Assembly (NCBI GenBank): GCA_023657425.1
Contig: JAGTJW010000001.1
Coordinates: 1,798,001 to 1,862,000, forward strand
DNA length: 64,000 nucleotides
Source of the DNA: Ideonella sp. WA131b
GTDB lineage: Bacteria; Pseudomonadota; Gammaproteobacteria; Burkholderiales; Burkholderiaceae_C
Direction of reading: 5' to 3'
The notes under the pieces were generated by a model. It worked only from the letters and a program-made list of their open reading frames with translations, was not told the DNA's origin and made no database searches. Positions 1 to 64,000 of this stretch are shown here, one piece after another (within the stretch, counting starts at the first letter, position 1; each line of letters opens with the position of its first letter). The position numbers and the translations under genes were made by a program.

Positions 1-87
1 CGGGCACGCCTGGCAGCCGAGACCACGGTGGCGCTGGATGACCTGCGCACGATGGCCCGGCGCCGACCGCCGACCCCGCTGCGCTGA
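1..87 (+). CDS. C-terminal tail of an unidentified protein (partial)
   Basis: An open frame runs in from the left edge and stops at TGA 85-87, giving 28 residues rich in Arg, Ala and Pro. The tail is too short to identify. It reads in the same direction as the oxidase operon, but 224 bp separate it from the next gene. It could be spurious. Confidence 0.35.
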   Translation, partial: RARLAAETTVALDDLRTMARRRPPTPLR

Positions 88-137
88 CGCGGTCCTGACT
101 CGACCTGCGTGGGCGTTTTGCCGCTTTATCCACGTCA

Positions 138-164
138 TTACCCGAGGGGGTGCTGAGCTAGAAT
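138..164 (+). promoter_or_regulatory. possible promoter of the cox operon
   Basis: A TAGAAT hexamer at 159-164 resembles a sigma70 -10 box, with a weak TTACCC at 138-143 as a possible -35 and a short 15-bp spacer. It is the best candidate in the 224-bp gap before the first operon gene. The match is only moderate. Confidence 0.25.
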
Positions 165-311
165 TCGTGTCGTCCAAAAGGGTTGGGATGCGCCCGGTGA
201 CGGCCGCAGCCCCTGTCGACACCGAGAGTCGGGCTTGGCGCCGCAAGCAGAACCAGCACCCGCCGCACACCGTCACGACGTCCGCCGTTCCTGCAGTAGC
301 CGTTCTCCAGC

Positions 312-860
312 ATGTCCGTCACCGCCGTACCAGCGCCTTGGGCCCCTGCGCCCCGCACGGGTTCCTCGTTCGGCCGCCGGCTGCTGAACCCGGGTCCCGG
401 TGGCCGCCCGGCGCTGCAGTGGCCGCTGCGCCGCAACTGCTCGATCACGCCGCGTCAGCTGGGCGCGGTGTTCCTGTCTCTCTGTGTCGTGTCGGTGGCC
501 GTGTCGGCATTCTTCGTGGCGCAGGGCGCGCCTTACGTTGCCGCCTTCGCGGGCATCGAGCTGCTGGCGGTCGGCGTGGCGATGCTGATCTTCGCCCGCC
601 ATGCCGGCGACCACGAGACCCTCACGCTGGAGGGCCGCTCGCTGCATGTCGAGCAAAGCCTCGGCAGCCAGGTGCGGCACACGCTTCTCGACACCGAATG
701 GCTCGCTGTCGAGCCCGCCGCCGGCCAGGGCTCCCTGGTGCAGCTGCGTGGGCGCGGCGGAAGTGTGCGCGTCGGCCGCTTCGTGCGGCCCGAACTGCGC
801 GCCGCCCTGGCCCAGGAACTTCGCACGGCCTTGCGCCGCGGTCCCGAAATCGAACCTTGA
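312..860 (+). CDS. DUF2244 membrane protein upstream of coxB
   Basis: This 182-residue protein has two hydrophobic segments (about residues 48-70 and 75-95) followed by a soluble C-terminal part with several arginines. Length, layout and position directly before coxB match the DUF2244 family found at the head of oxidase operons in beta- and alphaproteobacteria. Its exact role is unknown; the position suggests oxidase assembly or function. The stop lies 16 bp before coxB. The start at 312 is preferred because upstream in-frame sequence is not protein-like. Confidence 0.8.
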   Translation: MSVTAVPAPWAPAPRTGSSFGRRLLNPGPGGRPALQWPLRRNCSITPRQLGAVFLSLCVVSVAVSAFFVAQGAPYVAAFAGIELLAVGVAMLIFARHAGDHETLTLEGRSLHVEQSLGSQVRHTLLDTEWLAVEPAAGQGSLVQLRGRGGSVRVGRFVRPELRAALAQELRTALRRGPEIEP

Positions 861-876
861 CCCTGAAGTGAAACCG

Positions 877-2046
877 ATGACGCGCTCGACATCCTTCCGT
901 CAACGCCTGCGCCAGGCTCCGCTGGCCCTGGGCGCCCTGTTCGCATCGGGCGCCGCCATGGCCGTGTCCGACCTGCCCGGCGGCCCGGCGGTCAACCAGC
1001 TCAACCTGCATCCCGCAGCGACGCAGATCGCCGAGCAGCAGCACTTCCTGCACTGGTTCATGCTGATCGTGTGCACGGTGATCTTCGTTGCCGTGTTCGG
1101 GGTCATGTTCTATTCGATCCTCAAGCACCGCAAGTCTCTGGGCCACAAGCCGGCGAACTTCCATGAGAGCACGGCGGTGGAGATCGCCTGGACGGTGGTG
1201 CCCTTCATCATCGTCATCGCCATGGGTGCCATGGCCACGCGCACCGTGGTCGCGATGAAGGACACCACCAACGCCGACCTCACCATCAAGGCCACCGGTT
1301 ACCAGTGGCAGTGGGGCTACGACTATCTCAAGGGTGAGGGCGAGGGGATCGCCTTTCTGTCCGCGCTGGATGCCTCGCACCGCGTGATGTCCGACCAGGG
1401 CAAGCCGCAAGGCGCCGACTACCTGCTCAAGGTCGACAACCCGCTGGTGGTGCCCGTCAACCAGAAGATCCGCATCGTCACCACCGCCAACGACGTGATC
1501 CACGCCTGGATGGTGCCGGCCTTCGGCGTCAAGCAGGACGCCATCCCGGGCTTTGTGCGCGACACCTGGTTCCGCGCCGAGAAGACCGGCGACTTCTACG
1601 GCCAGTGCGCCGAGCTGTGCGGCAAGGAACACGCCTACATGCCGATCCACGTCAAGGTGGTCACGGCCGACGAGTACACCGCCTGGGTGGCGGCCAGGAA
1701 GAAGGCGATGCAGGCCAAGGCCGACGACCCGAGCAAGGTCTGGGTGCTGGCCGACCTCGTGGCCCGCGGCGAGAAGGTCTACAACGCCAACTGCGCCGCC
1801 TGCCACCGCGCCGACGGCAAGGGCGCCGGCCCGATCAAGCCGCTGGACGGCAGCGCGATCGTCTTGAATGAGCCCGCGCGCCAGATCGAAATCCTGCTCA
1901 ATGGCGCCGCCAACGGCGCGATGCCAGCCTGGAAGCAGCTCTCGGACACCGAGATCGCGGCCGTGCTGACCTACACCAAGAACTCGTGGTCCAACCAGAC
2001 CGGCAAGCTCATCCAGCCTGCCGAGATCATGGCCGCGCGCAAGTGA
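877..2046 (+). CDS. coxB: cytochrome c oxidase subunit II with fused cytochrome c domain
   Basis: Subunit II of the aa3-type oxidase accepts electrons from cytochrome c through the CuA centre on the periplasmic face. The 389-residue product starts with a signal-like segment, then two membrane helices (about 55-75 and 100-120). A cupredoxin domain follows with the CuA ligand motif CAELCGKEHAYM. The last ~100 residues form a class I cytochrome c domain with the haem motif CAACH, so this is a caa3-like fused subunit. ATG 877 is chosen because it precedes the signal segment; the frame stays open further upstream but overlaps DUF2244. coxA follows after 30 bp. Confidence 0.95.
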   Translation: MTRSTSFRQRLRQAPLALGALFASGAAMAVSDLPGGPAVNQLNLHPAATQIAEQQHFLHWFMLIVCTVIFVAVFGVMFYSILKHRKSLGHKPANFHESTAVEIAWTVVPFIIVIAMGAMATRTVVAMKDTTNADLTIKATGYQWQWGYDYLKGEGEGIAFLSALDASHRVMSDQGKPQGADYLLKVDNPLVVPVNQKIRIVTTANDVIHAWMVPAFGVKQDAIPGFVRDTWFRAEKTGDFYGQCAELCGKEHAYMPIHVKVVTADEYTAWVAARKKAMQAKADDPSKVWVLADLVARGEKVYNANCAACHRADGKGAGPIKPLDGSAIVLNEPARQIEILLNGAANGAMPAWKQLSDTEIAAVLTYTKNSWSNQTGKLIQPAEIMAARK

Positions 2047-2076
2047 CCGACTGAATCTGCAAGAGGCATCCGAACC

Positions 2077-3711
2077 ATGAGCGCAGTCCTTCCCCCGCAC
2101 GGCCACGTTGCCGGTCACGACCACGCCCACGACGACCACGACCACAAGCCCACCGGCTGGCGCCGCTGGGTCTTCGCGACGAACCACAAGGACATCGGCA
2201 CGATGTACCTGTTGTTCAGCTTCGCGATGCTGATGGTGGGCGGCGTCCTGGCGCTGGGCATCCGCGCCGAGCTGTTCCAGCCGGGGCTGCAGTTCGTGAA
2301 CCCGGAGCTGTTCAACCAGCTCACCACGATGCACGGCCTGATCATGGTGTTCGGCGCCATCATGCCGGCCTTCGTGGGCTTCGCGAACTGGATGATCCCG
2401 CTGCAGATCGGCGCGAGCGACATGGCCTTCGCGCGCATGAACAACCTCAGCTTCTGGCTGCTGATCCCAGCGGCGCTGATCCTGGCGGGTTCGTTCTTCA
2501 TGCCCGGCGGCGCGCCGGCCGCGGGCTGGACGCTCTACGCCCCGCTGACGCTGCAGATGGGCCCGTCGATGGACGCCGCGATCTTCGCGATGCACATCAT
2601 GGGCGCGAGCTCGATCATGGGCTCGATCAACATCATCGTGACGATCCTGAACATGCGCGCACCCGGCATGACGCTGATGAAGATGCCCCTCTTCTGCTGG
2701 ACCTGGCTGATCACCGCCTACCTGCTGATCGCGGTGATGCCGGTGCTCGCGGGCGCGATCACGATGACGCTGACCGACCGCCACTTCGGCACCAGCTTCT
2801 TCAACCCCGCGGGCGGCGGCGACCCGGTGATGTACCAGCACATCTTCTGGTTCTTCGGCCACCCCGAGGTCTACATCATGATCCTGCCGGCCTTCGGCAT
2901 CGTGAGCGCCATCATCCCGGCCTTCGCGCGCAAGAAGCTGTTCGGCTACACCAGCATGGTCTACGCCACGGCATCGATCGCGATCCTGTCGTTCATCGTG
3001 TGGGCGCACCACATGTACACGACCGGCATGCCCGTCACCGGCCAGCTGTTCTTCATGTACGCCACGATGCTGATCGCGGTGCCCACGGGCGTGAAGATCT
3101 TCAACTGGCTGGCCACGATGTGGAAGGGCTCGATGACCTTCGAGACGCCGATGCTGTGGTCAGTGGGCTTCCTGTTCGTCTTCTCGATGGGGGGCTTCAC
3201 GGGGCTGATCCTGGCGATGGCGCCGATCGACATCCAGCTGCAGGACACCTACTACGTGGTGGCGCACTTCCACTACGTGCTCGTTGCGGGCTCGTTGTTC
3301 GCGCTGTTCGCGGGCGTGTACTACTGGGGCCCCAAGTGGACCGGCGTCATGTACTCCGAAGTGCGCGGCAAGATCCACTTCTGGGGCTCGCTGTTCTTCT
3401 TCAACATCACCTTCTTCCCGATGCACTTCCTCGGGCTGGCCGGCATGCCCCGCCGCTACGCCGACTACCCGATGCAGTTCGCCGACTTCAACATGATCGC
3501 CTCGATCGGCGCCTTCGGCTTCGGGCTGATGCAGGTGTACTTCTTCGTGTTCGTCGTCGTGCCCATGATGCGCGGCAAGGGCGAGCCGGCGTCCCAGAAG
3601 CCCTGGGAGGCCGCCGAAGGCCTGGAGTGGGAGGTGCCGTCTCCGGCGCCGTTCCACACCTTCGAGAACCCGCCCAAGCTCGACGCCACCGCCACCCGCG
3701 TGGTGGGCTGA
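2077..3711 (+). CDS. coxA: cytochrome c oxidase subunit I
   Basis: This is the catalytic subunit that reduces O2 to water at the haem a3-CuB site and pumps protons in the inner membrane. The 544-residue protein is almost entirely hydrophobic, consistent with twelve helices. Visible signatures are NHKDIG near the N-terminus, the CuB/Tyr motif [10 protein letters not shown], the CuB histidine pair in WAHHMYTTG, and the haem ligand region VVAHFHYVL. An unusual His/Asp-rich stretch ([11 protein letters not shown]) lies at about residues 13-23 before the first helix and may bind metal. That role is inference. Confidence 0.97.
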
Positions 3712-3731
3712 GCGGGGCGCGAGACGACGCG

Positions 3732-3848
3732 ATGGCACGCACCCCCGAGCAACGCAAGGCGAACCTGCGGCTTGCGCTGATCCTGGCGTCGCTGGCGGCG
3801 TTGCTCGGCGGAGGCTTCGTCGTGCGCATCGCCTTCTTCGGCGCATGA
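3732..3848 (+). CDS. small cytochrome oxidase assembly-type membrane protein (38 aa)
   Basis: The ORF encodes 38 residues: a short basic N-terminus (MARTPEQRKANLRLA) followed by one transmembrane helix. It starts 20 bp after coxA and ends 16 bp before ctaG, exactly where Burkholderiales carry a protein annotated as cytochrome oxidase small assembly protein. The assembly role is taken from that conserved position, not demonstrated here. Automated callers easily miss it because of its length. Confidence 0.75.
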   Translation: MARTPEQRKANLRLALILASLAALLGGGFVVRIAFFGA

Positions 3849-3864
3849 CCCAGAGGCAGGCACC

Positions 3865-4494
3865 ATGAAGCGACTGCTCGCCGACAACCGGCGCATGCTC
3901 GGCAAGCTGCTGCTGATCGTGCTGCTGATGTTCGGCTTCGGATACTCGCTGGTGCCCATGTACCGGGCCATCTGCGAGGCGCTGGGCATCAACGTGCTGA
4001 CGCTGTCGCAGCAGCGCGCGGCCACGGGCGTCTGGACGGGGGCCCACGGCCGGACCACCAACACCCAGGTCGACACCACGCGCTCCATCACCGTGGAGTT
4101 CGACGCCAACGTGCGCGGACCCTGGGACTTCAAGCCTGCGAAGCGCTCGATCCAGGTTCACCCGGGCGAACTGGCCACGGTGATGTACCAGTTCACCAAC
4201 ATCCAGAAGCGCACCATGGCCGCGCAAGCCATCCCCAGCTATGCGCCCAAGCAGGCCAGCCCGCACTTCAACAAGCTCGAGTGCTTCTGCTTCAACGAGT
4301 ACACGCTCAGGCCCGGCGAGTCGCGCGAGTGGCCGGTGGCCTTCGTCATCGACCCCAAGCTGCCGCGCGACGTGACCACCATCACGCTCTCCTACACCTT
4401 CTTCGAGGTCGGCGGCAAGGTGCCGCCGCAGCCGCTGGGCACGGTGGGCCAGCAGACCGCGGCCGTGGTGCCCGGCCTGGGAGCCGGCTCGTGA
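3865..4494 (+). CDS. ctaG: cytochrome c oxidase assembly protein CtaG/Cox11
   Basis: CtaG delivers copper to the CuB site of subunit I. The 209-residue protein has one N-terminal membrane anchor (about residues 13-32) and a periplasmic immunoglobulin-like domain. The copper-binding CFCF motif (KLECFCFNEYTL) is present. Its stop overlaps the GTG start of the next ORF (GTGA at 4491-4494), indicating translational coupling. Confidence 0.95.
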   Translation: MKRLLADNRRMLGKLLLIVLLMFGFGYSLVPMYRAICEALGINVLTLSQQRAATGVWTGAHGRTTNTQVDTTRSITVEFDANVRGPWDFKPAKRSIQVHPGELATVMYQFTNIQKRTMAAQAIPSYAPKQASPHFNKLECFCFNEYTLRPGESREWPVAFVIDPKLPRDVTTITLSYTFFEVGGKVPPQPLGTVGQQTAAVVPGLGAGS

Positions 4495-4733
4495 CGGACA
4501 GCGCGCGCGGCCCGCTCGCCAGCGCGACACAGCGCCCACTGTCCTTCGGGCAGACGATGAGGGCGGTGTTCTGGGGCTTCTTCGGTGTGCGCCGCGCGCG
4601 CGACATGGGTGCCGACGTCAGCCGGCTCAATCCGGTCCACCTGCTGATCGGCGGCCTGCTCGGGGCTGCCGTGTTCGTCGTCACGCTGGTGCTGCTCGTC
4701 CGCTGGGTGGTGGGCAGTGGCGTGGCCGCCTGA
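4491..4733 (+). CDS. DUF2970 membrane protein
   Basis: The 80-residue product has a soluble N-terminal half containing AVFWGFFGVRR and one C-terminal hydrophobic helix (about 51-75). This matches the DUF2970 family, which sits between ctaG and coxC in many betaproteobacterial oxidase operons. Function unknown. GTG 4491 overlaps the ctaG stop by 4 bp, which fixes the start. Confidence 0.8.
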   Translation: MTDSARGPLASATQRPLSFGQTMRAVFWGFFGVRRARDMGADVSRLNPVHLLIGGLLGAAVFVVTLVLLVRWVVGSGVAA

Positions 4734-4786
4734 CCGCAACGATTCAAGTTTCTGCAGTTCCGAGGGTTCGAGGAGATACACAAGCC

Positions 4787-5671
4787 ATGGCAGCCACTAC
4801 CCCCGCGGGCCAGACCCCGTACTACTTCGTTCCCGCGCCTTCGCGCCACCCGGCGCTGATGGCGGTGGGCCTGTTCCTCGTCATCCTCGGTGCGGGCCAG
4901 TGGGTGAATGACCACGCATGGGGCGCCTGGGTGCTGCTGGCCGGCATCGTGGTGTGGCTGACGGTGATGTTCCAGTGGTTCAGCCAGGCCATCGCCGAGA
5001 GCGAAGGCGGCCTGTACTCGCAGCGCATCGACGTCTCGTTCCGCTGGAGCATGAGCTGGTTCATCTTCAGCGAGGTGATGTTCTTCGCGGCCTTCTTCGG
5101 CGCGCTGTACTGGGCCCGCGTGCACACGCTGCCGATGCTGGGCAATCTTGACCACCAGCTGCTGTGGCCCGACTTCAAGGCCATCTGGCCGAGCGCCGGA
5201 GGCGGTGCCACGGCCTCGCCAGCCGGCATCGTCGAGCCGTTCCAGACCATGGGGCCCTTCTGGCTGCCGACGATCAACACCGCGCTGCTGCTGTCCAGCG
5301 GCATCACGCTGACCATCGCGCACCACGCCCTCATCGCCGGCCAGCGGGCCAAGACGATCACCTGGATGTGGATCACGGTGGCGCTGGGCGCCATCTTCCT
5401 GTGCGTGCAGGCCTATGAGTACCTTCACGCCTACCGCGACCTGAACCTCAAGCTCAACAGCGGCATCTTCGGCAGCACCTTCTTCATGCTCACCGGTTTC
5501 CACGGTTTCCACGTGTTCGTGGGCATGCTGATGCTGATCTTCATCACGCTGCGACTGATGAAGGGCCACTTCACACCCGAGCGCCACTTCGGCTTCGAGG
5601 GCGCGGCCTGGTACTGGCACTTCGTCGACGTGGTGTGGTTCGGCCTGTACATCCTGGTGTACTGGCTCTGA
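4787..5671 (+). CDS. coxC: cytochrome c oxidase subunit III
   Basis: Subunit III of the haem-copper oxidase stabilises the catalytic subunit and lines an oxygen path. The 294-residue protein shows seven hydrophobic helices, the conserved SEVMFF motif in helix 3, and the terminal FVDVVWFGLYILVYW typical of the family. It lies 53 bp after the DUF2970 gene. Possible ribosome-binding GAGGAG precedes the ATG. Confidence 0.96.
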   Translation: MAATTPAGQTPYYFVPAPSRHPALMAVGLFLVILGAGQWVNDHAWGAWVLLAGIVVWLTVMFQWFSQAIAESEGGLYSQRIDVSFRWSMSWFIFSEVMFFAAFFGALYWARVHTLPMLGNLDHQLLWPDFKAIWPSAGGGATASPAGIVEPFQTMGPFWLPTINTALLLSSGITLTIAHHALIAGQRAKTITWMWITVALGAIFLCVQAYEYLHAYRDLNLKLNSGIFGSTFFMLTGFHGFHVFVGMLMLIFITLRLMKGHFTPERHFGFEGAAWYWHFVDVVWFGLYILVYWL

Positions 5672-5742
5672 CGACACCGGGGCGGCCGCGGGCCCGCCGC
5701 TGCTCGCCGACAACGCCGCCGCTGCCGCGGCGTTGTTCGTTT

Positions 5743-5979
5743 TCAGGCCGGCACCGGCAGCCCGCCGGGCCGCACCCAGCCCATCGCCCAACCGATCAGG
5801 ATGACGATGAACAGCGCCACGCACAAGCCCACGCGCACCGCCAGCGCCCTTGCCATGCGGCGGTCGCGGGCAGCAGGGTCGTCGCTCGTCGCGCCGGGGT
5901 CGCGCTTGAGCATGAAAAAACCGGCGCTGGCCAGCGCACCCAGAACCGCCACGAGCACCAGCACCATCAGGACCTTCAT
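5743..5979 (-). CDS. DUF2909 twin transmembrane protein
   Basis: This 78-residue protein has two hydrophobic helices (about 2-22 and 50-70) separated by a charged loop with RDRRMARALAVRVG. The layout fits DUF2909, called twin transmembrane protein in betaproteobacteria. It is encoded against the operon between coxC and SURF1, as is common in this group. Function unknown. Its start lies 36 bp from the divergent SURF1 start. Confidence 0.75.
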   Translation of the reverse strand: MKVLMVLVLVAVLGALASAGFFMLKRDPGATSDDPAARDRRMARALAVRVGLCVALFIVILIGWAMGWVRPGGLPVPA

Positions 5980-6015
5980 GCCGCCGGATTATCCAGCCCG
6001 GCCCCGGGGTCGGCC

Positions 6016-6762
6016 GTGAGCAAACGGCGCCTGCACCCGGTCGTCCTGCTGGCTGCCGTCGGCTTGACGCTGCTCACGGCCCGCCTGGGCTGGTGGCAGC
6101 TCGACCGCGCCGCCGAAAAGCAGGCGCTGGAGCGCCAGCGCCAGGAGCAGCTCGCGCAGCCGGTGCTCGTGGGCGAGGAACTGCCGCACCGTGCCGAGGC
6201 CGTGGAGCCGCTCGTGCAACGCCGCGCGCAACTGCAGGGCCGCTGGCAGGCCGAGGCCACCGTGGCGCTGGAGAACCGTCCCATGGGCGGCCGGGTGGGC
6301 TTCTACATCGTCACGCCGCTGCAACTGGCCGACGGCAGCGCGGTGCTGGTGCAGCGCGGCTGGATCCCGCGCGACCTGCAGGACCGCACGCGCCTGGCGC
6401 CCTTCGACACGCCCGCCGCCGAGGTGAGCGTGCAGGGGCGCATCGCCCCCCGCGTGCCGCGGTTGTACGAGCTTGGCGAGGCGGGCGGCGGGGTGCTCCG
6501 GCAGAATCTTGAGATCGACGCATTTGCGCGTGAACGGGGCCTGAGTCTGCGGCCGTGGGTGCTGATCCAGGACGACAGCCCCGGCGCGCCGCCCGACGGC
6601 CTGCTGCGCGAGTGGCCGGCCCCGGGCAGCGGTGTCGACAAGCACCACGGCTATGCCTTCCAGTGGTTTGCGCTGTCGGCGCTGACGCTGGGCCTTCTTG
6701 TCTGGTTCCAGTTTTTCCGGCCCGCCCGGCCCGACCATGCCTCCGAACGCCCTCCCACCTGA
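6016..6762 (+). CDS. SURF1 family cytochrome oxidase biogenesis protein
   Basis: SURF1/Shy1 proteins help insert haem a into oxidase subunit I. The 248-residue product has an N-terminal helix (about 8-24), a periplasmic loop with the family motifs GWWQLDRAAEK and RGWIPRD, and a C-terminal helix (about 215-235). GTG 6016 is chosen because the residues just after it (VSKRRLHP) give the usual short basic N-terminus, and sequence upstream is antisense to the DUF2909 gene. Confidence 0.9.
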   Translation: MSKRRLHPVVLLAAVGLTLLTARLGWWQLDRAAEKQALERQRQEQLAQPVLVGEELPHRAEAVEPLVQRRAQLQGRWQAEATVALENRPMGGRVGFYIVTPLQLADGSAVLVQRGWIPRDLQDRTRLAPFDTPAAEVSVQGRIAPRVPRLYELGEAGGGVLRQNLEIDAFARERGLSLRPWVLIQDDSPGAPPDGLLREWPAPGSGVDKHHGYAFQWFALSALTLGLLVWFQFFRPARPDHASERPPT

Positions 6763-6775
6763 GCAACCGCTGGCG

Positions 6776-7435
6776 ATGACCGTGCACGACATGGCCACGC
6801 CCGACCTCGCCGAGCCGGTGCAGGCCGGGCAGCGGCGCACGGTCAGCGGCCGGCTGAAGATGCTGCTGGTGCTGCTGGTGTGCGCCTCGCCGGTGATCGC
6901 CTCGTACTTCACCTACTTCGTCATCCGGCCCGAGGGTCGCACCAACTACGGCGAGCTCGTCCTGCCCCCGCGCGAGCTGCCCACCACCCTGCCGCTGGCC
7001 ACGCTGGACGGCGTGCCCGTGGCCCCGGCCTCGCTGCGCGGGCAGTGGCTGCTGGTGGTGGTGGTGGACCCGGCTTGCGGCGAGGCCTGCGAGCGGCGCC
7101 TGTTCATGCAGCGGCAGCTGCGCGAGATGCTGGGGCGCGACCGCGACCGGCTCGACAAGATCGTGCTGGTGGCCGGCGACACCGCGCTCAAGCCCGAGCA
7201 GCGCGCTGCGCTCGAGGCCGCCCCGCCGGCCACCTTGCTGCGCGCCCCGCGCGAGGCGCTGGCCGGCTGGCTCGCGCCGCAGGCCGGGCACGCGCTCGAC
7301 GAGCACCTCTACGTCGTCGACCCCATGGGCATGTGGATGATGCGCATGCCGCCCGCAGCCGAGCCGCAGCGCGTGATTCGCGACCTGCGCAAGCTGCTGC
7401 GCGCCTCGTCGAGCTGGGACAACGCGGGGCGCTGA
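6776..7435 (+). CDS. membrane-anchored SCO/thioredoxin-like oxidase assembly protein
   Basis: The roughly 219-residue protein has one N-terminal anchor (about residues 28-48) and a periplasmic domain that resembles a thioredoxin fold. It carries a CX3C pair, CGEAC, in the place where SCO proteins have their copper/redox cysteines, and a conserved DEHLYVVDP stretch. Position between SURF1 and ctaA suggests a role in oxidase maturation. It is shorter and more divergent than SCO1 and I cannot assign a precise function. ATG 6737 is an alternative start that would overlap SURF1. Confidence 0.7.
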   Translation: MTVHDMATPDLAEPVQAGQRRTVSGRLKMLLVLLVCASPVIASYFTYFVIRPEGRTNYGELVLPPRELPTTLPLATLDGVPVAPASLRGQWLLVVVVDPACGEACERRLFMQRQLREMLGRDRDRLDKIVLVAGDTALKPEQRAALEAAPPATLLRAPREALAGWLAPQAGHALDEHLYVVDPMGMWMMRMPPAAEPQRVIRDLRKLLRASSSWDNAGR

Positions 7436-7446
7436 AGCACAACGCG

Positions 7447-8598
7447 ATGGACGGCTCCGAGCAGGCCCTGGTCGATCTCGCGCCGCTCTTGCGGCTGCTG
7501 CTGCTGGCGCTGCTGCTGGCCGCCTTGCCGCTCGCGTGGTGGTGGCTGCGCGCCCGCGGCGCCGACACGTGCGGCCGCATGGCCACGCTGACCGCTCTGA
7601 CGCTGTTCCTGACCTTCGACCTCATCGTCTTCGGCTCCTTCACGCGGCTGTCCGACAGCGGCCTGGGCTGCCCCGACTGGCCGGGCTGCTACGGCGAGGT
7701 CAGTCCCTTCGGTGCGCGCGAGGACATCGTCGCCGCACAGACCGCCGCACCCGGCGGACCCGTCACCTGGAGCAAGGCCTGGATCGAGATGGTCCACCGG
7801 TATCTGGCGATGACGGTGGGCGTGCTCATCCTCGTGATGGCCGTGTTCAGCTGGGTCGGCCGGCGCCGGCTGCCGTTCTCGCCGTGGTGGCCGACCGTGA
7901 CGCTGGCCTGGGTGATCGTGCAGGGGATGTTCGGCAAGTACACCGTCACGCTCAAGCTCTACCCGGCGGTGGTGACGCTGCACCTGCTGGGGGGGCTGCT
8001 GCTGCTGGCGCTGCTGGCGGCGCAGCACGCGGCGTTCCGCCAGCAGCCGCTGGCGCTGGCCGACACCCGGCCGCTGAAGCGTGCAGCGGCCGTCGTCATG
8101 GCGCTGCTGGTGGCGCAGATCGCGCTGGGCGGCTGGGTGAGCACCAACTACGCGGTGCTCGCCTGCACGGGCTTGCCCACCTGCAACGGTCAGTGGTGGC
8201 CGGAGATGGACTTCGGCACCGGCTTCACGGTGTTGCGCGGCCTCGGCGGTGACGACGGCGTGCTGCGCACGGTGCCCTCGCAGGTGGCCATCCACATGGC
8301 GCACCGGCTCGGCGCGCTGGTGCTCACGGCCGCGATGCTGGGTCTGGTCTGGGCCTTGTGGCGGCGACGCGCGGCTTGCGCGGCCACCGGCCGCTTCGCG
8401 CTGGGCCTGCTGGCGCTGCTGGGCCTGCAAATCATGACCGGGCTGTCTAACGTGGTTCTGGGCTGGCCGCTGACGGCGGCCTTGGCCCACTCCGCGGGCG
8501 CCGCGGGGCTGGTGCTGCTGATGACGCTGCTGCTGGCGCGCTTGCCCTCGGCCAGTGGCGTGACGCAAGCGCACGGCCCGCGGCCGGCCACTGCCTAG
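7447..8598 (+). CDS. ctaA: haem A synthase (CtaA/Cox15)
   Basis: CtaA oxidises the C8 methyl of haem O to form haem A for the oxidase. The 383-residue integral membrane protein shows eight hydrophobic helices, the substrate-loop motif [16 protein letters not shown], the histidine motifs MVHRYLA and MAHRLGA, and a second Cys pair in [15 protein letters not shown]. It begins 11 bp after the SCO-like gene and is followed by ctaB, the enzyme making its substrate. Confidence 0.94.
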
Positions 8599-8623
8599 AA
8601 TCCCGGCCTACGTCCCGCACACC

Positions 8624-9547
8624 ATGGCCCAGAGCATCGCCGCCCCCGCCGCCCCGGCCCCCCGGGGTTCCCTGTGGCGCCAGTACAGCGCGCTCACCAA
8701 GCCGCGCGTGGTGCAGCTGATCGTCTTCTGCGCCCTCATCGGCATGCTGCTGGCCGAGCCCGGCTGGCCGCGCTGGGGCCTGGTGGCCGTGGCCTCGGCC
8801 GGCATCTGGCTGGTGGCGGCGGCCGCGGCCGCCTTCAACTGCCTCGTCGAGCAGCAGATCGACCGCCGCATGGCCCGCACCGCCTGGCGCCCCACCGCCA
8901 AGGGTGAGCTGACCACATCGCAGGCGCTGGTGTTCTCCACCCTGCTGTGCGCTGCCGGCTGTGCGCTGCTGGCGATGGCGGTGAACCCACTGACGATGTG
9001 GCTCACGCTCGCCACCTTCGTCGGCTACGCCATCGTCTACACCGTGGTGCTGAAGCCGCTGACGCCGCAGAACATCGTCATTGGTGGCGCCAGCGGGGCG
9101 ATGCCGCCGGTGCTGGGTTGGGCCGCGATGACGGGTGAGGTCGGCGCCGAGTCGCTGATCCTGTGCCTGATCATCTTTTTGTGGACGCCGCCGCACTTCT
9201 GGGCCCTGGCGCTGTACCGGGTGGAGGACTACCGCCGCGCCGGCCTGCCCATGCTGCCGGTGACGCACGGCGCCGACTTCACCAAGCTGCAGGTGCTGCT
9301 GTACACGGTGGTGCTTTTTGCGGCGACGCTGCTGCCCTGGGTGTTCCGCTTCAGCGGCTGGGTCTACCTGGCGGCCGCCGTGGTGCTGGGCGCACTGTTC
9401 GTCGGCTACGCCTTCAAGCTCTGGCGCGACTACTCCGACGCCCTGGCCCGCCGCACCTTCCGCTTCTCGATCTGGCACCTGTCGCTGCTGTTCGCGGCGC
9501 TGCTGCTCGACCACTACCTCGACCCATGGTTGTTCGGCGCTCCTTGA
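8624..9547 (+). CDS. ctaB: protohaem IX farnesyltransferase (haem O synthase)
   Basis: CtaB transfers a farnesyl group to haem B to make haem O. The 307-residue UbiA-superfamily protein has about eight helices and the signatures [29 protein letters not shown] and the cytosolic [11 protein letters not shown] loop. Its last 22 bp overlap the start of the SCO1 gene in another frame, so the two are tightly linked. Confidence 0.95.
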
Positions 9548-10155
9548 TCGCCCTTGGCGTGTTTGGCGGCCTGGCCCCGCTGCTGGCGGCCTGCGACCGC
9601 GCCGCCCTGCCCGGTGTGGCGGGCGGCAAGCCGGCCTTCAAGGCCATCGACATCACCGGCGCCGAGTACGCGCAGGGCCTCGAGCTCACCGACCCCGACG
9701 GCCAGCGGCGCACGCTGGCCGAGTTCAAGGGCCAGGTGGTGGTCGTGTTCTTCGGCTTCACGCACTGCCCCGACGTCTGCCCGACCACGCTCGTGGAGCT
9801 GGCCGGCGTGAAGAAGCAGCTCGGTCCCGACGGCGAGCGCGTGCAGGGCGTGTTCGTCACCGTGGACCCCGAGCGCGATACGCCCGAGCTGCTCAAGGCC
9901 TACGTCGAGAATTTCGACAAGGGCTTCGTCGCGCTGCGCGGCACGCCCGAGGAGACGCGCGCCGTGGCCAGGCACTTCAAGGTCTTCTACAACAAGGTGC
10001 CGGGCAAGACCGACACCAGCTACACGGTGGACCACACGGCCGGCAGCTACGTGTTCGACACCGCCGGCCGCATCCGGCTGTTCACGCGCTACGGCGGCGG
10101 CGCCGAGGCGCTGGCGCACGACCTGCGCATCCTGCTCAACGAAAAACCGGCCTGA
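9526..10155 (+). CDS. SCO1/SenC/PrrC copper chaperone lipoprotein
   Basis: SCO proteins load copper into the CuA site of subunit II. The 209-residue product has a lipoprotein signal ending in the lipobox LLAAC, the CX3C copper motif [11 protein letters not shown] and the distal histidine in [13 protein letters not shown] 9526 lies inside ctaB and gives the complete signal peptide; no other in-frame ATG precedes the lipobox. It is the last gene of the oxidase operon, with a terminator over its stop codon. Confidence 0.92.
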
Positions 10156-10166
10156 GGCCGGTTTTT
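10142..10166. terminator. Rho-independent terminator, likely bidirectional
   Basis: A perfect 11-bp stem (10142-10152 with 10156-10166) has a 3-nt loop that is the SCO1 stop codon. T-runs at both ends let it work on either strand, between the convergent oxidase operon and rpoH. Confidence 0.9.
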
Positions 10167-10189
10167 CGGGGGAAAGCCAAGCGTCGTCG

Positions 10190-11107
<918 letters not shown>

Positions 11108-11148
11108 GCTGACTCGGAGATTCCCCAAGATCGGAAGTTCCGAAGATA

Positions 11149-11175
11149 TTAGCACTCGCACCTGGCGAGTGCTGA
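11149..11175. promoter_or_regulatory. CIRCE operator (HrcA binding site) upstream of rpoH
   Basis: The inverted repeat TTAGCACTC, nine bases, GAGTGCTGA matches the CIRCE consensus TTAGCACTC-N9-GAGTGCTAA at all but one position. It sits between 42 and 68 bp upstream of the rpoH start, suitable for promoter occlusion. The repressor HrcA is not encoded in this window. Confidence 0.88.
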
Positions 11176-11572
11176 TCAAGATGTGCAGGAAAGCCGCCTT
11201 CCAACCGTCCGTCAGACAGAACCCACGACCCGGCCGGCGCGTTTGTCGCCTTCCTGGCACGCCTGCGGCTCCTTCATTTCCCTCTTGAGCTTGTGCTTGC
11301 CGTCTGTGCCGTGGCACTGGAAGCGGCTGGTCGCGAGCAGCTGGCCCGGCGGCGGCTTGGCCGCCCGTGCGTTGGCGCGCGCAGCTCTGAGCGGCGGGTG
11401 CGTTGGCGAACAGATCGGACGCGGTCCCGTGCCTACATTGGGCTGCGCCGCCATTGCGGCAGCGAGCCGGCTGAAGGGCGTAGGAGCGCGGTCACACCCG
11501 CTCAGCCGACGTGCAGCCCGAGAAGCGCCCGACGGCGGTGACCGCCCGTCTGCCGGGCAAGGTCTAGCAGCC
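11176..11572. other. intergenic, no gene recognised
   Basis: About 400 bp between the divergently transcribed rpoH and the nitroreductase-like gene. Short open frames exist but none has protein-like composition or a recognisable domain. It presumably holds the promoter of the downstream gene. Confidence 0.5.
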
Positions 11573-12682
11573 ATGATCAAGCGCAGACAGTTTGTGGCCT
11601 CCACGCCGTGGCTGGTGGCCAGCCCGCTGGTCCTGTCGGGTTGTTCCCCGGGGCCTGAGCTCGACGGCTACGAAGCATTGGCCGAGCGCACCTGGCAAGT
11701 GGGCCGGCCGGCCGGTGTCAGGGGCGAGGCGCTCGGCCGGGAGCTGGTGCGCTGCGCCACCCTGGCGCCGTCCGGCCACAACACGCAATGCTGGAAGTTC
11801 GCGCTCGACGCCGATGGCCGTTCCGTCGCCATCCACCCCGACTTGGCGCGACGCTGCCCCGCGGTGGACCCGGACGATCACCACATGTTCGTTTCGCTGG
11901 GCTGCGCCACCGAGAACCTGGCTCAAGCCGCGCTCGCCCACGGCCTGATGGCACAGGCGCGTTTCGACGCGACTGACGGCGCCGTTCGCGTGCGCCTCGA
12001 ACCCACACGGGCCCAGGAGACGCCCCTGTTCGCCGCCATCGCCAGCCGCCAGTGCACGCGTGGCGACTACGACGGCAAGCCCTTGTCCGCCGACGAGCTG
12101 GCCTTGCTGCAGCGTGCTGGCAGTTCCGACATGGTGAACCTGCTGCTGCTGACCGAGCGCCCGGCCATCGAGCTGACGCTGGACTACGTGATTCACGGCA
12201 ACACCGCGCAGCTGGCCGACGCCGCCTTCATCAGGGAGTTGAAGGCCTGGATCCGCTACAACCGAGCCGATGCGGTGCAGACGCGCGACGGGCTGTATGG
12301 CGAGTCCGCTGGCAGCCCCAACCTCCCGGCCTGGATCGGGGACCTGGTGTTCGGATGGGTCGTCACACCACAAGGCGAGACCGACAAGTACGCGCGTCAG
12401 GTGCGCAGTGCCGCCGGGATCGCTGTGTTCGTCGGCCAGGCCGCTGACAAGGCGCACTGGGTGGAGGTGGGACGGTGCTACGAGCGCTTTGCCCTGCAAG
12501 CCACCGCCTTGGGCATCCGCAACGCTTTCTTGAACCAGCCGGTCGAAGTGGCCGCACTGCGCCCGCCGTTTGCGGCCGCGTTGGGCCTGGCCGGCCTGCG
12601 GCCGGACCTGGTGGTGCGATTCGGCCGCGGCCCGGTGCTGCCACGCTCCCTGCGGCGCCCCGTTGACGCCGTGCTGGCTTGA
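11573..12682 (+). CDS. Acg/nitroreductase-family FMN-binding oxidoreductase, exported lipoprotein
   Basis: The 369-residue product begins with a Tat-like signal (KRRQF) that ends in a lipobox (VLSGC), so it is probably exported and lipid-anchored. The mature part shows nitroreductase features, including an early APSGHNTQCWKF segment typical of FMN binding and a C-terminal LGIRNAFLNQPVE stretch. It resembles the Acg family, which has a degenerate nitroreductase fold; its substrate is unknown. ATG 11573 starts directly at the twin-arginine signal. It is convergent with the histidine kinase gene. Confidence 0.75.
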   Translation: MIKRRQFVASTPWLVASPLVLSGCSPGPELDGYEALAERTWQVGRPAGVRGEALGRELVRCATLAPSGHNTQCWKFALDADGRSVAIHPDLARRCPAVDPDDHHMFVSLGCATENLAQAALAHGLMAQARFDATDGAVRVRLEPTRAQETPLFAAIASRQCTRGDYDGKPLSADELALLQRAGSSDMVNLLLLTERPAIELTLDYVIHGNTAQLADAAFIRELKAWIRYNRADAVQTRDGLYGESAGSPNLPAWIGDLVFGWVVTPQGETDKYARQVRSAAGIAVFVGQAADKAHWVEVGRCYERFALQATALGIRNAFLNQPVEVAALRPPFAAALGLAGLRPDLVVRFGRGPVLPRSLRRPVDAVLA

Positions 12683-12770
12683 CGATCCGGGGCAGTTTGC
12701 GGACACCCGGGCATACCGGCCCATCCTGGGGCTCGCTTCGGGGCCGAGCCCAACGCCGGGCGCTTGCAGT

Positions 12771-15700
12771 TCACAGCAACCAGCGTGTCTCGGTGTTCGC
12801 GAGCGCTTCGTCGAAGTGACGCAGGAACAGCGCCACGTCGACCGGCTTGGTCAGGTACTGCAACGCGCCCAGCGTGAGAGCCGCCCTCAGGTGGTCGGGC
12901 GTGGCGTCGGCAGAGACCACGATCACCGGGATCTGGGCCAGCGCGTCGTCGTTCTTCATGTGACGCAGCAGCTCAACGCCAGAGATGTCGGGCAGTTGCA
13001 TGTCGAGCAGGATCAGGTCGGGCGGCTCGCTGCGGATCGCGGCCAGCCCGTCCAGGCCGAGCATGGACACGGCCAAGCGCACCTGCGGCCGTTGCCCGAG
13101 GATGCCCCGCATCACCTCGACGTTGGTCGGGTTGTCCTCGATGTAGTGCACCAGGCGCTGGGCGTAAGGCGCGGGCCTGCTCACGGCGGCCTCGGGCTCG
13201 ACGGCCACGCGCTCGTGGGTGGCCGGCAGCGTGAAGGTGAAAGTAGAGCCGACCGCCAGCTGGCTTTCCACCGCCAGCGAGCCCCCCATCAAGCCGAGCA
13301 GCCCCTGCGAGATCACCAGGCCGATGCCGGTGCCCTCGATCCCGCTGTGCTCTCGTCCCAGTCGGTTATAGGGCTGGAACAGGCGCTCCATCTGCGCCGC
13401 GTCCATGCCCAGTCCGGTGTCCCTGACGGCCACGCGCACGGCGGTGTTGCCAGCGCGCGCCACGTGCACGCGCACCGAGCCCCCGGGTCGGTTGTACTTG
13501 ATGGCGTTGGTCAGCAGGTTGGTCAACACCTGCCTCAAGCGCATGGCGTCGCCCATGGCCGCCGGCACGCCCGGCTCGGCGATGACCTCGATCTGGATGC
13601 CGCGTTGGCTGGCCGCCGACGCAACCAGGGCCAACGCCGCCTCGGCCAGCGCCCGCATGTCCACCGGCTCCAGCGCCAGCGACACCGAGCCCGATTCGAT
13701 GCGCGACAGGTCCAGCGTCTCGTTGATCAGATCCAGCAGGTGCCAGCCGGCACGCTGGATCAGGCGCACCCACTCCTGCTGGTGCGGCGCGAGTGCCGGA
13801 TCGCGGTCCATGCCCAGGAGCTGGGCGAAGCCGATCATCGCGTTCAGCGGCGTGCGCAGCTCGTGGCTCATGCGCGAAAGGAACTCGTTCTTGGCGCGGT
13901 TGGCCTCCTCGGCGCGCTGCCGTGCCTGCTCCGAGGCCTGCAGCCGCAGCTGGTCGGCCACGTCTTCGACCACCGCGACCACGCGCAAGACGCGACCGTT
14001 GTCGTCCCGCAGCGCGCTGGCGATGACGCGAACCGGTGTCCACTGCCCGTCCTCGCCCGGCGCCTGCAGGCGCAGGCTGGCCACGGTGCGGCTGGCGGCG
14101 CCGGCCACCAGGTCGCGGCGCACCGCGACCAAGGGCTCGCGGTCGTCCGGGTGGGCGAACTCCAGCACGGAGGTGCCGACCAGCCGGTCCGGCGCCAGGC
14201 CGGTCATCTGGCAAAAGCGGGCGTTGCCCTCAATGACCTCGCCCCGGTGGTCGAGGAACAGCACGCCCAGCGGTGCGTTGTCCAGGATGCCCTGCAGCCG
14301 CTCGCGTGTTTCCTGCTGCGCCGCTTCGGCGCGCCGCCGCTCGGCCACCTCGGCGCGGAACTGCGCCGTGCTGGCGGCCACCGCCAGCACGGTTCGGCGG
14401 GTGTGGCCGGTCACCACCAGCAGCAAGGCCCCCAGCAGCGTGGCGGCCGCCAGGCCGGTCAGGCTCAGCAGGCCGGCCTCGCCGCTGACCCGCAGCGCCG
14501 GCATGACCGGCGCCGACGCCCGCAGCAGCCAGCTCCGGCCGGCCCAGTCCAGCCTCTGTTCGTGGCGATGACCGTCTGCCGCCGGTCCGCAGGCCGAGGC
14601 CTCGCCGCTGCCGGCCAGCCGGCGCAGACGGGCAGAGGGATCGGCGTCGAGCAGGCACCACGAGACCCGGCCTCGGCCGCGTTCGTCTATGCCGGCCAGC
14701 GCGAGCTCGATGCTCAGGCTGATGAACACGACGCCGGTCCAGCGCTCCCGTCGTTCCAACGGCGTGCCGGGTTCGGTGGCTCCCGGCCTGTACAGGGCCT
14801 GGTAGAGCAGGACGCCAGGCTCGTCGCGCCCGGACTGGCCCAGCGCCAGGGCTGCCGACGCCCGGGGTTGGCCGCTGTCGCGCGCGGCCTCGATCGCCGG
14901 CCGCGCCACGTCGATCGACAGCGCGTTGACGCCCAAATCACCGCGGTTGCGGTCTGCCGGTGCGAGCTGGCGCACCACGAGCAGCTCGCCGCGCTCACGG
15001 CGGTCGCTTCCGCCGTCGCGGTCGACCACGCGGAACTCGGCACGGCCCTGACGCCGGGCCTCGTTCTCCAGCGCGGCAACGCCCGCCTCGGCCACGCGCT
15101 GGCCCACGCCCGTGGCCTGCAGTGCGTCGAAGCGTGCCAGCCAGCCGGCCGAGGCGGCGTTCAGCCCGGCCTCATCCAGCGGCCGCCCGGCCACCCGGGC
15201 CGCCGACTGCAGGCCCTTCAGGGCCAGCGAGGCGTTGTCCAGCCGTTGCCGCACCTGCGCCACCAGCTGTGTGGCGGCGTAGTCAAAGCGCTCGGCTTCG
15301 CGGGCGGCGTCGAGCTGTCGGAGCTGATGCACGCCCAGCGCCAGCACCGCCAGCGCGGCCAGCAGCGGCAGCGCCAGCGTGCGCCGCCTCGGCCGCCAGT
15401 CGGCGCGCGGCTGGCCGATCAGCGTCAGCACCAAAGGCGCCGTGATCAGCACGCCCACGGTGTCGCCCATCCACCAGGTGGACCAGTTCGGCAAGACGTC
15501 GTCCGCGTCGAGCACGCCCCCCAGTGCCAGCGCTGCGGTGCCCACGCTGGCGCTGACCGTGCAGGCCAGGAAGCCGCCCAGCAGCCCGGCTCGGGCGATT
15601 TCGCGCGGCTCGCTCAGCACCAGCGGCATGGCCACCGCACGCCGCACCATCCAGGCGCCGAGCTGCGCCTGCAACACCGCTCCCAGGCCGATGAGGGCCG

Positions 15701-15995
15701 GGATCGACAGCAGCGTCACCCAGCCCTCGGCGCCGCGCGCCGCCCCCAGGCCGGCGTTGAGCAGGGTCGCGCCCACGAACACGCCGACCAGCGCCGAACG
15801 CCCGGCCACCAGAGTGGCCGCCAGCGCGACGCCGGCCGACGGGAACAGCGGCGAGGCGAAACCCGGTGGTCCGGCCAGCATCAACGCCAGCGCGCCGAAG
15901 GCCAGGTAGGCCAGGGCCGTGAGCCCGGCCTGCTGCCAGGCAGGGGCACCGAGGCCCGGGCCGACGCCGGCAGCCCCGGGTGCGCCGTCGGCCAT
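12771..15995 (-). CDS. hybrid sensor histidine kinase (MASE1-CHASE-PAS-HisKA-HATPase-REC)
   Basis: This 1074-residue inner-membrane signalling protein starts with a MASE1-type region of about eight helices (about 20-210). An extracytoplasmic CHASE-like domain follows (about 240-480), then a helix near 510-530 and a PAS domain (about 565-690). The HisKA domain carries the phospho-accepting H711 in MSHELRTPLN. An HATPase domain has the N box (NLLTNAIKYN) and G boxes. The C-terminal receiver domain has phospho-acceptor D998 in LILLDMQLP. No separate output protein is adjacent. Its start overlaps the ychF stop by one base. Confidence 0.9.
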   Translation of the reverse strand: MADGAPGAAGVGPGLGAPAWQQAGLTALAYLAFGALALMLAGPPGFASPLFPSAGVALAATLVAGRSALVGVFVGATLLNAGLGAARGAEGWVTLLSIPALIGLGAVLQAQLGAWMVRRAVAMPLVLSEPREIARAGLLGGFLACTVSASVGTAALALGGVLDADDVLPNWSTWWMGDTVGVLITAPLVLTLIGQPRADWRPRRRTLALPLLAALAVLALGVHQLRQLDAAREAERFDYAATQLVAQVRQRLDNASLALKGLQSAARVAGRPLDEAGLNAASAGWLARFDALQATGVGQRVAEAGVAALENEARRQGRAEFRVVDRDGGSDRRERGELLVVRQLAPADRNRGDLGVNALSIDVARPAIEAARDSGQPRASAALALGQSGRDEPGVLLYQALYRPGATEPGTPLERRERWTGVVFISLSIELALAGIDERGRGRVSWCLLDADPSARLRRLAGSGEASACGPAADGHRHEQRLDWAGRSWLLRASAPVMPALRVSGEAGLLSLTGLAAATLLGALLLVVTGHTRRTVLAVAASTAQFRAEVAERRRAEAAQQETRERLQGILDNAPLGVLFLDHRGEVIEGNARFCQMTGLAPDRLVGTSVLEFAHPDDREPLVAVRRDLVAGAASRTVASLRLQAPGEDGQWTPVRVIASALRDDNGRVLRVVAVVEDVADQLRLQASEQARQRAEEANRAKNEFLSRMSHELRTPLNAMIGFAQLLGMDRDPALAPHQQEWVRLIQRAGWHLLDLINETLDLSRIESGSVSLALEPVDMRALAEAALALVASAASQRGIQIEVIAEPGVPAAMGDAMRLRQVLTNLLTNAIKYNRPGGSVRVHVARAGNTAVRVAVRDTGLGMDAAQMERLFQPYNRLGREHSGIEGTGIGLVISQGLLGLMGGSLAVESQLAVGSTFTFTLPATHERVAVEPEAAVSRPAPYAQRLVHYIEDNPTNVEVMRGILGQRPQVRLAVSMLGLDGLAAIRSEPPDLILLDMQLPDISGVELLRHMKNDDALAQIPVIVVSADATPDHLRAALTLGALQYLTKPVDVALFLRHFDEALANTETRWLL

Positions 15996-17089
15996 CAGAC
16001 GTTGAAGAGAAAGTTCATGACGTCGCCATCCTTGACCACGTACTCCTTGCCCTCGGCCCGCATCCTGCCGGCATCCTTGGCGCCCTGTTCGCCCTGGTGG
16101 GCGACGTAGTCATCGTAGGCGATCGTCTGCGCGCGGATGAAGCCCCGCTCGAAATCAGTGTGGATGACCCCGGCCGCCTGCGGCGCCGTGGCGCCGATCG
16201 GCACCGTCCAGGCCCGCACCTCCTTGGGCCCGGCCGTGAAGTAGGTCTGCAGGCCCAGCAGCGTGAAGGCGGCGCGGATCAGGCGGTTCAGGCCCGGCTC
16301 GTCCTGGCCCATCTCGGCCAGGAACAGTGCCTTGTCCTCGTCGGCCATGTCGGCCAGCTCGGCCTCGGTCTTGGCGCAGATGGCCACCACCGGCGCGGCC
16401 TGTTTCGCGGCATAGCCGCGCAGCTGCTCGAGCAGCGGGTTGTTCTCGAAGCCGGTCTCGCTGACGTTGCCCACGAACATCGCCGGCTTGGCCGTGATCA
16501 GGCACAGCGGCTTGAGCACCACCAGTTCCTCGCGGCTGAAGGCGATGCCGCGCACCGGCTTGGCCTCGTTGAGCGCGGCCTCGCACTTCTTGAGCACGTC
16601 CACCAGGCGCGCGGCCTCCTTGTCCTGCCCGGCTCTGGCCACCTTGCTGTAGCGCGCCAGGCTCTTCTCGACCGTGGCCAGGTCGGCCAGGCAGAGCTCG
16701 GTCTGGATGACCTCGATGTCGGCGACGGGGTCGACCTTGCCGGCGACGTGGATGACATTGGGGTCTTCGAAGCAGCGCACCACATTGACGATGGCGTCGG
16801 TCTCGCGGATGTGGCTCAGGAACTGGTTGCCCAGGCCCTCGCCCTGGCTGGCGCCGGCCACGAGACCGGCGATGTCGACGAACTCCACGATGGCCGGCAC
16901 GATGCGCTCCGGCTTGGCGATCCCGGCCAGCTTCGCGAGCCGCGGGTCGGGCAGCTCGACGATGCCGACGTTGGGCTCGATGGTGCAAAACGGGTAGTTC
17001 TCGGCCGCGATGCCCGCCTTGGTGAGCGCGTTGAAGAGGGTGGACTTGCCGACGTTGGGCAGGCCGACGATGCCGCACTTGAGGCTCAT
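15995..17089 (-). CDS. ychF: redox-regulated P-loop ATPase YchF (Obg-like)
   Basis: YchF is a conserved ribosome-associated ATPase of the Obg family. The 364-residue protein has the P-loop GLPNVGKST, the switch motif [17 protein letters not shown], and the C-terminal TGS-domain ending [14 protein letters not shown] 17089 is chosen because the family begins [16 protein letters not shown]. The stop shares one base with the histidine-kinase start, so the two are probably cotranscribed. Confidence 0.96.
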
Positions 17090-17165
17090 GTCGCGGGTGC
17101 TTTCAGGAAGAGCCCGCCAGCGGGCGGGCGAACGGACGCGTCTGGATTTTCCTACACTGCCCCGC

Positions 17166-18060
<895 letters not shown>

Positions 18061-18062
<2 letters not shown>

Positions 18063-18086
18063 GCTGTGAACGCAGGTTCACAGCTC
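18061..18086. terminator. hairpin between convergent pirin and MOSC genes
   Basis: A perfect 11-bp stem, GAGCTGTGAAC with GTTCACAGCTC, has a GCAG loop and begins within the pirin stop codon. There is no clear T-run, so intrinsic termination strength is uncertain, but position suits a shared terminator. Confidence 0.65.
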
Positions 18087-18108
18087 AAGAGCAGCGCCGG
18101 CTTGGCCT

Positions 18109-19059
18109 TCAGCCGAAGGCGTGGCGCACCGCCACCGTCTGGCCCGTGCGCAGCACCAGGCCCGCACCGGCCACGACGACGGCGTTGATGCCGAAGGTCA
18201 GGCCGCCGCTCATGCGCGGGTCGGCGCGGAAGCCGGCCAGCGTCTGTGCCACGGCGGTGCCGGTGGCGGCCGTGGCGGGGTCGACGTCGGGGATGCTGCA
18301 GCGCACGCAGGGCTTCACCAGCCGCAGCGTGGCGATGCCGGCGCCGGTGTCGATGTCGATCTCGTGCAGGTGGTCTTCGTCCCAGGGCGCCAGGCCCTCG
18401 AGCACGAGGTTGGCGCGGAAGCGCTCCATGCCCACCGGCGCGTGGCCGGCGGCGGCCAGGCGCTGGTTCAGGTCGGCCAGCGACGCGGCATTGGCCACCA
18501 GCAGCGGGTAGCCGTCGCTGAAGGTGTTGGGCGCCTTCAGCGTGCCGGTCCAGCGCTCGCTGCTCAGCCGCTCCTCGTCGGGGTCGAAGCGCACCAGCCG
18601 CAGCGCCGCGCCGGCCACCGGGCCGAGGAAGTCGCTGAACCACTGCGCCGCCAGCGCGCCCATGTCCCAGGCCTTGACCACGTCGTCCCACACGCGCACG
18701 CGCGTGCGCGCCTCCACGGTGTCGAGCTTGAGGTGCAAGGCCAGCATGCCGGGCGCGCGCAGCACCAGCTCGCCGCCGCGCAGCGTGGGGCGGATGAGCG
18801 CCATGCGGGGCCACTCGCGCTGGGTGAGCATGTCGCCGTGGCGGTCGACGACCATCCAGGTGCGGTCGAGGTCGAGGCCGGTGTCGACGAGCTCGGCGCT
18901 GTCCAGCGCCAGCGCGCCACCGGACTTGACGGGGTGGATGGCCAGGGCCGAGAGGCGGGCGTTTTGGGCAGGTGACACGGCGTTCACGGCGGAGTGCGGG
19001 GGTGGAGCCCGGGGCAGGGCGGGGGCCAGGCGGGGGGTGTGCCCAGCCCGTCGCTTCAT
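18109..19059 (-). CDS. MOSC and beta-barrel domain protein (YcbX-like)
   Basis: The 316-residue protein has a MOSC N-terminal beta-barrel domain (about 35-150, IHPVKSGGALALDSAE) and a MOSC domain with RFRANLVLEGLAPWDED and the conserved cysteine stretch LVKPCVRCSIPDVD. MOSC proteins bind molybdenum cofactor and reduce N-hydroxylated compounds (YcbX). The first 24 residues are Pro/Ala/Arg-rich, so GTG at 18987 is a plausible alternative start. Confidence 0.88.
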   Translation of the reverse strand: MKRRAGHTPRLAPALPRAPPPHSAVNAVSPAQNARLSALAIHPVKSGGALALDSAELVDTGLDLDRTWMVVDRHGDMLTQREWPRMALIRPTLRGGELVLRAPGMLALHLKLDTVEARTRVRVWDDVVKAWDMGALAAQWFSDFLGPVAGAALRLVRFDPDEERLSSERWTGTLKAPNTFSDGYPLLVANAASLADLNQRLAAAGHAPVGMERFRANLVLEGLAPWDEDHLHEIDIDTGAGIATLRLVKPCVRCSIPDVDPATAATGTAVAQTLAGFRADPRMSGGLTFGINAVVVAGAGLVLRTGQTVAVRHAFG

Positions 19060-19108
19060 TGTGCCTGGGGGCCCTTGCTACGATGGCGGGCTGCCCCGCA
19101 AGCACCCG

Positions 19109-20257
19109 ATGCCCGACCCGAAGCCCCAGACGCCCGCAGGCGCCGCCCGCCACGATGTGCTCGTGCGCGGCGGTGGTGCCGTGGGCCTTGCGGCGGCCCT
19201 GGCGTTGGCGCGCCAGGGCCTGCGCGTGGCCTTGCTGGCGCCGGCTGCGGCAGCCCGGGCCGAAGACGTGCGCGCCTATGCGCTGAATGCCGCCTCGGTG
19301 TCGCTGCTGCGTACGCTCAAGGTCTGGGACGCGCTGCCCGCCGATGCCCGCACCGCCGTGCACGACATGCACGTGCAGGGCGACGACGGCTCGGCAGCGC
19401 TGCACTTCTCGGCCTGGGTGCAGGGCGTGCCCGAGCTGGCCTGGATCGTCGACGCGGCCGAGCTCGAGCGCGCGTTGGCCACTGCCGCCGGCTTTGCGCC
19501 GCACCTCGAGCAGGTCGCGGCCCCGGTGCCCGCGGCCCTGACGGTGCTGGCCGAGGGCAAGGACTCGGCCACCCGCGCCGCGCTGGGCGTGCACTTCACG
19601 CGCCACGGCTATGGCCAGCGCGGCATCGCGGCGCGCCTGCTCGCCAGCCAGCCGCACGTGCAGCAGGCGCGGCAGTGGTTCCGCAGCCCCGACGTGCTGG
19701 CGCTGCTGCCGCTGGACCGCCCGCAGCCGGGCCATGGCCTGGGCCTGGTCTGGTCGCTGCCCGACGAGCGCGCCCAGGCGCTGATGGCGCTGTCCGACGC
19801 CGCCTTCGAGGCCGAGCTGATGGCCGCCACCGCGGGCGCCGCCGGCAGCCTGTCGCTGGTCAGCCCGCGCCAGCAGTGGCCGCTGGCGCTGGCCGAGGCC
19901 AGCGCCGTGCACGGCCCGGGCTGGGTGCTGGTGGGCGACGCCGCGCACGTGCTGCACCCGCTGGCGGGCCAGGGCCTGAACCTGGGCCTGGCCGACGTGG
20001 CCGCGCTGGCCGAGGTGCTGGCCGCGCGCCAGGCCACCGAGTCCTGGCGGCCGCTGGGCGACGAGAAGCTGCTGGCCCGCTACGCGCGCCAGCGCCGCGC
20101 GCCCACGCAGGCGATGGCGCGACTGACCGATACCCTGCTGCACCTCTTCGCCCACCCCCACCCGCTGCTGCGCCAGCTGCGCAACCGCGGCCTGGCCACG
20201 GTCGACCGGCTCGGGCCGCTGAAGAAGCGGCTCACCGCGCAGGCCCTGGGCCTGTGA
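19109..20257 (+). CDS. UbiH/UbiF/VisC-family FAD-dependent hydroxylase
   Basis: This 382-residue flavoprotein resembles ubiquinone-ring hydroxylases. It has an N-terminal FAD dinucleotide fold (VRGGGAVGLAAALALARQG), a central substrate region, and the distal FAD motif GDAAHVLHPLAGQGLNLG. Which ring position it would hydroxylate cannot be judged from sequence. ATG 19109 is the first start that leaves a complete nucleotide-binding fold; it is divergent from the MOSC gene. Confidence 0.87.
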   Translation: MPDPKPQTPAGAARHDVLVRGGGAVGLAAALALARQGLRVALLAPAAAARAEDVRAYALNAASVSLLRTLKVWDALPADARTAVHDMHVQGDDGSAALHFSAWVQGVPELAWIVDAAELERALATAAGFAPHLEQVAAPVPAALTVLAEGKDSATRAALGVHFTRHGYGQRGIAARLLASQPHVQQARQWFRSPDVLALLPLDRPQPGHGLGLVWSLPDERAQALMALSDAAFEAELMAATAGAAGSLSLVSPRQQWPLALAEASAVHGPGWVLVGDAAHVLHPLAGQGLNLGLADVAALAEVLAARQATESWRPLGDEKLLARYARQRRAPTQAMARLTDTLLHLFAHPHPLLRQLRNRGLATVDRLGPLKKRLTAQALGL

Positions 20258-20297
20258 GCGGCCCGTGCACCCTTCCGTCCTCGAGGCCCTGCCTGCC

Positions 20298-20375
20298 ATG
20301 AAGTCCTTTCTGCGTCGCGCCGGCCTGCGGGTCGGGGCCGCCCTGCTGCTGGCAGCCGCGGCGGCCAAGAAGTGA
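20298..20375 (+). CDS. possible 25-residue leader or small membrane peptide
   Basis: ATG 20298 opens a 25-codon frame: a basic N-terminus (MKSFLRRAG), a hydrophobic core rich in Ala and Leu, and a terminal KK. Its TGA overlaps the GTG start of the DUF3429 gene (GTGA at 20372-20375), the arrangement used for translational coupling elsewhere in this window. No family is recognised, and it could be chance. Confidence 0.35.
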   Translation: MKSFLRRAGLRVGAALLLAAAAAKK

Positions 20376-20788
20376 ACGCCACCGCGCGCTGGCTGGGCCA
20401 TGCCGGGCTCGTGCCCTTCGTGGGCGGCACCGCCCTGGTGTGGCTGGTGCAGGGCGAGGCCCGGGTCTACGCGGCGATGGCGCTGCTGGCCTACGCCGCG
20501 CTCATCGTCAGCTTCCTCGGCGGCATCCACTGGGGCCTGGCGATGCGCCAGCCCGAACCGCCGCCAGCCACCCTGGCCTGGGGCGTGGTGCCCCCGCTGG
20601 TGGCCTGGCCTGCGGTGATCATGCCGGCCTACGCCGGCCTCGTGCTGCTGGGCCTGATGCTGGTGGTGTGCTACGTCGTCGACCGCCGCAGCTACCCGCG
20701 CCTGGGGGCCGCGGCCTGGTTGACGCTGCGCTTCCGGCTCAGCGCCGTGGCCTCGATCGCCTGCTTCGTCGGTGCCGCCGGCAGCTGA
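20372..20788 (+). CDS. DUF3429 membrane protein
   Basis: The 138-residue protein has four hydrophobic helices with the family-typical FLGGIHWGLAM segment. This fits DUF3429, a small inner-membrane family of unknown function. Start GTG 20372 is set by coupling to the tiny frame upstream. Its last 17 bp overlap the next gene. Confidence 0.8.
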   Translation: MNATARWLGHAGLVPFVGGTALVWLVQGEARVYAAMALLAYAALIVSFLGGIHWGLAMRQPEPPPATLAWGVVPPLVAWPAVIMPAYAGLVLLGLMLVVCYVVDRRSYPRLGAAAWLTLRFRLSAVASIACFVGAAGS

Positions 20789-21854
20789 GAGGCTCCGCCG
20801 CGCCGGCCTGGCCACGCTGGTGGTGGCCGTGGCGGTGCTCCACCTGGCCGTGCTGCCGGCCCTGCTGCCTTCCGATTGGCCGGCCCGCCTGGGCGCGGGT
20901 GCGGCGGCCGACGTCCGCCCGGCGCGGCTGGCGGTGCAGTTCGTGCAGGTGCTGCAGCCGCGCCAGCCGGCACCGGCTGCGCGCCGCCTGGCCAGCGCGC
21001 CTGGCCGGGTGGCCGCGGCGGCCGGGGCCGGCGATGCGGGCCTTGCGGCCCTGCCCGAGCTGCCGCCGCTGCCCGAACGCGCGGCGCTGGCGGCCGTGCC
21101 GCTGCCCGCGCCCGCAGCGCCTACACCGCCCGCGGCCGAGGCACCGCGGGCCGCCGCCTCGGCCCCGCCCGACGCCACCGCCTTCGACTGGCCACCATCC
21201 ACGCGCCTGAGCTACCGCATCAGTGGCGACGTGCAAGGCCCGGTCGAGGGCCATGCCCGGATCGAGTGGCTGCGCCAGGGCCTGCGCTACCAGGTGCACC
21301 TTGATCTGACGGTGGCGCTGCTGGCCACGCGCCATGTCAGCAGCGACGGCCTCATCACCCCGGCCGGGCTGGCGCCACGCCGCTACGACGAAGAGACGCG
21401 CATCCTGCTGCGCGAGCCGCGCCGCGTGGCCATCGAGCTCGGCCCCGAGCAGCTGCTGCTGGCCGATGGCCGCGTGCTGCCGCGGCCCGAGGGCGTGCAG
21501 GACAGTGTCAGCCAGTTCGTGCAGATGACCTGGCTGTTCAACGCCCGGCCGGAGCTGCTGCAGCCCGGGCAGTCGCTGAGCTTCCCGCTGGCGCTGCCGC
21601 GCCGCGTGCTGCCCTGGGTCTACGACATCGTGGGCCCGGCCACGGTGGCCACCCCGGCGGGTGAGCTGGCGGCCGTGCACATACGACCCCGGCTGGAGGC
21701 CGGCGGCGGCGACCTGACGGCCGAGTTGTGGGTGGCGCCCTCGCTGCAGAACCTGCCGGTGCGCATGCTCATCCGGCAGGGCCCACAGGGCCGCCAGGCC
21801 ATGCTCGAACTGCTGCTGGAGCGCCTGCCGGAGCAGGCAACCCCGGCGCGCTGA
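20772..21854 (+). CDS. DUF3108 exported protein
   Basis: The 360-residue product has an N-terminal hydrophobic segment (about 12-32) and a Pro/Ala-rich linker to about residue 135. A C-terminal beta-rich DUF3108 domain follows (from [13 protein letters not shown]), related to periplasmic lipocalin-like folds. The long Pro-rich spacer suggests it spans the periplasm. Function unknown. The GTG start overlaps the DUF3429 gene by 17 bp. Confidence 0.78.
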
Positions 21855-21933
21855 GCCTGGGCCCGACCGGGGCCGCCTTATAGTGCTCCGGCGTCCCTGC
21901 GCGGCAGGGCGCTTGACCGCCAGGACCCGACCG

Positions 21934-22725
21934 ATGACCGACGAAGCCCTGATCCTGACCGACCTCCGTGGCGACGGCCCGCGCCGCACCGCGCTCGTCA
22001 CGCTCAACCGCCCCAAGCAGCTCAACGCCCTGAACGACGCGCTGATGGACCAGCTCGGCGAGGCGCTCCTGCGCTTCGACGCCGATGCCACCATCGGCTG
22101 CATCGTCATCACCGGCAGCGAGCGCGCCTTCGCGGCCGGCGCCGACATCGGCGCCATGGCCGACAAGACCTTCGCCGAGGCCTACGGCGGCGACTTCATC
22201 ACCCGCAACTGGGAGACCCTGCGGCGCATCCGCAAGCCCGTGATCGCCGCGGTGTCGGGCTTCGCCCTCGGCGGCGGTTGCGAGCTGGCGATGCTGTGCG
22301 ACTTCATCATCGCCGCCGACACGGCCCGGTTCGGCCAGCCCGAGATCAAGCTCGGCATCATCCCCGGCGCCGGGGGCACGCAGCGCCTGCCGCGCGCCGT
22401 GGGCAAGGCCAAGGCCATGGACATGGTGCTGACGGCGCGCATGATGGACGCCGCCGAGGCCGAGCGCGCCGGCCTGGTGAGCCGCGTCGTGCCGGCCGAC
22501 AAGCTGCTCGACGAGGCCCTGGCCGCCGCCGAGGCCATCAACGCCATGAGCGGACCCAGCGTGATGATGGCCAAGGAGTGCGTGAACCGCGCCTTCGAAA
22601 GCGGCCTGGCCGACGGCGTGAGCTACGAGCGCCGCCTGTTCCACGCCCTCTTTGCCACCGCCGACCAGAAGGAAGGCATGGCCGCCTTCGTGGCCAAGCG
22701 CAAGGCCGAGTGGCAGCACCGCTGA
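21934..22725 (+). CDS. enoyl-CoA hydratase/isomerase
   Basis: This 263-residue crotonase-family enzyme hydrates trans-2-enoyl-CoA in fatty-acid or aromatic-acid degradation. It has the CoA-binding AAGADIGAM segment, the oxyanion-hole motif [15 protein letters not shown], and both catalytic glutamates (Glu in GCELAM, Glu-region in [16 protein letters not shown]). No partner beta-oxidation gene is adjacent. Its last ~104 bp are duplicated downstream at 22918-23021, and a shorter tail at 22750-22771. Confidence 0.93.
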
Positions 22726-23258
22726 GCGCTGGGTCGCCTACCGTTCGGGCTGAGTGGCAGCACCGCTGAGCGCGGTGCCGTCAACCGTTCGGGCTGAGCC
22801 TGTCGAAGCCCTTGCAGCGGGTCGCCGGGCCCTTCGACAAGCTCAGGGCGAACGGTAGAGGGCTCAGGGCACCAGCCAGCGCGCGCCCTCGGCGCAAAAA
22901 CGCGGGCGGCGGCGTGTGTTGCGAGCGGCGCCTGTTCCACGCCCTCTTTGCCACCGCCAACCAGAAGGTAGGCTTGGCCGGCTTCGTGGCCAAGCGCCAG
23001 GACGAGTGGCGGCACCGCTGAGCGGCGGGGCCGTCAACCGTTCGGGCTGAGCCTGTCGAAGCCCTTGCAGCGGGCCGCCGGGCTCGCCAACCGTTCGGGC
23101 TGAGCCTGTCGAAGCCCTTGCAGCGGGTCGCCGGGCCCTTCGACAGGCTCAGGGCGAACGGCGGAGGGCTCAGGGCGAACGGCAGAGGGCTCAGGGCGAA
23201 CGGCAGAGGGCTCAGGGCACCAGCCAGCGCGCGCCGTCGGCGCCAAAGCGCGCGCGGC
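22622..23258. repeat. tandem duplication of the convergent gene junction, with REP-like hairpins
   Basis: Copy 1 (22622-22910) runs from the end of the enoyl-CoA hydratase through REP-like palindromes into a 47-bp piece matching the 3' end of the PNPOx-like gene. Copy 2 (22918-23258) repeats this order: decayed hydratase tail, palindromes, intact PNPOx 3' end. The palindrome arms are CCGTTCGGGCTGAGCC... and its complement around TTCGACAGGCTCAGG. A 21-bp unit is repeated three times at about 23154-23216 and supplies the PNPOx stop codon. No intact gene lies in the 22726-23211 gap. Confidence 0.85.
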
Positions 23259-23787
23259 GGTGGCCGTCGCGGTGCAGCTCCAGCCAGTCGGTGCTCTGCA
23301 CCTGGCACTCCAGCACGGCAAAGTGGCTGCGGCTGCCGCGGTCGGGCGCGGCCTGGCGGTCATCGCCCAGCGTCGTGCCGGGCGGCAGCGGCGCCAGATA
23401 GTCTTGTGCCGCGGGTGTGAGCTGCAACTGCGCCCAGCGCGACGACACCTGCAGCCCGCCGGTGTGCAGCACCAGCGCCACCTGCAGCCGCAGCTGCCAG
23501 CCCAGCGCCGCCGACCACAGCACCAGCACACCCTGCGGCCGGCGCTCGGCCTGCTGCGCCTTGGCGCTGCGCGCGTCGGTGTAGACGAGCAGGCGGCGGG
23601 CCTCGGGATCGCAGTCGCGCAGCACCACGGTGCGCGCCTCCGGGTGCACGCCGTCGGCCTGGGCCGACACGGTGGCCAGCGTGGCCAGTCGCCAGGCGTG
23701 GTCGCGCTCGCGCACCGCGCGCGCAAGCTCGTGCCACAGCGCGGCTTCGATCTCCGGCAGCGCCTGCAGCCGTGCGGGCGCTGCCAT
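23212..23787 (-). CDS. pyridoxamine 5'-phosphate oxidase-like FMN-binding protein
   Basis: The 191-residue protein resembles the PNPOx-like split-barrel flavoproteins, with the FMN-contact segment EARTVVLRDCDPEARRLLVYTDARS near residue 50 (read here as motifs TVVLR and YTDARS) and a C-terminal WLELHRDGHRRARF. Substrate unknown; classical PNPO is not implied. Its stop codon lies inside a REP-like repeat, so the present C-terminus may have been reshaped by the duplication. It is convergent with the enoyl-CoA hydratase gene. Confidence 0.8.
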   Translation of the reverse strand: MAAPARLQALPEIEAALWHELARAVRERDHAWRLATLATVSAQADGVHPEARTVVLRDCDPEARRLLVYTDARSAKAQQAERRPQGVLVLWSAALGWQLRLQVALVLHTGGLQVSSRWAQLQLTPAAQDYLAPLPPGTTLGDDRQAAPDRGSRSHFAVLECQVQSTDWLELHRDGHRRARFGADGARWLVP

Positions 23788-23820
23788 GCGCGGTTCAGCC
23801 TTCTCGGCGCAAGGCCGGCG

Positions 23821-25317
23821 TCATGCCGATTCCCGGCGCAGGGCCGGGAACAAGATCACATCGCGGATGCTCGGGCTGTCGGTGATCAGCATGATCAGCC
23901 GGTCGATGCCGATGCCGCAGCCGCCGGCCGGCGGCATGCCGTACTCCAGCGCGCGGATGTAGTCGGCATCGAAGTGCATGGCCTCGTCGTCGCCCGCGTC
24001 CTTGCTGGCCACCTGGGCGTGGAAGCGGGCGGCCTGGTCCTCGGGGTCGTTGAGCTCCGAGAAGCCGTTGGCCACCTCGCGCCCGGTGATGAACAACTCG
24101 AAGCGCTCGGTGATGCTCGGGTTTCCGTCGGCGGCGCGCGCCAGCGGGCTCACCTCGACGGGGTAGTCGATGATGAAGGTGGGCTGCCACAGCTGCGCCT
24201 CGACCTCGGCCTCGAAGAGGCCGAACTGCAGCTCGGCCAGGCTCCAGTGCGGCAGGGCCTCTTCGCCCGCGGCCACGATGCGGGCGCGCAGCACCGCCGG
24301 GTCGTCGGCCTCGGCTTCCGTGAGGCCCGCGATGGCGATCAGCGACTGCCGCACGCTCAAGCGCGCAAAGGGCTCGTCGAGGTGCACCTCGCGGCCGGCG
24401 TAGCTGAGCCGCGCCGAGCCGGTGGCCGCGCGCGCGGCGTGGCGCAGGATGGCCTCGGTGAAGTCCATGAGCTCCACGTGCGTCCAGTACGCGGCGTAGA
24501 ACTCCATCATCGTGAACTCGGGGTTGTGGCGGACCGAAATCCCCTCGTTGCGGAAGTTGCGGTTGATCTCGAACACGCGCTCAAAACCGCCCACCAGCAG
24601 CCGCTTGAGGTAGAGCTCGGGCGCGATGCGCAGGAACATCTCTTGATCGAGCGCGTTGTGGTGCGTGGCGAAGGGCCGCGCGTTGGCGCCACCGGGGATG
24701 GGGTGGAGCATGGGAGTTTCCACCTCGAGGAAGCCGTGCTCGACCATGAAGCCGCGGATGGACGCCACGGCCTTGCTGCGCGCCACGAAGCGCGCGCGCG
24801 CGCTGTCGTCGGTGGCCAGGTCCACGTAACGCTGGCGGACCTTCTGCTCGGGGTCGGTCATGCCGTGGAACTTGTCGGGCAGCGGGCGCAGACTCTTCAC
24901 GAGCAGCCGCACGTGGGTGGCGCGGATCGAGAGCTCGCCGGTCTTGGTGCGGAAGAGGGTGCCCTCGCAGCCGAGGATGTCGCCCAGGTCCCAGTGCTTG
25001 AACGCGGCCAGCAGCTCGGCGCCGACCGCATCTTGCGTGACGTAGATCTGGATGCGGCCGGAGCCGTCCTGCAGCGTGCCGAAGCAGGCCTTGCCCATCA
25101 CGCGCTTGAGCATCAGCCGGCCGGCCACCACCACGGCGATGGCCTTGGGCTCCAGCACCTCGTTGGGCTCGCCCTCGTGGGCCTGGTGCAGGTCGGCGGC
25201 GTGGTGCTTGGGCCGGAAGTCGTTGGGGAAGGCCACGCCCTGGGCGCGGAGCGCGGCGAGCTTGGCGCGGCGTTCCGCCATCAGGGAGTTGTCGTCGTCG
25301 GTCGTCGTCATGCGCAT
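23821..25317 (-). CDS. lysS: lysyl-tRNA synthetase, class II
   Basis: LysS charges tRNA-Lys in the cytosol. The 498-residue protein has an N-terminal OB-fold anticodon domain (about 60-150) and a class II catalytic core. Motif 2 is [17 protein letters not shown] and motif 3 ends [16 protein letters not shown] 25317 is used; ATG 25311 two codons later is equally possible. It is divergent from the polysaccharide cluster that begins 104 bp away. Confidence 0.97.
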
Positions 25318-25420
25318 CTCGAAGCCAGGGCGCGATTTTATGGGCGCGGCCTGCGGCCCCCGCCGCCTGCCGGGCCCTGCGTGAAAATGCCTGGGCCAGA
25401 CCCGCACCCACTGCCTGCGC

Positions 25421-26467
25421 ATGCCCTCGCCCCACGAACACCCGACGCTTGCGACGGGCTGCGCCGTGATCGTGCTCAACTGGAACGGCGCCGATGACAC
25501 GCTGGAGTGCCTGCGCTCGCTGCGCGACGGCGGCGACCCCTGCCGCGTGGTCGTGGTCGACAACGGCTCCCGCGACGGCTCGGCCGGCCGCATCGCTGCA
25601 GAACTGGCCGAACTCGGCGTGCCCTGCGTCCGCTGCACGCCCACTGCGCCCCCGCCGGCCCTGGCCCCGGCCGCGGCCGACGGCTTTGCCGTCTGGCTGC
25701 TCGAAGCCGGCGAGAACCTGGGTTTCGCCGCCGGCTGCAACGCCGGGCTGCGCGTGGCGCAGGCCCTGGGCTGCGGCCTCGTGGCTTTTCTCAACAACGA
25801 CACCGTCGTGGAGCCCGGCGCGCTGGGCCGGCTGGTGGCCCGCCTGGAGGCCGAGCCCGGCTGCTTCGCCACCCTGCCCATGATCACCGTGCACGGCAGC
25901 GACCGCATCTGGAACTGCGGCGGCACCCTCTGGCGCATCGGCCTGCGGCGCTACCACCTGGCCGGCCGGCCGCGGGCCGAGGGCGCGCGCCGCGGCGAGA
26001 TCCGCTGCAGCTTCTTCACCGGCTGCTGCTTCGTCACGCGCACGGCGGCCTTTGCGGCCCGGGGTGGCTTCAGCGAGCGCTTCTTCTTCGGCGAAGAAGA
26101 CTTCGAGCTCGCGCTGTGGCTGCAGGCGCAGGGCGGCCATGCCGTGTGCCTGCCCTCGGCCGTGGTGCAGCACAAGGTCAGCGCCGCCCTCGGCGCCGCG
26201 TCGGCCGCAGCGGCCGACCCGCGGCGCGCGCGCGTGGCCGTGCACTACCTGAACCGCTTCATCCACATGCGGCTGCGCCTGGGCCGTTGGCGCTGGCGGC
26301 TGTGGTGCGCCGCCTACCTGCCCTACGTGGCGCTGCTGTTGTGGCGCAGCGGCACGTTGGCGGCGCCGGCCCTGCCCGGCTTCGTGCGGCGGCTGCTGGC
26401 CCGTGCCGGCACCATGGACCGCGTGTCGCGCAGCGACTTCGAGGCCGTGATGGCCGGGCGCTGGTGA
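25421..26467 (+). CDS. family 2 glycosyltransferase (rhamnosyltransferase-like)
   Basis: The 348-residue GT2 enzyme has a GT-A domain with [16 protein letters not shown], the nucleotide-binding [12 protein letters not shown] and the metal-binding loop FLNNDTVVE. The acceptor-side [19 protein letters not shown] is typical of cytosolic rhamnosyl- or related transferases acting on lipid-linked sugars. A hydrophobic stretch near the C-terminus may bind the membrane. The stop overlaps the next gene start by one base (TGATG). Confidence 0.88.
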
Positions 26468-27576
26468 TGCCTGTCGCGCCCGTGCGCCGGCTGCTCATGC
26501 TGGCCCCGGCCAGCGTCATCCACACGCAGCGCTGGGCTGCGGCGCTGGCCGGCCGCGGCGTCGAGGTGGTGCTGGCCACGCAGCACCCCGACGCGGCCTG
26601 GGCGCCGCCGGCCGGCGTGCGCGTGGTGGCGCTGCCCCATGCCGGCACGGCGGGCTACTTCCGCAACGTGCCGGCGCTGCGCCGCCTGCTGCGCCGCGAG
26701 CAGCCTGCGCTGCTGCAAGCCCACTACGCCAGCGGCTACGGCACCACGGCGGCCCTGGCGGGCTTCCATCCCTGGCTGCTCTCGGTGTGGGGCAGCGATG
26801 TCTACGACTTCCCGACCGAGAGCCGCCTCAAGGGCTGGTGGCTGCGCCGCAACCTGCGCAGCGCAGACGCCGTCGCCTCCACCAGCGAGGCCATGGCCCG
26901 GCAGGTGCGGGCTCTGCTGCCGACGGTCGGCGAGGTCGCCATCACGCCCTTCGGCATCGACAGCGGGCGCTTCGCGCCGCAGCCGCAGGCCCACGAAGGC
27001 CTGGTCATCGGCACCGTCAAGACGCTGGCGCCCAAGTACGGCATCGACGTGCTGCTGCAGGCCTTTGCGCGCTTGTCGCGGCGCTGGTCGGCGGACCCCC
27101 GCGTGCTGTCGCTGCAGATCGTCGGCGGCGGCCCGCAGCGGGCCGAGCTCGAGGCTCTGGCCCAGGCGCTGGGCATCGGCCCGCAGGTGCGCTTCATCGG
27201 GCCGGTGCCGCATGCCGAGGTGGCAGGCTGGCTCAACCGCATGGACATCTACGTGGCCGTCAGCCGACTGGACAGCGAGAGTTTCGGCGTGGCCGTGCTG
27301 GAGGCCTCGGCCTGCGCGCTGCCGGTGGTGGTGAGCGACGCGGGCGGGCTGCCCGAGGTCGTGGTGCACAACGAGACCGGCCTCGTCGTCCCAAGGGAGG
27401 ACCCCGCCTCACTGGCCCAGGCGCTGGAGCGGCTGGTGGCCGACGCCGATCTGCGCCGCGCCTTCGGTGCTGCCGGCCGCAAGCGGGTGCGGCAGCACTA
27501 CGAGTGGACGCGCAGCGTCGACCGCATGCTGGCGGTGCTGGAGGCCGTCAGCGGCGGGCGCCCGGCTACATCGTGA
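26467..27576 (+). CDS. family 4 glycosyltransferase
   Basis: The 369-residue GT-B enzyme has an N-terminal acceptor domain and a C-terminal donor domain. The latter carries IGTVKTLAPKYGIDVLL, IVGGGPQRAEL and the EX7E-type motif SESFGVAVLEASACALPV. It is probably a retaining transferase acting on lipid-linked oligosaccharide at the inner face of the membrane; donor and acceptor are unknown. It is coupled to the preceding GT2 gene and overlaps the convergent GT2 gene by 11 bp. Confidence 0.9.
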   Translation: MPVAPVRRLLMLAPASVIHTQRWAAALAGRGVEVVLATQHPDAAWAPPAGVRVVALPHAGTAGYFRNVPALRRLLRREQPALLQAHYASGYGTTAALAGFHPWLLSVWGSDVYDFPTESRLKGWWLRRNLRSADAVASTSEAMARQVRALLPTVGEVAITPFGIDSGRFAPQPQAHEGLVIGTVKTLAPKYGIDVLLQAFARLSRRWSADPRVLSLQIVGGGPQRAELEALAQALGIGPQVRFIGPVPHAEVAGWLNRMDIYVAVSRLDSESFGVAVLEASACALPVVVSDAGGLPEVVVHNETGLVVPREDPASLAQALERLVADADLRRAFGAAGRKRVRQHYEWTRSVDRMLAVLEAVSGGRPATS

Positions 27577-28561
27577 CGAGCAGGTCCCGGGCGACGCTGC
27601 GCAAGCCGTCGCTGAAGCGCCCGTAGCGCCCCGCCAGCGCCTCCCGCAGCACGGGCCCCAGCCGCGCGGCCCGGGCTTGCGGCAGGCCGGCCCGCAGCCG
27701 CTCGTGGGCGAGCAGCTCCTCGACGCGCCGGGCCCGCTCGGGCCGGACGCCATCACCCAGCGCCTGCACCCGCTGCCAGAGCACCTCGGCCCGCGCGAGC
27801 CGGCCGCGGCGGCGCAGGCTGCCGCCGGGCGCCAGGGCGCTGCGCATGGCCTTGAGCCAGGGCACCGGAGACGGCACCCCGATCACATTGGCCCCGTGCT
27901 GCCGGTAGTCGATGAGCGCCGACTCGACGACATCCATGCGGCCGACCGTCGCGGCGATGAGGGCCAGCCACTCGTCGTGCCACCACTGGGCAGGAAAGGG
28001 CAGCGCCGCCTCGAGCAGGCGCCGCCGGAACAGGGTGGTCGCGCCGGTGACGCAGCTGCGCCGCAGCAGCACGCTCAGGGCGTCGCCCGCATGAATGCGC
28101 GCCAGCTCCCAAGGCTGCAGACCGAAGCCCTGGAGCAGCGTCCGGCCCAGCGGCTGCCCCTCGGCGTCGACCAGCCGGGCATCGGAGTGCACCAGGTCGA
28201 GGTCCGGCCGTGCATCCATGCAGTCCACCAGCGTGCGCAGGCGGTGCGGCTGCCAGACGTCGTCCTGGTCGCACAGCGCGATCAACTCACCCCTGCACTG
28301 GCGCACGGCCTGCTCGAAGTTTGCGCGCGCACCCAGGGGCTGGGCGTTGCGCAGCACCCGCAGCGCGATGGGCCGGGCCGCGTTGCCGCCGGAGCTGGCG
28401 TCCAGCAATCGGCAGACGAGCTCGACACTGCCGTCGGCAGAGGCGTCGTCCGACAGAAGCACCTCGTCAGGCGGGAGCGTCTGGGCGCAGATGCTGCGGA
28501 TCTGCTCCTCCAGGAAGCGCGCGCCGTTGTGGGTGCACAGCGCTACCGAAACCGATGACAT
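27566..28561 (-). CDS. family 2 glycosyltransferase
   Basis: The 331-residue GT2 protein begins SVALCTHNGARFLEEQI, with the donor-binding LLSDDASADGS and metal loop LCDQDDVWQP characteristic of the family. A WHDEWLALIAA segment marks the acceptor region. It is the only glycosyltransferase on the minus strand in this cluster and is divergent from the flippase gene. ATG 28570, three codons earlier, is an alternative start. Confidence 0.88.
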   Translation of the reverse strand: MSSVSVALCTHNGARFLEEQIRSICAQTLPPDEVLLSDDASADGSVELVCRLLDASSGGNAARPIALRVLRNAQPLGARANFEQAVRQCRGELIALCDQDDVWQPHRLRTLVDCMDARPDLDLVHSDARLVDAEGQPLGRTLLQGFGLQPWELARIHAGDALSVLLRRSCVTGATTLFRRRLLEAALPFPAQWWHDEWLALIAATVGRMDVVESALIDYRQHGANVIGVPSPVPWLKAMRSALAPGGSLRRRGRLARAEVLWQRVQALGDGVRPERARRVEELLAHERLRAGLPQARAARLGPVLREALAGRYGRFSDGLRSVARDLLVTM

Positions 28562-28673
28562 GCCGTGCATGCGGAGCGGGGATCGCAGGTGTCGTGGCGG
28601 TGGGCGATGGTAGTCGCTCCGTGTGGGGCAGCACCCGAGCCGGCGCTGCCGGGCCCCGATACGATCAAGCCGT

Positions 28674-29972
28674 ATGCAGTTGCCGCAGTCCTGGATCAGA
28701 GGCACGGGCCTTGCCTTCTGGCCGGTGCTGGAGTTACTGGCCGTCGTGGCGGCGCAGTTCGTGCTCACGCCGCTGCTGCTGCATCGGCTGGGGCCTGGGC
28801 AGTTCGGCGTCTGGGTGCTCGTGCAGAGCACGCTGTTGGCGTGCAGCTTCATGTCGCTGGGCGCCAGCACCGGCCTTCTGCCCGTGCTCTCCGCGGCCGT
28901 GCACCGCGGCGACCGTGCCGGCGCCGCCGCCGCCCTGCGGTGGCTGATCCGCCGCACGGCGGTGGTTTCTGCCGCCGTGGTGCTGGGCAGCCTGGTCGCC
29001 CTGGGGCTGGGCTTGCTGACGCCCGAGCTCGTCGGCGGTGGCGATCACGCCGGGCTGCTCGTGCTGTGTGCAGTGGCGTGGATGGCGGCCACCGAGCTTG
29101 ACGGCGCGTTTGCATCGAGCCTCAAGGCCTGCGGACGGTTCGCGTTCGCCGCCCGGCTTGAAACCGCCGCGCGCGGGGCGCAGGTCGCCGTGATCGCGTG
29201 GGTGGTCCAGGACGGCAGCCACGCCTTGCTGCCCATCGCGGTGTCGCTGGCCGTCACCCTGGGCAAGCTGGCTTTCCGGCTGTGGGCGCTGCGCCGCGAA
29301 GGCTTGCTGGCGCCGATGCCGGCGCCGGCAGCCGGCCCCGCAGGGCAGGTGTCCCGCGACCTGGCGCGCACCAGTGTCTGGTTGTGGATCAGCCTGCTGG
29401 GCAGCCTCGTGTTCAATGCCTTCGACCGCTGGTTCGTCGGCGCCTGGTTCGGAGCTTCCGTGCTGGCCGCCTACGCCGTCTGCGTTCAGCTCGCGCAGGT
29501 GCCGCACGCACTGGCGGCGGCGGCGGGCCAGGTGCTCGTGCCCTGGGCGGCCCGGCAGGCCGGCCCGGGCGCAGGCAGCCACCGGCGGCTGCTGACGACG
29601 CTGGGGTGGACCACCGCGTTGGCTGCACTGCCGTCGCTGCTGCTGCTGCTGATCGTCCAGCCCTTGCTGGGGCTGTGGATCTCGCCGGCCTTCGCGGCGG
29701 AGCATGGCGGGCTCGCACGTCAGCTGACGCTCGTCTTCCTGCTGCTGTCGCTCAACGTGCCGGCCTACTTCCTGCTGCTCGGGCTGGGCCATGCGCGGTT
29801 CCCGACCATCGTCATCGGGGCCTGCGGCATCTTCTTCGTCGTCGGTGCCATGCTGCTGCCCCGCGAGCTCTCGACCTTCGTCAACCTGAAGGCCCTCTTT
29901 GCGCTGCTCTCGCTGGCGCTGCCCCTCGGTTGTGCCCTGGTGCTGCTCGGTCGGGCCCGCACGGCCACCTGA
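28674..29972 (+). CDS. polysaccharide flippase (Wzx/MurJ-like, MOP superfamily)
   Basis: This 432-residue integral membrane protein has about twelve helices and the N-terminal LLLHRLGPGQFGVWVL typical of oligosaccharide flippases. Such proteins move undecaprenyl-linked repeat units across the inner membrane. It lies among glycosyltransferases and is 4 bp before the next methyltransferase gene. A Wzy polymerase was not seen in the window. Confidence 0.85.
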   Translation: MQLPQSWIRGTGLAFWPVLELLAVVAAQFVLTPLLLHRLGPGQFGVWVLVQSTLLACSFMSLGASTGLLPVLSAAVHRGDRAGAAAALRWLIRRTAVVSAAVVLGSLVALGLGLLTPELVGGGDHAGLLVLCAVAWMAATELDGAFASSLKACGRFAFAARLETAARGAQVAVIAWVVQDGSHALLPIAVSLAVTLGKLAFRLWALRREGLLAPMPAPAAGPAGQVSRDLARTSVWLWISLLGSLVFNAFDRWFVGAWFGASVLAAYAVCVQLAQVPHALAAAAGQVLVPWAARQAGPGAGSHRRLLTTLGWTTALAALPSLLLLLIVQPLLGLWISPAFAAEHGGLARQLTLVFLLLSLNVPAYFLLLGLGHARFPTIVIGACGIFFVVGAMLLPRELSTFVNLKALFALLSLALPLGCALVLLGRARTAT

Positions 29973-29976
29973 CCGC

Positions 29977-30906
29977 ATGAGCCCTTCCCTGCCACACACC
30001 GCCACCGCGTGCCGCACCTGCGGCAGTCTGGACACCCTGCCCATCGGCAGGTTGCCCGATGTCGCCGAATTTGCCGGCACCCGGCTCGAACGCCCGCTCG
30101 CGGGCGGCTGCCTGCAGCGTTGTGGCGCCTGCGGGTTCCTGTTCCGCACGCCCATCTTCGATGACGACGCCTACCTCTCGCTCTACGCCCAGGGCAGCCC
30201 CGAAGTCTGGGAGCCGCGCGACGATCGCGAGGACTTCCGCCTGATCCGCAGCCGCGTCGGCGATGCCCCGCTCGATGTGCTGGACGTCGGCTGCTACACC
30301 GGGCATCTGCTGGCCACGCTGCCCAAGCCTTGCCGTCTTTACGGCGTCGAACCCAACGCCGCGGCCGCGGCCATCGCCGAGTCCCGCGGCGTGCGCGTCA
30401 TCGCCGGGCACTGGCATCAGCTGGCATCCGCCGGCCAGCGTTTCGACCTCATCACCGCGTGCGATGTCATCGAGCACTTCGGCAACCCCCTGGCCTTCCT
30501 GCAAGGGCTCGCCAGCCTTCTGCGCGAAGACGGCCGTCTCATCATCACCACCGGCAACGCCGAGGCCTGGCTGTGGCGGCTGCTGAAGGCCCGCTTCTGG
30601 TACTGCCAGTACGCCGAGCACATCAGCTTCATCGGGCCGGGCTGGCTCGCGCGGATGGGCGGCCGGGCCTCGTTGCAGGTGACCGAGCTGCAGTCCTTCT
30701 CGCACAGCCGGCTGCCGCCGCCCGTGCGGCGGATCAAGACCTTGCTCCGGACTGTGCGGGCCTTTTCCACCGGCACATCGCTGCCGCGACGGCGCCACGC
30801 CGCGGCCGACGCGGCCGGCGCGGCCAACGCTGCCGACGCGGACCCCGGTCCGCTCGGGGCGGGCCTGACGAAGGACCACATCCTGTGCGTCCTCAGGCGG
30901 GTGTAG
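29977..30906 (+). CDS. class I SAM methyltransferase with N-terminal zinc ribbon
   Basis: The 309-residue protein has four cysteines in two pairs (CRTC and CGAC) near the N-terminus that suggest a zinc ribbon. A Rossmann methyltransferase domain follows with motif I VLDVGCYTGHLLA and motif IV TACDVIEHF. Proteins of this layout often methylate sugars or sugar nucleotides in polysaccharide clusters; the substrate is not evident. The C-terminal 40 residues are Ala-rich low complexity. Confidence 0.82.
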   Translation: MSPSLPHTATACRTCGSLDTLPIGRLPDVAEFAGTRLERPLAGGCLQRCGACGFLFRTPIFDDDAYLSLYAQGSPEVWEPRDDREDFRLIRSRVGDAPLDVLDVGCYTGHLLATLPKPCRLYGVEPNAAAAAIAESRGVRVIAGHWHQLASAGQRFDLITACDVIEHFGNPLAFLQGLASLLREDGRLIITTGNAEAWLWRLLKARFWYCQYAEHISFIGPGWLARMGGRASLQVTELQSFSHSRLPPPVRRIKTLLRTVRAFSTGTSLPRRRHAAADAAGAANAADADPGPLGAGLTKDHILCVLRRV

Positions 30907-30967
30907 AGCCATGACGATCCGCTCATGCTGATCGGGCCGGTGCTTCAGTGCAACGGGTTGTTCCGCC

Positions 30968-31750
30968 GTGTCTGAGCGCATCCCGCAGACGGCCGAACGA
31001 TGGACCGATGCCGCCGCGCTCGGTGCCGCGGCCGTGACCGTGGTCACCGTGTGCCGCAATCCCGGCGCGCTGCTCGGGCAGGCCATCGCCAGCGTCCAGG
31101 CGCTGCAACGCCCCGATGTCGCGCACGTGGTGATCGACGGCGCCTCCAGCGACGGCACGCTGGCCTGCCTGCGCGCCATGCGCGGCCGGCTCGCGCATTG
31201 GCAGAGCGAGCCGGATGCCGGCATCTACGACGCCATGAACAAGGGCTGGGCCCTTGCGGAGGACGAGTCGTACATCCTCTTCCTGGGGGCCGACGACCGG
31301 CTGGAATCGCTGCCCTCCGCGGCCGAGCTGCTGCAGGCGCGCAGCCGCGGGGTGGTGTTGATCTACGGCGAGGCGACCGTTGGCGAAACGCCCTTCGTGT
31401 CGCGCTACACCGACGAGCTGCGCTTCGGCAACACGCTGCACCACCAGGCACTGCTGGTGCACAAGCGGGCCCATCTGCAGCCGCCGTTCGACCCGCGTTT
31501 GCGCGTCTATGGCGACTGGGACTTCAACCTGCGCCTCTGGAAGCAAGGGGCGCAGGCCGAGCACCTGCCTTCGCTGCGCAGTCGGGTGGGGCCGGGCGGT
31601 CTGAGCAGCTCCTTGCCGCTCGGCGAGACGCTGCGGGTCGTGCACCGCCACTCGGGCCCGTGGCAGGCCGCCCATCTGGCTGGCTGGATGGCCTGGAAGT
31701 GGCTTCGCGCGCTCATGAGGCGGCCAGGCGGCAGGCGCAGCGGCCTGTAG
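30968..31750 (+). CDS. family 2 glycosyltransferase (WcaA/PgaC-like short form)
   Basis: The 260-residue GT2 has VTVVTVCRNPGALLGQAI, donor motif VIDGASSDGTLA, the segment SEPDAGIYDAMNKGW and metal loop FLGADD. The DAGIYDAMNKG signature is typical of short colanic-acid-type transferases. Start GTG 30968 is followed directly by the fold, and upstream sequence is intergenic. Confidence 0.87.
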   Translation: MSERIPQTAERWTDAAALGAAAVTVVTVCRNPGALLGQAIASVQALQRPDVAHVVIDGASSDGTLACLRAMRGRLAHWQSEPDAGIYDAMNKGWALAEDESYILFLGADDRLESLPSAAELLQARSRGVVLIYGEATVGETPFVSRYTDELRFGNTLHHQALLVHKRAHLQPPFDPRLRVYGDWDFNLRLWKQGAQAEHLPSLRSRVGPGGLSSSLPLGETLRVVHRHSGPWQAAHLAGWMAWKWLRALMRRPGGRRSGL

Positions 31751-31847
31751 GCGCGTGGGCGGCAGCCATCCAGCCCCGCGCGCGCCCCGCCCTGGGCGAG
31801 AATCCGCGCCCACGCCCGCCCCGGGCCCGCCTGCTGCCTGCTGCCCT

Positions 31848-32852
31848 GTGCGTGTCTCCGTCATCGTGCCCTGCCGCAACGAAGCCGCGTTCATCGACGC
31901 CTTCGTGGCCGCCGTGCGGGCCCAGCGCCTGCCCGCGGGCAGCGAGCTCGAGCTCGTGGTGGCCGACGGCGCCAGCGACGACGGCACGCGCCAGCGGCTC
32001 GACGCGCTGGCGGCGGCGGAGCCGCGGCTGCGTGTGCTCGACAACCCCGAGCGCATCACCCCCGTGGCGCTGAACCGCGCCATCGCCGCCAGCCGCGGCG
32101 AGGTGCTGGTGCGCATGGACGTGCACACCCGCTACGCCCCCGACTACGTGGCGATGTGCGCGCAGGTGCTGGCCGAGACCGGCGCCGACTGCGTGGGTGG
32201 CGCCTGGCGGCCGGTGGGCGAGGGCGCCACCGGCCGGGCCATCGCGGCGGCCTTCCGCAGCCGCTTTGGCAGCGGCGGCGCGGCCTCGCGGCGCGAGGGC
32301 TATAGCGGCCCGGTCGACACCGTCTACCTCGGCGCCTGGCGGCGCGAGACGCTGCTGGCCCTGGGCGGCTTCGACGAGGCGCTGGTGCGCAACCAAGATG
32401 ACGAGCTGGCGCTGCGCATCACCCGCGGCGGTGGCCGCGTCTGGCAAGACGCGCGCATCGTCAGCCACTACACCCCGCGCGAGAGCCTGGGCGCGCTGGG
32501 GCGGCAGTTCTTCCAGTACGGCTACTGGAAGCTGGCCGTCATCCGCAAGCACCGGCTGCCGGCCTCGGCGCGCCACCTGGTGCCCTTTGGCTTTGTGGCC
32601 ACCTTGCTGCTGCTGGCGCTGGCCGCGCCGTGGTGGGCGCCGGCCGCCGCGGCCCTGGCCGCGCTGGGCGGTGCCTACGCGCTGGCGCTGCTGGCCAACG
32701 GGCTGCTGGCCGCGCCGCGACTGGCCCTGCGCGTGGCCCTGGCCACCGCCTGCATGCAGCTGGGCTACGGCCTGGGCTTCGGCCGCGCGCTGTTCGAGCG
32801 GGTGGTCCTGCGCCGCGGCCCGGCCGCGGCCATGACGCGCCTCACGCGCTGA
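31848..32852 (+). CDS. family 2 glycosyltransferase with C-terminal membrane helices (ExoA-like)
   Basis: The 334-residue protein has VSVIVPCRNEAAFIDAF, donor site VVADGASDDGT and metal loop VRMDVHTRYAPDY. The QDDELALRI and the YWKLAVIRKH segments are followed by two or three hydrophobic helices from about residue 240. This resembles ExoA succinoglycan-type transferases. GTG 31848 is preferred because the 31 residues before it, in frame, are a Pro/Ala-rich non-homologous stretch. Confidence 0.85.
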   Translation: MRVSVIVPCRNEAAFIDAFVAAVRAQRLPAGSELELVVADGASDDGTRQRLDALAAAEPRLRVLDNPERITPVALNRAIAASRGEVLVRMDVHTRYAPDYVAMCAQVLAETGADCVGGAWRPVGEGATGRAIAAAFRSRFGSGGAASRREGYSGPVDTVYLGAWRRETLLALGGFDEALVRNQDDELALRITRGGGRVWQDARIVSHYTPRESLGALGRQFFQYGYWKLAVIRKHRLPASARHLVPFGFVATLLLLALAAPWWAPAAAALAALGGAYALALLANGLLAAPRLALRVALATACMQLGYGLGFGRALFERVVLRRGPAAAMTRLTR

Positions 32853-32868
32853 TCGCCTGAGGCCCGCC

Positions 32869-33573
32869 ATGCAAGAGCCCGACGACGACGTCGCCGCGAT
32901 GGCCGGCCGCTACGCGCGCCGCGCGGCGCTGGCCGGCCTGTACGGCCCGCTGCGCCCCGAGGTGATGCAGGCCCGCCACGAGCGCCTGCGCGTGCTGGCC
33001 GCCTTGCTGCGCCGCCACGCCCGCGCCCCGCTGGGCGAGCTGCGCCTGCTTGAGGTGGGCTGCGGCCAGGGCGGCAACCTGCTCGATCTCATCGGCCTTG
33101 GTTTCGAGCCCGCCCACCTGCTGGCCAACGAGTTGCTGCCCGAGCGCGCCGCCGCCGCCCGCGCCCGCCTGCCCACCGCCGTGCGCGTGCTGCCGGGCGA
33201 CGCCCTGGCCCTGCCGCTGCCCGACGCCGGGCTCGACCTGATCCTGCAGAGCACCGTCTTCAGCAGCCTGCTCGACCCCGGCTTCCGCGCCCGCCTGGCG
33301 GCGCGCCTGTGGGCCTGGCTCAAGCCCGGCGGCGCGGTCATCTGGTACGACTTCGCCGTGGGCAACCCCCGCAACCCCGACGTCGCCGGCATGCCCTTGG
33401 CCGAACTGCGGCGGCTGTTCCCGGCCGCTAGCATCGATGCCCGCCGCGTCACGCTGGCGCCGCCGCTGGCGCGCCGGGCCGCGGCGCTGCACCCGGCGCT
33501 GCCGGCCCTGCTGAACACCGTGCCGCTGCTGCGCACCCACCGCCTGGCGTGGATCGCCAAACCCGATGCCTGA
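32869..33573 (+). CDS. class I SAM-dependent methyltransferase
   Basis: The 234-residue protein has methyltransferase motif [17 protein letters not shown], post-I acidic residue in ANELLPERA, and a motif IV-like [14 protein letters not shown]. The domain is complete but the acceptor is unknown; cluster context suggests a sugar or lipid-linked glycan. It overlaps the aminotransferase gene by 8 bp. Confidence 0.85.
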
Positions 33574-34795
33574 TCAGCCCGCCCCGCCCCAGCCACCCTT
33601 CCTGCCCTTTGCCCTGCCCGACATCGGCGAGGCCGAGATCGCCGAGGTCGTGGACACGCTGCGCTCGGGCTGGGTGACCACCGGCCCCAAGGCGGCCCGC
33701 TTCGAGCGCGCCTTCGCGCAGTTCCTGGGCGACGAGGCTCTGCACTGCATCGCCGTCAACAGCGCCACCGCCGGCCTGCACCTGGCGCTGGAGGCCGTGG
33801 GCATCGGCCCCGGCGACGAGGTCATCACCACCACCCACACCTTCACCGCCACCGCCGAGGTGGTGCGCTACCTCGGCGCCGACGTGAAGCTGGTGGACGT
33901 GGACCCGGCCACGCTCAACATCGACCCGGCCGCGGTGGAAGCCGCCATCACGCCGCGCACCAAGGCGATCATCCCGGTGCACTACGCCGGCCTGGCGGCC
34001 GACATGCCGGCCTTGCTGGCCATCGCCAGCAAGCACGGCCTGAAGGTGGTGGAAGACGCCGCGCACGCACTGCCCACCACCTGCCAGGGCCGCCTGGTGG
34101 GCACGCTCGGCAGCGACGCCACGGTCTTCAGCTTCTATGCCAACAAGACCATCACCACGGGCGAAGGCGGCATGCTGGTGACGCGCAACGAGGCCCTGGC
34201 CCGGCGCGCCAGGCTCATGCGCCTGCACGGCATGAACCGCGACGCCTTCGACCGCTACACCGCCAACGTGCCGGCCTGGTACTACGAGATCGTGGCGCCG
34301 GGCTTCAAGTACAACCTGACGGACATCGCGGCGGCGCTGGGCATCCAGCAGCTCAGCCGAGCGCAGGCCTTCCATGCGCAGCGCTGCCAGCTGGCGGCGG
34401 ACTACGACGAAGCCCTGGCCGGGTTGCCGCTGGTGCTGCCGCCGCAGCCCCTGGCCGGCGACCAGCACGCCTGGCACCTCTACGTGCTGCGCCTGGCCGA
34501 GGGCGCCGGCATCGAACGCGACCGGCTCATCGAAAGCCTCTACGCAGCCGGCATCGGCTGCAGCGTGCACTACATCCCCCTGCACCTGCACCCGTACTGG
34601 CGCGACCGCTACGCCCTGCACCCCGCGCAGTTTCCGCACAGCCAGAGGGCCTACGAGCGCATGCTGAGCCTGCCGCTTTACACGCGCATGGGGCTGGCCG
34701 ACGTGCAGCGCGTGGCAGCGGCCGTGCGGCAGGCGCTGGGCGCCCGGTCTGGATCTGTACAATTTCAAGATCCAACTTTGAAACAGTACAAGTAG
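33566..34795 (+). CDS. DegT/DnrJ/EryC1/StrS aminotransferase (PglE/PseC-like)
   Basis: This PLP enzyme likely aminates a UDP-4-keto-6-deoxy-sugar. The 409-residue protein has the DegT signatures [21 protein letters not shown] and the PLP lysine in [15 protein letters not shown]. Its presumed partner is the 4,6-dehydratase split by the IS21 element downstream. The last ~14 residues (from GSVQFQ) are encoded by an AT-rich palindromic stretch unlike the rest, so the native C-terminus may have been replaced. Confidence 0.92.
34756..34790. promoter_or_regulatory. AT-rich palindrome before the AAA ATPase gene, possible operator
   Basis: Arms 34756-34768 and 34778-34790 pair at 11 of 13 positions around a 9-nt loop. 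A second short inverted repeat, GGATCT (34751-34756) with AGATCC (34768-34773), overlaps it. The AT-rich block contrasts with surrounding GC-rich DNA and lies 36-70 bp before the ATPase start. It could be the ATPase promoter/operator or a scar of its insertion. Confidence 0.45.
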
Positions 34796-34825
34796 CCGGC
34801 CCACCCCGGCCCTTCCATCCTTGCC

Positions 34826-35983
34826 ATGATCACCCGCCAGGCTGCGACCACGCTGCACCAGCTCGCCCTGGGCTTCCCGGTGCTGGTGATCACAGGCCCG
34901 CGCCAGTCGGGCAAGACGACCCTGGCGCGCCAGGGCTTCCCGCAGCTGCCCTATGTGAACCTCGAGGATCCTGACACGCGCGCGCTGGCCAGCTCCGACC
35001 CGCGGCGTTTCTTCGGCCGGCTGGCGGGTGGTGCGGTGCTCGACGAGGTCCAGCGCGCGCCGCAGCTGCTGTCCTACCTTCTCGGCGTGGCCGATGCGTC
35101 ACCGCAGATGGGGCGCTGGGTGCTCACCGGCTCGCAGCAGTTCGGCCTGATGGACGGCGTGACGCAGTCTTTGGCCGGCCGGGCCGGCCTGCTGACGCTG
35201 CTGCCGCTGAGCAACGCCGAACTGCAGGGGCGCCCAGGCACGCTGGAGCAGCGCCTCTGGCAGGGCAGCTACCCGACGCTCCACGCCGAGGGCCGCCAAC
35301 TGCGCCCCGAACACTGGTACGCCAGCTACATGGCCACTTACGTCGAACGTGACGTGCGCCAGCTGCTCAACGTGGCCAACCTGCAGCTCTTCCAGCGTTT
35401 CGTGGCCATGTGTGCGGCGCGCAGCGGGCAGCTGCTGAACCTCAACGCCATGGCGTCCGACTGCGGCATCAGCCAGCCCACCGCCCGCCAGTGGCTCACG
35501 GTGCTCCAGGCCAGCCATCTGCTGACGCTGCTGCCACCGCATCACCGCAATTTCGGCAAACGCCTGGTCAAGACACCCAAGCTGTATTTCCTGGACACCG
35601 GCCTGCTGTGCTGGCTGCTGCGCATCGGCTCGGCGGAGGAGCTGCTGATCCACCCCGCCCGAGGTGCCGTCTTCGAGACCTGGGTCGTGGCCGAGGCCCT
35701 GAAGCACCGATACAACCTCGGCCTGCCCGCGGACCTCTACTTCTGGCGCGACAACCACGGCCTGGAGGTGGACCTGCTCTTCGAGTCTGCCGGCCGCCTG
35801 CACAGCGTGGAGTGCAAGTCGGGCACCACCTATGTCGCGGACTGGATGGACGCCGCCCGCCGCTGGCGGGCCGCCGCCGGTGCCCAGGCGGCGGGCACCA
35901 CCTTGGTCTACGGTGGCGACGAGGGCTTCGATCGCGAAGACCACCGCGTGCTGAGCTGGCGCGAGCTGGGTGCGGTCGCATAG
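34826..35983 (+). CDS. AAA ATPase with DUF4143 domain
   Basis: The 385-residue protein has a P-loop GPRQSGKTT, Walker B GGAVLDEVQRAP, and sensor-like VLTGSQQF. A winged-helix segment (SQPTARQWLTVL) and a C-terminal DUF4143/PDDEXK-like part with EVDLLFES and VECKSG follow. Such ATPases are widespread mobile accessory genes of unknown function. It breaks the polysaccharide cluster between the aminotransferase and phosphoglycosyl transferase genes and is probably an insertion. Confidence 0.88.
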   Translation: MITRQAATTLHQLALGFPVLVITGPRQSGKTTLARQGFPQLPYVNLEDPDTRALASSDPRRFFGRLAGGAVLDEVQRAPQLLSYLLGVADASPQMGRWVLTGSQQFGLMDGVTQSLAGRAGLLTLLPLSNAELQGRPGTLEQRLWQGSYPTLHAEGRQLRPEHWYASYMATYVERDVRQLLNVANLQLFQRFVAMCAARSGQLLNLNAMASDCGISQPTARQWLTVLQASHLLTLLPPHHRNFGKRLVKTPKLYFLDTGLLCWLLRIGSAEELLIHPARGAVFETWVVAEALKHRYNLGLPADLYFWRDNHGLEVDLLFESAGRLHSVECKSGTTYVADWMDAARRWRAAAGAQAAGTTLVYGGDEGFDREDHRVLSWRELGAVA

Positions 35984-36000
35984 CGCGGTGCAATGAGCCC

Positions 36001-36613
36001 ATGGCCAAGCGTCTGTTCGACATCGCCGTGAGCCTGCTCGTGCTGCTGCTGCTGGCCCTGCCCATGCTGGCCATCGCGGCCTGGATCCGGCTCGACTCGC
36101 CCGGGCCGGTGTTTTTTGGCCAGCAGCGCGTGGGCCGCCACGGTGTGCCGTTTGTCATCCACAAGTTCCGCACCATGCGCCATGTGGCGGAAGCCGGTGC
36201 CACGGGTCTGCCGCTCACCGTGGGGAACGATGCCCGCATCACCCGCGCCGGCCGCTGGCTGCGCCGCACGCGGCTCGACGAGCTGCCGCAGCTGCTGAAC
36301 GTGCTCGCGGGCCACATGAGTCTGGTGGGCCCGCGCCCCGAGGTGCCGCGCTACGTGGCGCTGGTCTCGCCAGAGTTGCGCGCGCGCGCTGGCCGTGCGC
36401 CCTGGCATCACCGACCCGGCCTCGCTGGAGCACCTTGATGAAGCCGCGCTGCTGGCCGCCGCGGCCGACCCCGAGCGCGAGTACGTCGAGCGCATCCTCC
36501 CGCGCAAGGTAGCGCAGGCGGCGGCCTACGCCGAGCGCGCCACACTGGCATCAGACCTGGCCGTGCTGGCGCGCACGGTGCGTGCGCTGCTGCGGCGGCG
36601 GCCAAGCCCATGA
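36001..36613 (+). pseudogene. phosphoglycosyl transferase (PglC-like sugar transferase), frameshifted
   Basis: The first frame (from ATG 36001) encodes the monotopic sugar-transferase fold: N-terminal membrane hairpin, HKFRTMRH, TRLDELPQLLNVL and LVGPRPEVPRY. At a (GC)6 run, 36378-36389, the frame shifts by +1. The rest, beginning AVRPGITDPASLEHLDEAA, continues in the next frame to TGA 36613. One extra GC unit would restore a normal ~200-residue enzyme. This could be a true pseudogene, a slippage-variable gene or a sequencing error. Its stop overlaps the next start (ATGA at 36610). Confidence 0.85.
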
Positions 36614-36694
36614 AGGCCGCCGCCGCTTTAGGCCTCTGGCACCGGCTCGACCTGCTGCTGGCGCGCCTGCGCCGCCACCGCGAGCCGCTGGCGC
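36610..36694 (+). pseudogene. 5' fragment of the membrane 4,6-dehydratase, cut by the IS21 element
   Basis: ATG 36610 begins LWHRLDLLLARLRRHREPLAL and then runs into the IS end, stopping at 36711. If the IS and one copy of the 5-bp target repeat are removed, codons join in frame to LVDAAVVALCWNATYLF at 40144 onward, giving one uninterrupted protein. The start is coupled to the preceding sugar-transferase stop. Confidence 0.85.
36690..36694. repeat. IS21 target-site duplication, left copy (GGCGC)
   Basis: GGCGC lies immediately left of the element; an identical copy is at 40139-40143 immediately right. Removing the element plus one copy restores the dehydratase frame. Confidence 0.85.
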
Positions 36695-36884
36695 TGTGGG
36701 CGCCGGCTTGAATTTGTCTTCTTTCAGCCGGTCTGAACGTGCGTGTTCTTGCTGATCCGTCTTCTTCGGATCACCGTCTCTGACGGTCTTCTTCAGCTCC
36801 GTTCTCCTTCTTCTTCAGACTCTGCGCCGACGAGTGTTCGCTCGAGGTGGTTGTCGCGCTCGACGGGTTCGTTGGGGAGCGACG

Positions 36885-37442
36885 ATGGCCAAGGCGGGAC
36901 AGCGCAAGTGCATGTCGTGCGGGGAGTTTTTCCTCCCCGACCATCGCAGCGGTGAACGTCAGCGCTACTGCTGCGCCGTCGATTGCCGGCGCGCGAGCAA
37001 GGCAGCCAGCCAGGCCGCCTGGTTGTCCAAGCCATCCAACCGCGACTACTTCAGCGGCCCCGTGCACGTCGCCCGCGTCCAGGCTTGGCGCGCCGCGCAT
37101 CCCGGCTACAGCTGCGACCGGGTGCGCCCGCCGCGGGCGTTACAAGATCTCTTGCCGCTGCAAGTGCCTGATTCGATTGAGGAATCGGCCAATCGTGTCG
37201 AGGCTCCCGGGGCGCCCCCGACCGTGGCGTTACAAGATCTCTTGATCGCCGAATCGCCTTTGCTGGCGGGGCTTGTGGCCCATCTGTTCCAGCCGGCGCT
37301 ACAAGATGACATGGCCAGCACCACCCGGCGCCTCGTACAACTTGGGCGCGACGTGATCAACGGGAGGTGCGGTGAAGGCCATCAAGCAGCTACTTCGGCC
37401 CGAGCGGCTGCGCCAGGTCCCCGAGCAGTTCAGCTGGGTTGA
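36885..37442 (+). CDS. IS21 passenger: zinc-finger-like protein
   Basis: The 185-residue product has an N-terminal cysteine cluster (CMSCGEFFLPDHRSG, then YCCAVDC) that looks like a zinc-binding motif, followed by GPVHVARVQAWRAAHPGYS. The second half contains two repeats of ALQDLL encoded by direct DNA repeats (about 37137 and 37228). No function is recognised. It lies inside the IS, overlaps the next gene by 71 bp, and may regulate transposition or bind DNA ends. Confidence 0.65.
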   Translation: MAKAGQRKCMSCGEFFLPDHRSGERQRYCCAVDCRRASKAASQAAWLSKPSNRDYFSGPVHVARVQAWRAAHPGYSCDRVRPPRALQDLLPLQVPDSIEESANRVEAPGAPPTVALQDLLIAESPLLAGLVAHLFQPALQDDMASTTRRLVQLGRDVINGRCGEGHQAATSARAAAPGPRAVQLG

Positions 37443-37794
37443 CCAGGCGCTCGTGCAGCAGCACTTCATCGACCGCTGTGAGGCCCGCTCGGCGGCGCTG
37501 TACCTGTTCCTGGTCACGGTGTCCGATGCCCAGGGCCTGAGCTACTACGGCTCGGCCACGCTCGCCCGGCGGCTGCACCTGAGTGACGAGCAGTTCGCCG
37601 CGGCACGCCAGCAGCTCATCGAGCTGGATCTCATCGCCTATCGCTCGCCGCTGTACCAGGTGCTGGCCCTGCCGGGGACCGTGGCGGCGCAGCGCCCGGC
37701 GCCGCGTCCACCGGGCGTTGCCGGGGCCAACACCGGCGGCCAGCCCGTGAGCCTGGCCGCGCTGCTGCAGCAGGCTCGAGCGCGCCGTGGTTGA
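37372..37794 (+). CDS. IS21 passenger: winged-helix-like protein
   Basis: The 140-residue protein starts MKAIKQLLRPERLRQV and has an ALYLFLVTVSDAQGLSYYG then ARRLHLSDEQFAAARQQLIE segment, which resembles a replication- or Crp-type winged helix. The C-terminal third is Pro/Ala-rich. GGGAGG precedes the GTG start. It overlaps istA by 8 bp, so it is probably translated with the transposase. Function not known. Confidence 0.65.
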   Translation: MKAIKQLLRPERLRQVPEQFSWVDQALVQQHFIDRCEARSAALYLFLVTVSDAQGLSYYGSATLARRLHLSDEQFAAARQQLIELDLIAYRSPLYQVLALPGTVAAQRPAPRPPGVAGANTGGQPVSLAALLQQARARRG

Positions 37795-39247
37795 CTACGA
37801 GACCTACTGCCGCATCCGTGACCACCTGGTGCGCCAGCAACTCACGGTGGCGCAGACCGCGCGAGCGCTGGGCCTGGATGTACGCACCGTCGCCCGGTGG
37901 GCGCAGGCCGAACAGTTCCGAGCGCGCAAGGCCGTGCTGCGCGCCAGCAAGCTCGACGCCTTCAAGGGCCAGATCGTGCGCTGGCTCGACGCCCACCCGT
38001 ACAGCGCCCAGCAGATCTACCAGCGGCTGCTCGAGGCCGGCTACGGCGGCGGCATCACCATCGTCAAGGACTACGTGCACCGCATCCGCCCGCGACAGCG
38101 GCCGGCCTTCCTCAAGCTGGACTTCGAGCCGGGCGAGTGCGCGCAGCTCGACTGGGGTGAGTTCGGCACCGTCGCCGTGGGCAACACGCGCCGGCGCCTG
38201 AGCTTCTTCGTGATGGTGCTGTGCTACAGCCGGCGCATGTACCTGGAGTTCACCGTGTCGCAGGAGATGGAGTTCTTCCTGGCCTGCCACGAGAACGCCT
38301 TCGCCGCCTTCGGTTCAGTGCCCGCGCGGCTGATGGTCGACAACCTGAAGTCCGCCGTGCTCAAGCGCCTGGTCGGTGAGGCGCCGGTGTTCAACCCCAA
38401 GTACCTCGACTTCTCGCGCCATTGGGGCTTCCAGATCACCCCCTGCAACGTGGCTTCGGGTTGGGAGAAGGGACGCGTGGAGAACGGCGTGGGTTACGTG
38501 AAGAAGAACTTCCTGGCCGGCCAGGAGTTCATCGACTTCAGCGCCGTGCAGCCCGCCGCGCAGCTGTGGGTGGACACGGTGGCCGACGTGCGCGTGCACG
38601 GCGCCACCCAGCGCCGACCCGTGGACATGTTCGAGGAAGAGCGCGCCCGCCTCAAGCGGCTCAACCCCGTCGGGTTCGACCTCGCACGCGTGCGCACGGC
38701 AAGCGTCAACAAGCAGTTCCGCGTCGCGCTGGACTCCAACACCTACTCCGTGCCCTCGCGCCATGTGGGTCAACGCCTGACCCTGAAGGCCTGGGCCGAC
38801 CGCTTGTGCATCTATGCCCACGACCAACTCGTCGCGCTCCACGCGCGAAGCATGCAGCGCAACAAGGACTTCGAGCTTGCCGAGCACGCCCAGCAACTCG
38901 CCCAGCAGCGCAAGAGCGCCCGCGAGCAACGCCTGCTGGTGCAGTTCCTGGCCCTGTCGCCGCGCGCCCAAGCCTACCGCGAGGGCCTGGAGGCCCGGCG
39001 TGTGAACGCCCGGGTGCACCTGCGCCAGATCCTCGCCCTGGCCGAGATGCACGGCCGCGAGGCCGTCGAGCGCGCCATCGACGACGGTCTGGAGCTGCAG
39101 GCCTTCAGCGCCGAGTACATCGCCCACATCCTGGCCGCGCGCCGGCGCATCGGGGCCGAGCCCGCCGCCCTGCAGCTCACCCGCAGTGCCGACCTGCTCG
39201 ACATCGAGATCCCCGCGCCCGACCTGTCCATCTACGACCGTGAGTGA
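37787..39247 (+). CDS. istA: IS21-family transposase IstA
   Basis: The 486-residue DDE transposase has an N-terminal helix-turn-helix (LTVAQTARALGLDVRTVARW) and the retroviral-integrase-like core. The acidic residues appear in CAQLDWGEFG, LMVDNLKSAV and GRVENGVGYVKK. C-terminal sequence is basic and binds ends in family members. GTG 37787 overlaps the preceding gene. No frameshift or missing catalytic residue was seen, so it is likely active. Confidence 0.94.
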   Translation: MVDYETYCRIRDHLVRQQLTVAQTARALGLDVRTVARWAQAEQFRARKAVLRASKLDAFKGQIVRWLDAHPYSAQQIYQRLLEAGYGGGITIVKDYVHRIRPRQRPAFLKLDFEPGECAQLDWGEFGTVAVGNTRRRLSFFVMVLCYSRRMYLEFTVSQEMEFFLACHENAFAAFGSVPARLMVDNLKSAVLKRLVGEAPVFNPKYLDFSRHWGFQITPCNVASGWEKGRVENGVGYVKKNFLAGQEFIDFSAVQPAAQLWVDTVADVRVHGATQRRPVDMFEEERARLKRLNPVGFDLARVRTASVNKQFRVALDSNTYSVPSRHVGQRLTLKAWADRLCIYAHDQLVALHARSMQRNKDFELAEHAQQLAQQRKSAREQRLLVQFLALSPRAQAYREGLEARRVNARVHLRQILALAEMHGREAVERAIDDGLELQAFSAEYIAHILAARRRIGAEPAALQLTRSADLLDIEIPAPDLSIYDRE

Positions 39248-39260
39248 AGGAGCGACAACC

Positions 39261-40022
39261 ATGCGAGCACGCCACGCCCACCCCGATGCCCTGTCCGCGC
39301 AGGCCAAGCTCACCGCGCTGAACCTGCCGTTCATGCGCGAGAACTACCAGCCACTGGCCAAGGCCGCCGCCGACAAGCAGTGGTCGCACTTGGCCTACTT
39401 CGCCGAGCTGCTCAACGGCGAGGCCGCCCAGCGCGAGGACCGACGCGTGCAGCGCTGCATCCGCCAGGCCCGCTTCCCCGTGCTCAAGACCATCGACAAG
39501 TTCGACTGGAACTGGCCCACCAAGATCAACCGGCCGCAGATACAGAACCTGTTCCACCTGGACTTCGTGGCCCGGCACGCCAACGTGGTGTTCATCTCCG
39601 GCGTCGGCCTGGGCAAGAGCCACTTGATGACGGCCCTGGGCTATGCAGCGTGCCAGCGCGGGCACTCGGTGCTGTTCACCGGCGCCATCGACATCATCAA
39701 CACGCTGGCCACCGCGCAGGCCGCCGGCGGCCTCAAGCGGGCGCTGGCAGCCTACGTCAAGCCCGAGGTGCTGTGCATCGACGAGCTGGGCTACCTGCCC
39801 ATCGACAAGTTCGGCGCCGACTGCCTGTTCCAGATCATCAGCCACCGCTACGAGCGCGGCACCACGCTGTTGACAACGAATCGCCCGTACAAGCAATGGG
39901 CCGGGATCTTCAACAACGACGCGACCCTGGCCTCGGCACTCCTGGACAGGCTGCTGCACCACGTCGAGACCGTCGTGATCGAAGGCAAGAGCTACCGCGG
40001 CCAGTCACACGCCGAGATCTGA
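39261..40022 (+). CDS. istB: IS21 helper ATPase IstB
   Basis: IstB is an AAA+ ATPase that helps IstA select targets. The 253-residue protein has Walker A GVGLGKSHLMTAL, Walker B VLCIDELGYLP and the sensor TTLLTTNRPY. Start ATG 39261 follows AAGGAG at 39247-39252. It lies 13 bp after istA. The remaining 116 bp to the element end show no gene. Confidence 0.95.
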   Translation: MRARHAHPDALSAQAKLTALNLPFMRENYQPLAKAAADKQWSHLAYFAELLNGEAAQREDRRVQRCIRQARFPVLKTIDKFDWNWPTKINRPQIQNLFHLDFVARHANVVFISGVGLGKSHLMTALGYAACQRGHSVLFTGAIDIINTLATAQAAGGLKRALAAYVKPEVLCIDELGYLPIDKFGADCLFQIISHRYERGTTLLTTNRPYKQWAGIFNNDATLASALLDRLLHHVETVVIEGKSYRGQSHAEI

Positions 40023-40138
40023 AGCACGCCGGCATCCACTGCGTGCCGCGTCAGCGCCGGCATCACGCCACTCCCTCCGCGATCCCCTCAGCATTTCGAA
40101 ACCGGCCAGAACTCAACACGTTCGCACCGGCGCCCACA

Positions 40139-40143
40139 GGCGC
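40139..40143. repeat. IS21 target-site duplication, right copy (GGCGC)
   Basis: Second copy of the 5-bp target duplication, adjoining the CA terminus of the element. Confidence 0.85.
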
Positions 40144-41981
40144 TGCTCGTCGACGCCGCGGTGGTGGCGCTGTGCTGGAACGCCACCTACCTGTTCCGCC
40201 TGGGGTTCGAGCGATGGTTCGTGGCACGCGCCGGCTACGACACGTGGGTGCTGGCCGGCGTGGTGCTGGCCTACGTGGCGGCCTTCTGGCTGCTGCGCGT
40301 GCCCCGGGGGCTGTGGCGCTTCTCGGGCTTTGGCGACGTGCAGCGCTTCGCGCTGGCCTGCGCGCTCGCCGGTGGCCTGAGCGCGGCGGTGATCATGGCC
40401 GCGGGGCTGGTGAAGATCCCGCGCTCGGTGCTGGCGCTGCACCCGGTGGTCACGCTCATGGGCCTGGCGCTGGTGCGCATGAGCTACCGCATGTTCTACG
40501 AGCACCTGCGCGGCCGCATCGCCGGGCCGGTGGGCGAGGTGCGGCGCGCCGTGGTGCTGGGGGCCGGCGCGGCGGCGCGGCTGCTGCTGGCAGGCCTGCG
40601 CGCCCAGGGCTGGGCCGTGCTGGGCCTGCTGGACGACGATCCCGGCAAGCAGGGTGCCGTGGTCGGCGGCGTGCCCGTGCTCGGCCCGCTGCACACGCTG
40701 CCGCATCACGCCGGTCCCGGCAGCGAGGGCGCGGCCACGCACATCGTGGTGGCCATGCCCTCGGCCACGCGGGCCGAGCGCCGCCGCGCCTTCGACCTGG
40801 CCGCGGCCACCGGCCTGCCTGTGCTCACCGTGCCCAGCGCCGACGAGCTGCGCACCGGCGCGGCCCGCGTCGAGCGGCTGCGCGACATCGAACCGGAAGA
40901 CCTGCTCGGCCGCGAGCCCGTGGTGCTGGACGAAGCCGGCGTCGCGGCCACGCTGCGCGGCCGTGTGGTGCTGGTCACCGGTGCCGGCGGCAGCATCGGC
41001 AGCGAGCTGTGCCGGCAGGTGGCGCGCTTCGGGCCGGCGCGGCTGGTGCTGGTGGAGCTGTCGGAATTCAACCTCTACACGCTCGAGCAGGAGCTGGCCG
41101 AGGCCTACGCGCAGGTGCCGTGCGTGCCGCTGATCGGCGACGTGAAAGACGCCGCCTGGATGCAGGCCACGCTGGCCCGCTGGCGGCCGACCGTCGTCTT
41201 CCACGCCGCGGCCTACAAGCACGTGCCGCTGATGGAGGGCCGCAATGCCGCCGCCGCCCTGGCCAACAACGTGCTGGGCAGCGTGTTCACGGCCGAGGCG
41301 GCGGCGCTGGCCGGTGTGGAGCGCTTCGTGCTCATCAGCACCGACAAGGCCGTGAACCCCAGCAACGTGATGGGCGCCAGCAAGCGCGCGGCCGAGCTGG
41401 CCGTCACGGCGCTGGCCGCGCGCCACCCGGGCACGCGCTTCATGGCCGTGCGTTTTGGCAACGTGCTGGGCAGCAGCGGCAGCGTCATCCCGCGTTTCAA
41501 GGAGCAGATCGCACGCGGCGGCCCCGTGACCGTGACGCACCCGGACATCATCCGCTACTTCATGACCATCCCCGAAGCCGCACGCCTGGTGCTGCAGGCC
41601 GGCGCGCTGGGCGAGAGCGGGCAGGTGATGGTGCTGGAGATGGGCGAGCCGGTGAAGATCGTCGACCTCGCGCGCGACCTCATCCGCCTGTCGGGCCACA
41701 CGGTGGATGAGATCGCCATCGAGTTCACCGGCCTGCGCCCCGGTGAGAAGCTCTACGAGGAACTGCTGGCCGACACCGAGGCCACGCTGCCCACCCCGGT
41801 TGAGCGGCTGCGCGTGGCGCGCATCGCGGCCGGCGATGCGGCGGCGCTGGGCAGCTGGTTGGCCCAGGCGCAGGCCGTGGGCGCCGACGACGAAGCGGCG
41901 CGTGCGCTGCTGCGGCGCTGGGTGCCGGAATACCGCCCGGCTGCCGATGATCCCGCCCGTTCAACCCACGGCAGCACATGA
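40139..41981 (+). pseudogene. membrane-bound UDP-sugar 4,6-dehydratase (WbpM/PglF/CapD family), 5'-truncated by IS21
   Basis: The 3' part encodes about four N-terminal helices and the dehydratase domain: NAD motif VTGAGGSIGSELC, FHAAAYKHVPLME, and STDKAVNPSNVMGASKR, where Met replaces the usual Tyr as in this family. Only the first ~28 residues and part of helix 1 are lost. GTG 40161 could restart translation, so residual activity is possible. The product would start UDP-QuiNAc4N-type sugar synthesis with the DegT aminotransferase. Confidence 0.88.
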
Positions 41982-42016
41982 AGAGTGCCCCGATCACTGG
42001 CATCGCCGGCCGAGAC
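41903..42016. repeat. direct repeat A: dehydratase end / gmd start junction (decayed gmd start)
   Basis: This stretch aligns with 43108-43214, roughly four of five bases matching by eye. It contains the dehydratase 3' end and then ATG 41978 with MKSAPITGIAGRDG, a decayed version of the gmd start [14 protein letters not shown]. The second copy supplies the real gmd start. The toxin-antitoxin block lies between the copies. Confidence 0.8.
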
Positions 42017-42055
42017 GGCCTTGCCAAGGTTTGCCAAGACATCTAGGCTGCCGGC

Positions 42056-42319
42056 ATGAGCACAATGAACATTTCCTTGCCCGACAGCCTCAAGGCATTC
42101 GTCGACGAACAGGTCAGCCAGCGTGGCTACGGCACCAGCAGCGAGTACGTGCGCGAACTGATCCGCCGCGATCAGGATCGGCTGCAACTGCGCAACAGGC
42201 TGCTGGCGGGCGCTTCGTCGGCATCGACAGCGCCGGTGAACGAGACCTACTTCGAAGGCCTGCGCGAGCGGGTTCGCGGCGCGGCCCAGGTGGCGAGCAA
42301 GACACGCAGCCGGTCGTGA
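42056..42319 (+). CDS. parD: ParD-like ribbon-helix-helix antitoxin
   Basis: The 87-residue protein opens with an RHH fold, MNISLPDSLKAFVDEQV, and GTSSEYVRELIRRDQDR, as in type II ParD antitoxins. Its TGA overlaps the toxin GTG (GTGA, 42316-42319), the usual order and coupling for parDE. It is intact and would bind ParE and its own promoter. Confidence 0.88.
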   Translation: MSTMNISLPDSLKAFVDEQVSQRGYGTSSEYVRELIRRDQDRLQLRNRLLAGASSASTAPVNETYFEGLRERVRGAAQVASKTRSRS

Positions 42320-42645
42320 AGCCCAAGCCCGTCGTCCCGCGCGACAAGGCCCGGCAGGATGTCGAGGATGCACTCAGGACCTACATGGCCGAAGACGCCG
42401 AGGCTGCCGCGCTCGGTTTCATCGACGCCTTGGAGCAGGCCTACGCGCACATCGGGCGCTATCCTGCGACTGGGTCACCTCGCTACGCGCATGAACTGAA
42501 TCTGCCGGGCCTGCGCTCCTGGCCGCTGACGCGCTACCCCTACCTCGTCTTCTATGTCGAGCGCTCGGACCGCGTCGATGTCTGGCGTGTGCTGCACGGC
42601 CAGCGCGACATCCCTGCGTGGATGCAGAACCCGGAAGACATCTGA
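42316..42645 (+). CDS. parE: ParE-family toxin (RelE/ParE superfamily)
   Basis: The 109-residue protein has the family features ALGFIDALEQAYAHIGRYPATGSPRYAHEL, read as GFIDALEQA and RYPATGS, and the C-terminal YPYLVFYVERSDRVDVWRVLHGQRD core, read as YLVFYVE and RVLHGQRDIP. ParE toxins typically poison DNA gyrase. The gene appears complete, unlike the other toxin genes nearby. GTG start set by overlap with parD. Confidence 0.87.
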   Translation: MKPKPVVPRDKARQDVEDALRTYMAEDAEAAALGFIDALEQAYAHIGRYPATGSPRYAHELNLPGLRSWPLTRYPYLVFYVERSDRVDVWRVLHGQRDIPAWMQNPEDI

Positions 42646-42689
42646 GGCGGCAGCAAGCCTGCGGGCTGCGTGGTCGTGCGCGTCATGCA

Positions 42690-42944
42690 TCAAGGCGCCA
42701 TGCGCGCCACCAGCGCTGCCAGGCGTGTTTGCCAACCCGGGCCACTGGCTCGCCATCGTTCCAGGGCCTGGGGCTCCACACGCACGGTCAAACGGGCCTT
42801 CACCACCGCCGACTTGGGCCGACCACGCAGCTTGGCTTGCAGCGTGGCGGGCAGCTCGGGCAAGCGCCTGGCAGCGGCAGCCTCGTCAGCCGTCCATTCG
42901 GGGTTGTCGTCGTCAACCGGATGGGTCTTGGGTTTCCTGCTCAT
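42690..42944 (-). CDS. brnA: BrnA-like antitoxin
   Basis: The 84-residue protein has a charged N-terminus (SRKPKTHPVDDDNPEWTADE) and a C-terminal ribbon-helix-helix region RLTVRVEPQALERWRASG, matching BrnA/COG3514 antitoxins. ATG 42944 lies inside the brnT remnant, an overlap typical of brnTA. The antitoxin looks intact although its toxin is deleted. Confidence 0.82.
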   Translation of the reverse strand: MSRKPKTHPVDDDNPEWTADEAAAARRLPELPATLQAKLRGRPKSAVVKARLTVRVEPQALERWRASGPGWQTRLAALVARMAP

Positions 42945-43047
42945 GGATGCGCACCTCTCCGAAATCGAGCTGCCCTGCGAGTGCAAACGACAGTCCGCGT
43001 TCCCGGATGTTGCGTTCGTTCTTTGCAGGGTCGAAGCTGACCTCCAT
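42913..43047 (-). pseudogene. brnT toxin remnant with in-frame internal deletion
   Basis: The 44-codon frame begins MEVSFDPAKNERNIRERG, the normal BrnT N-terminus, and about residue 24 jumps to FGEVRIHEQE, resembling the BrnT C-terminus (REVRxYEQ). About half of a usual ~90-residue toxin, including the beta-sheet core, is missing, so the protein should be inactive. It overlaps brnA in the usual toxin-then-antitoxin order. It is too short for most gene callers. Confidence 0.75.
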
Positions 43048-43107
43048 GGCTATTTATTGTGCGCACGAAAAGTCGACTGTCAAGGCCCGGGCGTCATGGC
43101 TGCCCGC

Positions 43108-43214
43108 GCGCGCTGCCGCGGCGCTGGGTGCCGGCTGACCACCCGGCCACCGATAATCCCGCCAGTTCAACCTACGGCATCGCATGAAGAAGGCACTCAT
43201 CACCGGCGTCACCG
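43108..43214. repeat. direct repeat B: dehydratase end / gmd start junction (functional gmd start)
   Basis: Second copy of the junction duplication; see 41903-42016. It begins with a fragment of dehydratase 3' coding sequence (GCGGCGCTGGGTGCCGG) and ends in the first codons of gmd. Confidence 0.8.
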
Positions 43215-44314
43215 GCCAGGACGGCAGCTACCTCGCCGAGTTCCTGCTGGAGCAGGGCTACGAGGTGCACGGCATCAAGCGCCGCGCCTCGATGTTCAAC
43301 ACCCAGCGTGTCGACCACATCTACGAAGACCCGCACATCGACAACCGCCACTTCGTGCTGCACCACGGCGACCTGACCGACGGCAGCAACCTCACGCGCA
43401 TCCTGCAGCAGGTGCAGCCCGACGAGGTCTACAACCTGGGCGCGCAAAGCCACGTGGCCGTGAGCTTTGAGGCGCCGGAGTACACGGCCGATGTCGACGC
43501 CCTGGGCACGCTGCGGCTGCTCGAGGCCATCCGCCTGCTGGGCCTGAAGGACCGCACGCGCTTCTACCAGGCCAGCACGTCCGAGCTCTACGGCCTGGTG
43601 CGCGAGACGCCGCAGACCGAGACCACGCCCTTCCACCCGCGCAGCCCCTACGGCGTGGCCAAGCTGTACGCGTACTGGATCACCGTCAACTACCGCGAGG
43701 CGTATGGCCTGTACGCCTGCAACGGCATCCTGTTCAACCACGAGAGCCCGCGCCGTGGCGAGACCTTCGTCACGCGCAAGGTCACGCGCGGCCTGGCCCA
43801 GGTGGCGCAGGGCCTGGCGCCGTGCCTGTACATGGGCAACCTGGGCGCCCTGCGCGACTGGGGCCACGCGAAGGACTACGTGCGCATGCAGTGGCTGATG
43901 CTGCAGCAGAGCCAGCCTGAGGACTACGTCATTGCCACCGGCGTGCAGCACTCGGTGCGCGACTTCATCGGCTGGACGGCCCAGGAGCTGGGCCTGCAAC
44001 TGCGCTTTGAGGGCGAGGGCGCCGACGAGCGCGCCGTGGTGGCCGCCGTGCACGACGCCGCCAAGGCCCCGGCGGTGAAGCCGGGCGACGTGGTGGTGCG
44101 TGTCGACCCGCGTTACTTCAGGCCCGCCGAGGTGGAGACGCTGCTGGGCGACCCCGCCAAGGCCAAGCGCCAGCTGGGCTGGGAGCCGCGCATCACCGCG
44201 CGCGAGATGTGCGCCGAGATGGCCGCCGAAGACCTGAAGCTGGCGCGCCGCGCCGCGCTGCTGCGCGCCCACGGGCACGACGCGCCCGTGGCCAGCGAGG
44301 AACGCGGCGCGTGA
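43184..44314 (+). CDS. gmd: GDP-mannose 4,6-dehydratase
   Basis: Gmd converts GDP-D-mannose to GDP-4-keto-6-deoxymannose. The 376-residue SDR protein has the nucleotide motif [16 protein letters not shown], the [11 protein letters not shown] segment, catalytic STSELYG with [11 protein letters not shown] (YxxxK), and [16 protein letters not shown]. Its stop overlaps the fcl start (GTGA, 44311-44314), so the two-step GDP-fucose pathway is translationally coupled. Confidence 0.96.
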
Positions 44315-45291
44315 ACGCCGCCGCGGACCTGGACGCGCCGGTGTTCGTGGCCGGCCACCGCGGCATGGTGGGCTCGGCCATCGTGCGGCGGCTGGCGGCG
44401 CTGGGCCACCGCCGCATCCTCACGGCCCCGCGCGAGCAGCTCGATCTGGCCGACCAGGCCGCCGTGCGCGCCTGGCTGCAGCGCGAGCGGCCCACCGCCG
44501 TGGTGCTGGCAGCCGCCAAGGTGGGCGGCATCCAGGCCAACAACAGCTACCCGGCCGACTTCATCGCCGAGAACCTGCAGATCCAGCTCAACGTCATCGA
44601 CGGGGCCCACCGTGCCGGCGTGCAGCGGCTGCTGTTCCTGGGATCGAGCTGCATCTACCCCCGCCTGGCGCCGCAGCCCCTGCGCGAAGACGCGCTGCTC
44701 ACGGGCCCGCTCGAGCCCACCAACGAGCCCTACGCGGTGGCCAAGATTGCCGGCATCAAGCTGTGCGAGAGCTACAACCGCCAGCACGGGCGCGACTACC
44801 GCAGCGTGATGCCCACCAACCTGTACGGCCCGGGCGACAACTTCCACCCCGAGCACAGCCACGTCATCCCGGCGCTGATGCGCCGCTTTCACGAGGCCGC
44901 GCAGCGCGGCGACGCCGAGGTGGTGGTGTGGGGCAGCGGCACGCCCATGCGCGAGTTCCTGCACGTGGACGACATGGCCGCGGCCAGCGTGCACGTGCTG
45001 CACCTGCCGGCCGAGGTGTACCGCCAGCACACGCAGCCCATGCTCAGCCACATCAACGTGGGCACCGGCGTGGACTGCAGCATCCGCGAGCTGGCCGAGA
45101 CGGTGGCCCGCGTCACGGGCTACGCTGGCCGGCTGGTGTGGGATGCGAGCAAGCCCGACGGCACGCCGCGCAAGCTGCTGGACGTATCGCGCCTGGCCGC
45201 GCTGGGCTGGCGCGCGGGCATCCCGCTGGAACAGGGCCTGCGAGAGACCTACGCGTGGTTCTGCGCGCACGCGGCGCACGTGCGCGGCTGA
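44311..45291 (+). CDS. fcl: GDP-L-fucose synthase
   Basis: Fcl epimerises and reduces the Gmd product to GDP-L-fucose. The 326-residue SDR has [40 protein letters not shown], the catalytic YAVAKIAG and [19 protein letters not shown] 44311 overlaps the gmd stop. A decayed second copy of its 3' part lies at 52028-52506. Confidence 0.96.
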
Positions 45292-45316
45292 AGCGGGGCT
45301 TGCCCTGCTTGCCAAA

Positions 45317-45376
45317 GCCCCCGCGGGCACTTCGACAGGCTCAGTGCGAACGGTTTTTTGGCGACGGCGCCCGGCG
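45317..45376 (+). repeat. 60-bp dispersed repeat, copy 1
   Basis: A block starting GCCCCCGCGGGCACTTCGAC and running through GGCGACGGCGCCCGGCG recurs at 47372-47431 with only a few changes. It contains one arm of the REP-like palindrome. Confidence 0.8.
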
Positions 45377-45877
45377 TCTTGCAAACCATCCGTTCTTGAC
45401 CCCGAGCCCTCGCAAACCATCCGTTCTTGACCCCGAGCCCTCGCAAACCATCCGTTCGGGCTGAGCTTGTCGAAGCCCCTGTGGGCACTTCGACAGGCTC
45501 AGTGCGAACGGTTTTTTGGCGACGGCGCCCGGCGTCTTGCAAACCATCCGTTCTTGACCCCGAGCCCTCGCAAACCATCCGTTCTTGACCCCGAGCCCTC
45601 GCAAACCATCCGTTCGGGCTGAGCTTGTCGAAGCCCCTGTGGGCACTTCGACAGGCTCAGTGCGAACGGTTTTTTGGCGACGGCGCCCGGCGTCTTGCAA
45701 ACCATCCGTTCTTGACCCCGAGCCCTCGCAAACCATCCGTTCTTGACCCCGAGCCCTCGCAAACCATCCGTTCGGGCTGAGCTTGTCGAAGCCCCTGTGG
45801 GCACTTCGACAGGCTCAGTGCGAACGGTTTTTTGGCGACGGCGCCCGGCGTCTTGCGAACCATCCGTTCTTGACCCC
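45328..45877. repeat. 158-bp tandem repeat, about 3.5 copies, with REP-like hairpins
   Basis: Units start at 45328, 45486, 45644 and 45802, an exact 158-bp period, and are almost identical. Each unit includes two copies of a 31-bp subrepeat containing CCATCCGTTCTTGACCCC. It also has a large hairpin of 24-bp arms with a 12-nt loop (45452-45511, 45610-45669, 45768-45827). Open frames across it on the minus strand are repeat artefacts. No gene was recognised from 45292 to 45916. Confidence 0.92.
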
Positions 45878-45916
45878 GCGAGGCCAAGGCGCCCGCCAGC
45901 AAGCCGGCGGACCCCG

Positions 45917-46075
45917 ATGTCCTCCCGTAGCCTGCCCGTCAGGCTCTCCAAGAATGCGCGCCAGGACTTCATCGACATCCATCACAAGGAGTGCCATCAC
46001 GTGGGCAAGCGTATGGCGGTCGGGCAGGCGGCCGAGCCGGAGATTTCGCAGCCCAAGGCAGAGAGCCTGGCCTGA
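45917..46075 (+). pseudogene. ParE/RelE-like toxin, N-terminal fragment
   Basis: ATG 45917 opens SSRSLPVRLSKNARQDFIDI, which resembles the start of ParE-type toxins. After about 21 residues it runs into a 75-bp direct repeat and loses similarity. The expected downstream beta-sheet is absent. It is probably an inactive fragment. Confidence 0.6.
45979..46054 (+). repeat. 75-bp direct repeat flanking the nucleotidyltransferase cassette, copy 1
   Basis: The block starting CCATCACAAGGAGTGCCATC recurs at 47301-47375; the first ~61 bases are identical. The copies bracket the GSU2403-type gene. Confidence 0.9.
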
Positions 46076-46103
46076 GCTTCAGGCACAACATCCAGGCGCG
46101 AAC

Positions 46104-46160
46104 ATGACGACGGTGCAAATCAACTTGCCCGATGAACTGGCACAGAAGGCGGCCAGCGCA
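46104..46160 (+). pseudogene. antitoxin N-terminal fragment
   Basis: ATG 46104 reads MTTVQINLPDELAQKAASA, the characteristic start of a small RHH-like antitoxin, then loses similarity. The nucleotidyltransferase gene, on the other strand, ends inside this fragment. A matching C-terminal piece (AMLREQLRRRAG) lies 4.5 kb away at 50632-50667. Confidence 0.6.
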
Positions 46161-47178
46161 TCGCTGCCCGCAGCGCATCAACAGCTGCCGGATGGGCGGC
46201 AAGAAGCTCCTGCAGCGCAGGCAGCCGCGTCCTGGCCGCCTCCATGACGGGCCCGGGGGCCGCCGCGGCGGCTTGCTCCAGCGCCCCGTCTTCCAGGTCT
46301 GAGAGCACCGCGGCCAGAACGGCTGCCTGCTGCAGGTCTTTGCGGGCCTTGGCCGTGTCAGAGTGCCGCTGGGTGCTGGAGTACAGCTTGTGCCACAAGA
46401 AGCGTGCGGGGTCAGGCAGGTTGGCCGGTACGCAATGGCTGCCCGCCAGCACGGCACCGCCGCGTGGCGCCTGCAGCAGGTAGTCGAAGAACGGCACGGT
46501 CTGCGCATGCCAGGCCAGCTCGGGCACGGGCACGACGCTGCCCAGCACGGCGCCCGGCACCAGCACGTCGACCCTAAGGCCTTCTGCCCCGGGCCTCTTC
46601 ACGGAGGTCGACGGTGCGCCGGACGCGAGGCCGGGCACCGGGAAGAACTCCAGAAGCGTGGCCTGCACCGTCTGCAGGAAGGAAACCGGTGCTGCCAGCT
46701 TCAGCGCTTGCCGTCGCGCCAGGTCGATGTCTTGCGTTCTGGCGGCAACAGCCACCGCGCCCAGCTCGTTGAGCAGCGACACGAAGGCCAAGGAACCGAC
46801 GACTGCCAGCCCCCCGGCAAAAAGCTGCCGGTTGTGCAGCTCGACGAGCAGCCGCGCCGCGTCTTTATCGGCAACCTGCATCCCGAGTGCGCGAAGCTGC
46901 CGCACCTGGGACTGCATCCAGACAGCTGCATCCATCCGCGTCTGCATCGCCTGCAGGGCAGCGCTGTCGGATTGGCGACAGACGAAGTCTTCCACCTCCT
47001 TGCCCGCAACCGACTTGTAGCGCCGATACCAGTAGCCTTGCCCCTTGATGGATCGCAGCGTCAGGGTCCCGGGGGTGCCGGGCAGCAGCTCAAGCTCTGT
47101 CCGCGCCCGTTCCTTGACCTCGGCATACTGGGTGTGGAAGTTCAGCTCGAGGCGGCGGTAAAGGGGCGTCGCGGGCAT
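46120..47178 (-). CDS. GSU2403-family nucleotidyltransferase-fold protein
   Basis: The 352-residue protein has a conserved N-terminal IKGQGYWYRRYKS region. A nucleotidyltransferase core follows (GGLAVVGSLAFVSLLNELG, then TQDIDLARRQ, with the Asp pair of the fold), then LRVDVLVPG and HCVPANLPDPARFLWHKL. This fits the GSU2403/NTP_transf_8 family, whose role is unknown but recalls AbiEii-type toxins. The last ~12 residues read through a foreign antitoxin fragment, so the true C-terminus is lost. A palindrome lies upstream. Confidence 0.8.
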   Translation of the reverse strand: MPATPLYRRLELNFHTQYAEVKERARTELELLPGTPGTLTLRSIKGQGYWYRRYKSVAGKEVEDFVCRQSDSAALQAMQTRMDAAVWMQSQVRQLRALGMQVADKDAARLLVELHNRQLFAGGLAVVGSLAFVSLLNELGAVAVAARTQDIDLARRQALKLAAPVSFLQTVQATLLEFFPVPGLASGAPSTSVKRPGAEGLRVDVLVPGAVLGSVVPVPELAWHAQTVPFFDYLLQAPRGGAVLAGSHCVPANLPDPARFLWHKLYSSTQRHSDTAKARKDLQQAAVLAAVLSDLEDGALEQAAAAAPGPVMEAARTRLPALQELLAAHPAAVDALRAAMRWPPSVPVHRAS

Positions 47179-47213
47179 AGGCGTTCTGCTGTGGCGGCGC
47201 GAGTCTAGCCCAT

Positions 47214-47244
47214 CTACCCCGCTGAATTCCGCTTTGCGGGGTAG
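47214..47244. promoter_or_regulatory. inverted repeat upstream of the nucleotidyltransferase gene
   Basis: CTACCCCGC (47214-47222) and GCGGGGTAG (47236-47244) form perfect 9-bp arms around a 13-nt spacer containing GAATTC. It lies 36-66 bp before the start at 47178, suited to an operator. Alternatively it is an intrinsic-terminator-like stem without a T-run. Confidence 0.45.
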
Positions 47245-47300
47245 ACGCGATCTTCCGGCTGGCCTGCCCCCATCCAGCAGCAAGGCCGGGCGGACTCGCT

Positions 47301-47375
47301 CCATCACAAGGAGTGCCATCACGTGGGCAAGCGTATGGCGGTCGGGCAGGCGGCCGAGCCGGGGATTCGCAGCCC
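47301..47375 (+). repeat. 75-bp direct repeat flanking the nucleotidyltransferase cassette, copy 2
   Basis: Matches 45979-46054; see there. Immediately followed by the dispersed 60-bp block at 47372-47431. Confidence 0.9.
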
Positions 47376-47431
47376 CCGCGGGCACTTCGACAGGCTCAGT
47401 GCGAACGGTGTTTTGGCGACAGCGCCCGGCG
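47372..47431 (+). repeat. 60-bp dispersed repeat, copy 2
   Basis: Near-identical to 45317-45376, including the CTTCGACAGGCTCAGTGCG arm of the REP-like palindrome. Confidence 0.8.
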
Positions 47432-47647
47432 GCCCACCGCCTGGCTTTCCCCAGCCAAGCGATGCGGTAAGGCCGGCGTGCACGTGATGACCTGCACTTT
47501 GACCCTAAACTCCTGCAGGTTGATGTCTGGGCGCAAAACCTTGCGTCTCTCACCGCCGGCAACATCGCCGCCTCTCCGCTGGGCCGCCTTTGCAGGTGAA
47601 CCGGTCGGATTTCAACTGATCCTGGTTCTGCGAAAGAGCGCCTTGCC

Positions 47648-49687
47648 ATGAAAACGCAACTCCCCCCGGCCGCTTCCGCCTTGGGCCGGCGCGTGCACCT
47701 GCTTCGATTGGGGCTGACCGCAGCGGCCTTGCTTGCAATGGCAGCCTGCGGCGGTGGCGGCGGCGATGCGGCCGGCAACGCCGCAGCCAACACCAACCCC
47801 ACGGTGAGCGCGCAGGTGCAAGACCTGCAGCCCAGCGACCCGGCCGACTCCGTTGGCGTCTTCGTGCAGCTCCAGACCGCAACACCCACCAGCGGCGCCA
47901 GCGTCACCGCCGACGATGCGCGCGAGCTGGCCCAAAGCCAGTTTCTGGCCGATCTGGCTGAGGCCGCCAAGCGCCCGGCCGTCGGTGCGAGCACCGGCAC
48001 CAGCTGTGACGTGAGCGCCTTGTCGGCCCGCATCGCCCAGGCCTACAAGCCCAAGAGCGGCACGGCGGTGCGCATCGAACTCTCGGCCTGCGAACTCGGC
48101 CTGCTGCCCAAGATCGGCAACGTCAAGGGCGTGTTCGCCGACATCCCGCTGAGCACCAACCAGGTTGCCACCAGCAACACGGTAGCCGCCCTGAACAAGG
48201 CGGTGGTCGACGGCTTTGACGGCAGCAAGGCCTGGCCCAGCTACACGGTAGGCGGCAACGCCCTGCAAGCCGTGGGTGCCGGCACCGTGATCGCGGTGCT
48301 CGACACCGGTGTGGACGAGCGGCACCCCGCTTTCAACGGTACTGGCAAGGTGCTCAAGGGCGCGTGCTTCTCGACACCTTCGACGGGCGGCATCGGCTTT
48401 TGCCCCAACGGCGCCACCGTCGACACGGTCAGCGCGGAGGCGGGCCGCAGCTGCGTAGACAAGTTCGGCAGCGCCAACGGCGCCCAGGCCCTGGGCGGTG
48501 GTTGCGGCCACGGCACCAGCATGGCGGCCACCGCGGGCATGGCCTACATCAACGGCGCGGTCACCGCAGGTGGCCTGGCCAAGGCGGCCTCGATCCTGCC
48601 GGTGCAAGTGTTCAACGGCAGCACCGGCAACGGCAAGATCAGCGTGTCTGCCAACTCCGGCGATCTGCTGGCCGGTATCGAGTGGGTCACGGCACAAGCC
48701 CAGGCCCGGCTTGCTGCGGGCCAACCGCCCATCGTGGCCATGAACCTCAGCCTGGGCGGCGGAAGCTTCAGCGCCGCCTGTGATTCAGATTACGTCGGCA
48801 GCCTGTTCTTCACCGCCTTCTCCAACCTGCGCGCCCAGGGCGTGGTGCCCGTGGTGGCCGCAGGCAACGCCTACAACACCACGGCGATCTCGTTCCCGGC
48901 CTGTGTGAGCAACACCGTCAGCGTGGCCGCCACCAAGCTGGGCGGCACCACCCCGGCGAGCTACACCAACTTCAGCTCGCAGGTGAAGCTGTTTGCCATT
49001 GGTGGCGACATCGAAGCCCGGTACAGCATGCCCACGCCCTGCCCGTCGGCCAGCCAGGGCTTCGAGTGCTGGGCCCCCGGCGCCGGCACCTCGCCGGCCA
49101 CGGCCATGGTCTCTGGCGCCGTGGCGGTGCTGCGCAGCCTGAAGCCCGGTGCCAGCCTGGCCGAGATCGAGGCGGCGCTGCTCACCAGCGACAAATCGCT
49201 CACCCTCAACGGCCAGACCCGGCCCTTGCTGCGCACCTCCAAGGCGGGAGCCCAGCTCTTGGGGGTGGCGGGTGTGGACACCCCCCCAGCGCCGCCGCCA
49301 CCACCGCAACAGCCACCACCGCAACAGCCACCGCCACCGCCACCGCCCGTGGCCGCGGAACTCACCCGGCTGTGCGTTTACAGCGGCACCAACTACACCG
49401 GCCGCCGCGCCTGCGGGGTGTTCGCCAAGGGCAGCGCTTTGGTCTCCACGGGCTCCTGGCAGGTGGCGTCGCTGCGCTTCTTTGCCTTTGACGTCGCCAA
49501 CCCGACCGCCGCAGCCCCGCTCGCCGCCAACCCCTTCCCCACGGTCACCCTGTACGACACCCTGACGCGGATCTCCCGCAACGGCGCTCAGGGCGTGGTG
49601 GTCAAGGCTGACTCTGCCGATCTCACCGGCATCCTGCCGTCCAGGGGCCAGGTGCGAATGCTCAGTTTCGAGTGGCCCGCCAACTGA
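47648..49687 (+). CDS. S8 (subtilisin-like) serine protease lipoprotein with C-terminal crystallin-like domain
   Basis: The 679-residue protein has a signal with lipobox LAMAAC, so it is probably outer-membrane anchored. The S8 catalytic triad is visible: D219 in VLDTGVDERHP, H288 in GCGHGTSMA, S482 in GAGTSPATAMVSG. A Pro/Gln-rich linker (about 540-570) joins a C-terminal domain with YSGTNYTGRRACGVF that resembles beta/gamma-crystallin or I36 folds. Substrate unknown. Its stop shares a base with the next start (TGATG), coupling it to the barrel protein. Confidence 0.9.
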   Translation: MKTQLPPAASALGRRVHLLRLGLTAAALLAMAACGGGGGDAAGNAAANTNPTVSAQVQDLQPSDPADSVGVFVQLQTATPTSGASVTADDARELAQSQFLADLAEAAKRPAVGASTGTSCDVSALSARIAQAYKPKSGTAVRIELSACELGLLPKIGNVKGVFADIPLSTNQVATSNTVAALNKAVVDGFDGSKAWPSYTVGGNALQAVGAGTVIAVLDTGVDERHPAFNGTGKVLKGACFSTPSTGGIGFCPNGATVDTVSAEAGRSCVDKFGSANGAQALGGGCGHGTSMAATAGMAYINGAVTAGGLAKAASILPVQVFNGSTGNGKISVSANSGDLLAGIEWVTAQAQARLAAGQPPIVAMNLSLGGGSFSAACDSDYVGSLFFTAFSNLRAQGVVPVVAAGNAYNTTAISFPACVSNTVSVAATKLGGTTPASYTNFSSQVKLFAIGGDIEARYSMPTPCPSASQGFECWAPGAGTSPATAMVSGAVAVLRSLKPGASLAEIEAALLTSDKSLTLNGQTRPLLRTSKAGAQLLGVAGVDTPPAPPPPPQQPPPQQPPPPPPPVAAELTRLCVYSGTNYTGRRACGVFAKGSALVSTGSWQVASLRFFAFDVANPTAAAPLAANPFPTVTLYDTLTRISRNGAQGVVVKADSADLTGILPSRGQVRMLSFEWPAN

Positions 49688-50460
49688 TGGCCGGCGCGCC
49701 GTGGGCCGGCGCGCTGGCTTGCGGCCTGGCAGGGCTGGCGCTGGCGCCCGGTGCGTGGGCGCAGAGCGCACCGGGGGGGCTGCGGCTGGGCTTGTCTGCG
49801 GGCTACACCCACTACAGCGAGCCGCAGATGCAGCTTGCTGGTGCCCACCTGGGGCTGCATCTTCGGTGGGCGCAACCCCGCGGGCTGGAGAACTGGGCGT
49901 TCGAGGCCCATGCTCTGCTGGGCGCGCCCGACTACAGCAGCCCCGTCAGCGGAACGATCGACCGACGCCCCACCGTCCAGACCGCGTGGCGCGCGCTCTA
50001 TGGCAAGCCGGTGGGCACCGAGCCGGCGGCCCGCTTCGAGGCCGGGCTGGAATGGCAGGCCTACTACAACGACCTGCGGGGCACCACCAGCCGTGGCGAT
50101 GTGGGCTACGAGCGCGAACGCTACGGCCTGTGGGCGGTGGCCGCCTACCAGGCACCGGTGGCGGGCGCGCAGGCCTGGGGCGCACAGAGCTGGCGGCTCG
50201 AGGCAGCGGTGCTGTTGCAGGGCTGGGCAGTGTCGCGGCTTTCGCAGGTATCGACCGTCTACGACGACACGGTGAACCGCCAGAACCGTGGCCTGGCGCT
50301 GCGCGCGCAGCGCAGCTACCGCCACGCGCCCGGCTGGTTCACGCCCTACGTCAGCGTCAGTTGGCTGGATGATTCAGACATCAAGCGCAAGCCCAGCTAC
50401 ACGGTGAAGGAACCCACCAACACCACCTGGCAGCTCGGCGTGAAGTGGTTCTGGCAGTAG
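49687..50460 (+). CDS. putative outer-membrane beta-barrel protein
   Basis: The 257-residue product has a signal peptide ending APGAWAQ and a mature part with alternating aromatic/hydrophobic strands. It ends LGVKWFWQ, with aromatic residues near the C-terminus typical of barrels. No family was recognised. ATG 49687 overlaps the protease stop; GTG 49672 is possible but gives a poorer signal. Coupling to the protease suggests a joint envelope role, which is inference. Confidence 0.7.
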   Translation: MAGAPWAGALACGLAGLALAPGAWAQSAPGGLRLGLSAGYTHYSEPQMQLAGAHLGLHLRWAQPRGLENWAFEAHALLGAPDYSSPVSGTIDRRPTVQTAWRALYGKPVGTEPAARFEAGLEWQAYYNDLRGTTSRGDVGYERERYGLWAVAAYQAPVAGAQAWGAQSWRLEAAVLLQGWAVSRLSQVSTVYDDTVNRQNRGLALRAQRSYRHAPGWFTPYVSVSWLDDSDIKRKPSYTVKEPTNTTWQLGVKWFWQ

Positions 50461-50492
50461 CCGGCAGGCCGCGGGGCCGTGCACGCCGATTC

Positions 50493-50619
50493 CAGGCTGC
50501 GCTGGTGCGAGCCGCGCAAGAAGATGCCGAACGGGCCGCCAACCCCAAGGCCCCCGCGCCACGGCCCACGGCCTGCGCGCCTGGGCCTGAGCGAGGTGAG
50601 CGAACTCGCGCGCGCGGCC
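50493..50619 (+). repeat. partial duplication of the 51273-52022 gene (internal part)
   Basis: This stretch aligns with 51519-51647, both containing GAACGGGCCGCCAACCCCAA and CTGAGCGAGGTGAGCG. It is an out-of-context fragment and has no start or stop of its own. Confidence 0.85.
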
Positions 50620-50631
50620 GGCTCTGCGAGG

Positions 50632-50667
50632 GCGATGCTGCGCGAGCAGCTGCGCCGCCGTGCAGGA
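50632..50667 (+). pseudogene. antitoxin C-terminal fragment
   Basis: Codons read AMLREQLRRRAG, the typical C-terminal piece of antitoxins that start MTTVQINLPDELAQKA. The N-terminal piece is at 46104-46160. It lies directly before the Phd promoter region. Confidence 0.5.
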
Positions 50668-50678
50668 GCGTATATTGA

Positions 50679-50696
50679 ACTGGTCAGGACACCAGT
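50679..50696. promoter_or_regulatory. inverted-repeat operator of the phd-like gene
   Basis: ACTGGT, six bases, ACCAGT forms a perfect palindrome overlapping a promoter-like TTGAAC (50675-50680) and CATTGT (50697-50702). It lies 17-34 bp before the antitoxin start. Antitoxins of this type usually repress their own promoter through such sites. Confidence 0.6.
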
Positions 50697-50712
50697 CATT
50701 GTGAGGTGAGCC

Positions 50713-51102
50713 ATGCAGACGTGGCCTATCCAAGACGCCAAGGCGCGGTTCAGCGAGTTCCTTGAGACTTGCCTTGCCGAAGGCCCGCAGATGGTGACGA
50801 AGCGGGGAGCTGAGGTTGCGGTTCTCGTTCCGGTGGACGAGTGGCGCCGACTCCAGGCTGCGGCGCGGCCGAGCCTCAAGCAACTGCTGCTCTCCGAGCA
50901 AGGACGTGGCGACCTGGTGGTTCCAGCTCGAGGTGCCGCGCGTCGACACGCGCTCAGCTCGATGCTGGCTGTGCAAGGCCTCTTTCCAGGCGCAGGCCCC
51001 ACCCGGTCAGAGAGAAACGGCATCCCGCTGTTGCTTGGCCGCCGGCCTGCGGTGCCCGTGACCATGGAGTTGGTCAACCGACTCCGCGACGAGCAGCCAT
51101 GA
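50713..51102 (+). CDS. chimeric Phd::VapB-type antitoxin
   Basis: Residues 1-75 are a Phd/YefM antitoxin (MQTWPIQDAKARFSEFLE, TKRGAEVAVLVPVDEWRRL). The next ~22 residues match nothing. From about residue 98 the chain reads RNGIPLLLGRRPAVPVTMEL and LVNRLRDEQP, which matches the C-terminus of VapB antitoxins. The gene therefore looks like an in-frame fusion of two antitoxin genes at a deletion. It could still fold at its Phd end. A deleted vapC follows. Confidence 0.7.
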   Translation: MQTWPIQDAKARFSEFLETCLAEGPQMVTKRGAEVAVLVPVDEWRRLQAAARPSLKQLLLSEQGRGDLVVPARGAARRHALSSMLAVQGLFPGAGPTRSERNGIPLLLGRRPAVPVTMELVNRLRDEQP

Positions 51103-51106
51103 CGCG

Positions 51107-51229
51107 CTTCGTCTGGGCGTCAACGTCCTGATCGCGCTGGTGGACAGCCTCAGCTTGGTTGACAACGCCTTGGTGGATGCATCAGTGCTGTCGAGCCACA
51201 GCCGCGTGACGGACTGGCTCTGCCAGTAG
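51107..51229 (+). pseudogene. vapC PIN-domain toxin remnant with internal deletion
   Basis: The frame reads LRLGVNVLIALVD, like the VapC N-terminus LLDVNVLIALVD but with the first catalytic Asp now Gly. It then jumps to LSLVDNALVDASVLSSHSRVTD, as in the VapC segment before its last catalytic Asp. Most of the middle is gone, and the ATG upstream (51099) is out of frame. It must be inactive. Confidence 0.7.
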
Positions 51230-51272
51230 CCACCAAGCCACGGGCCGGCGCGGTTTTGGATAAACCCCGCCC

Positions 51273-52022
51273 ATGAAACCCGCACGTCTTCTGCTGGCTG
51301 CAGCCTGCCTGGTGGCCTTGCCCGTGCCCGTGCACGCCAACCCCCTGCAAGAGCTGCGCGACACCCTCGGCCGCCTCGCCGGCCACACGCCGCTGAAGGC
51401 CAGCGTGCACATCAAGAGCGAAGACCGCAGCTCCGACGGCGACGAGACCGAGACGAACACCGGCCTGGCCAGCGTGCAGCTGGAAGACGGGCCGCAAGGG
51501 CTGCGCCTCATCTACCCCCAGGCGGCGCTGGTGCGGGCCGCGCAAGAAGGCGCCGAACGGGCCGCCAACCCCAAGGCCCCCGCACCCACGGCCAACGGCC
51601 TGCGCGCCCTGGGCCTGAGCGAGGTGAGCGAACTCGCGCGCGCGGCCGCCACCCTGCAGCGCGAGCTTGCCAGGGCCGTGTTCAAGGCCGAACGCAACGA
51701 GCCCTGGCAGGGGCGCCCGGCCCGGCTGCTGGTGTTTGACGTGCCCCCGGCGAAGAAAGACAAGTACGTCAAGAAGCACGAGTCGACGCTGGAGGTGTGG
51801 ATGGCCCCCGACGGCACGCCCCTGGCCAGCCGTGCGCGCCACCGCATCGAGGGCAGCGCCTTCGTCGTCATCAGCTTCGAGGCACAGAGCACCGAGGAAC
51901 AGGTCTTTGCCGTCCTCGGCGAGCGCCTGGTGGCCACGCAGCGCATCAGCGCCCAGAGCGGCTCGGGCATGGGCCACAAGGGATCGAGCCGTAGCGAGTA
52001 CACGCTGCGGGCGCTGGATTGA
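51273..52022 (+). CDS. hypothetical exported protein
   Basis: The 249-residue product has a signal peptide ([22 protein letters not shown]) with likely cleavage after VHA. The mature part is rich in charged residues, with a helical [15 protein letters not shown] centre and a beta-rich C-terminal part. No family was recognised. Two pieces of it occur elsewhere: 50493-50619 and 53607-53643. Its signal lysine/arginine start and clean ATG support a real gene. Confidence 0.65.
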
Positions 52023-52027
52023 TGCGG

Positions 52028-52506
52028 GGGGCTCTTGAGCCCATGAACGAGCCGTATGCGATTGCCAGAATTGCCGGCATCAAGCTGTCCGAGAGCCACA
52101 ACCGCAAGCACGGCGCGACTACCGCAGCGTGATGCCCACCAACCTGTACGGCCCGGGCGACAGCTTTCACCCGGAGGACAGCCGCGTCCTCCCAGCGCTG
52201 ATGCGCCGCTTTCACCAGGCCGCGCAGCGCGGCGACGCCGAGGTGGTGGTGGTGGGGGGCAGCGGCACGCCCATGGGAGAGGTCTTGCACGTGGATGACA
52301 TGGCCGCGGCCCGCGTCACGGGTTTTGGTGGCCGGCTGGTGTGGGACGCGAGAAAGCCCGACGGCCCGCCGCGCAAGCTGCTGGACGTGTCGCGCCTGCC
52401 GGCCCTGGATTGGCGCGTGGGCATTTCGCTGGAACAGGGCCTGCGCGACACCTCTGCGTGGTTCCGGGATCACGCGGCGCACGTGCGTGGCTCAAAGGGG
52501 CTCGCC
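52028..52506 (+). pseudogene. decayed second copy of the fcl 3' half
   Basis: The stretch aligns with fcl from about 44703 to 45302. Compared with fcl it lacks one base in the CACGG-CGCGAC region (frameshift) and about 120 bp between GACATGGCCGCGGCC and CGCGTCACGGG. The stop codon TGA is changed to TCA. Conserved pieces include [11 protein letters not shown] and [15 protein letters not shown]. It has no working start. Confidence 0.88.
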
Positions 52507-52671
52507 AGTTTTGACTGGGTGGCGCCCTAAGCGCCGGAGCCGGCGTGCGCGCCGCGCAGGTAAACTCATTGGGCTGCTTCGCCTAGCTGGCGCTGGAGGG
52601 AGCGGTTCGATGGCCTGCGCTGATTTCGCACCAGTCGCGAGCGACCCACCCGACGACAAGACTCCCAGCCG

Positions 52672-53418
52672 ATGACCCAAGCGTTGTTCGATCCCGCCGC
52701 CCGCATGCTGGGCGAGTATCTCCCGTACGACGGCGGCATCGAGTTCTTCGGCCGTGTCGCCACCGTGCTCAAGCCGAGCGACGTCGTCGTTGACCTGGGC
52801 GCCGGCCGGGGCGCCTGGTTCTACGAAGACCGCAGCGAGCCGCGGCGCCGCCTGCGCGACTTCAAGTCGATGGTAGCGCGCGTGATCGGGCTCGATGTCG
52901 ATCCAGTCGTGCTGACCAACCCCACCACCACCGAGAACGCCGTTATCCGCGACGACCGACTGCCGCTGGACGACGCCTCGGTCGACGTCATCGTCTCCGA
53001 GTACGTGCTAGAGCACATCGAGAAGGTGCCAGTGTTCGTGGCCGAGATCGATCGCGTGCTCAAGCCCGGTGGCTACTTTTTCGCCCGCACGCCGCACAAG
53101 TACCACTACGTCTCGGTCGCGGCACGCTGGGTGCGCAACGCCAGCCACGTGGCCTTCCTCTCGCGCGCGCAGCCGCACCGCAAGGCCGAGGACGTCTTCC
53201 CTACCGCTTATCGCCTCAACACGATGGCAGACATCCGCCGTAACTTCGAACGTTATGAGGACTTCAGCTACCTTTACGCGTCAGAGCCGAGTTACTTTTT
53301 CGGCAGCCGGCTCGGCTACCGACTTTTCTCGCTGCTGCACGCGCTGCTGCCAGCGGTCTGTGTCGCCAACATCTACGTCGTGATGCGCAAGCCGCTGTCG
53401 GCGGCCCGCGCCCGCTAG
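52672..53418 (+). CDS. class I SAM-dependent methyltransferase
   Basis: The 248-residue protein has motif I VVDLGAGRGAWFY, IGLDVDPVV as the acidic post-I, and the motif SEYVLEHIEKVP with DRVLKPGGYFFARTP. This is the Methyltransf_11/23 pattern. Substrate unknown; position among sugar-nucleotide genes suggests a glycan. It is the first intact gene after the fcl pseudogene. Confidence 0.87.
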   Translation: MTQALFDPAARMLGEYLPYDGGIEFFGRVATVLKPSDVVVDLGAGRGAWFYEDRSEPRRRLRDFKSMVARVIGLDVDPVVLTNPTTTENAVIRDDRLPLDDASVDVIVSEYVLEHIEKVPVFVAEIDRVLKPGGYFFARTPHKYHYVSVAARWVRNASHVAFLSRAQPHRKAEDVFPTAYRLNTMADIRRNFERYEDFSYLYASEPSYFFGSRLGYRLFSLLHALLPAVCVANIYVVMRKPLSAARAR

Positions 53419-53873
53419 CCTAGGCAGGCATCGCCTTGGCCGAACCCGACGACGTGGTCGCAAGCTGGCCAACGGCGCCGACACTTTGGGGCTGGCGGCG
53501 CTGCCGCGTTCACTGGTGTTCATCAGCGGGGTGTTTGGCATCCCGTACTGCGGCCACGTCAGCTACCTCGCCGGGGCGCAAGCACTCAGCGCCCTCCTGC
53601 GAGAGCACGTCAAGAAGCACGAGTCGACGCTGGAGGTGTGGATCCGAGCCATAGAGGCGGGGCGGCCCTGGTCCAGCAGCTGGCGTTGACGCTCGGGACT
53701 GCGCTTGGCTGAGCTCGCTTGAGTGACCGATTCGCCTTGGCTGCGGCGCCTCGCAGGCCCTGCGTGGCCGCACGTGCTGTCCGCCAAGCGATCACTGCAG
53801 TCAGATAAGATTCTGGGTCGCCCTGCGTTTTCGCAGGGTAGGTTCTTGTGTAGATGAACGGGAGAGATGCTCT
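53419..53873. other. intergenic scrap region with a fragment of the 51273 gene
   Basis: The 455-bp gap has no intact gene. Positions 53607-53643 are identical over 37 bp to 51766-51802. A short frame around 53490-53605 reads LGLAALPRSLVFISGVFGIP, not recognised. A hairpin at 53821-53838 precedes the next gene. Confidence 0.6.
53821..53838 (+). terminator. short hairpin before the GME-like gene
   Basis: CCCTGCG, TTTT, CGCAGGG forms a perfect 7-bp stem 36 bp upstream of the start. It lacks a T-run, so it may be a weak terminator or a 5'-leader structure. Confidence 0.35.
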
Positions 53874-55061
53874 GTGGGCAAACGTGATGTTGTCGTGGTG
53901 ACGGGTGCGGGCGGGTTCATTGGCGGTCACCTGGTGAAGCGCCTCATCGACGAGGGCCATGTCGTCCATGCCGCCGACATCAAGCCGTTGGAGGACTGGT
54001 ATCAGGTTCATCGGCAGGCGAAGAACTTTGCGGGTCCTATCAAGGGGGACTGCCGAGATTTCAAGGTCTGCAGGACGATCTGTGCCGGCGCGAAGGAGGT
54101 CTATCAGCTAGCGGCTGACATGGGTGGCATGGGCTTCATCGAGAACAACAAGGCCCTGTGTATGCTCAGCGTCCTAACCAATACGCACATGTTGCTCGCG
54201 GCGCAGGAGGCCGGCGTCAGGAGCTTCTTCTATTCGTCCTCTGCCTGCGTCTACAACGCCGAAAAACAGACCGATCCCAGAGTCACTGCACTCAAGGAAG
54301 CCGACGCATACCCGGCGCTGCCTGAGGATGGATACGGTTGGGAGAAGCTGTTCAGCGAGCGCATGTGTCGTCACTTCCGTGAAGACTTCGGTATGCGCAC
54401 ACGGGTTGCGCGCTTCCACAATGTCTATGGTCCACATGGAACGTGGGAAGGCGGCCGTGAGAAGGCTCCGGCCGCTATCTGCCGCAAAGTGATCGCCGCC
54501 AAGATTTCCGGCAAACACGAGATCGAGATCTGGGGCGACGGGCACCAAACTCGGTCGTTCATGTATATCGACGACTGCGTTGATGGCGTTCTGAAGATCG
54601 CGCACAGCCAGGTACTCGAACCGCTGAATCTGGGTTCAAGCGAGCTGGTCAGCATCAACCAGCTTGTCGATGTTGCTGAAGAGATTGCAGGCATCAAGCT
54701 GAAGCGCAGCTACTTGCTCGATGCACCCAAGGGTGTGGCCGGCCGCAACAGTGACAACACCAAGATCATTGAACAGCTGGGTTGGGAGCCAAGCACGCGG
54801 CTGCGTGACGGAATGGCAAGAACCTACGCTTGGATTGAGGCTCAGTTTGCAGCCAAGTACTCCGCCCGGACTGCACACAAGAGCAGCATCAGTACGTTCA
54901 AGAAAGGCTCGCACCCGATTCCGGGAGATGGATTTAACCCCGAGTCGCGCCGCATGAGCACGTGGAAGCAGGGCATTCCAGCGGGCTATGGCCTGCCTAA
55001 GCCAAAGGCCGTGAAGGTGGCGAAGACGACGGTGTCCGGCGGACGCAAGAAGGTCGCCTGA
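53874..55061 (+). CDS. GDP-mannose 3,5-epimerase-like protein
   Basis: This 395-residue extended SDR has VVTGAGGFIGGHLVKRL and the GME-typical ADMGGMGFIENNKA. Cys125 (SSACVY), Tyr154 and Lys158 (YGWEK), and Lys197 (REKAPAA) have the same spacing as C145, Y174, K178 and K217 of Arabidopsis GDP-mannose 3,5-epimerase. It probably makes GDP-L-galactose or GDP-L-gulose. A C-terminal ~60-residue Lys-rich tail is extra. GC content is visibly lower than upstream. GTG 53874 follows GGGAGAG. Confidence 0.88.
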   Translation: MGKRDVVVVTGAGGFIGGHLVKRLIDEGHVVHAADIKPLEDWYQVHRQAKNFAGPIKGDCRDFKVCRTICAGAKEVYQLAADMGGMGFIENNKALCMLSVLTNTHMLLAAQEAGVRSFFYSSSACVYNAEKQTDPRVTALKEADAYPALPEDGYGWEKLFSERMCRHFREDFGMRTRVARFHNVYGPHGTWEGGREKAPAAICRKVIAAKISGKHEIEIWGDGHQTRSFMYIDDCVDGVLKIAHSQVLEPLNLGSSELVSINQLVDVAEEIAGIKLKRSYLLDAPKGVAGRNSDNTKIIEQLGWEPSTRLRDGMARTYAWIEAQFAAKYSARTAHKSSISTFKKGSHPIPGDGFNPESRRMSTWKQGIPAGYGLPKPKAVKVAKTTVSGGRKKVA

Positions 55062-55096
55062 AAACGTGTATGCGTGCCTGCGCAGGCACCTAACTG

Positions 55097-56359
55097 ATGC
55101 TTGGTGTCGATGAAGCGCAGCGCCCAGTGAAACCGAGTTTCCTAATCATTTCGCAGGTCTACGTGCCGGATCCGGCCAGCGTGGGCCAGCACGTAGCTGA
55201 CGCCGCGGCTGAGATGGCGCGGCGCGGATATCGAACGATCGTCTACACCGCATCACGGGGCTATGACGATCCGTCGCGCCGTTACCCAGCGCGGGAAGTT
55301 CTAGATGGCGTCGAGGTGCGTCGCCTACCCTTCTCGTCCTTTGGCAAGTCGTCCATCGCTGTGCGTCTGCTGGCGCAGTCGATCTTTCTGTTGCAAGCAG
55401 CCGTGCTGGGCATATGCACGCGTGGCTTGTGCGGTGTCATGGTCTCGACCTCCCCGCCGTTTTGTGGGATTGCGGGTGTCATCATCGGCGGGATCCGTCG
55501 GGTACCAGTCAAGTATTGGTTGATGGACCTCAACCCTGATCAGATGGTCGCGATGAAGCTCCTTCCCGCGAGTTCCCTGCCGGTAAGGATATTCGATGCC
55601 TTCAACAGAGCGATCCTCAGGCATTCGGCCAGCGTGATCGTCCTCGACCGGTTCATGGCCGCAAGGGTTTTGCATAAGCTGCCTGGTGTAGCGACCAAGC
55701 TGGAAGTCATGCCCCCCTGGCCACATGACAACCATCTGGAGAACCTTGCGCACAGTGACAACCCCTTTCGGCAGGCTAGGGTGTCACCCGGGAAGCTCGC
55801 GGTCATGTACTCGGGAAACCACTCGGCGGCGAACCCGCTCAGGACGCTGCTTGATGCAGCAAAACGGCTTGAGTCGGACCCTCGGCTGCTCGTGATCTCG
55901 ATCGGTGGCGGAGGGGCCAAAAGCGAAGTTGAAGACAGGATCGCTGCTGGTGCTTCGAACATCGTCTCTCTCCCCTATCAGCCTCTGGACCAGCTGCGGT
56001 TCTCGCTGAGCGCCGCTGACGTGCATGTGGTGTCAATCGGTTCCGATGTTGTCGGCATCGTGCATCCCTGCAAGGTCTACGGAGCAATGGCGGTCTCAAG
56101 ACCCATCTTGCTGCTGGGCCCCAGTCCAAGCCATATCAGCGACCTGATCAAGCAGTACGGCATTGGCTGGCAGATAAGCCATGGTGATGACGAGGGTGCG
56201 ATTCAGGTGCTTCGCCAAATTCTCGACACGCCGGCCAATATCTTGGATGAAATGGGGCGCCGAGCCGCCGACGCAGTTGCCCGAACGCTCAGCAGAGCGC
56301 AGTTGCTGAACCGTTTCTGTGACGTACTGCAGCGTGGACTGCCCGCACCCACGGCCTAA
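55097..56359 (+). CDS. family 4 glycosyltransferase (WcaI/WbuB-like)
   Basis: The 420-residue GT-B protein has an N-terminal domain with FLIISQVYVPDPASVGQHVAD and WLMDLNPDQM. The donor domain carries VMYSGNHSAANPLRTLL and VVGIVHPCKVYGAMAVSRPIL. This pattern is seen in colanic-acid WcaI and FucNAc transferase WbuB. A FucNAc role would fit the fnl genes nearby, but this is inference. GC content is lower than in the main cluster. Confidence 0.82.
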   Translation: MLGVDEAQRPVKPSFLIISQVYVPDPASVGQHVADAAAEMARRGYRTIVYTASRGYDDPSRRYPAREVLDGVEVRRLPFSSFGKSSIAVRLLAQSIFLLQAAVLGICTRGLCGVMVSTSPPFCGIAGVIIGGIRRVPVKYWLMDLNPDQMVAMKLLPASSLPVRIFDAFNRAILRHSASVIVLDRFMAARVLHKLPGVATKLEVMPPWPHDNHLENLAHSDNPFRQARVSPGKLAVMYSGNHSAANPLRTLLDAAKRLESDPRLLVISIGGGGAKSEVEDRIAAGASNIVSLPYQPLDQLRFSLSAADVHVVSIGSDVVGIVHPCKVYGAMAVSRPILLLGPSPSHISDLIKQYGIGWQISHGDDEGAIQVLRQILDTPANILDEMGRRAADAVARTLSRAQLLNRFCDVLQRGLPAPTA

Positions 56360-56391
56360 ACCAGCTGAAGTCGCAGACGGCTCCGTTCACG

Positions 56392-57564
56392 ATGAAGGTG
56401 ATGAATCTTGGCTTGGTGCGCCGAGCACGGAGAATTGATCGGCTTTGGTCGGTAGTGGCGTTCGTACGCCGCTTGTGGCAACCATCCTCCAGCCCAATGG
56501 CACTCGGACAGCCAACATCGTTTCTGGTGCTCGATCTTCATCTGATCGGCGATGCAGTGATGCTTCTGCCCTTCTTGGCAGCGATAAAGCGTCGCTATCC
56601 AACCGCTCAAGTCACGGTTGTGGCAGGGCCGTGGAATCGACCGGTACTCGCGAGCGATCCTTCGATCGACGAACTGATCGAGTTTTCGGCGCCATGGGTC
56701 AAGGGACAGGGCATACGAGCTTCCTGGACAGCATCGCGCAACCTCGTGCGACTATTGCGTTCGAAGCGGTGGGACGTTGGTATCGACACACGCGGCGATA
56801 TACGCAACATCCTCATCCTCTACTTTGCCAACTGCATCAGGCGCGTAGGCTTTGACTTCACTGGCGGCGCCAGCCTCCTCACGCAGGTCGTACCAGATGA
56901 CGGGCGTCTGGCGTCGCTTCTTGAGCATCACGAGCGCTTAGCGGCATGCCTCCACGCTTTCGACGGGCAGCCTTTTGTGTCTAAGCTTACGTTGACGGAT
57001 CAAGAGCGAGACAGCGCGTGGTCCATTGCACCCTACGTCGGATTCCATTTTGGGGCATCGTTGCCGCTTCGCCGCCTCCCGGTCGATGAAGCGGCTAAGC
57101 TTGTCGCGGCAAGCCTCAGCGATTGGAGCGGGCCTGCGTTGGTCTTCAGTACCCCAGATCTCGAAGCCTACGTAGAAACTTTGATGGCGGCCTTAAGCCC
57201 CGCATTGCAAGGCCGGTTGAAAGTCTGGCGCGGCGATCTGCGCAGCTTTATCGTGGCGGCAAGCAGAGCGCACGTTCTGTACACTATGGACAGTGGCCCA
57301 GCACATTTGGCCGCAGCAACAGGGAGTCCAACGGTAGTGATGTTTGGACCCAATAGAGCAGAGTACGCGGCGCCACGTGGCCGCAACGTAGTGAGCGTAC
57401 AGTTGGATCCGCCCTTGACCTGTCAGCCATGCGATCAGCATAAATGTGTGCACCCCAGTGACGTGCAGGCATGTTTGCGAGGCCGTGTACCCGATGCAGT
57501 TGCGGCAGGGCGTCGGCTCGTTGTTTCCGGCGAATCACTTCCGGCCTTGAGCCAAAAACCATGA
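56392..57564 (+). CDS. family 9 glycosyltransferase (heptosyltransferase)
   Basis: The 390-residue GT9 protein has LVLDLHLIGDAVMLLPFL, the family motif near the N-terminus, and a C-terminal DSGPAHLAAATGSPTVVMFGP typical of ADP-heptose:LPS heptosyltransferases. It overlaps gmhA by 4 bp (ATGA), and the neighbouring heptose genes support a heptose donor. The acceptor is unknown. Confidence 0.88.
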   Translation: MKVMNLGLVRRARRIDRLWSVVAFVRRLWQPSSSPMALGQPTSFLVLDLHLIGDAVMLLPFLAAIKRRYPTAQVTVVAGPWNRPVLASDPSIDELIEFSAPWVKGQGIRASWTASRNLVRLLRSKRWDVGIDTRGDIRNILILYFANCIRRVGFDFTGGASLLTQVVPDDGRLASLLEHHERLAACLHAFDGQPFVSKLTLTDQERDSAWSIAPYVGFHFGASLPLRRLPVDEAAKLVAASLSDWSGPALVFSTPDLEAYVETLMAALSPALQGRLKVWRGDLRSFIVAASRAHVLYTMDSGPAHLAAATGSPTVVMFGPNRAEYAAPRGRNVVSVQLDPPLTCQPCDQHKCVHPSDVQACLRGRVPDAVAAGRRLVVSGESLPALSQKP

Positions 57565-58151
57565 GCCTGTTTCTCTTTAACCTGCAGGAACATACTCGGC
57601 TGGTGGAACAACTGCATCTACTCGACCGAGAAGTGCAGCGGGCCATTGACGCCCTAACCGCGGTTTTGGCCAGCGGCGGCAAGCTATTGCTCTGCGGTAA
57701 CGGCGGGTCGGCCGCTGATTGTCAACACATCGCTGCCGAATTCGTAGGCCGATTCATGGATGAGAGGCGACCATTGCCGGCCATCTCGCTCAGCACCGAT
57801 ACCTCGGCGCTGACGTGCATCGGCAATGATTACTCCTTCGACGCAGTGTTTAGCCGCCAAGTGCGAGCGCTTGGCACGCCAAAGGATGCGCTGATCGCGA
57901 TCTCAACTTCAGGTAACTCGAGCAACGTCGTCAAAGCTGTTGAGGCGGCGCGTGAGATTGGCATGCTCACGCTCGGCCTTAGCGGGCGAGGTGGTGGCGC
58001 TTTGAGCCAGCGAGCGGAGCTGAACATCGTTGTTCCCCACGAAGTCACGGCGCGCATCCAGGAGGCTCACATCCTGATTGGGCACACGCTGTGCGGTGGC
58101 GTTGAACAGCAGTTAGGCCTAGTGCCAAAGACCGCGGAAAAACGCCCATGA
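57561..58151 (+). CDS. gmhA: phosphoheptose isomerase
   Basis: GmhA converts sedoheptulose 7-phosphate to D-glycero-D-manno-heptose 7-phosphate. The 196-residue SIS-domain protein has LLCGNGGSAADCQHIAAEF, read as LLCGNGGSAADCQH, and ISTSGNSSNVVKA, with the active-site AHILIGHTLCGGVE. ATG 57561 overlaps the GT9 stop, and its own stop overlaps the kinase start (ATGA). Lower GC than the upstream cluster. Confidence 0.93.
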   Translation: MSLFLFNLQEHTRLVEQLHLLDREVQRAIDALTAVLASGGKLLLCGNGGSAADCQHIAAEFVGRFMDERRPLPAISLSTDTSALTCIGNDYSFDAVFSRQVRALGTPKDALIAISTSGNSSNVVKAVEAAREIGMLTLGLSGRGGGALSQRAELNIVVPHEVTARIQEAHILIGHTLCGGVEQQLGLVPKTAEKRP

Positions 58152-59074
58152 GCGGACCAGTCCCCTCTGTCACCGTGGTTGGTGACTGCATGCTTGACCG
58201 GTATTGGGACGGCCGCGTGACGCGAATATCGCCAGAGGCGCCTGTGCCCATTCTTCACATGGGTAGTCAGAGCGACCGCCTCGGCGGCGCGGCCAATGTA
58301 GCCCTCAACGTCAGAAACCTCGGGGGAGCCGTGCGCCTGCTTGGCGTCGTCGGGGATGATGCCAACGGCCGCGACTTTCTGAATCTCTTGAGCGCAGAAG
58401 GGATCGGCCACGAACTGATTGTCGATGCGCGGGCGACGACCATCGTGAAGCTCCGCGTGGTCAGCCAGCATCACCAACTCCTGCGTGTTGACTTTGAGAG
58501 GCCGCTAGCAAAGGCTCTGGCTTCTGCAGTTGCGGAACGCTTTCGAAGCGAATTGCCTCGCAGCGGTTGCGTGGTGATGAGCGACTATGCGAAGGGCGCT
58601 CTGAACGAAGTCGGCATGATGATCCGTGCGGCCAAGGAGCGAGGCCTGTCGGTTGTCGTCGATCCAAAGGGTGACGAATTCAGTCGCTACACGGGAGCCG
58701 ACGTCATCACGCCCAACCAGGGCGAGCTCGCACAGGTTGTAGGCGCGTGGATCGATGAGGACGATCTTCAAGAAAAGGCGACAGCACTGCGCACGAGGCT
58801 CGGTATCGCCAGTTTGCTTTTGACGCGCTCAGAGCGGGGGATGAGCCTGTTCTCCGAGGCCTGCGGCGAATCTGGGCGCATGGACTTTCCGGCTGAAGCG
58901 CGCGAGGTCTATGATGTCACGGGTGCTGGCGATACCGCTATCGCTACCTTGGCAGTTATGCTTGCTGAAGGTCGTAACTTAATCGAGGCCACGAGGCTGG
59001 CAAATAGGGCTGCCGGTGTCGTGGTCGGGAAGTTCGGCACCTCCTCTGTGACACGTGGTGAATTGCTTGACTGA
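58148..59074 (+). CDS. D-glycero-D-manno-heptose-7-phosphate kinase (HldE N-terminal domain / HldA)
   Basis: The 308-residue PfkB-family kinase has GDCMLDRYWDG, GGAANVALNVRNLGG and the C-terminal anion-hole signature DVTGAGDTAIATLA. It corresponds to the kinase half of HldE or to HldA; there is no nucleotidyltransferase domain and none follows. gmhB and the adenylyl- or guanylyltransferase must lie elsewhere. It ends a four-gene operon with ATGA overlaps, after which comes an IS element. Confidence 0.9.
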   Translation: MSGPVPSVTVVGDCMLDRYWDGRVTRISPEAPVPILHMGSQSDRLGGAANVALNVRNLGGAVRLLGVVGDDANGRDFLNLLSAEGIGHELIVDARATTIVKLRVVSQHHQLLRVDFERPLAKALASAVAERFRSELPRSGCVVMSDYAKGALNEVGMMIRAAKERGLSVVVDPKGDEFSRYTGADVITPNQGELAQVVGAWIDEDDLQEKATALRTRLGIASLLLTRSERGMSLFSEACGESGRMDFPAEAREVYDVTGAGDTAIATLAVMLAEGRNLIEATRLANRAAGVVVGKFGTSSVTRGELLD

Positions 59075-59140
59075 CTGATCAATTGCGCTGCTAGCCTGTT
59101 AGGCTCGTGGAACTAGCACTCTGAAGCGCTGAGCGAAACT

Positions 59141-60623
59141 GGCCCCTCGTCATTTCGTGTGGAACCCAACAGACAGAATGGCCGGTCGTCGTCGAGCCCG
59201 GTGGGCATGTGGGCAGGCTGCCTTTGAGCCTGTCCATATGTCCACGGGGCGGTAGCCAGGAGTACTGATTTGAACGTTGGCGTGGAGGCGCTGTTCACCG
59301 GCGCATTGGGTCTGCAAGCACCATGGGTGGTGCGGGAGGTTCGGCTTGACACCGCCAAGCACCGCATCGATTTCGACGTTGAGTGCAAGCAGTCGCTGCT
59401 GGCGTGCCCGGCTTGCGGTGCGGCCTCGCAGAAGGTGCATGACCGGCTGCCGCGCTCGTGGCGGCATCTGGACTTTTTCCAGTACGAGGCGTGGCTGCAC
59501 GCCGAGGTGCCACGCGTGGGGTGCACGGCCTGCGGCAAGACGACGCAACTGACAGTACCGTGGGCTCGCCAGGGCAGCGGCTTCACGCTGCTGTTTGAAG
59601 CATTGGCGCTGACGATGTGCAGGGACTTGCCCGTGCGCCAGGCGGCCAGGGATCTGCGGGTGCGCGACAAGCAGTTGTGGCGCCGCATCGAGCACTACGT
59701 GAGCCAGGCGCGGAGCAAGCAGGACATGAGCCAGGTCCGCATCGTGGGCATCGACGAGACCAGCCTGCGCCGCGGGCATGACTACGTCACCGTGGTGCAC
59801 GACCTGGATGCCAAGCGGCTGCTGTTCTGCACGCCCGGACGTGAGCACCAGACGGTTCAGGCCTTCACGCAGGATCTGCATGCCCACGGCGGTGAGCCCA
59901 CAGCGATCGCCCACGTCTGCATGGACATGAGTGCGGCGTACCTCAAGGGGGCTGCCACCTACCTGCCCAACGCGCTGGTCAGCTACGACCGCTTCCACGT
60001 CGTCAAACTCGCAGGCGAAGCCATGGACGAGGTGCGCGCAGCCGAGTGGAAGACCGAGCAGGCGCAGGTGCAGCAGGAACTGGGCGTGCTGACGGCCAAG
60101 CAGCGCCGCTCCATCCTGTGGGGCATGCGCAGGAATCCTTCGGGCTGGACGGCCACGCAGCTTCAAGCCATGCACTGGTTGCAGCGAGCAAACCTGAAGA
60201 CTGCGCGTGCCTGGCGGCTGAAGATGGCGCTGCGCGAGGTGTTCGCCAACGCACGCCGCCACAACCAACCCGAGCTCGCTTGCGCCGAGTTGAAGGCCTG
60301 GCTGTCGTGGGCGCGGCGCAGTCGCCTGGAGCCCTTCAAGCGGCTGGCGGCCACGCTCAGAGACCACTTCGATTCAGTCGTGCGAGGCATGCTCGATCAC
60401 CGCAGCAACGCCTTCGTCGAGGCGATGAACGGGCTGATGCAGCAAGCCAAGCGCGCGGCCCGCGGCTTCAGGACAGCAGCCAACTTCATCGCCATCGCTT
60501 ATCTGCGCCTGGGCAAGCTCACCCACTTGCCGGCATCGCCCTTCGTGCCGGCAATGGCACTGTCAGCGGGCCTGACACAGCATCGGATGTGCGGTCAAGT
60601 TCCACACGGAACGGCATAGAGCC
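59141..60623 (+). mobile_element. ISL3-family insertion sequence (ends approximate)
   Basis: Imperfect ~30-bp inverted repeats bracket the transposase: the left begins GGCCCCTCGTCATTTCGTGT at 59141, and the right, read inward, begins GGCTCTATGCCGTTCCGTGT ending at 60623. About 20 of 30 bases pair. Flanking 8-bp sequences are not identical, so either the ends are slightly different or the duplication has decayed. Confidence 0.75.
59270..60619 (+). CDS. ISL3-family transposase
   Basis: The 449-residue protein has an N-terminal zinc-finger pair (CPACGAASQKVHDR and CTACGK) followed by the DDE core: GIDETSLRRGHDYVTVV, DMSAAYLKGAA, and the SNAFVEAMNGLMQQAKR stretch with the terminal Glu. This is the ISL3 arrangement. 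It is intact and could be active. It separates the heptose operon from the fnl genes. Confidence 0.92.
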   Translation: MNVGVEALFTGALGLQAPWVVREVRLDTAKHRIDFDVECKQSLLACPACGAASQKVHDRLPRSWRHLDFFQYEAWLHAEVPRVGCTACGKTTQLTVPWARQGSGFTLLFEALALTMCRDLPVRQAARDLRVRDKQLWRRIEHYVSQARSKQDMSQVRIVGIDETSLRRGHDYVTVVHDLDAKRLLFCTPGREHQTVQAFTQDLHAHGGEPTAIAHVCMDMSAAYLKGAATYLPNALVSYDRFHVVKLAGEAMDEVRAAEWKTEQAQVQQELGVLTAKQRRSILWGMRRNPSGWTATQLQAMHWLQRANLKTARAWRLKMALREVFANARRHNQPELACAELKAWLSWARRSRLEPFKRLAATLRDHFDSVVRGMLDHRSNAFVEAMNGLMQQAKRAARGFRTAANFIAIAYLRLGKLTHLPASPFVPAMALSAGLTQHRMCGQVPHGTA

Positions 60624-60777
60624 AGCACGTCGCCGTGACGGATCCGCACAGCGCCTTGTGGGTCAAGCGTGGCCTAAACGACAAACGGGGGCAGAAGACC
60701 CGAAGCTTCACCTGACTTGGTAGAAGCGCATCCTCGAAGAAAGCCAGGGTGTTACGAACATCCCGTCAATTGGGAGG

Positions 60778-60798
60778 GAATCTTAGTTATTAAGATTC
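60778..60798. terminator. hairpin downstream of fnlC
   Basis: GAATCTTA, GTTAT, TAAGATTC makes a perfect 8-bp stem 35 bp beyond the fnlC stop on the minus strand. No T-run follows, so termination is uncertain. It is AT-rich compared with its surroundings. Confidence 0.4.
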
Positions 60799-60832
60799 GG
60801 GCGAATTGTCTGAAGCGCAAGCAACATGGTGA

Positions 60833-61954
60833 TCAGCGCCGCCAGACGCGACGGTTGACGAAGCCGGTATAGCTGATGATGATGCGCAGCACCTTGTCTG
60901 ACACATTGGCTGGCTCGTAGTCTTTCACCAGTCTCAGCGAGCGTTCAGTCCCTCGCGATTGGGTTTCCAGGACTTTCAGGCCTTGAAGGACGCGCTCGAC
61001 ATCGAGCCCGACTAGCATCACGGCAGCTTCCTCAAAGCCCTCGGGACGCTCCTGAACCTCGCGCAGATTGAGTGCAGGAAAGTTCAGAATCGAAGACTCC
61101 TCGGTGATCGTTCCGCTATCTGAGAGCGTGGTGCGTGCATCCTTTTGCAGGCGCACATAGTCGAAAAAACCGAACGGCTTGTGAAACTGAACCATGGGGT
61201 GGGCGAGCAAGCCCAGAGCTTCCATGCGCTTTCGCGTCCGCGGATGTGTGGAGACGATCACGGGATCAGCGTAATGCTCAGCCAAAGCGTTCATGATCCC
61301 GAAGAGTTTGGCGAGGTTCTCCGGCACGTCGACGTTCTCCTCGCGGTGGCAACTGACCACGAAGTAGCGACCGGTCTGCAGCCCAAGACGCTGTACTGCT
61401 GTGGAGGCCTCAATGCCGGGCAAGTAGTGCTCGATTACCTCGCGCATTGGGCTGCCAGTCTTGATGACCTGATCCGGCGGCAATCCTTCGCGAAGCAGGT
61501 ACTCGCGGGCGATCTCGCTATACGTCAAATTGATGTCGGCGATGTGGTCAACAATTCGCCGATTGATCTCCTCAGGTACCCTGAAGTCGAAGCAGCGGTT
61601 CCCTGCCTCCATGTGGAAGATCGGAATCTTTCTCCGCTTGGCGGCGATCGCGCCCAGCGCACTGTTGGTGTCGCCCAGCAGAAGTAGAGCATCCGGACGG
61701 TGCTCGTCCAGAACACGATCGGTGGCAATGATCACCTGGCCGATGGTCTCCGCCGCCGTTGCACCTGCTGCGTTCAAGAAGTGGTCGGGCCTCCGGATGC
61801 CAAGCTCGCTAAAGAAGACATCATTCAGTTCGTAGTCGTAGTTCTGTCCTGTATGCACCAACACGTGGCTACAGTGAAGATCCAGCTTCTCAATCAGCCG
61901 TGAGAGCCTGATGATCTCCGGCCGCGTGCCGACGATCGTCATCACCTTAAGCAC
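60833..61954 (-). CDS. fnlC: WecB-like UDP-sugar 2-epimerase (FnlC/WbjD/CapG type)
   Basis: In the FucNAc pathway this enzyme epimerises C2 of UDP-L-PneNAc to UDP-L-FucNAc. The 373-residue protein has VMTIVGTRPEIIRLS, HTGQNYDYELNDVFF, HMEAGNRCFDFRVPEE and SDSGTITEESSILNFP. GTG 61954 gives the usual VLKVMTIVGTR start and overlaps fnlA by 8 bp; ATG 61942 is an alternative. Adjacency to fnlA and fnlB separates it from a housekeeping WecB. Confidence 0.88.
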   Translation of the reverse strand: MLKVMTIVGTRPEIIRLSRLIEKLDLHCSHVLVHTGQNYDYELNDVFFSELGIRRPDHFLNAAGATAAETIGQVIIATDRVLDEHRPDALLLLGDTNSALGAIAAKRRKIPIFHMEAGNRCFDFRVPEEINRRIVDHIADINLTYSEIAREYLLREGLPPDQVIKTGSPMREVIEHYLPGIEASTAVQRLGLQTGRYFVVSCHREENVDVPENLAKLFGIMNALAEHYADPVIVSTHPRTRKRMEALGLLAHPMVQFHKPFGFFDYVRLQKDARTTLSDSGTITEESSILNFPALNLREVQERPEGFEEAAVMLVGLDVERVLQGLKVLETQSRGTERSLRLVKDYEPANVSDKVLRIIISYTGFVNRRVWRR

Positions 61955-62960
61955 GAACGGCCTCCCGCACCAGATCCAGCGACATAAGCACGCGCTTGAC
62001 ACCTTCCCCGTCGAGCCGGTGGGTGTTGTGAGAGGTGTAATCCTCGAGCTTGGCGATCGTGAGTTCGCCCTCAACAAAGTACTTGTCGTAGTTAAGGTCT
62101 CGCGAGTCGGCTGGGATGCGGTAGTAGCCACCAAGATCCTCGCAGCGCACCATCTCCTCTCGCGAGACCAGCGACTCGAAAAGCTTTTCTCCGTGGCGGG
62201 TTCCGATGATCTTGATCTCGCTCTTGGCGCACAACAGATCTCGCATCGCCTGCGCGAGGTCGCCCACCGTGCAGGCGGGTGCCTTCTGCACGAAAATGTC
62301 ACCTGGCTGCGCGTGCTTGAACGCATAGAGAACGAGCTCGACCGACTCCTCCAGTGACATCAGGAACCGGGTCATGTTCGGGTCTGTGATCGTCAGCGGC
62401 TTACCTGCACGCAGTTGCTCCAAAAACAGGGGAATCACCGAACCCCGCGAAGCCATGACGTTGCCGTAGCGGGTGGCGCAGAGAACCGTTCGCTGCGGAT
62501 CGCACAGGCGCGAATTGGCGATCATTACCTTCTCCATCATCGCCTTGGACATGCCCATTGCGTTGATTGGGTACACAGCCTTGTCCGTGCTCAGCACCAC
62601 GCAACGGCTGACGCCTCTTGTGATCGAGGCGCGGATCACGTTCTCGGCGCCGATCACGTTCGTGCGCACTGCCTCCATAGGGTAGAACTCGCACGAAGGT
62701 ACTTGCTTCAGTGCGGCTGCGTGGAAGACGTAGTCCACTCCGATCAGCGCGTCGTAGATGCTGTCGTAGTTGCGGACGTCGCCGATGTAGAACTTAACCT
62801 TGTCGTTCTTCAATGCGATGCGCATGTCCTCTTGCTTCTTCTCGTCGCGGCTGAAGACGCGGATCTCGGCAAAGTCGCCTGATCGCAAGAAGCGCTCAAG
62901 CACCGCGTTGCCGAACGAACCCGTTCCGCCGGTGATGAGCAATACCTTGTCGTTGAACAT
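61947..62960 (-). CDS. fnlA: UDP-GlcNAc 4,6-dehydratase/5-epimerase (FnlA/WbjB/CapE type)
   Basis: First enzyme of UDP-L-FucNAc synthesis. The 337-residue soluble SDR has LLITGGTGSFGNAVLERFL, AAALKQVPSCEFYP and STDKAVYPINAMGMSKAMMEK, with Met at the usual Tyr position as in FlaA1/WbjB. No membrane domain, unlike the IS-split dehydratase upstream. ATG 62960 follows GGACCCCAGA; a TTG at 62984 overlapping the fnlB stop is possible. Confidence 0.92.
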   Translation of the reverse strand: MFNDKVLLITGGTGSFGNAVLERFLRSGDFAEIRVFSRDEKKQEDMRIALKNDKVKFYIGDVRNYDSIYDALIGVDYVFHAAALKQVPSCEFYPMEAVRTNVIGAENVIRASITRGVSRCVVLSTDKAVYPINAMGMSKAMMEKVMIANSRLCDPQRTVLCATRYGNVMASRGSVIPLFLEQLRAGKPLTITDPNMTRFLMSLEESVELVLYAFKHAQPGDIFVQKAPACTVGDLAQAMRDLLCAKSEIKIIGTRHGEKLFESLVSREEMVRCEDLGGYYRIPADSRDLNYDKYFVEGELTIAKLEDYTSHNTHRLDGEGVKRVLMSLDLVREAVRA

Positions 62961-62980
62961 TCTGGGGTCCTGTCTGGAAA

Positions 62981-63868
62981 TCAATCGGCCGCGGCGGCCT
63001 GGAACGCGTGCATGCGGGCGACAAGCGCTGGCCAGTCGTCCGGCGCGTAGCCAGTCTCCGTGCGGAAGCGGGTGGAGTCGAGCGAACGGTCGATGAGCAC
63101 CGCGTCGTCTTCGACGATCTCGATCTCCTTGCCGTAGGTGCGCGCGACAAGTTTGAGAAGGTCGAACTTGTTGATGGGCGATGCCGATACATGGTAGGTG
63201 CCGCGCAGCGCAGGCCGCGGCAGAACATGGTCGCGGATGACGCGCGCGAGCTCAATCGTTGGGAGCCCGGAGAACACCGCACGCCGATAACCGCTTACCC
63301 GCCCTTGCTGTGCGAGGAACCAGCCCACCAGTCCATTCGCGCTGCTGAGCTCGTGCCCGATGATGGAGGTGCGAAGCGTGACCGCGTGGGGGTAGTCCAC
63401 CTCGCCCAGCAACTTGCTCCGCCCATACAGGTCTTGTGCGTCCGGTGAGTCGCCCTCGATGTAGTTGCCTCGGGCGCCGGAGAAGACGCAGTCGGTACTA
63501 ACGTGCACGAGCCGCGCACGGGCGACGTCGCACAACCGCGCCAAGCGGTGCGGCAGCATCGCGTTGATTGGCAGCGCGAGAAGCGGGTCGTCCGCCTCTG
63601 CGAGCTGCTTAACAAGGCCGATGCAGTTGATCACCACTTGGGGCCGAACGGCCGAGAAGAGGCGCATCAGGCTGTCGGTGTTCTCAACGTCGACGCCAGC
63701 AATCACTCGCCGCCGAACGGCGGACGGCAGCTTCGCCAGTTGCGAGGTCGTCCGCATCGAGCCAAAGGCGGTGTAGCCGGGGCTGGCCGCAAAGAACCGC
63801 AGTACGGCGTTGCCTAGCATGCCAGAGGCGCCCAGAACAAGCACGGTGGTAGGCATGGGGTTGATCAT
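62981..63868 (-). CDS. fnlB: RmlD-like UDP-sugar reductase (FnlB/WbjC/CapF type)
   Basis: The 295-residue SDR has VLVLGASGMLGNAVLRFF, INCIGLVKQL, VHVSTDCVFSGARGNY and the YGRSKLLGEV catalytic motif of RmlD-type reductases. Next to fnlA and fnlC it likely reduces the 4-keto intermediate to UDP-L-PneNAc. A dTDP-rhamnose role is less likely because no rml genes are present. ATG 63856 is a possible alternative start. Confidence 0.83.
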   Translation of the reverse strand: MINPMPTTVLVLGASGMLGNAVLRFFAASPGYTAFGSMRTTSQLAKLPSAVRRRVIAGVDVENTDSLMRLFSAVRPQVVINCIGLVKQLAEADDPLLALPINAMLPHRLARLCDVARARLVHVSTDCVFSGARGNYIEGDSPDAQDLYGRSKLLGEVDYPHAVTLRTSIIGHELSSANGLVGWFLAQQGRVSGYRRAVFSGLPTIELARVIRDHVLPRPALRGTYHVSASPINKFDLLKLVARTYGKEIEIVEDDAVLIDRSLDSTRFRTETGYAPDDWPALVARMHAFQAAAAD

Positions 63869-63900
63869 CGTCGGGACTCCAGACTGCGCGAGGACGCCCG

Positions 63901-64000
63901 CTCACCACGGGGTGGCCTTGAGGTGCGCAGCGACCACCTCAAGAAGACTGACGCCATGGCCATCGGCGCCACATGATCGGGTGTCGACTGCGCCACCGAT
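63901..64000 (-). CDS. C-terminal part of an unidentified protein (partial)
   Basis: Reading from the right edge on the minus strand, 32 codons end IGGAVDTRSCGADGHGVS then LLEVVAAHLKATPW and TGA 63901-63903. Composition is protein-like, and a 32-bp gap to fnlB suggests the same operon. Family not recognised. Confidence 0.5.

What the first reader, a model, noticed from the sequence alone, without database searches (positions are those of the whole stretch)
22622..53643. Recurrent cassette capture at gene junctions with duplicated flanks
The same architecture appears at least four times: a duplicated junction without cargo (22.6 kb), with parDE/brnTA (41.9 kb), with a nucleotidyltransferase between 75-bp repeats (46 kb), and nested within a larger fcl duplication (44.7-52.5 kb). 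Flank copies are 75-600 bp and diverged to different degrees, so events occurred at different times. No integrase or transposase lies in these blocks. This is compatible with repeated replication- or repair-mediated capture that favours TA-type cargo. Toxins are then lost while antitoxins persist. I know no named system that does this, but each part could also arise by ordinary tandem duplication.
Basis: inference. Interest (0 to 1): 0.7.

Follow-up and report, generated by a model that had tools for sequence, protein, structure and literature searches.

The report
Toxin-antitoxin genes bracketed by gene-end copies
Small toxin-antitoxin gene pairs in this bacterium and its relatives sometimes sit between two copies of the end of a neighbouring gene, a kind of insertion known for restriction-modification genes but, as far as I could find, not described for toxin-antitoxin genes.

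Summary
The repeats are real. Self-comparison gives direct repeats around short inserts at 41.9-43.2, 44.7-52.5, 46.0-47.4 and 50.5-51.6 kb. The 22.6-kb case is a cargo-free tandem duplication and does not belong with the rest. In 536 kb of this genome outside an integron array I judged one other repeat pair comparable.
G031, the nearest relative by fcl, has the capD/gmd junction duplicated too, but with vapBC inside instead of parDE+brnTA. Site patterns suggest that this duplication predates the species split (4:0:0), whereas the two fcl duplications arose independently and in place (26:1:1).
In the genus and order, non-integron TA loci are spanned by direct repeats in 17 of 159 cases against 0 of 126 control genes (p=3e-5). 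Three genomes carry three different TA modules at the 3' end of orthologous ABC-transporter genes.
Best reading: TA modules inserted with long target duplication, as reported for restriction-modification systems, formed by ordinary recombination and kept by addiction. A dedicated machine is not shown.

The parts
40161..41981 (+). capD-like polysaccharide biosynthesis gene (PF02719), the upstream target gene of block B; its 3' end is the part duplicated
41899..42019 (+). Block B, upstream copy of the capD/gmd junction: intact capD end plus a decayed gmd start
42020..42646 (+). parDE module with upstream region; the same unit lies at other loci in G003 (93%), G078, G016 and G024, and the four matches start between 42007 and 42021, at the end of the duplicated junction
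42690..42986 (-). BrnA antitoxin (PF14384), open
42913..43047 (-). BrnT toxin remnant: start and end of the gene present, middle deleted in comparison with the G020 homologue
43105..43225 (+). Block B, downstream copy: decayed capD end plus intact gmd start
43184..44314 (+). gmd, GDP-mannose 4,6-dehydratase (PF16363)
44209..45291 (+). fcl-like epimerase ORF (probable start near 44311, by eye), target gene of block C
44710..45304 (+). Block C, upstream copy: 3' part of the intact fcl
45307..45878 (.). 158-bp tandem repeat, 3.6 copies, with REP-like cores
45978..46054 (.). Block E, left copy of the 75-bp repeat (lies in remnants read by eye as toxin-like)
46120..47178 (-). nucleotidyltransferase-fold gene (PF12281) between the 75-bp repeats
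47300..47375 (.). Block E, right copy
47648..49687 (+). S8 subtilisin-type protease, cargo of the large fcl bracket
49672..50460 (+). outer-membrane-barrel-like protein (PF13505 below its cut-off), upstream neighbour of block D
50492..50620 (+). Block D, upstream copy: fragment of the gene at 51273-52022
50713..51102 (+). Phd/YefM antitoxin (PF02604) whose tail matches the vapB of G031 in DNA
51100..51214 (+). VapC remnant; 51142-51214 is 94.5% identical to G031 vapC
51273..52022 (+). gene without a Pfam match, target of block D; one match each in the four relatives that hold it
51518..51648 (+). Block D, downstream copy, inside the intact gene
52034..52506 (+). Block C, downstream copy: decayed 3' end of fcl
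53604..53643 (+). 40-bp second copy of 51763-51802
22608..23260 (.). Block A: tandem duplication of the enoyl-CoA hydratase / pyridoxamine-oxidase-like gene junction, no cargo, REP-like cores

Best explanation
Blocks B and D, and in part C, are toxin-antitoxin modules that entered the chromosome with long target duplications: a small TA unit (about 0.6 kb) landed at the end of a host gene and 100-600 bp of that host sequence was copied, so that the module sits between two copies and the host gene stays intact. Likely steps, inferred: a DNA fragment carrying a TA module joins one side of the site by homology and the other illegitimately on a sister chromosome (homology-facilitated illegitimate recombination), or by one crossover or replication-template switching, giving target-cargo-target. 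Such repeats normally recombine away; loss of a live TA module is selected against, so TA-bearing brackets persist until the copies have diverged, after which toxins decay. No dedicated recombinase is needed.
For: Shown: (1) in the window the repeats are the neighbour genes' own ends, one copy intact and one decayed. (2) The capD/gmd duplication is shared with G031 by site pattern (up|down 4, species 0, cross 0), yet the cargo is vapBC there and parDE+brnTA here. (3) The fcl duplications in the two species are independent and derive from each species' own fcl (26:1:1); G031's bracket holds TumE with an HVO_A0114-type gene and a MazE-type/PIN pair. (4) Cargo ends match TA units: with a query running across the border, parDE homology to four other loci starts at 42007-42021, the duplicated stretch ending at 42019; brnTA homology to G020 ends 17 bp before the other copy here and 27 and 30 bp from the repeats of G020 itself; G031 vapBC homology ends 35 and 51 bp from its repeats. 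(5) Enrichment: 17 of 159 TA loci against 0 of 126 controls, p=3.3e-5; TA sets gathered after the hypothesis 10 of 90, p=1.2e-4; in the 6-kb TA set (38 loci after dropping L336 and L350) a repeat pair spans the TA gene in 4 of 38 and points 1.5-2.4 kb away in 0-1 of 34-37. (6) Three genomes (G029, G010, G104) carry vapBC, another vapBC and brnTA at the 3' end of orthologous ABC-ATPase genes with 319-, 151- and 165-bp duplications; in G029 and G104 the copy is closest to the genome's own gene (97.8 against at most 89.7%; 92.0 against at most 80.0%, among the orthologues compared).
Against: ParE homologues elsewhere are not flanked (0 of 27 unique loci in the ParE set besides the window's own, none of 8 in the later set), so the effect is carried by the Brn and Vap families. 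About nine in ten TA loci show no flanking repeat. Repeats flank non-TA cargo too (S8 protease and OMP in C, a nucleotidyltransferase in E, L046). In G010 the copy is slightly nearer another species (90.7 against 88.7%), so not all copies are clearly made in place. No single-copy capD/gmd junction appeared in the matches listed. The support for the shared capD/gmd duplication rests on four sites. In one search the TA signal is 3 of 36 still at +0.9 and +1.2 kb, and one VOC control locus has an off-centre repeat pair. Neither the recombination step nor the role of addiction was observed.
Confidence: 0.6

Rival explanations
1. Ordinary tandem duplications arise everywhere; TA modules later enter the junction, or the pairing of repeats and TA is only survivorship in a variable polysaccharide locus.
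For: Block A is a cargo-free tandem duplication; one non-TA repeat pair (L046) exists in the genome sample.
Against: TA units end 0-51 bp from the repeat ends at the three sites examined, which a later random insertion would not give; 0 of 30 acyltransferase loci of an O-antigen-type family and 0 of 67 VOC loci are flanked.
Confidence: 0.2
2. Single-crossover integration of TA-bearing circles or fragments that already carried a piece of the same target gene from another lineage (donor-arm model); the repeats then also serve for excision and re-entry.
For: Copies are often only 81-92% identical; the G010 copy is nearer G027 than its own gene; cargo differs at the shared capD/gmd duplication as if exchanged through the repeats.
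Against: The fcl copies in the window and in G031 (26:1:1) and the G029 and G104 copies derive from the host's own gene. A donor of the same species is not excluded.
Confidence: 0.15
3. Integron or IS/transposon activity with decayed ends.
For: The closest relative of the G031 vapBC in the 81 genomes (G028, 87% aa) is a cassette between attC-like sites, and the window's genome has an integron array.
Against: The repeats at block B are coding ends of neighbours, not attC, as are those of C and D; attC-like loci were counted apart; no transposase or integrase domain in the ORFs scanned.
Confidence: 0.05

Closest known systems
Insertion with long target duplication of restriction-modification systems (Nobusato et al. 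2000; Furuta et al. 2010; known to me only as cited in passages of PMC3874152 and PMC3031569)
   Same: An addictive gene unit without transposase inserted between long, variable direct copies of host sequence
   Different: Cargo here is type II TA modules; brackets recur at the same host gene in different species; cargo differs at a shared bracket
A 1577-bp duplication around an ICE at the PabI locus of Helicobacter pylori ELS37 (passages of PMC4615327)
   Same: Duplicated host segment sandwiching inserted DNA; its authors infer one homologous and one non-homologous junction
   Different: The insert is a 50-kb conjugative element with its own target duplication; one case
Homology-facilitated illegitimate recombination (abstract of PMC3240628)
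   Same: Foreign DNA enters by homology at one end and illegitimate joining at the other; single crossing-over is the other fate reported there
   Different: Not observed here; proposed only as the route
Transformation-made tandem duplications in pneumococcus (PMC3784515, abstract and passages)
   Same: Duplication of the host's own chromosome in connection with incoming DNA; unstable
   Different: Those characterised are about 100-900 kb and use chromosomal repeats; one 3.3-kb duplication without repeats is left unexplained there
TA cassettes of sedentary chromosomal integrons (recalled; seen here in L176 and L179)
   Same: Same TA families; each module lies between direct repeats
   Different: There the repeats are attC sites; here they are neighbour-gene ends

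Membership tests
Insertion with long target duplication (as named for RM systems) | Unit flanked by long direct repeats of variable length | tested here: met
   in the window (75-600 bp); elsewhere (43-728 bp)
Insertion with long target duplication (as named for RM systems) | Repeat is host target sequence, single in an empty-site relative | tested here: inconclusive
   The block D gene has one copy in 4 of 4 relatives holding it, but its upstream neighbours gave no DNA match there; no single-copy capD/gmd junction in the matches listed
Insertion with long target duplication (as named for RM systems) | Cargo is a restriction-modification system | tested here: not met
   Cargo is TA modules; hence 'works like', not 'is a member'
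Insertion with long target duplication (as named for RM systems) | No IS or integrase at the unit | tested here: met
   for the ORFs scanned
Integron gene cassette | attC site at each border | tested here: not met
   the block B repeats are capD/gmd coding sequence
Composite transposon | Flanking IS copies | tested here: not met
   for the ORFs scanned
Homology-facilitated illegitimate recombination | One homologous and one illegitimate junction | not testable with these tools
   needs the donor molecule or a fresh event

The most novel reading that the evidence does not exclude
Type II TA modules are themselves mobile units that enter host gene ends with long target duplication, without any recombinase, and their addiction stabilises the otherwise unstable duplication; the bracket then acts as a standing site at which one TA module can be exchanged for another.
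Probability: 0.3. Interest if true: 0.75.

Novelty: new variant of a known kind. Interest (0 to 1): 0.55.

Why it matters
How chromosomal TA modules move without visible mobile elements is an open question. A small TA unit bracketed by copies of a host gene end gives a recognisable scar, makes the question countable in any genome set, and ties TA mobility to the route proposed for restriction-modification genes. It also gives a testable reason why TA modules accumulate: brackets without an addictive cargo should be lost.

Tried and rejected
Rejected: block 22.6 kb as part of the same system (no cargo; REP-rich tandem duplication). REP-like sequence as the common cause: its core occurs 46 times in 556 kb and, in the window, only at blocks A and E; of nine flanked loci elsewhere that I scanned none has it, though one core lies beside the G031 capD/gmd bracket (L033 8124). 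Integron origin of the window brackets (no attC). L350 as a positive (repeats look like paralogous sensor domains). The ABC-transporter orthologue set (30 loci) could not serve as a control, because the protein appears to hold two similar ATPase domains that give repeats of their own. The capD loci (20) were not used as controls, since capD is the window's own target gene: 1 of 20 was flanked (L150, 460 bp at 95%), and by eye its cargo is a DUF433/DUF5615-like pair; counting the set would make controls 1 of 146, two of them being the window and G031 themselves. The fcl loci (29) were kept as controls although fcl is the target in block C and they were fetched before the hypothesis. 0 of 6 gene2 loci were flanked (two of the six are the window itself); not counted.

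Rows dropped before the main count: of 151 TA loci, 13 duplicates; of 138 unique, 5 attC-type plus L253 and L336 (integron-like) and L208 and L178 (the window and its G031 counterpart); 129 remain, 14 flanked. The order-wide BrnT set (30 loci, 3 flanked) and the acyltransferase controls (30) were not de-duplicated. Weak positives (43-67 bp, or 74% identity in L249) are kept in the 17; with at least 100 bp and 85% identity it is 9 of 159 (p=0.005), and 5 of 90 in the later sets (p=0.012). TA loci were the best-scoring members of each family plus lower-ranked ones picked by me from the lists, not a random sample; the extra VOC controls were picked the same way.

Paper searches whose listings showed no report of TA modules with long target duplications: (titles and abstract starts read; one search listed 20 of 49 hits; most subscription papers are not held). 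Passages were read in PMC2654758, PMC3031569, PMC3874152, PMC4615327 and PMC3784515, the abstract in PMC3240628.

It also corrected the BrnT remnant's coordinates.
Full report
WHAT IS IN THE WINDOW. The window lies at 1,798,001-1,862,000 of contig 1 of a 3.87-Mb, three-contig genome. B: 121 bp (81%) of the capD-like/gmd junction around 1.1 kb. C: the 3' part of fcl (44710-45304) again at 52034-52506. D: 131 bp (94%) around a Phd/VapBC remnant at 50.5-51.6 kb. E: 75 bp (97%) around a nucleotidyltransferase. A (22.6 kb) is a tandem duplication of a gene junction with no cargo.

LOCAL BACKGROUND. In 28 stretches of the same genome (556 kb) the same scan found tandem repeats, repeats I took for paralogues (two from translations, the others from their pattern only), an integron array (L176) and one comparable pair (L046, 62 bp). 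The window's cluster at 41.9-53.6 kb is therefore unusual for this genome.

ANATOMY OF B. The upstream copy keeps the end of capD and has a decayed gmd start; the downstream copy has a decayed capD end and the intact gmd start. Between them lie parDE, both genes open, and brnA with a brnT that lacks its middle. The parDE unit is 93% identical to a stretch at another locus of G003 and 75-84% to stretches in three further genomes; with a query running across the border the four matches begin at 42007, 42017, 42020 and 42021, the duplicated junction ending at 42019. The brnTA unit matches one in G020, which there is bracketed by 154-bp copies of another gene end; that gene reads by eye as a lytic transglycosylase.

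RELATIVES. G031 (91% DNA identity over capD to fcl; deposited as CAIKLM010000158.1) has the same junction duplicated over 192 bp, with an open vapBC inside. Over the 121 shared columns four sites join the two upstream copies against the two downstream copies, none joins copies by species and none crosses: the duplication seems older than the species, and the cargo differs. That vapBC is the counterpart of the remnant at block D here (89-94.5% in DNA). For fcl the opposite holds: 26 sites group copies by species, 1 by position, 1 crosses, so each species duplicated fcl on its own. G031's bracket is 1,351 bp at 95.6% and holds a TumE/HVO_A0114-type pair, a vapC remnant, a MazE-type/PIN pair and an ATPase. 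The target gene of D has one copy in each of the four other genomes, of 81 searched with the window's own, that hold it.

GENERALITY. I took TA loci (VapC, ParE, BrnA and BrnT families) from 81 genus genomes and asked whether a direct repeat pair of at least 40 bp spans the TA gene. Of 151 loci 138 are unique; 5 are attC-type and 4 more were set aside (two integron-like, the window and its G031 counterpart), leaving 14 flanked of 129. BrnT loci from 250 genomes of the order gave 3 of 30, one with a 522-bp, 91% repeat (L476). Controls: fcl 0 of 29, VOC proteins 0 of 67 unique, acyltransferases of an O-antigen-type family 0 of 30; sets left out of the controls, with their results, are in Tried and rejected. 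Fisher p is 3.3e-5 for all, 1.2e-4 for the TA sets gathered after the hypothesis was formed, 0.005 for repeats of at least 100 bp and 85%. ParE homologues other than the window's own are not flanked (0 of 27 unique, and none of 8 in the later set), so the effect depends on the family. In the set with 6 kb of DNA the repeats centre on the TA gene, though numbers are small (4 of 38 at the gene, 3 of 36 at +1.2 kb, 0-1 at 1.5 kb and beyond).

A HOT SPOT. G029, G010 and G104 carry three different TA modules (two vapBC, one brnTA) at the 3' end of orthologous ABC-ATPase genes with 319-, 151- and 165-bp duplications. In the 30 orthologue loci fetched (G104's was not among them), the 28 other than G029 and G010 show, within about 1.5 kb, only weaker repeats spaced about 1 kb apart, which I read as the two ATPase domains. 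In G029 and G104 the extra copy is nearest the genome's own gene; in G010 it is slightly nearer another species.

HOW IT PROBABLY WORKS. Shown: copies of host gene ends, small TA units between them, recurrence at the same genes, in-place origin for four of five copies tested (fcl in the window and in G031, G029, G104; not G010). Inferred: one-sided homology plus illegitimate joining, or single crossover or template switching, makes target-cargo-target; addiction keeps it from recombining away; with age the copies diverge and toxins decay. I tested neither the joining step nor the addiction step.

WHAT IS KNOWN. [quoted passage not shown] also PMC3031569, passages). Of the primary papers, Furuta 2010 is not held and Nobusato 2000 was not looked up. 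A 1577-bp duplication around an ICE in H. pylori is described in passages of PMC4615327. Homology-facilitated illegitimate recombination is from the abstract of PMC3240628, transformation-made duplications from the abstract and passages of PMC3784515. The listings showed no paper reporting the pattern for TA modules, but most subscription papers are not held.

VERDICT. Real, recurrent and TA-biased; it works like insertion with long target duplication, with TA modules as cargo. A new variant of a known kind, with no evidence for a dedicated machine.

Noticed in passing
L176 (C2:1050001-1070000); BrnT hits at C1:6480-9017, C1:2183744-2186281, C2:1070894-1073431: A sedentary integron array with attC-like repeats of about 130 bp; BrnT hits with identical scores near both ends of contig 1 and the end of contig 2 suggest that the contigs break inside repeated integron arrays.
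   Followed up: partly
L179 (G028:C33): A vapBC 84% identical in DNA to the one at the G031 capD/gmd site sits as a cassette between attC-like sites: the same TA unit in two kinds of bracket.
   Followed up: partly
window 45307-45878: 158-bp tandem repeat in 3.6 copies just after fcl, with REP-like cores (CTTCGACARGCTCAG type).
   Followed up: partly
L150 (G066): The capD-like gene of another relative is duplicated over 460 bp (95%) around a DUF433/DUF5615-like pair, found without looking for TA genes (families by eye).
   Followed up: partly
L046 1596-4023 (C1, downstream of gyrB): 62-bp direct repeat (92%) around a VOC-like protein and a regulator: a bracket without TA genes (names by eye).
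   Followed up: no
L054: A contig filed under Silanimonas carries an fcl 88% identical in protein to this one: transfer or mis-binning.
   Followed up: no
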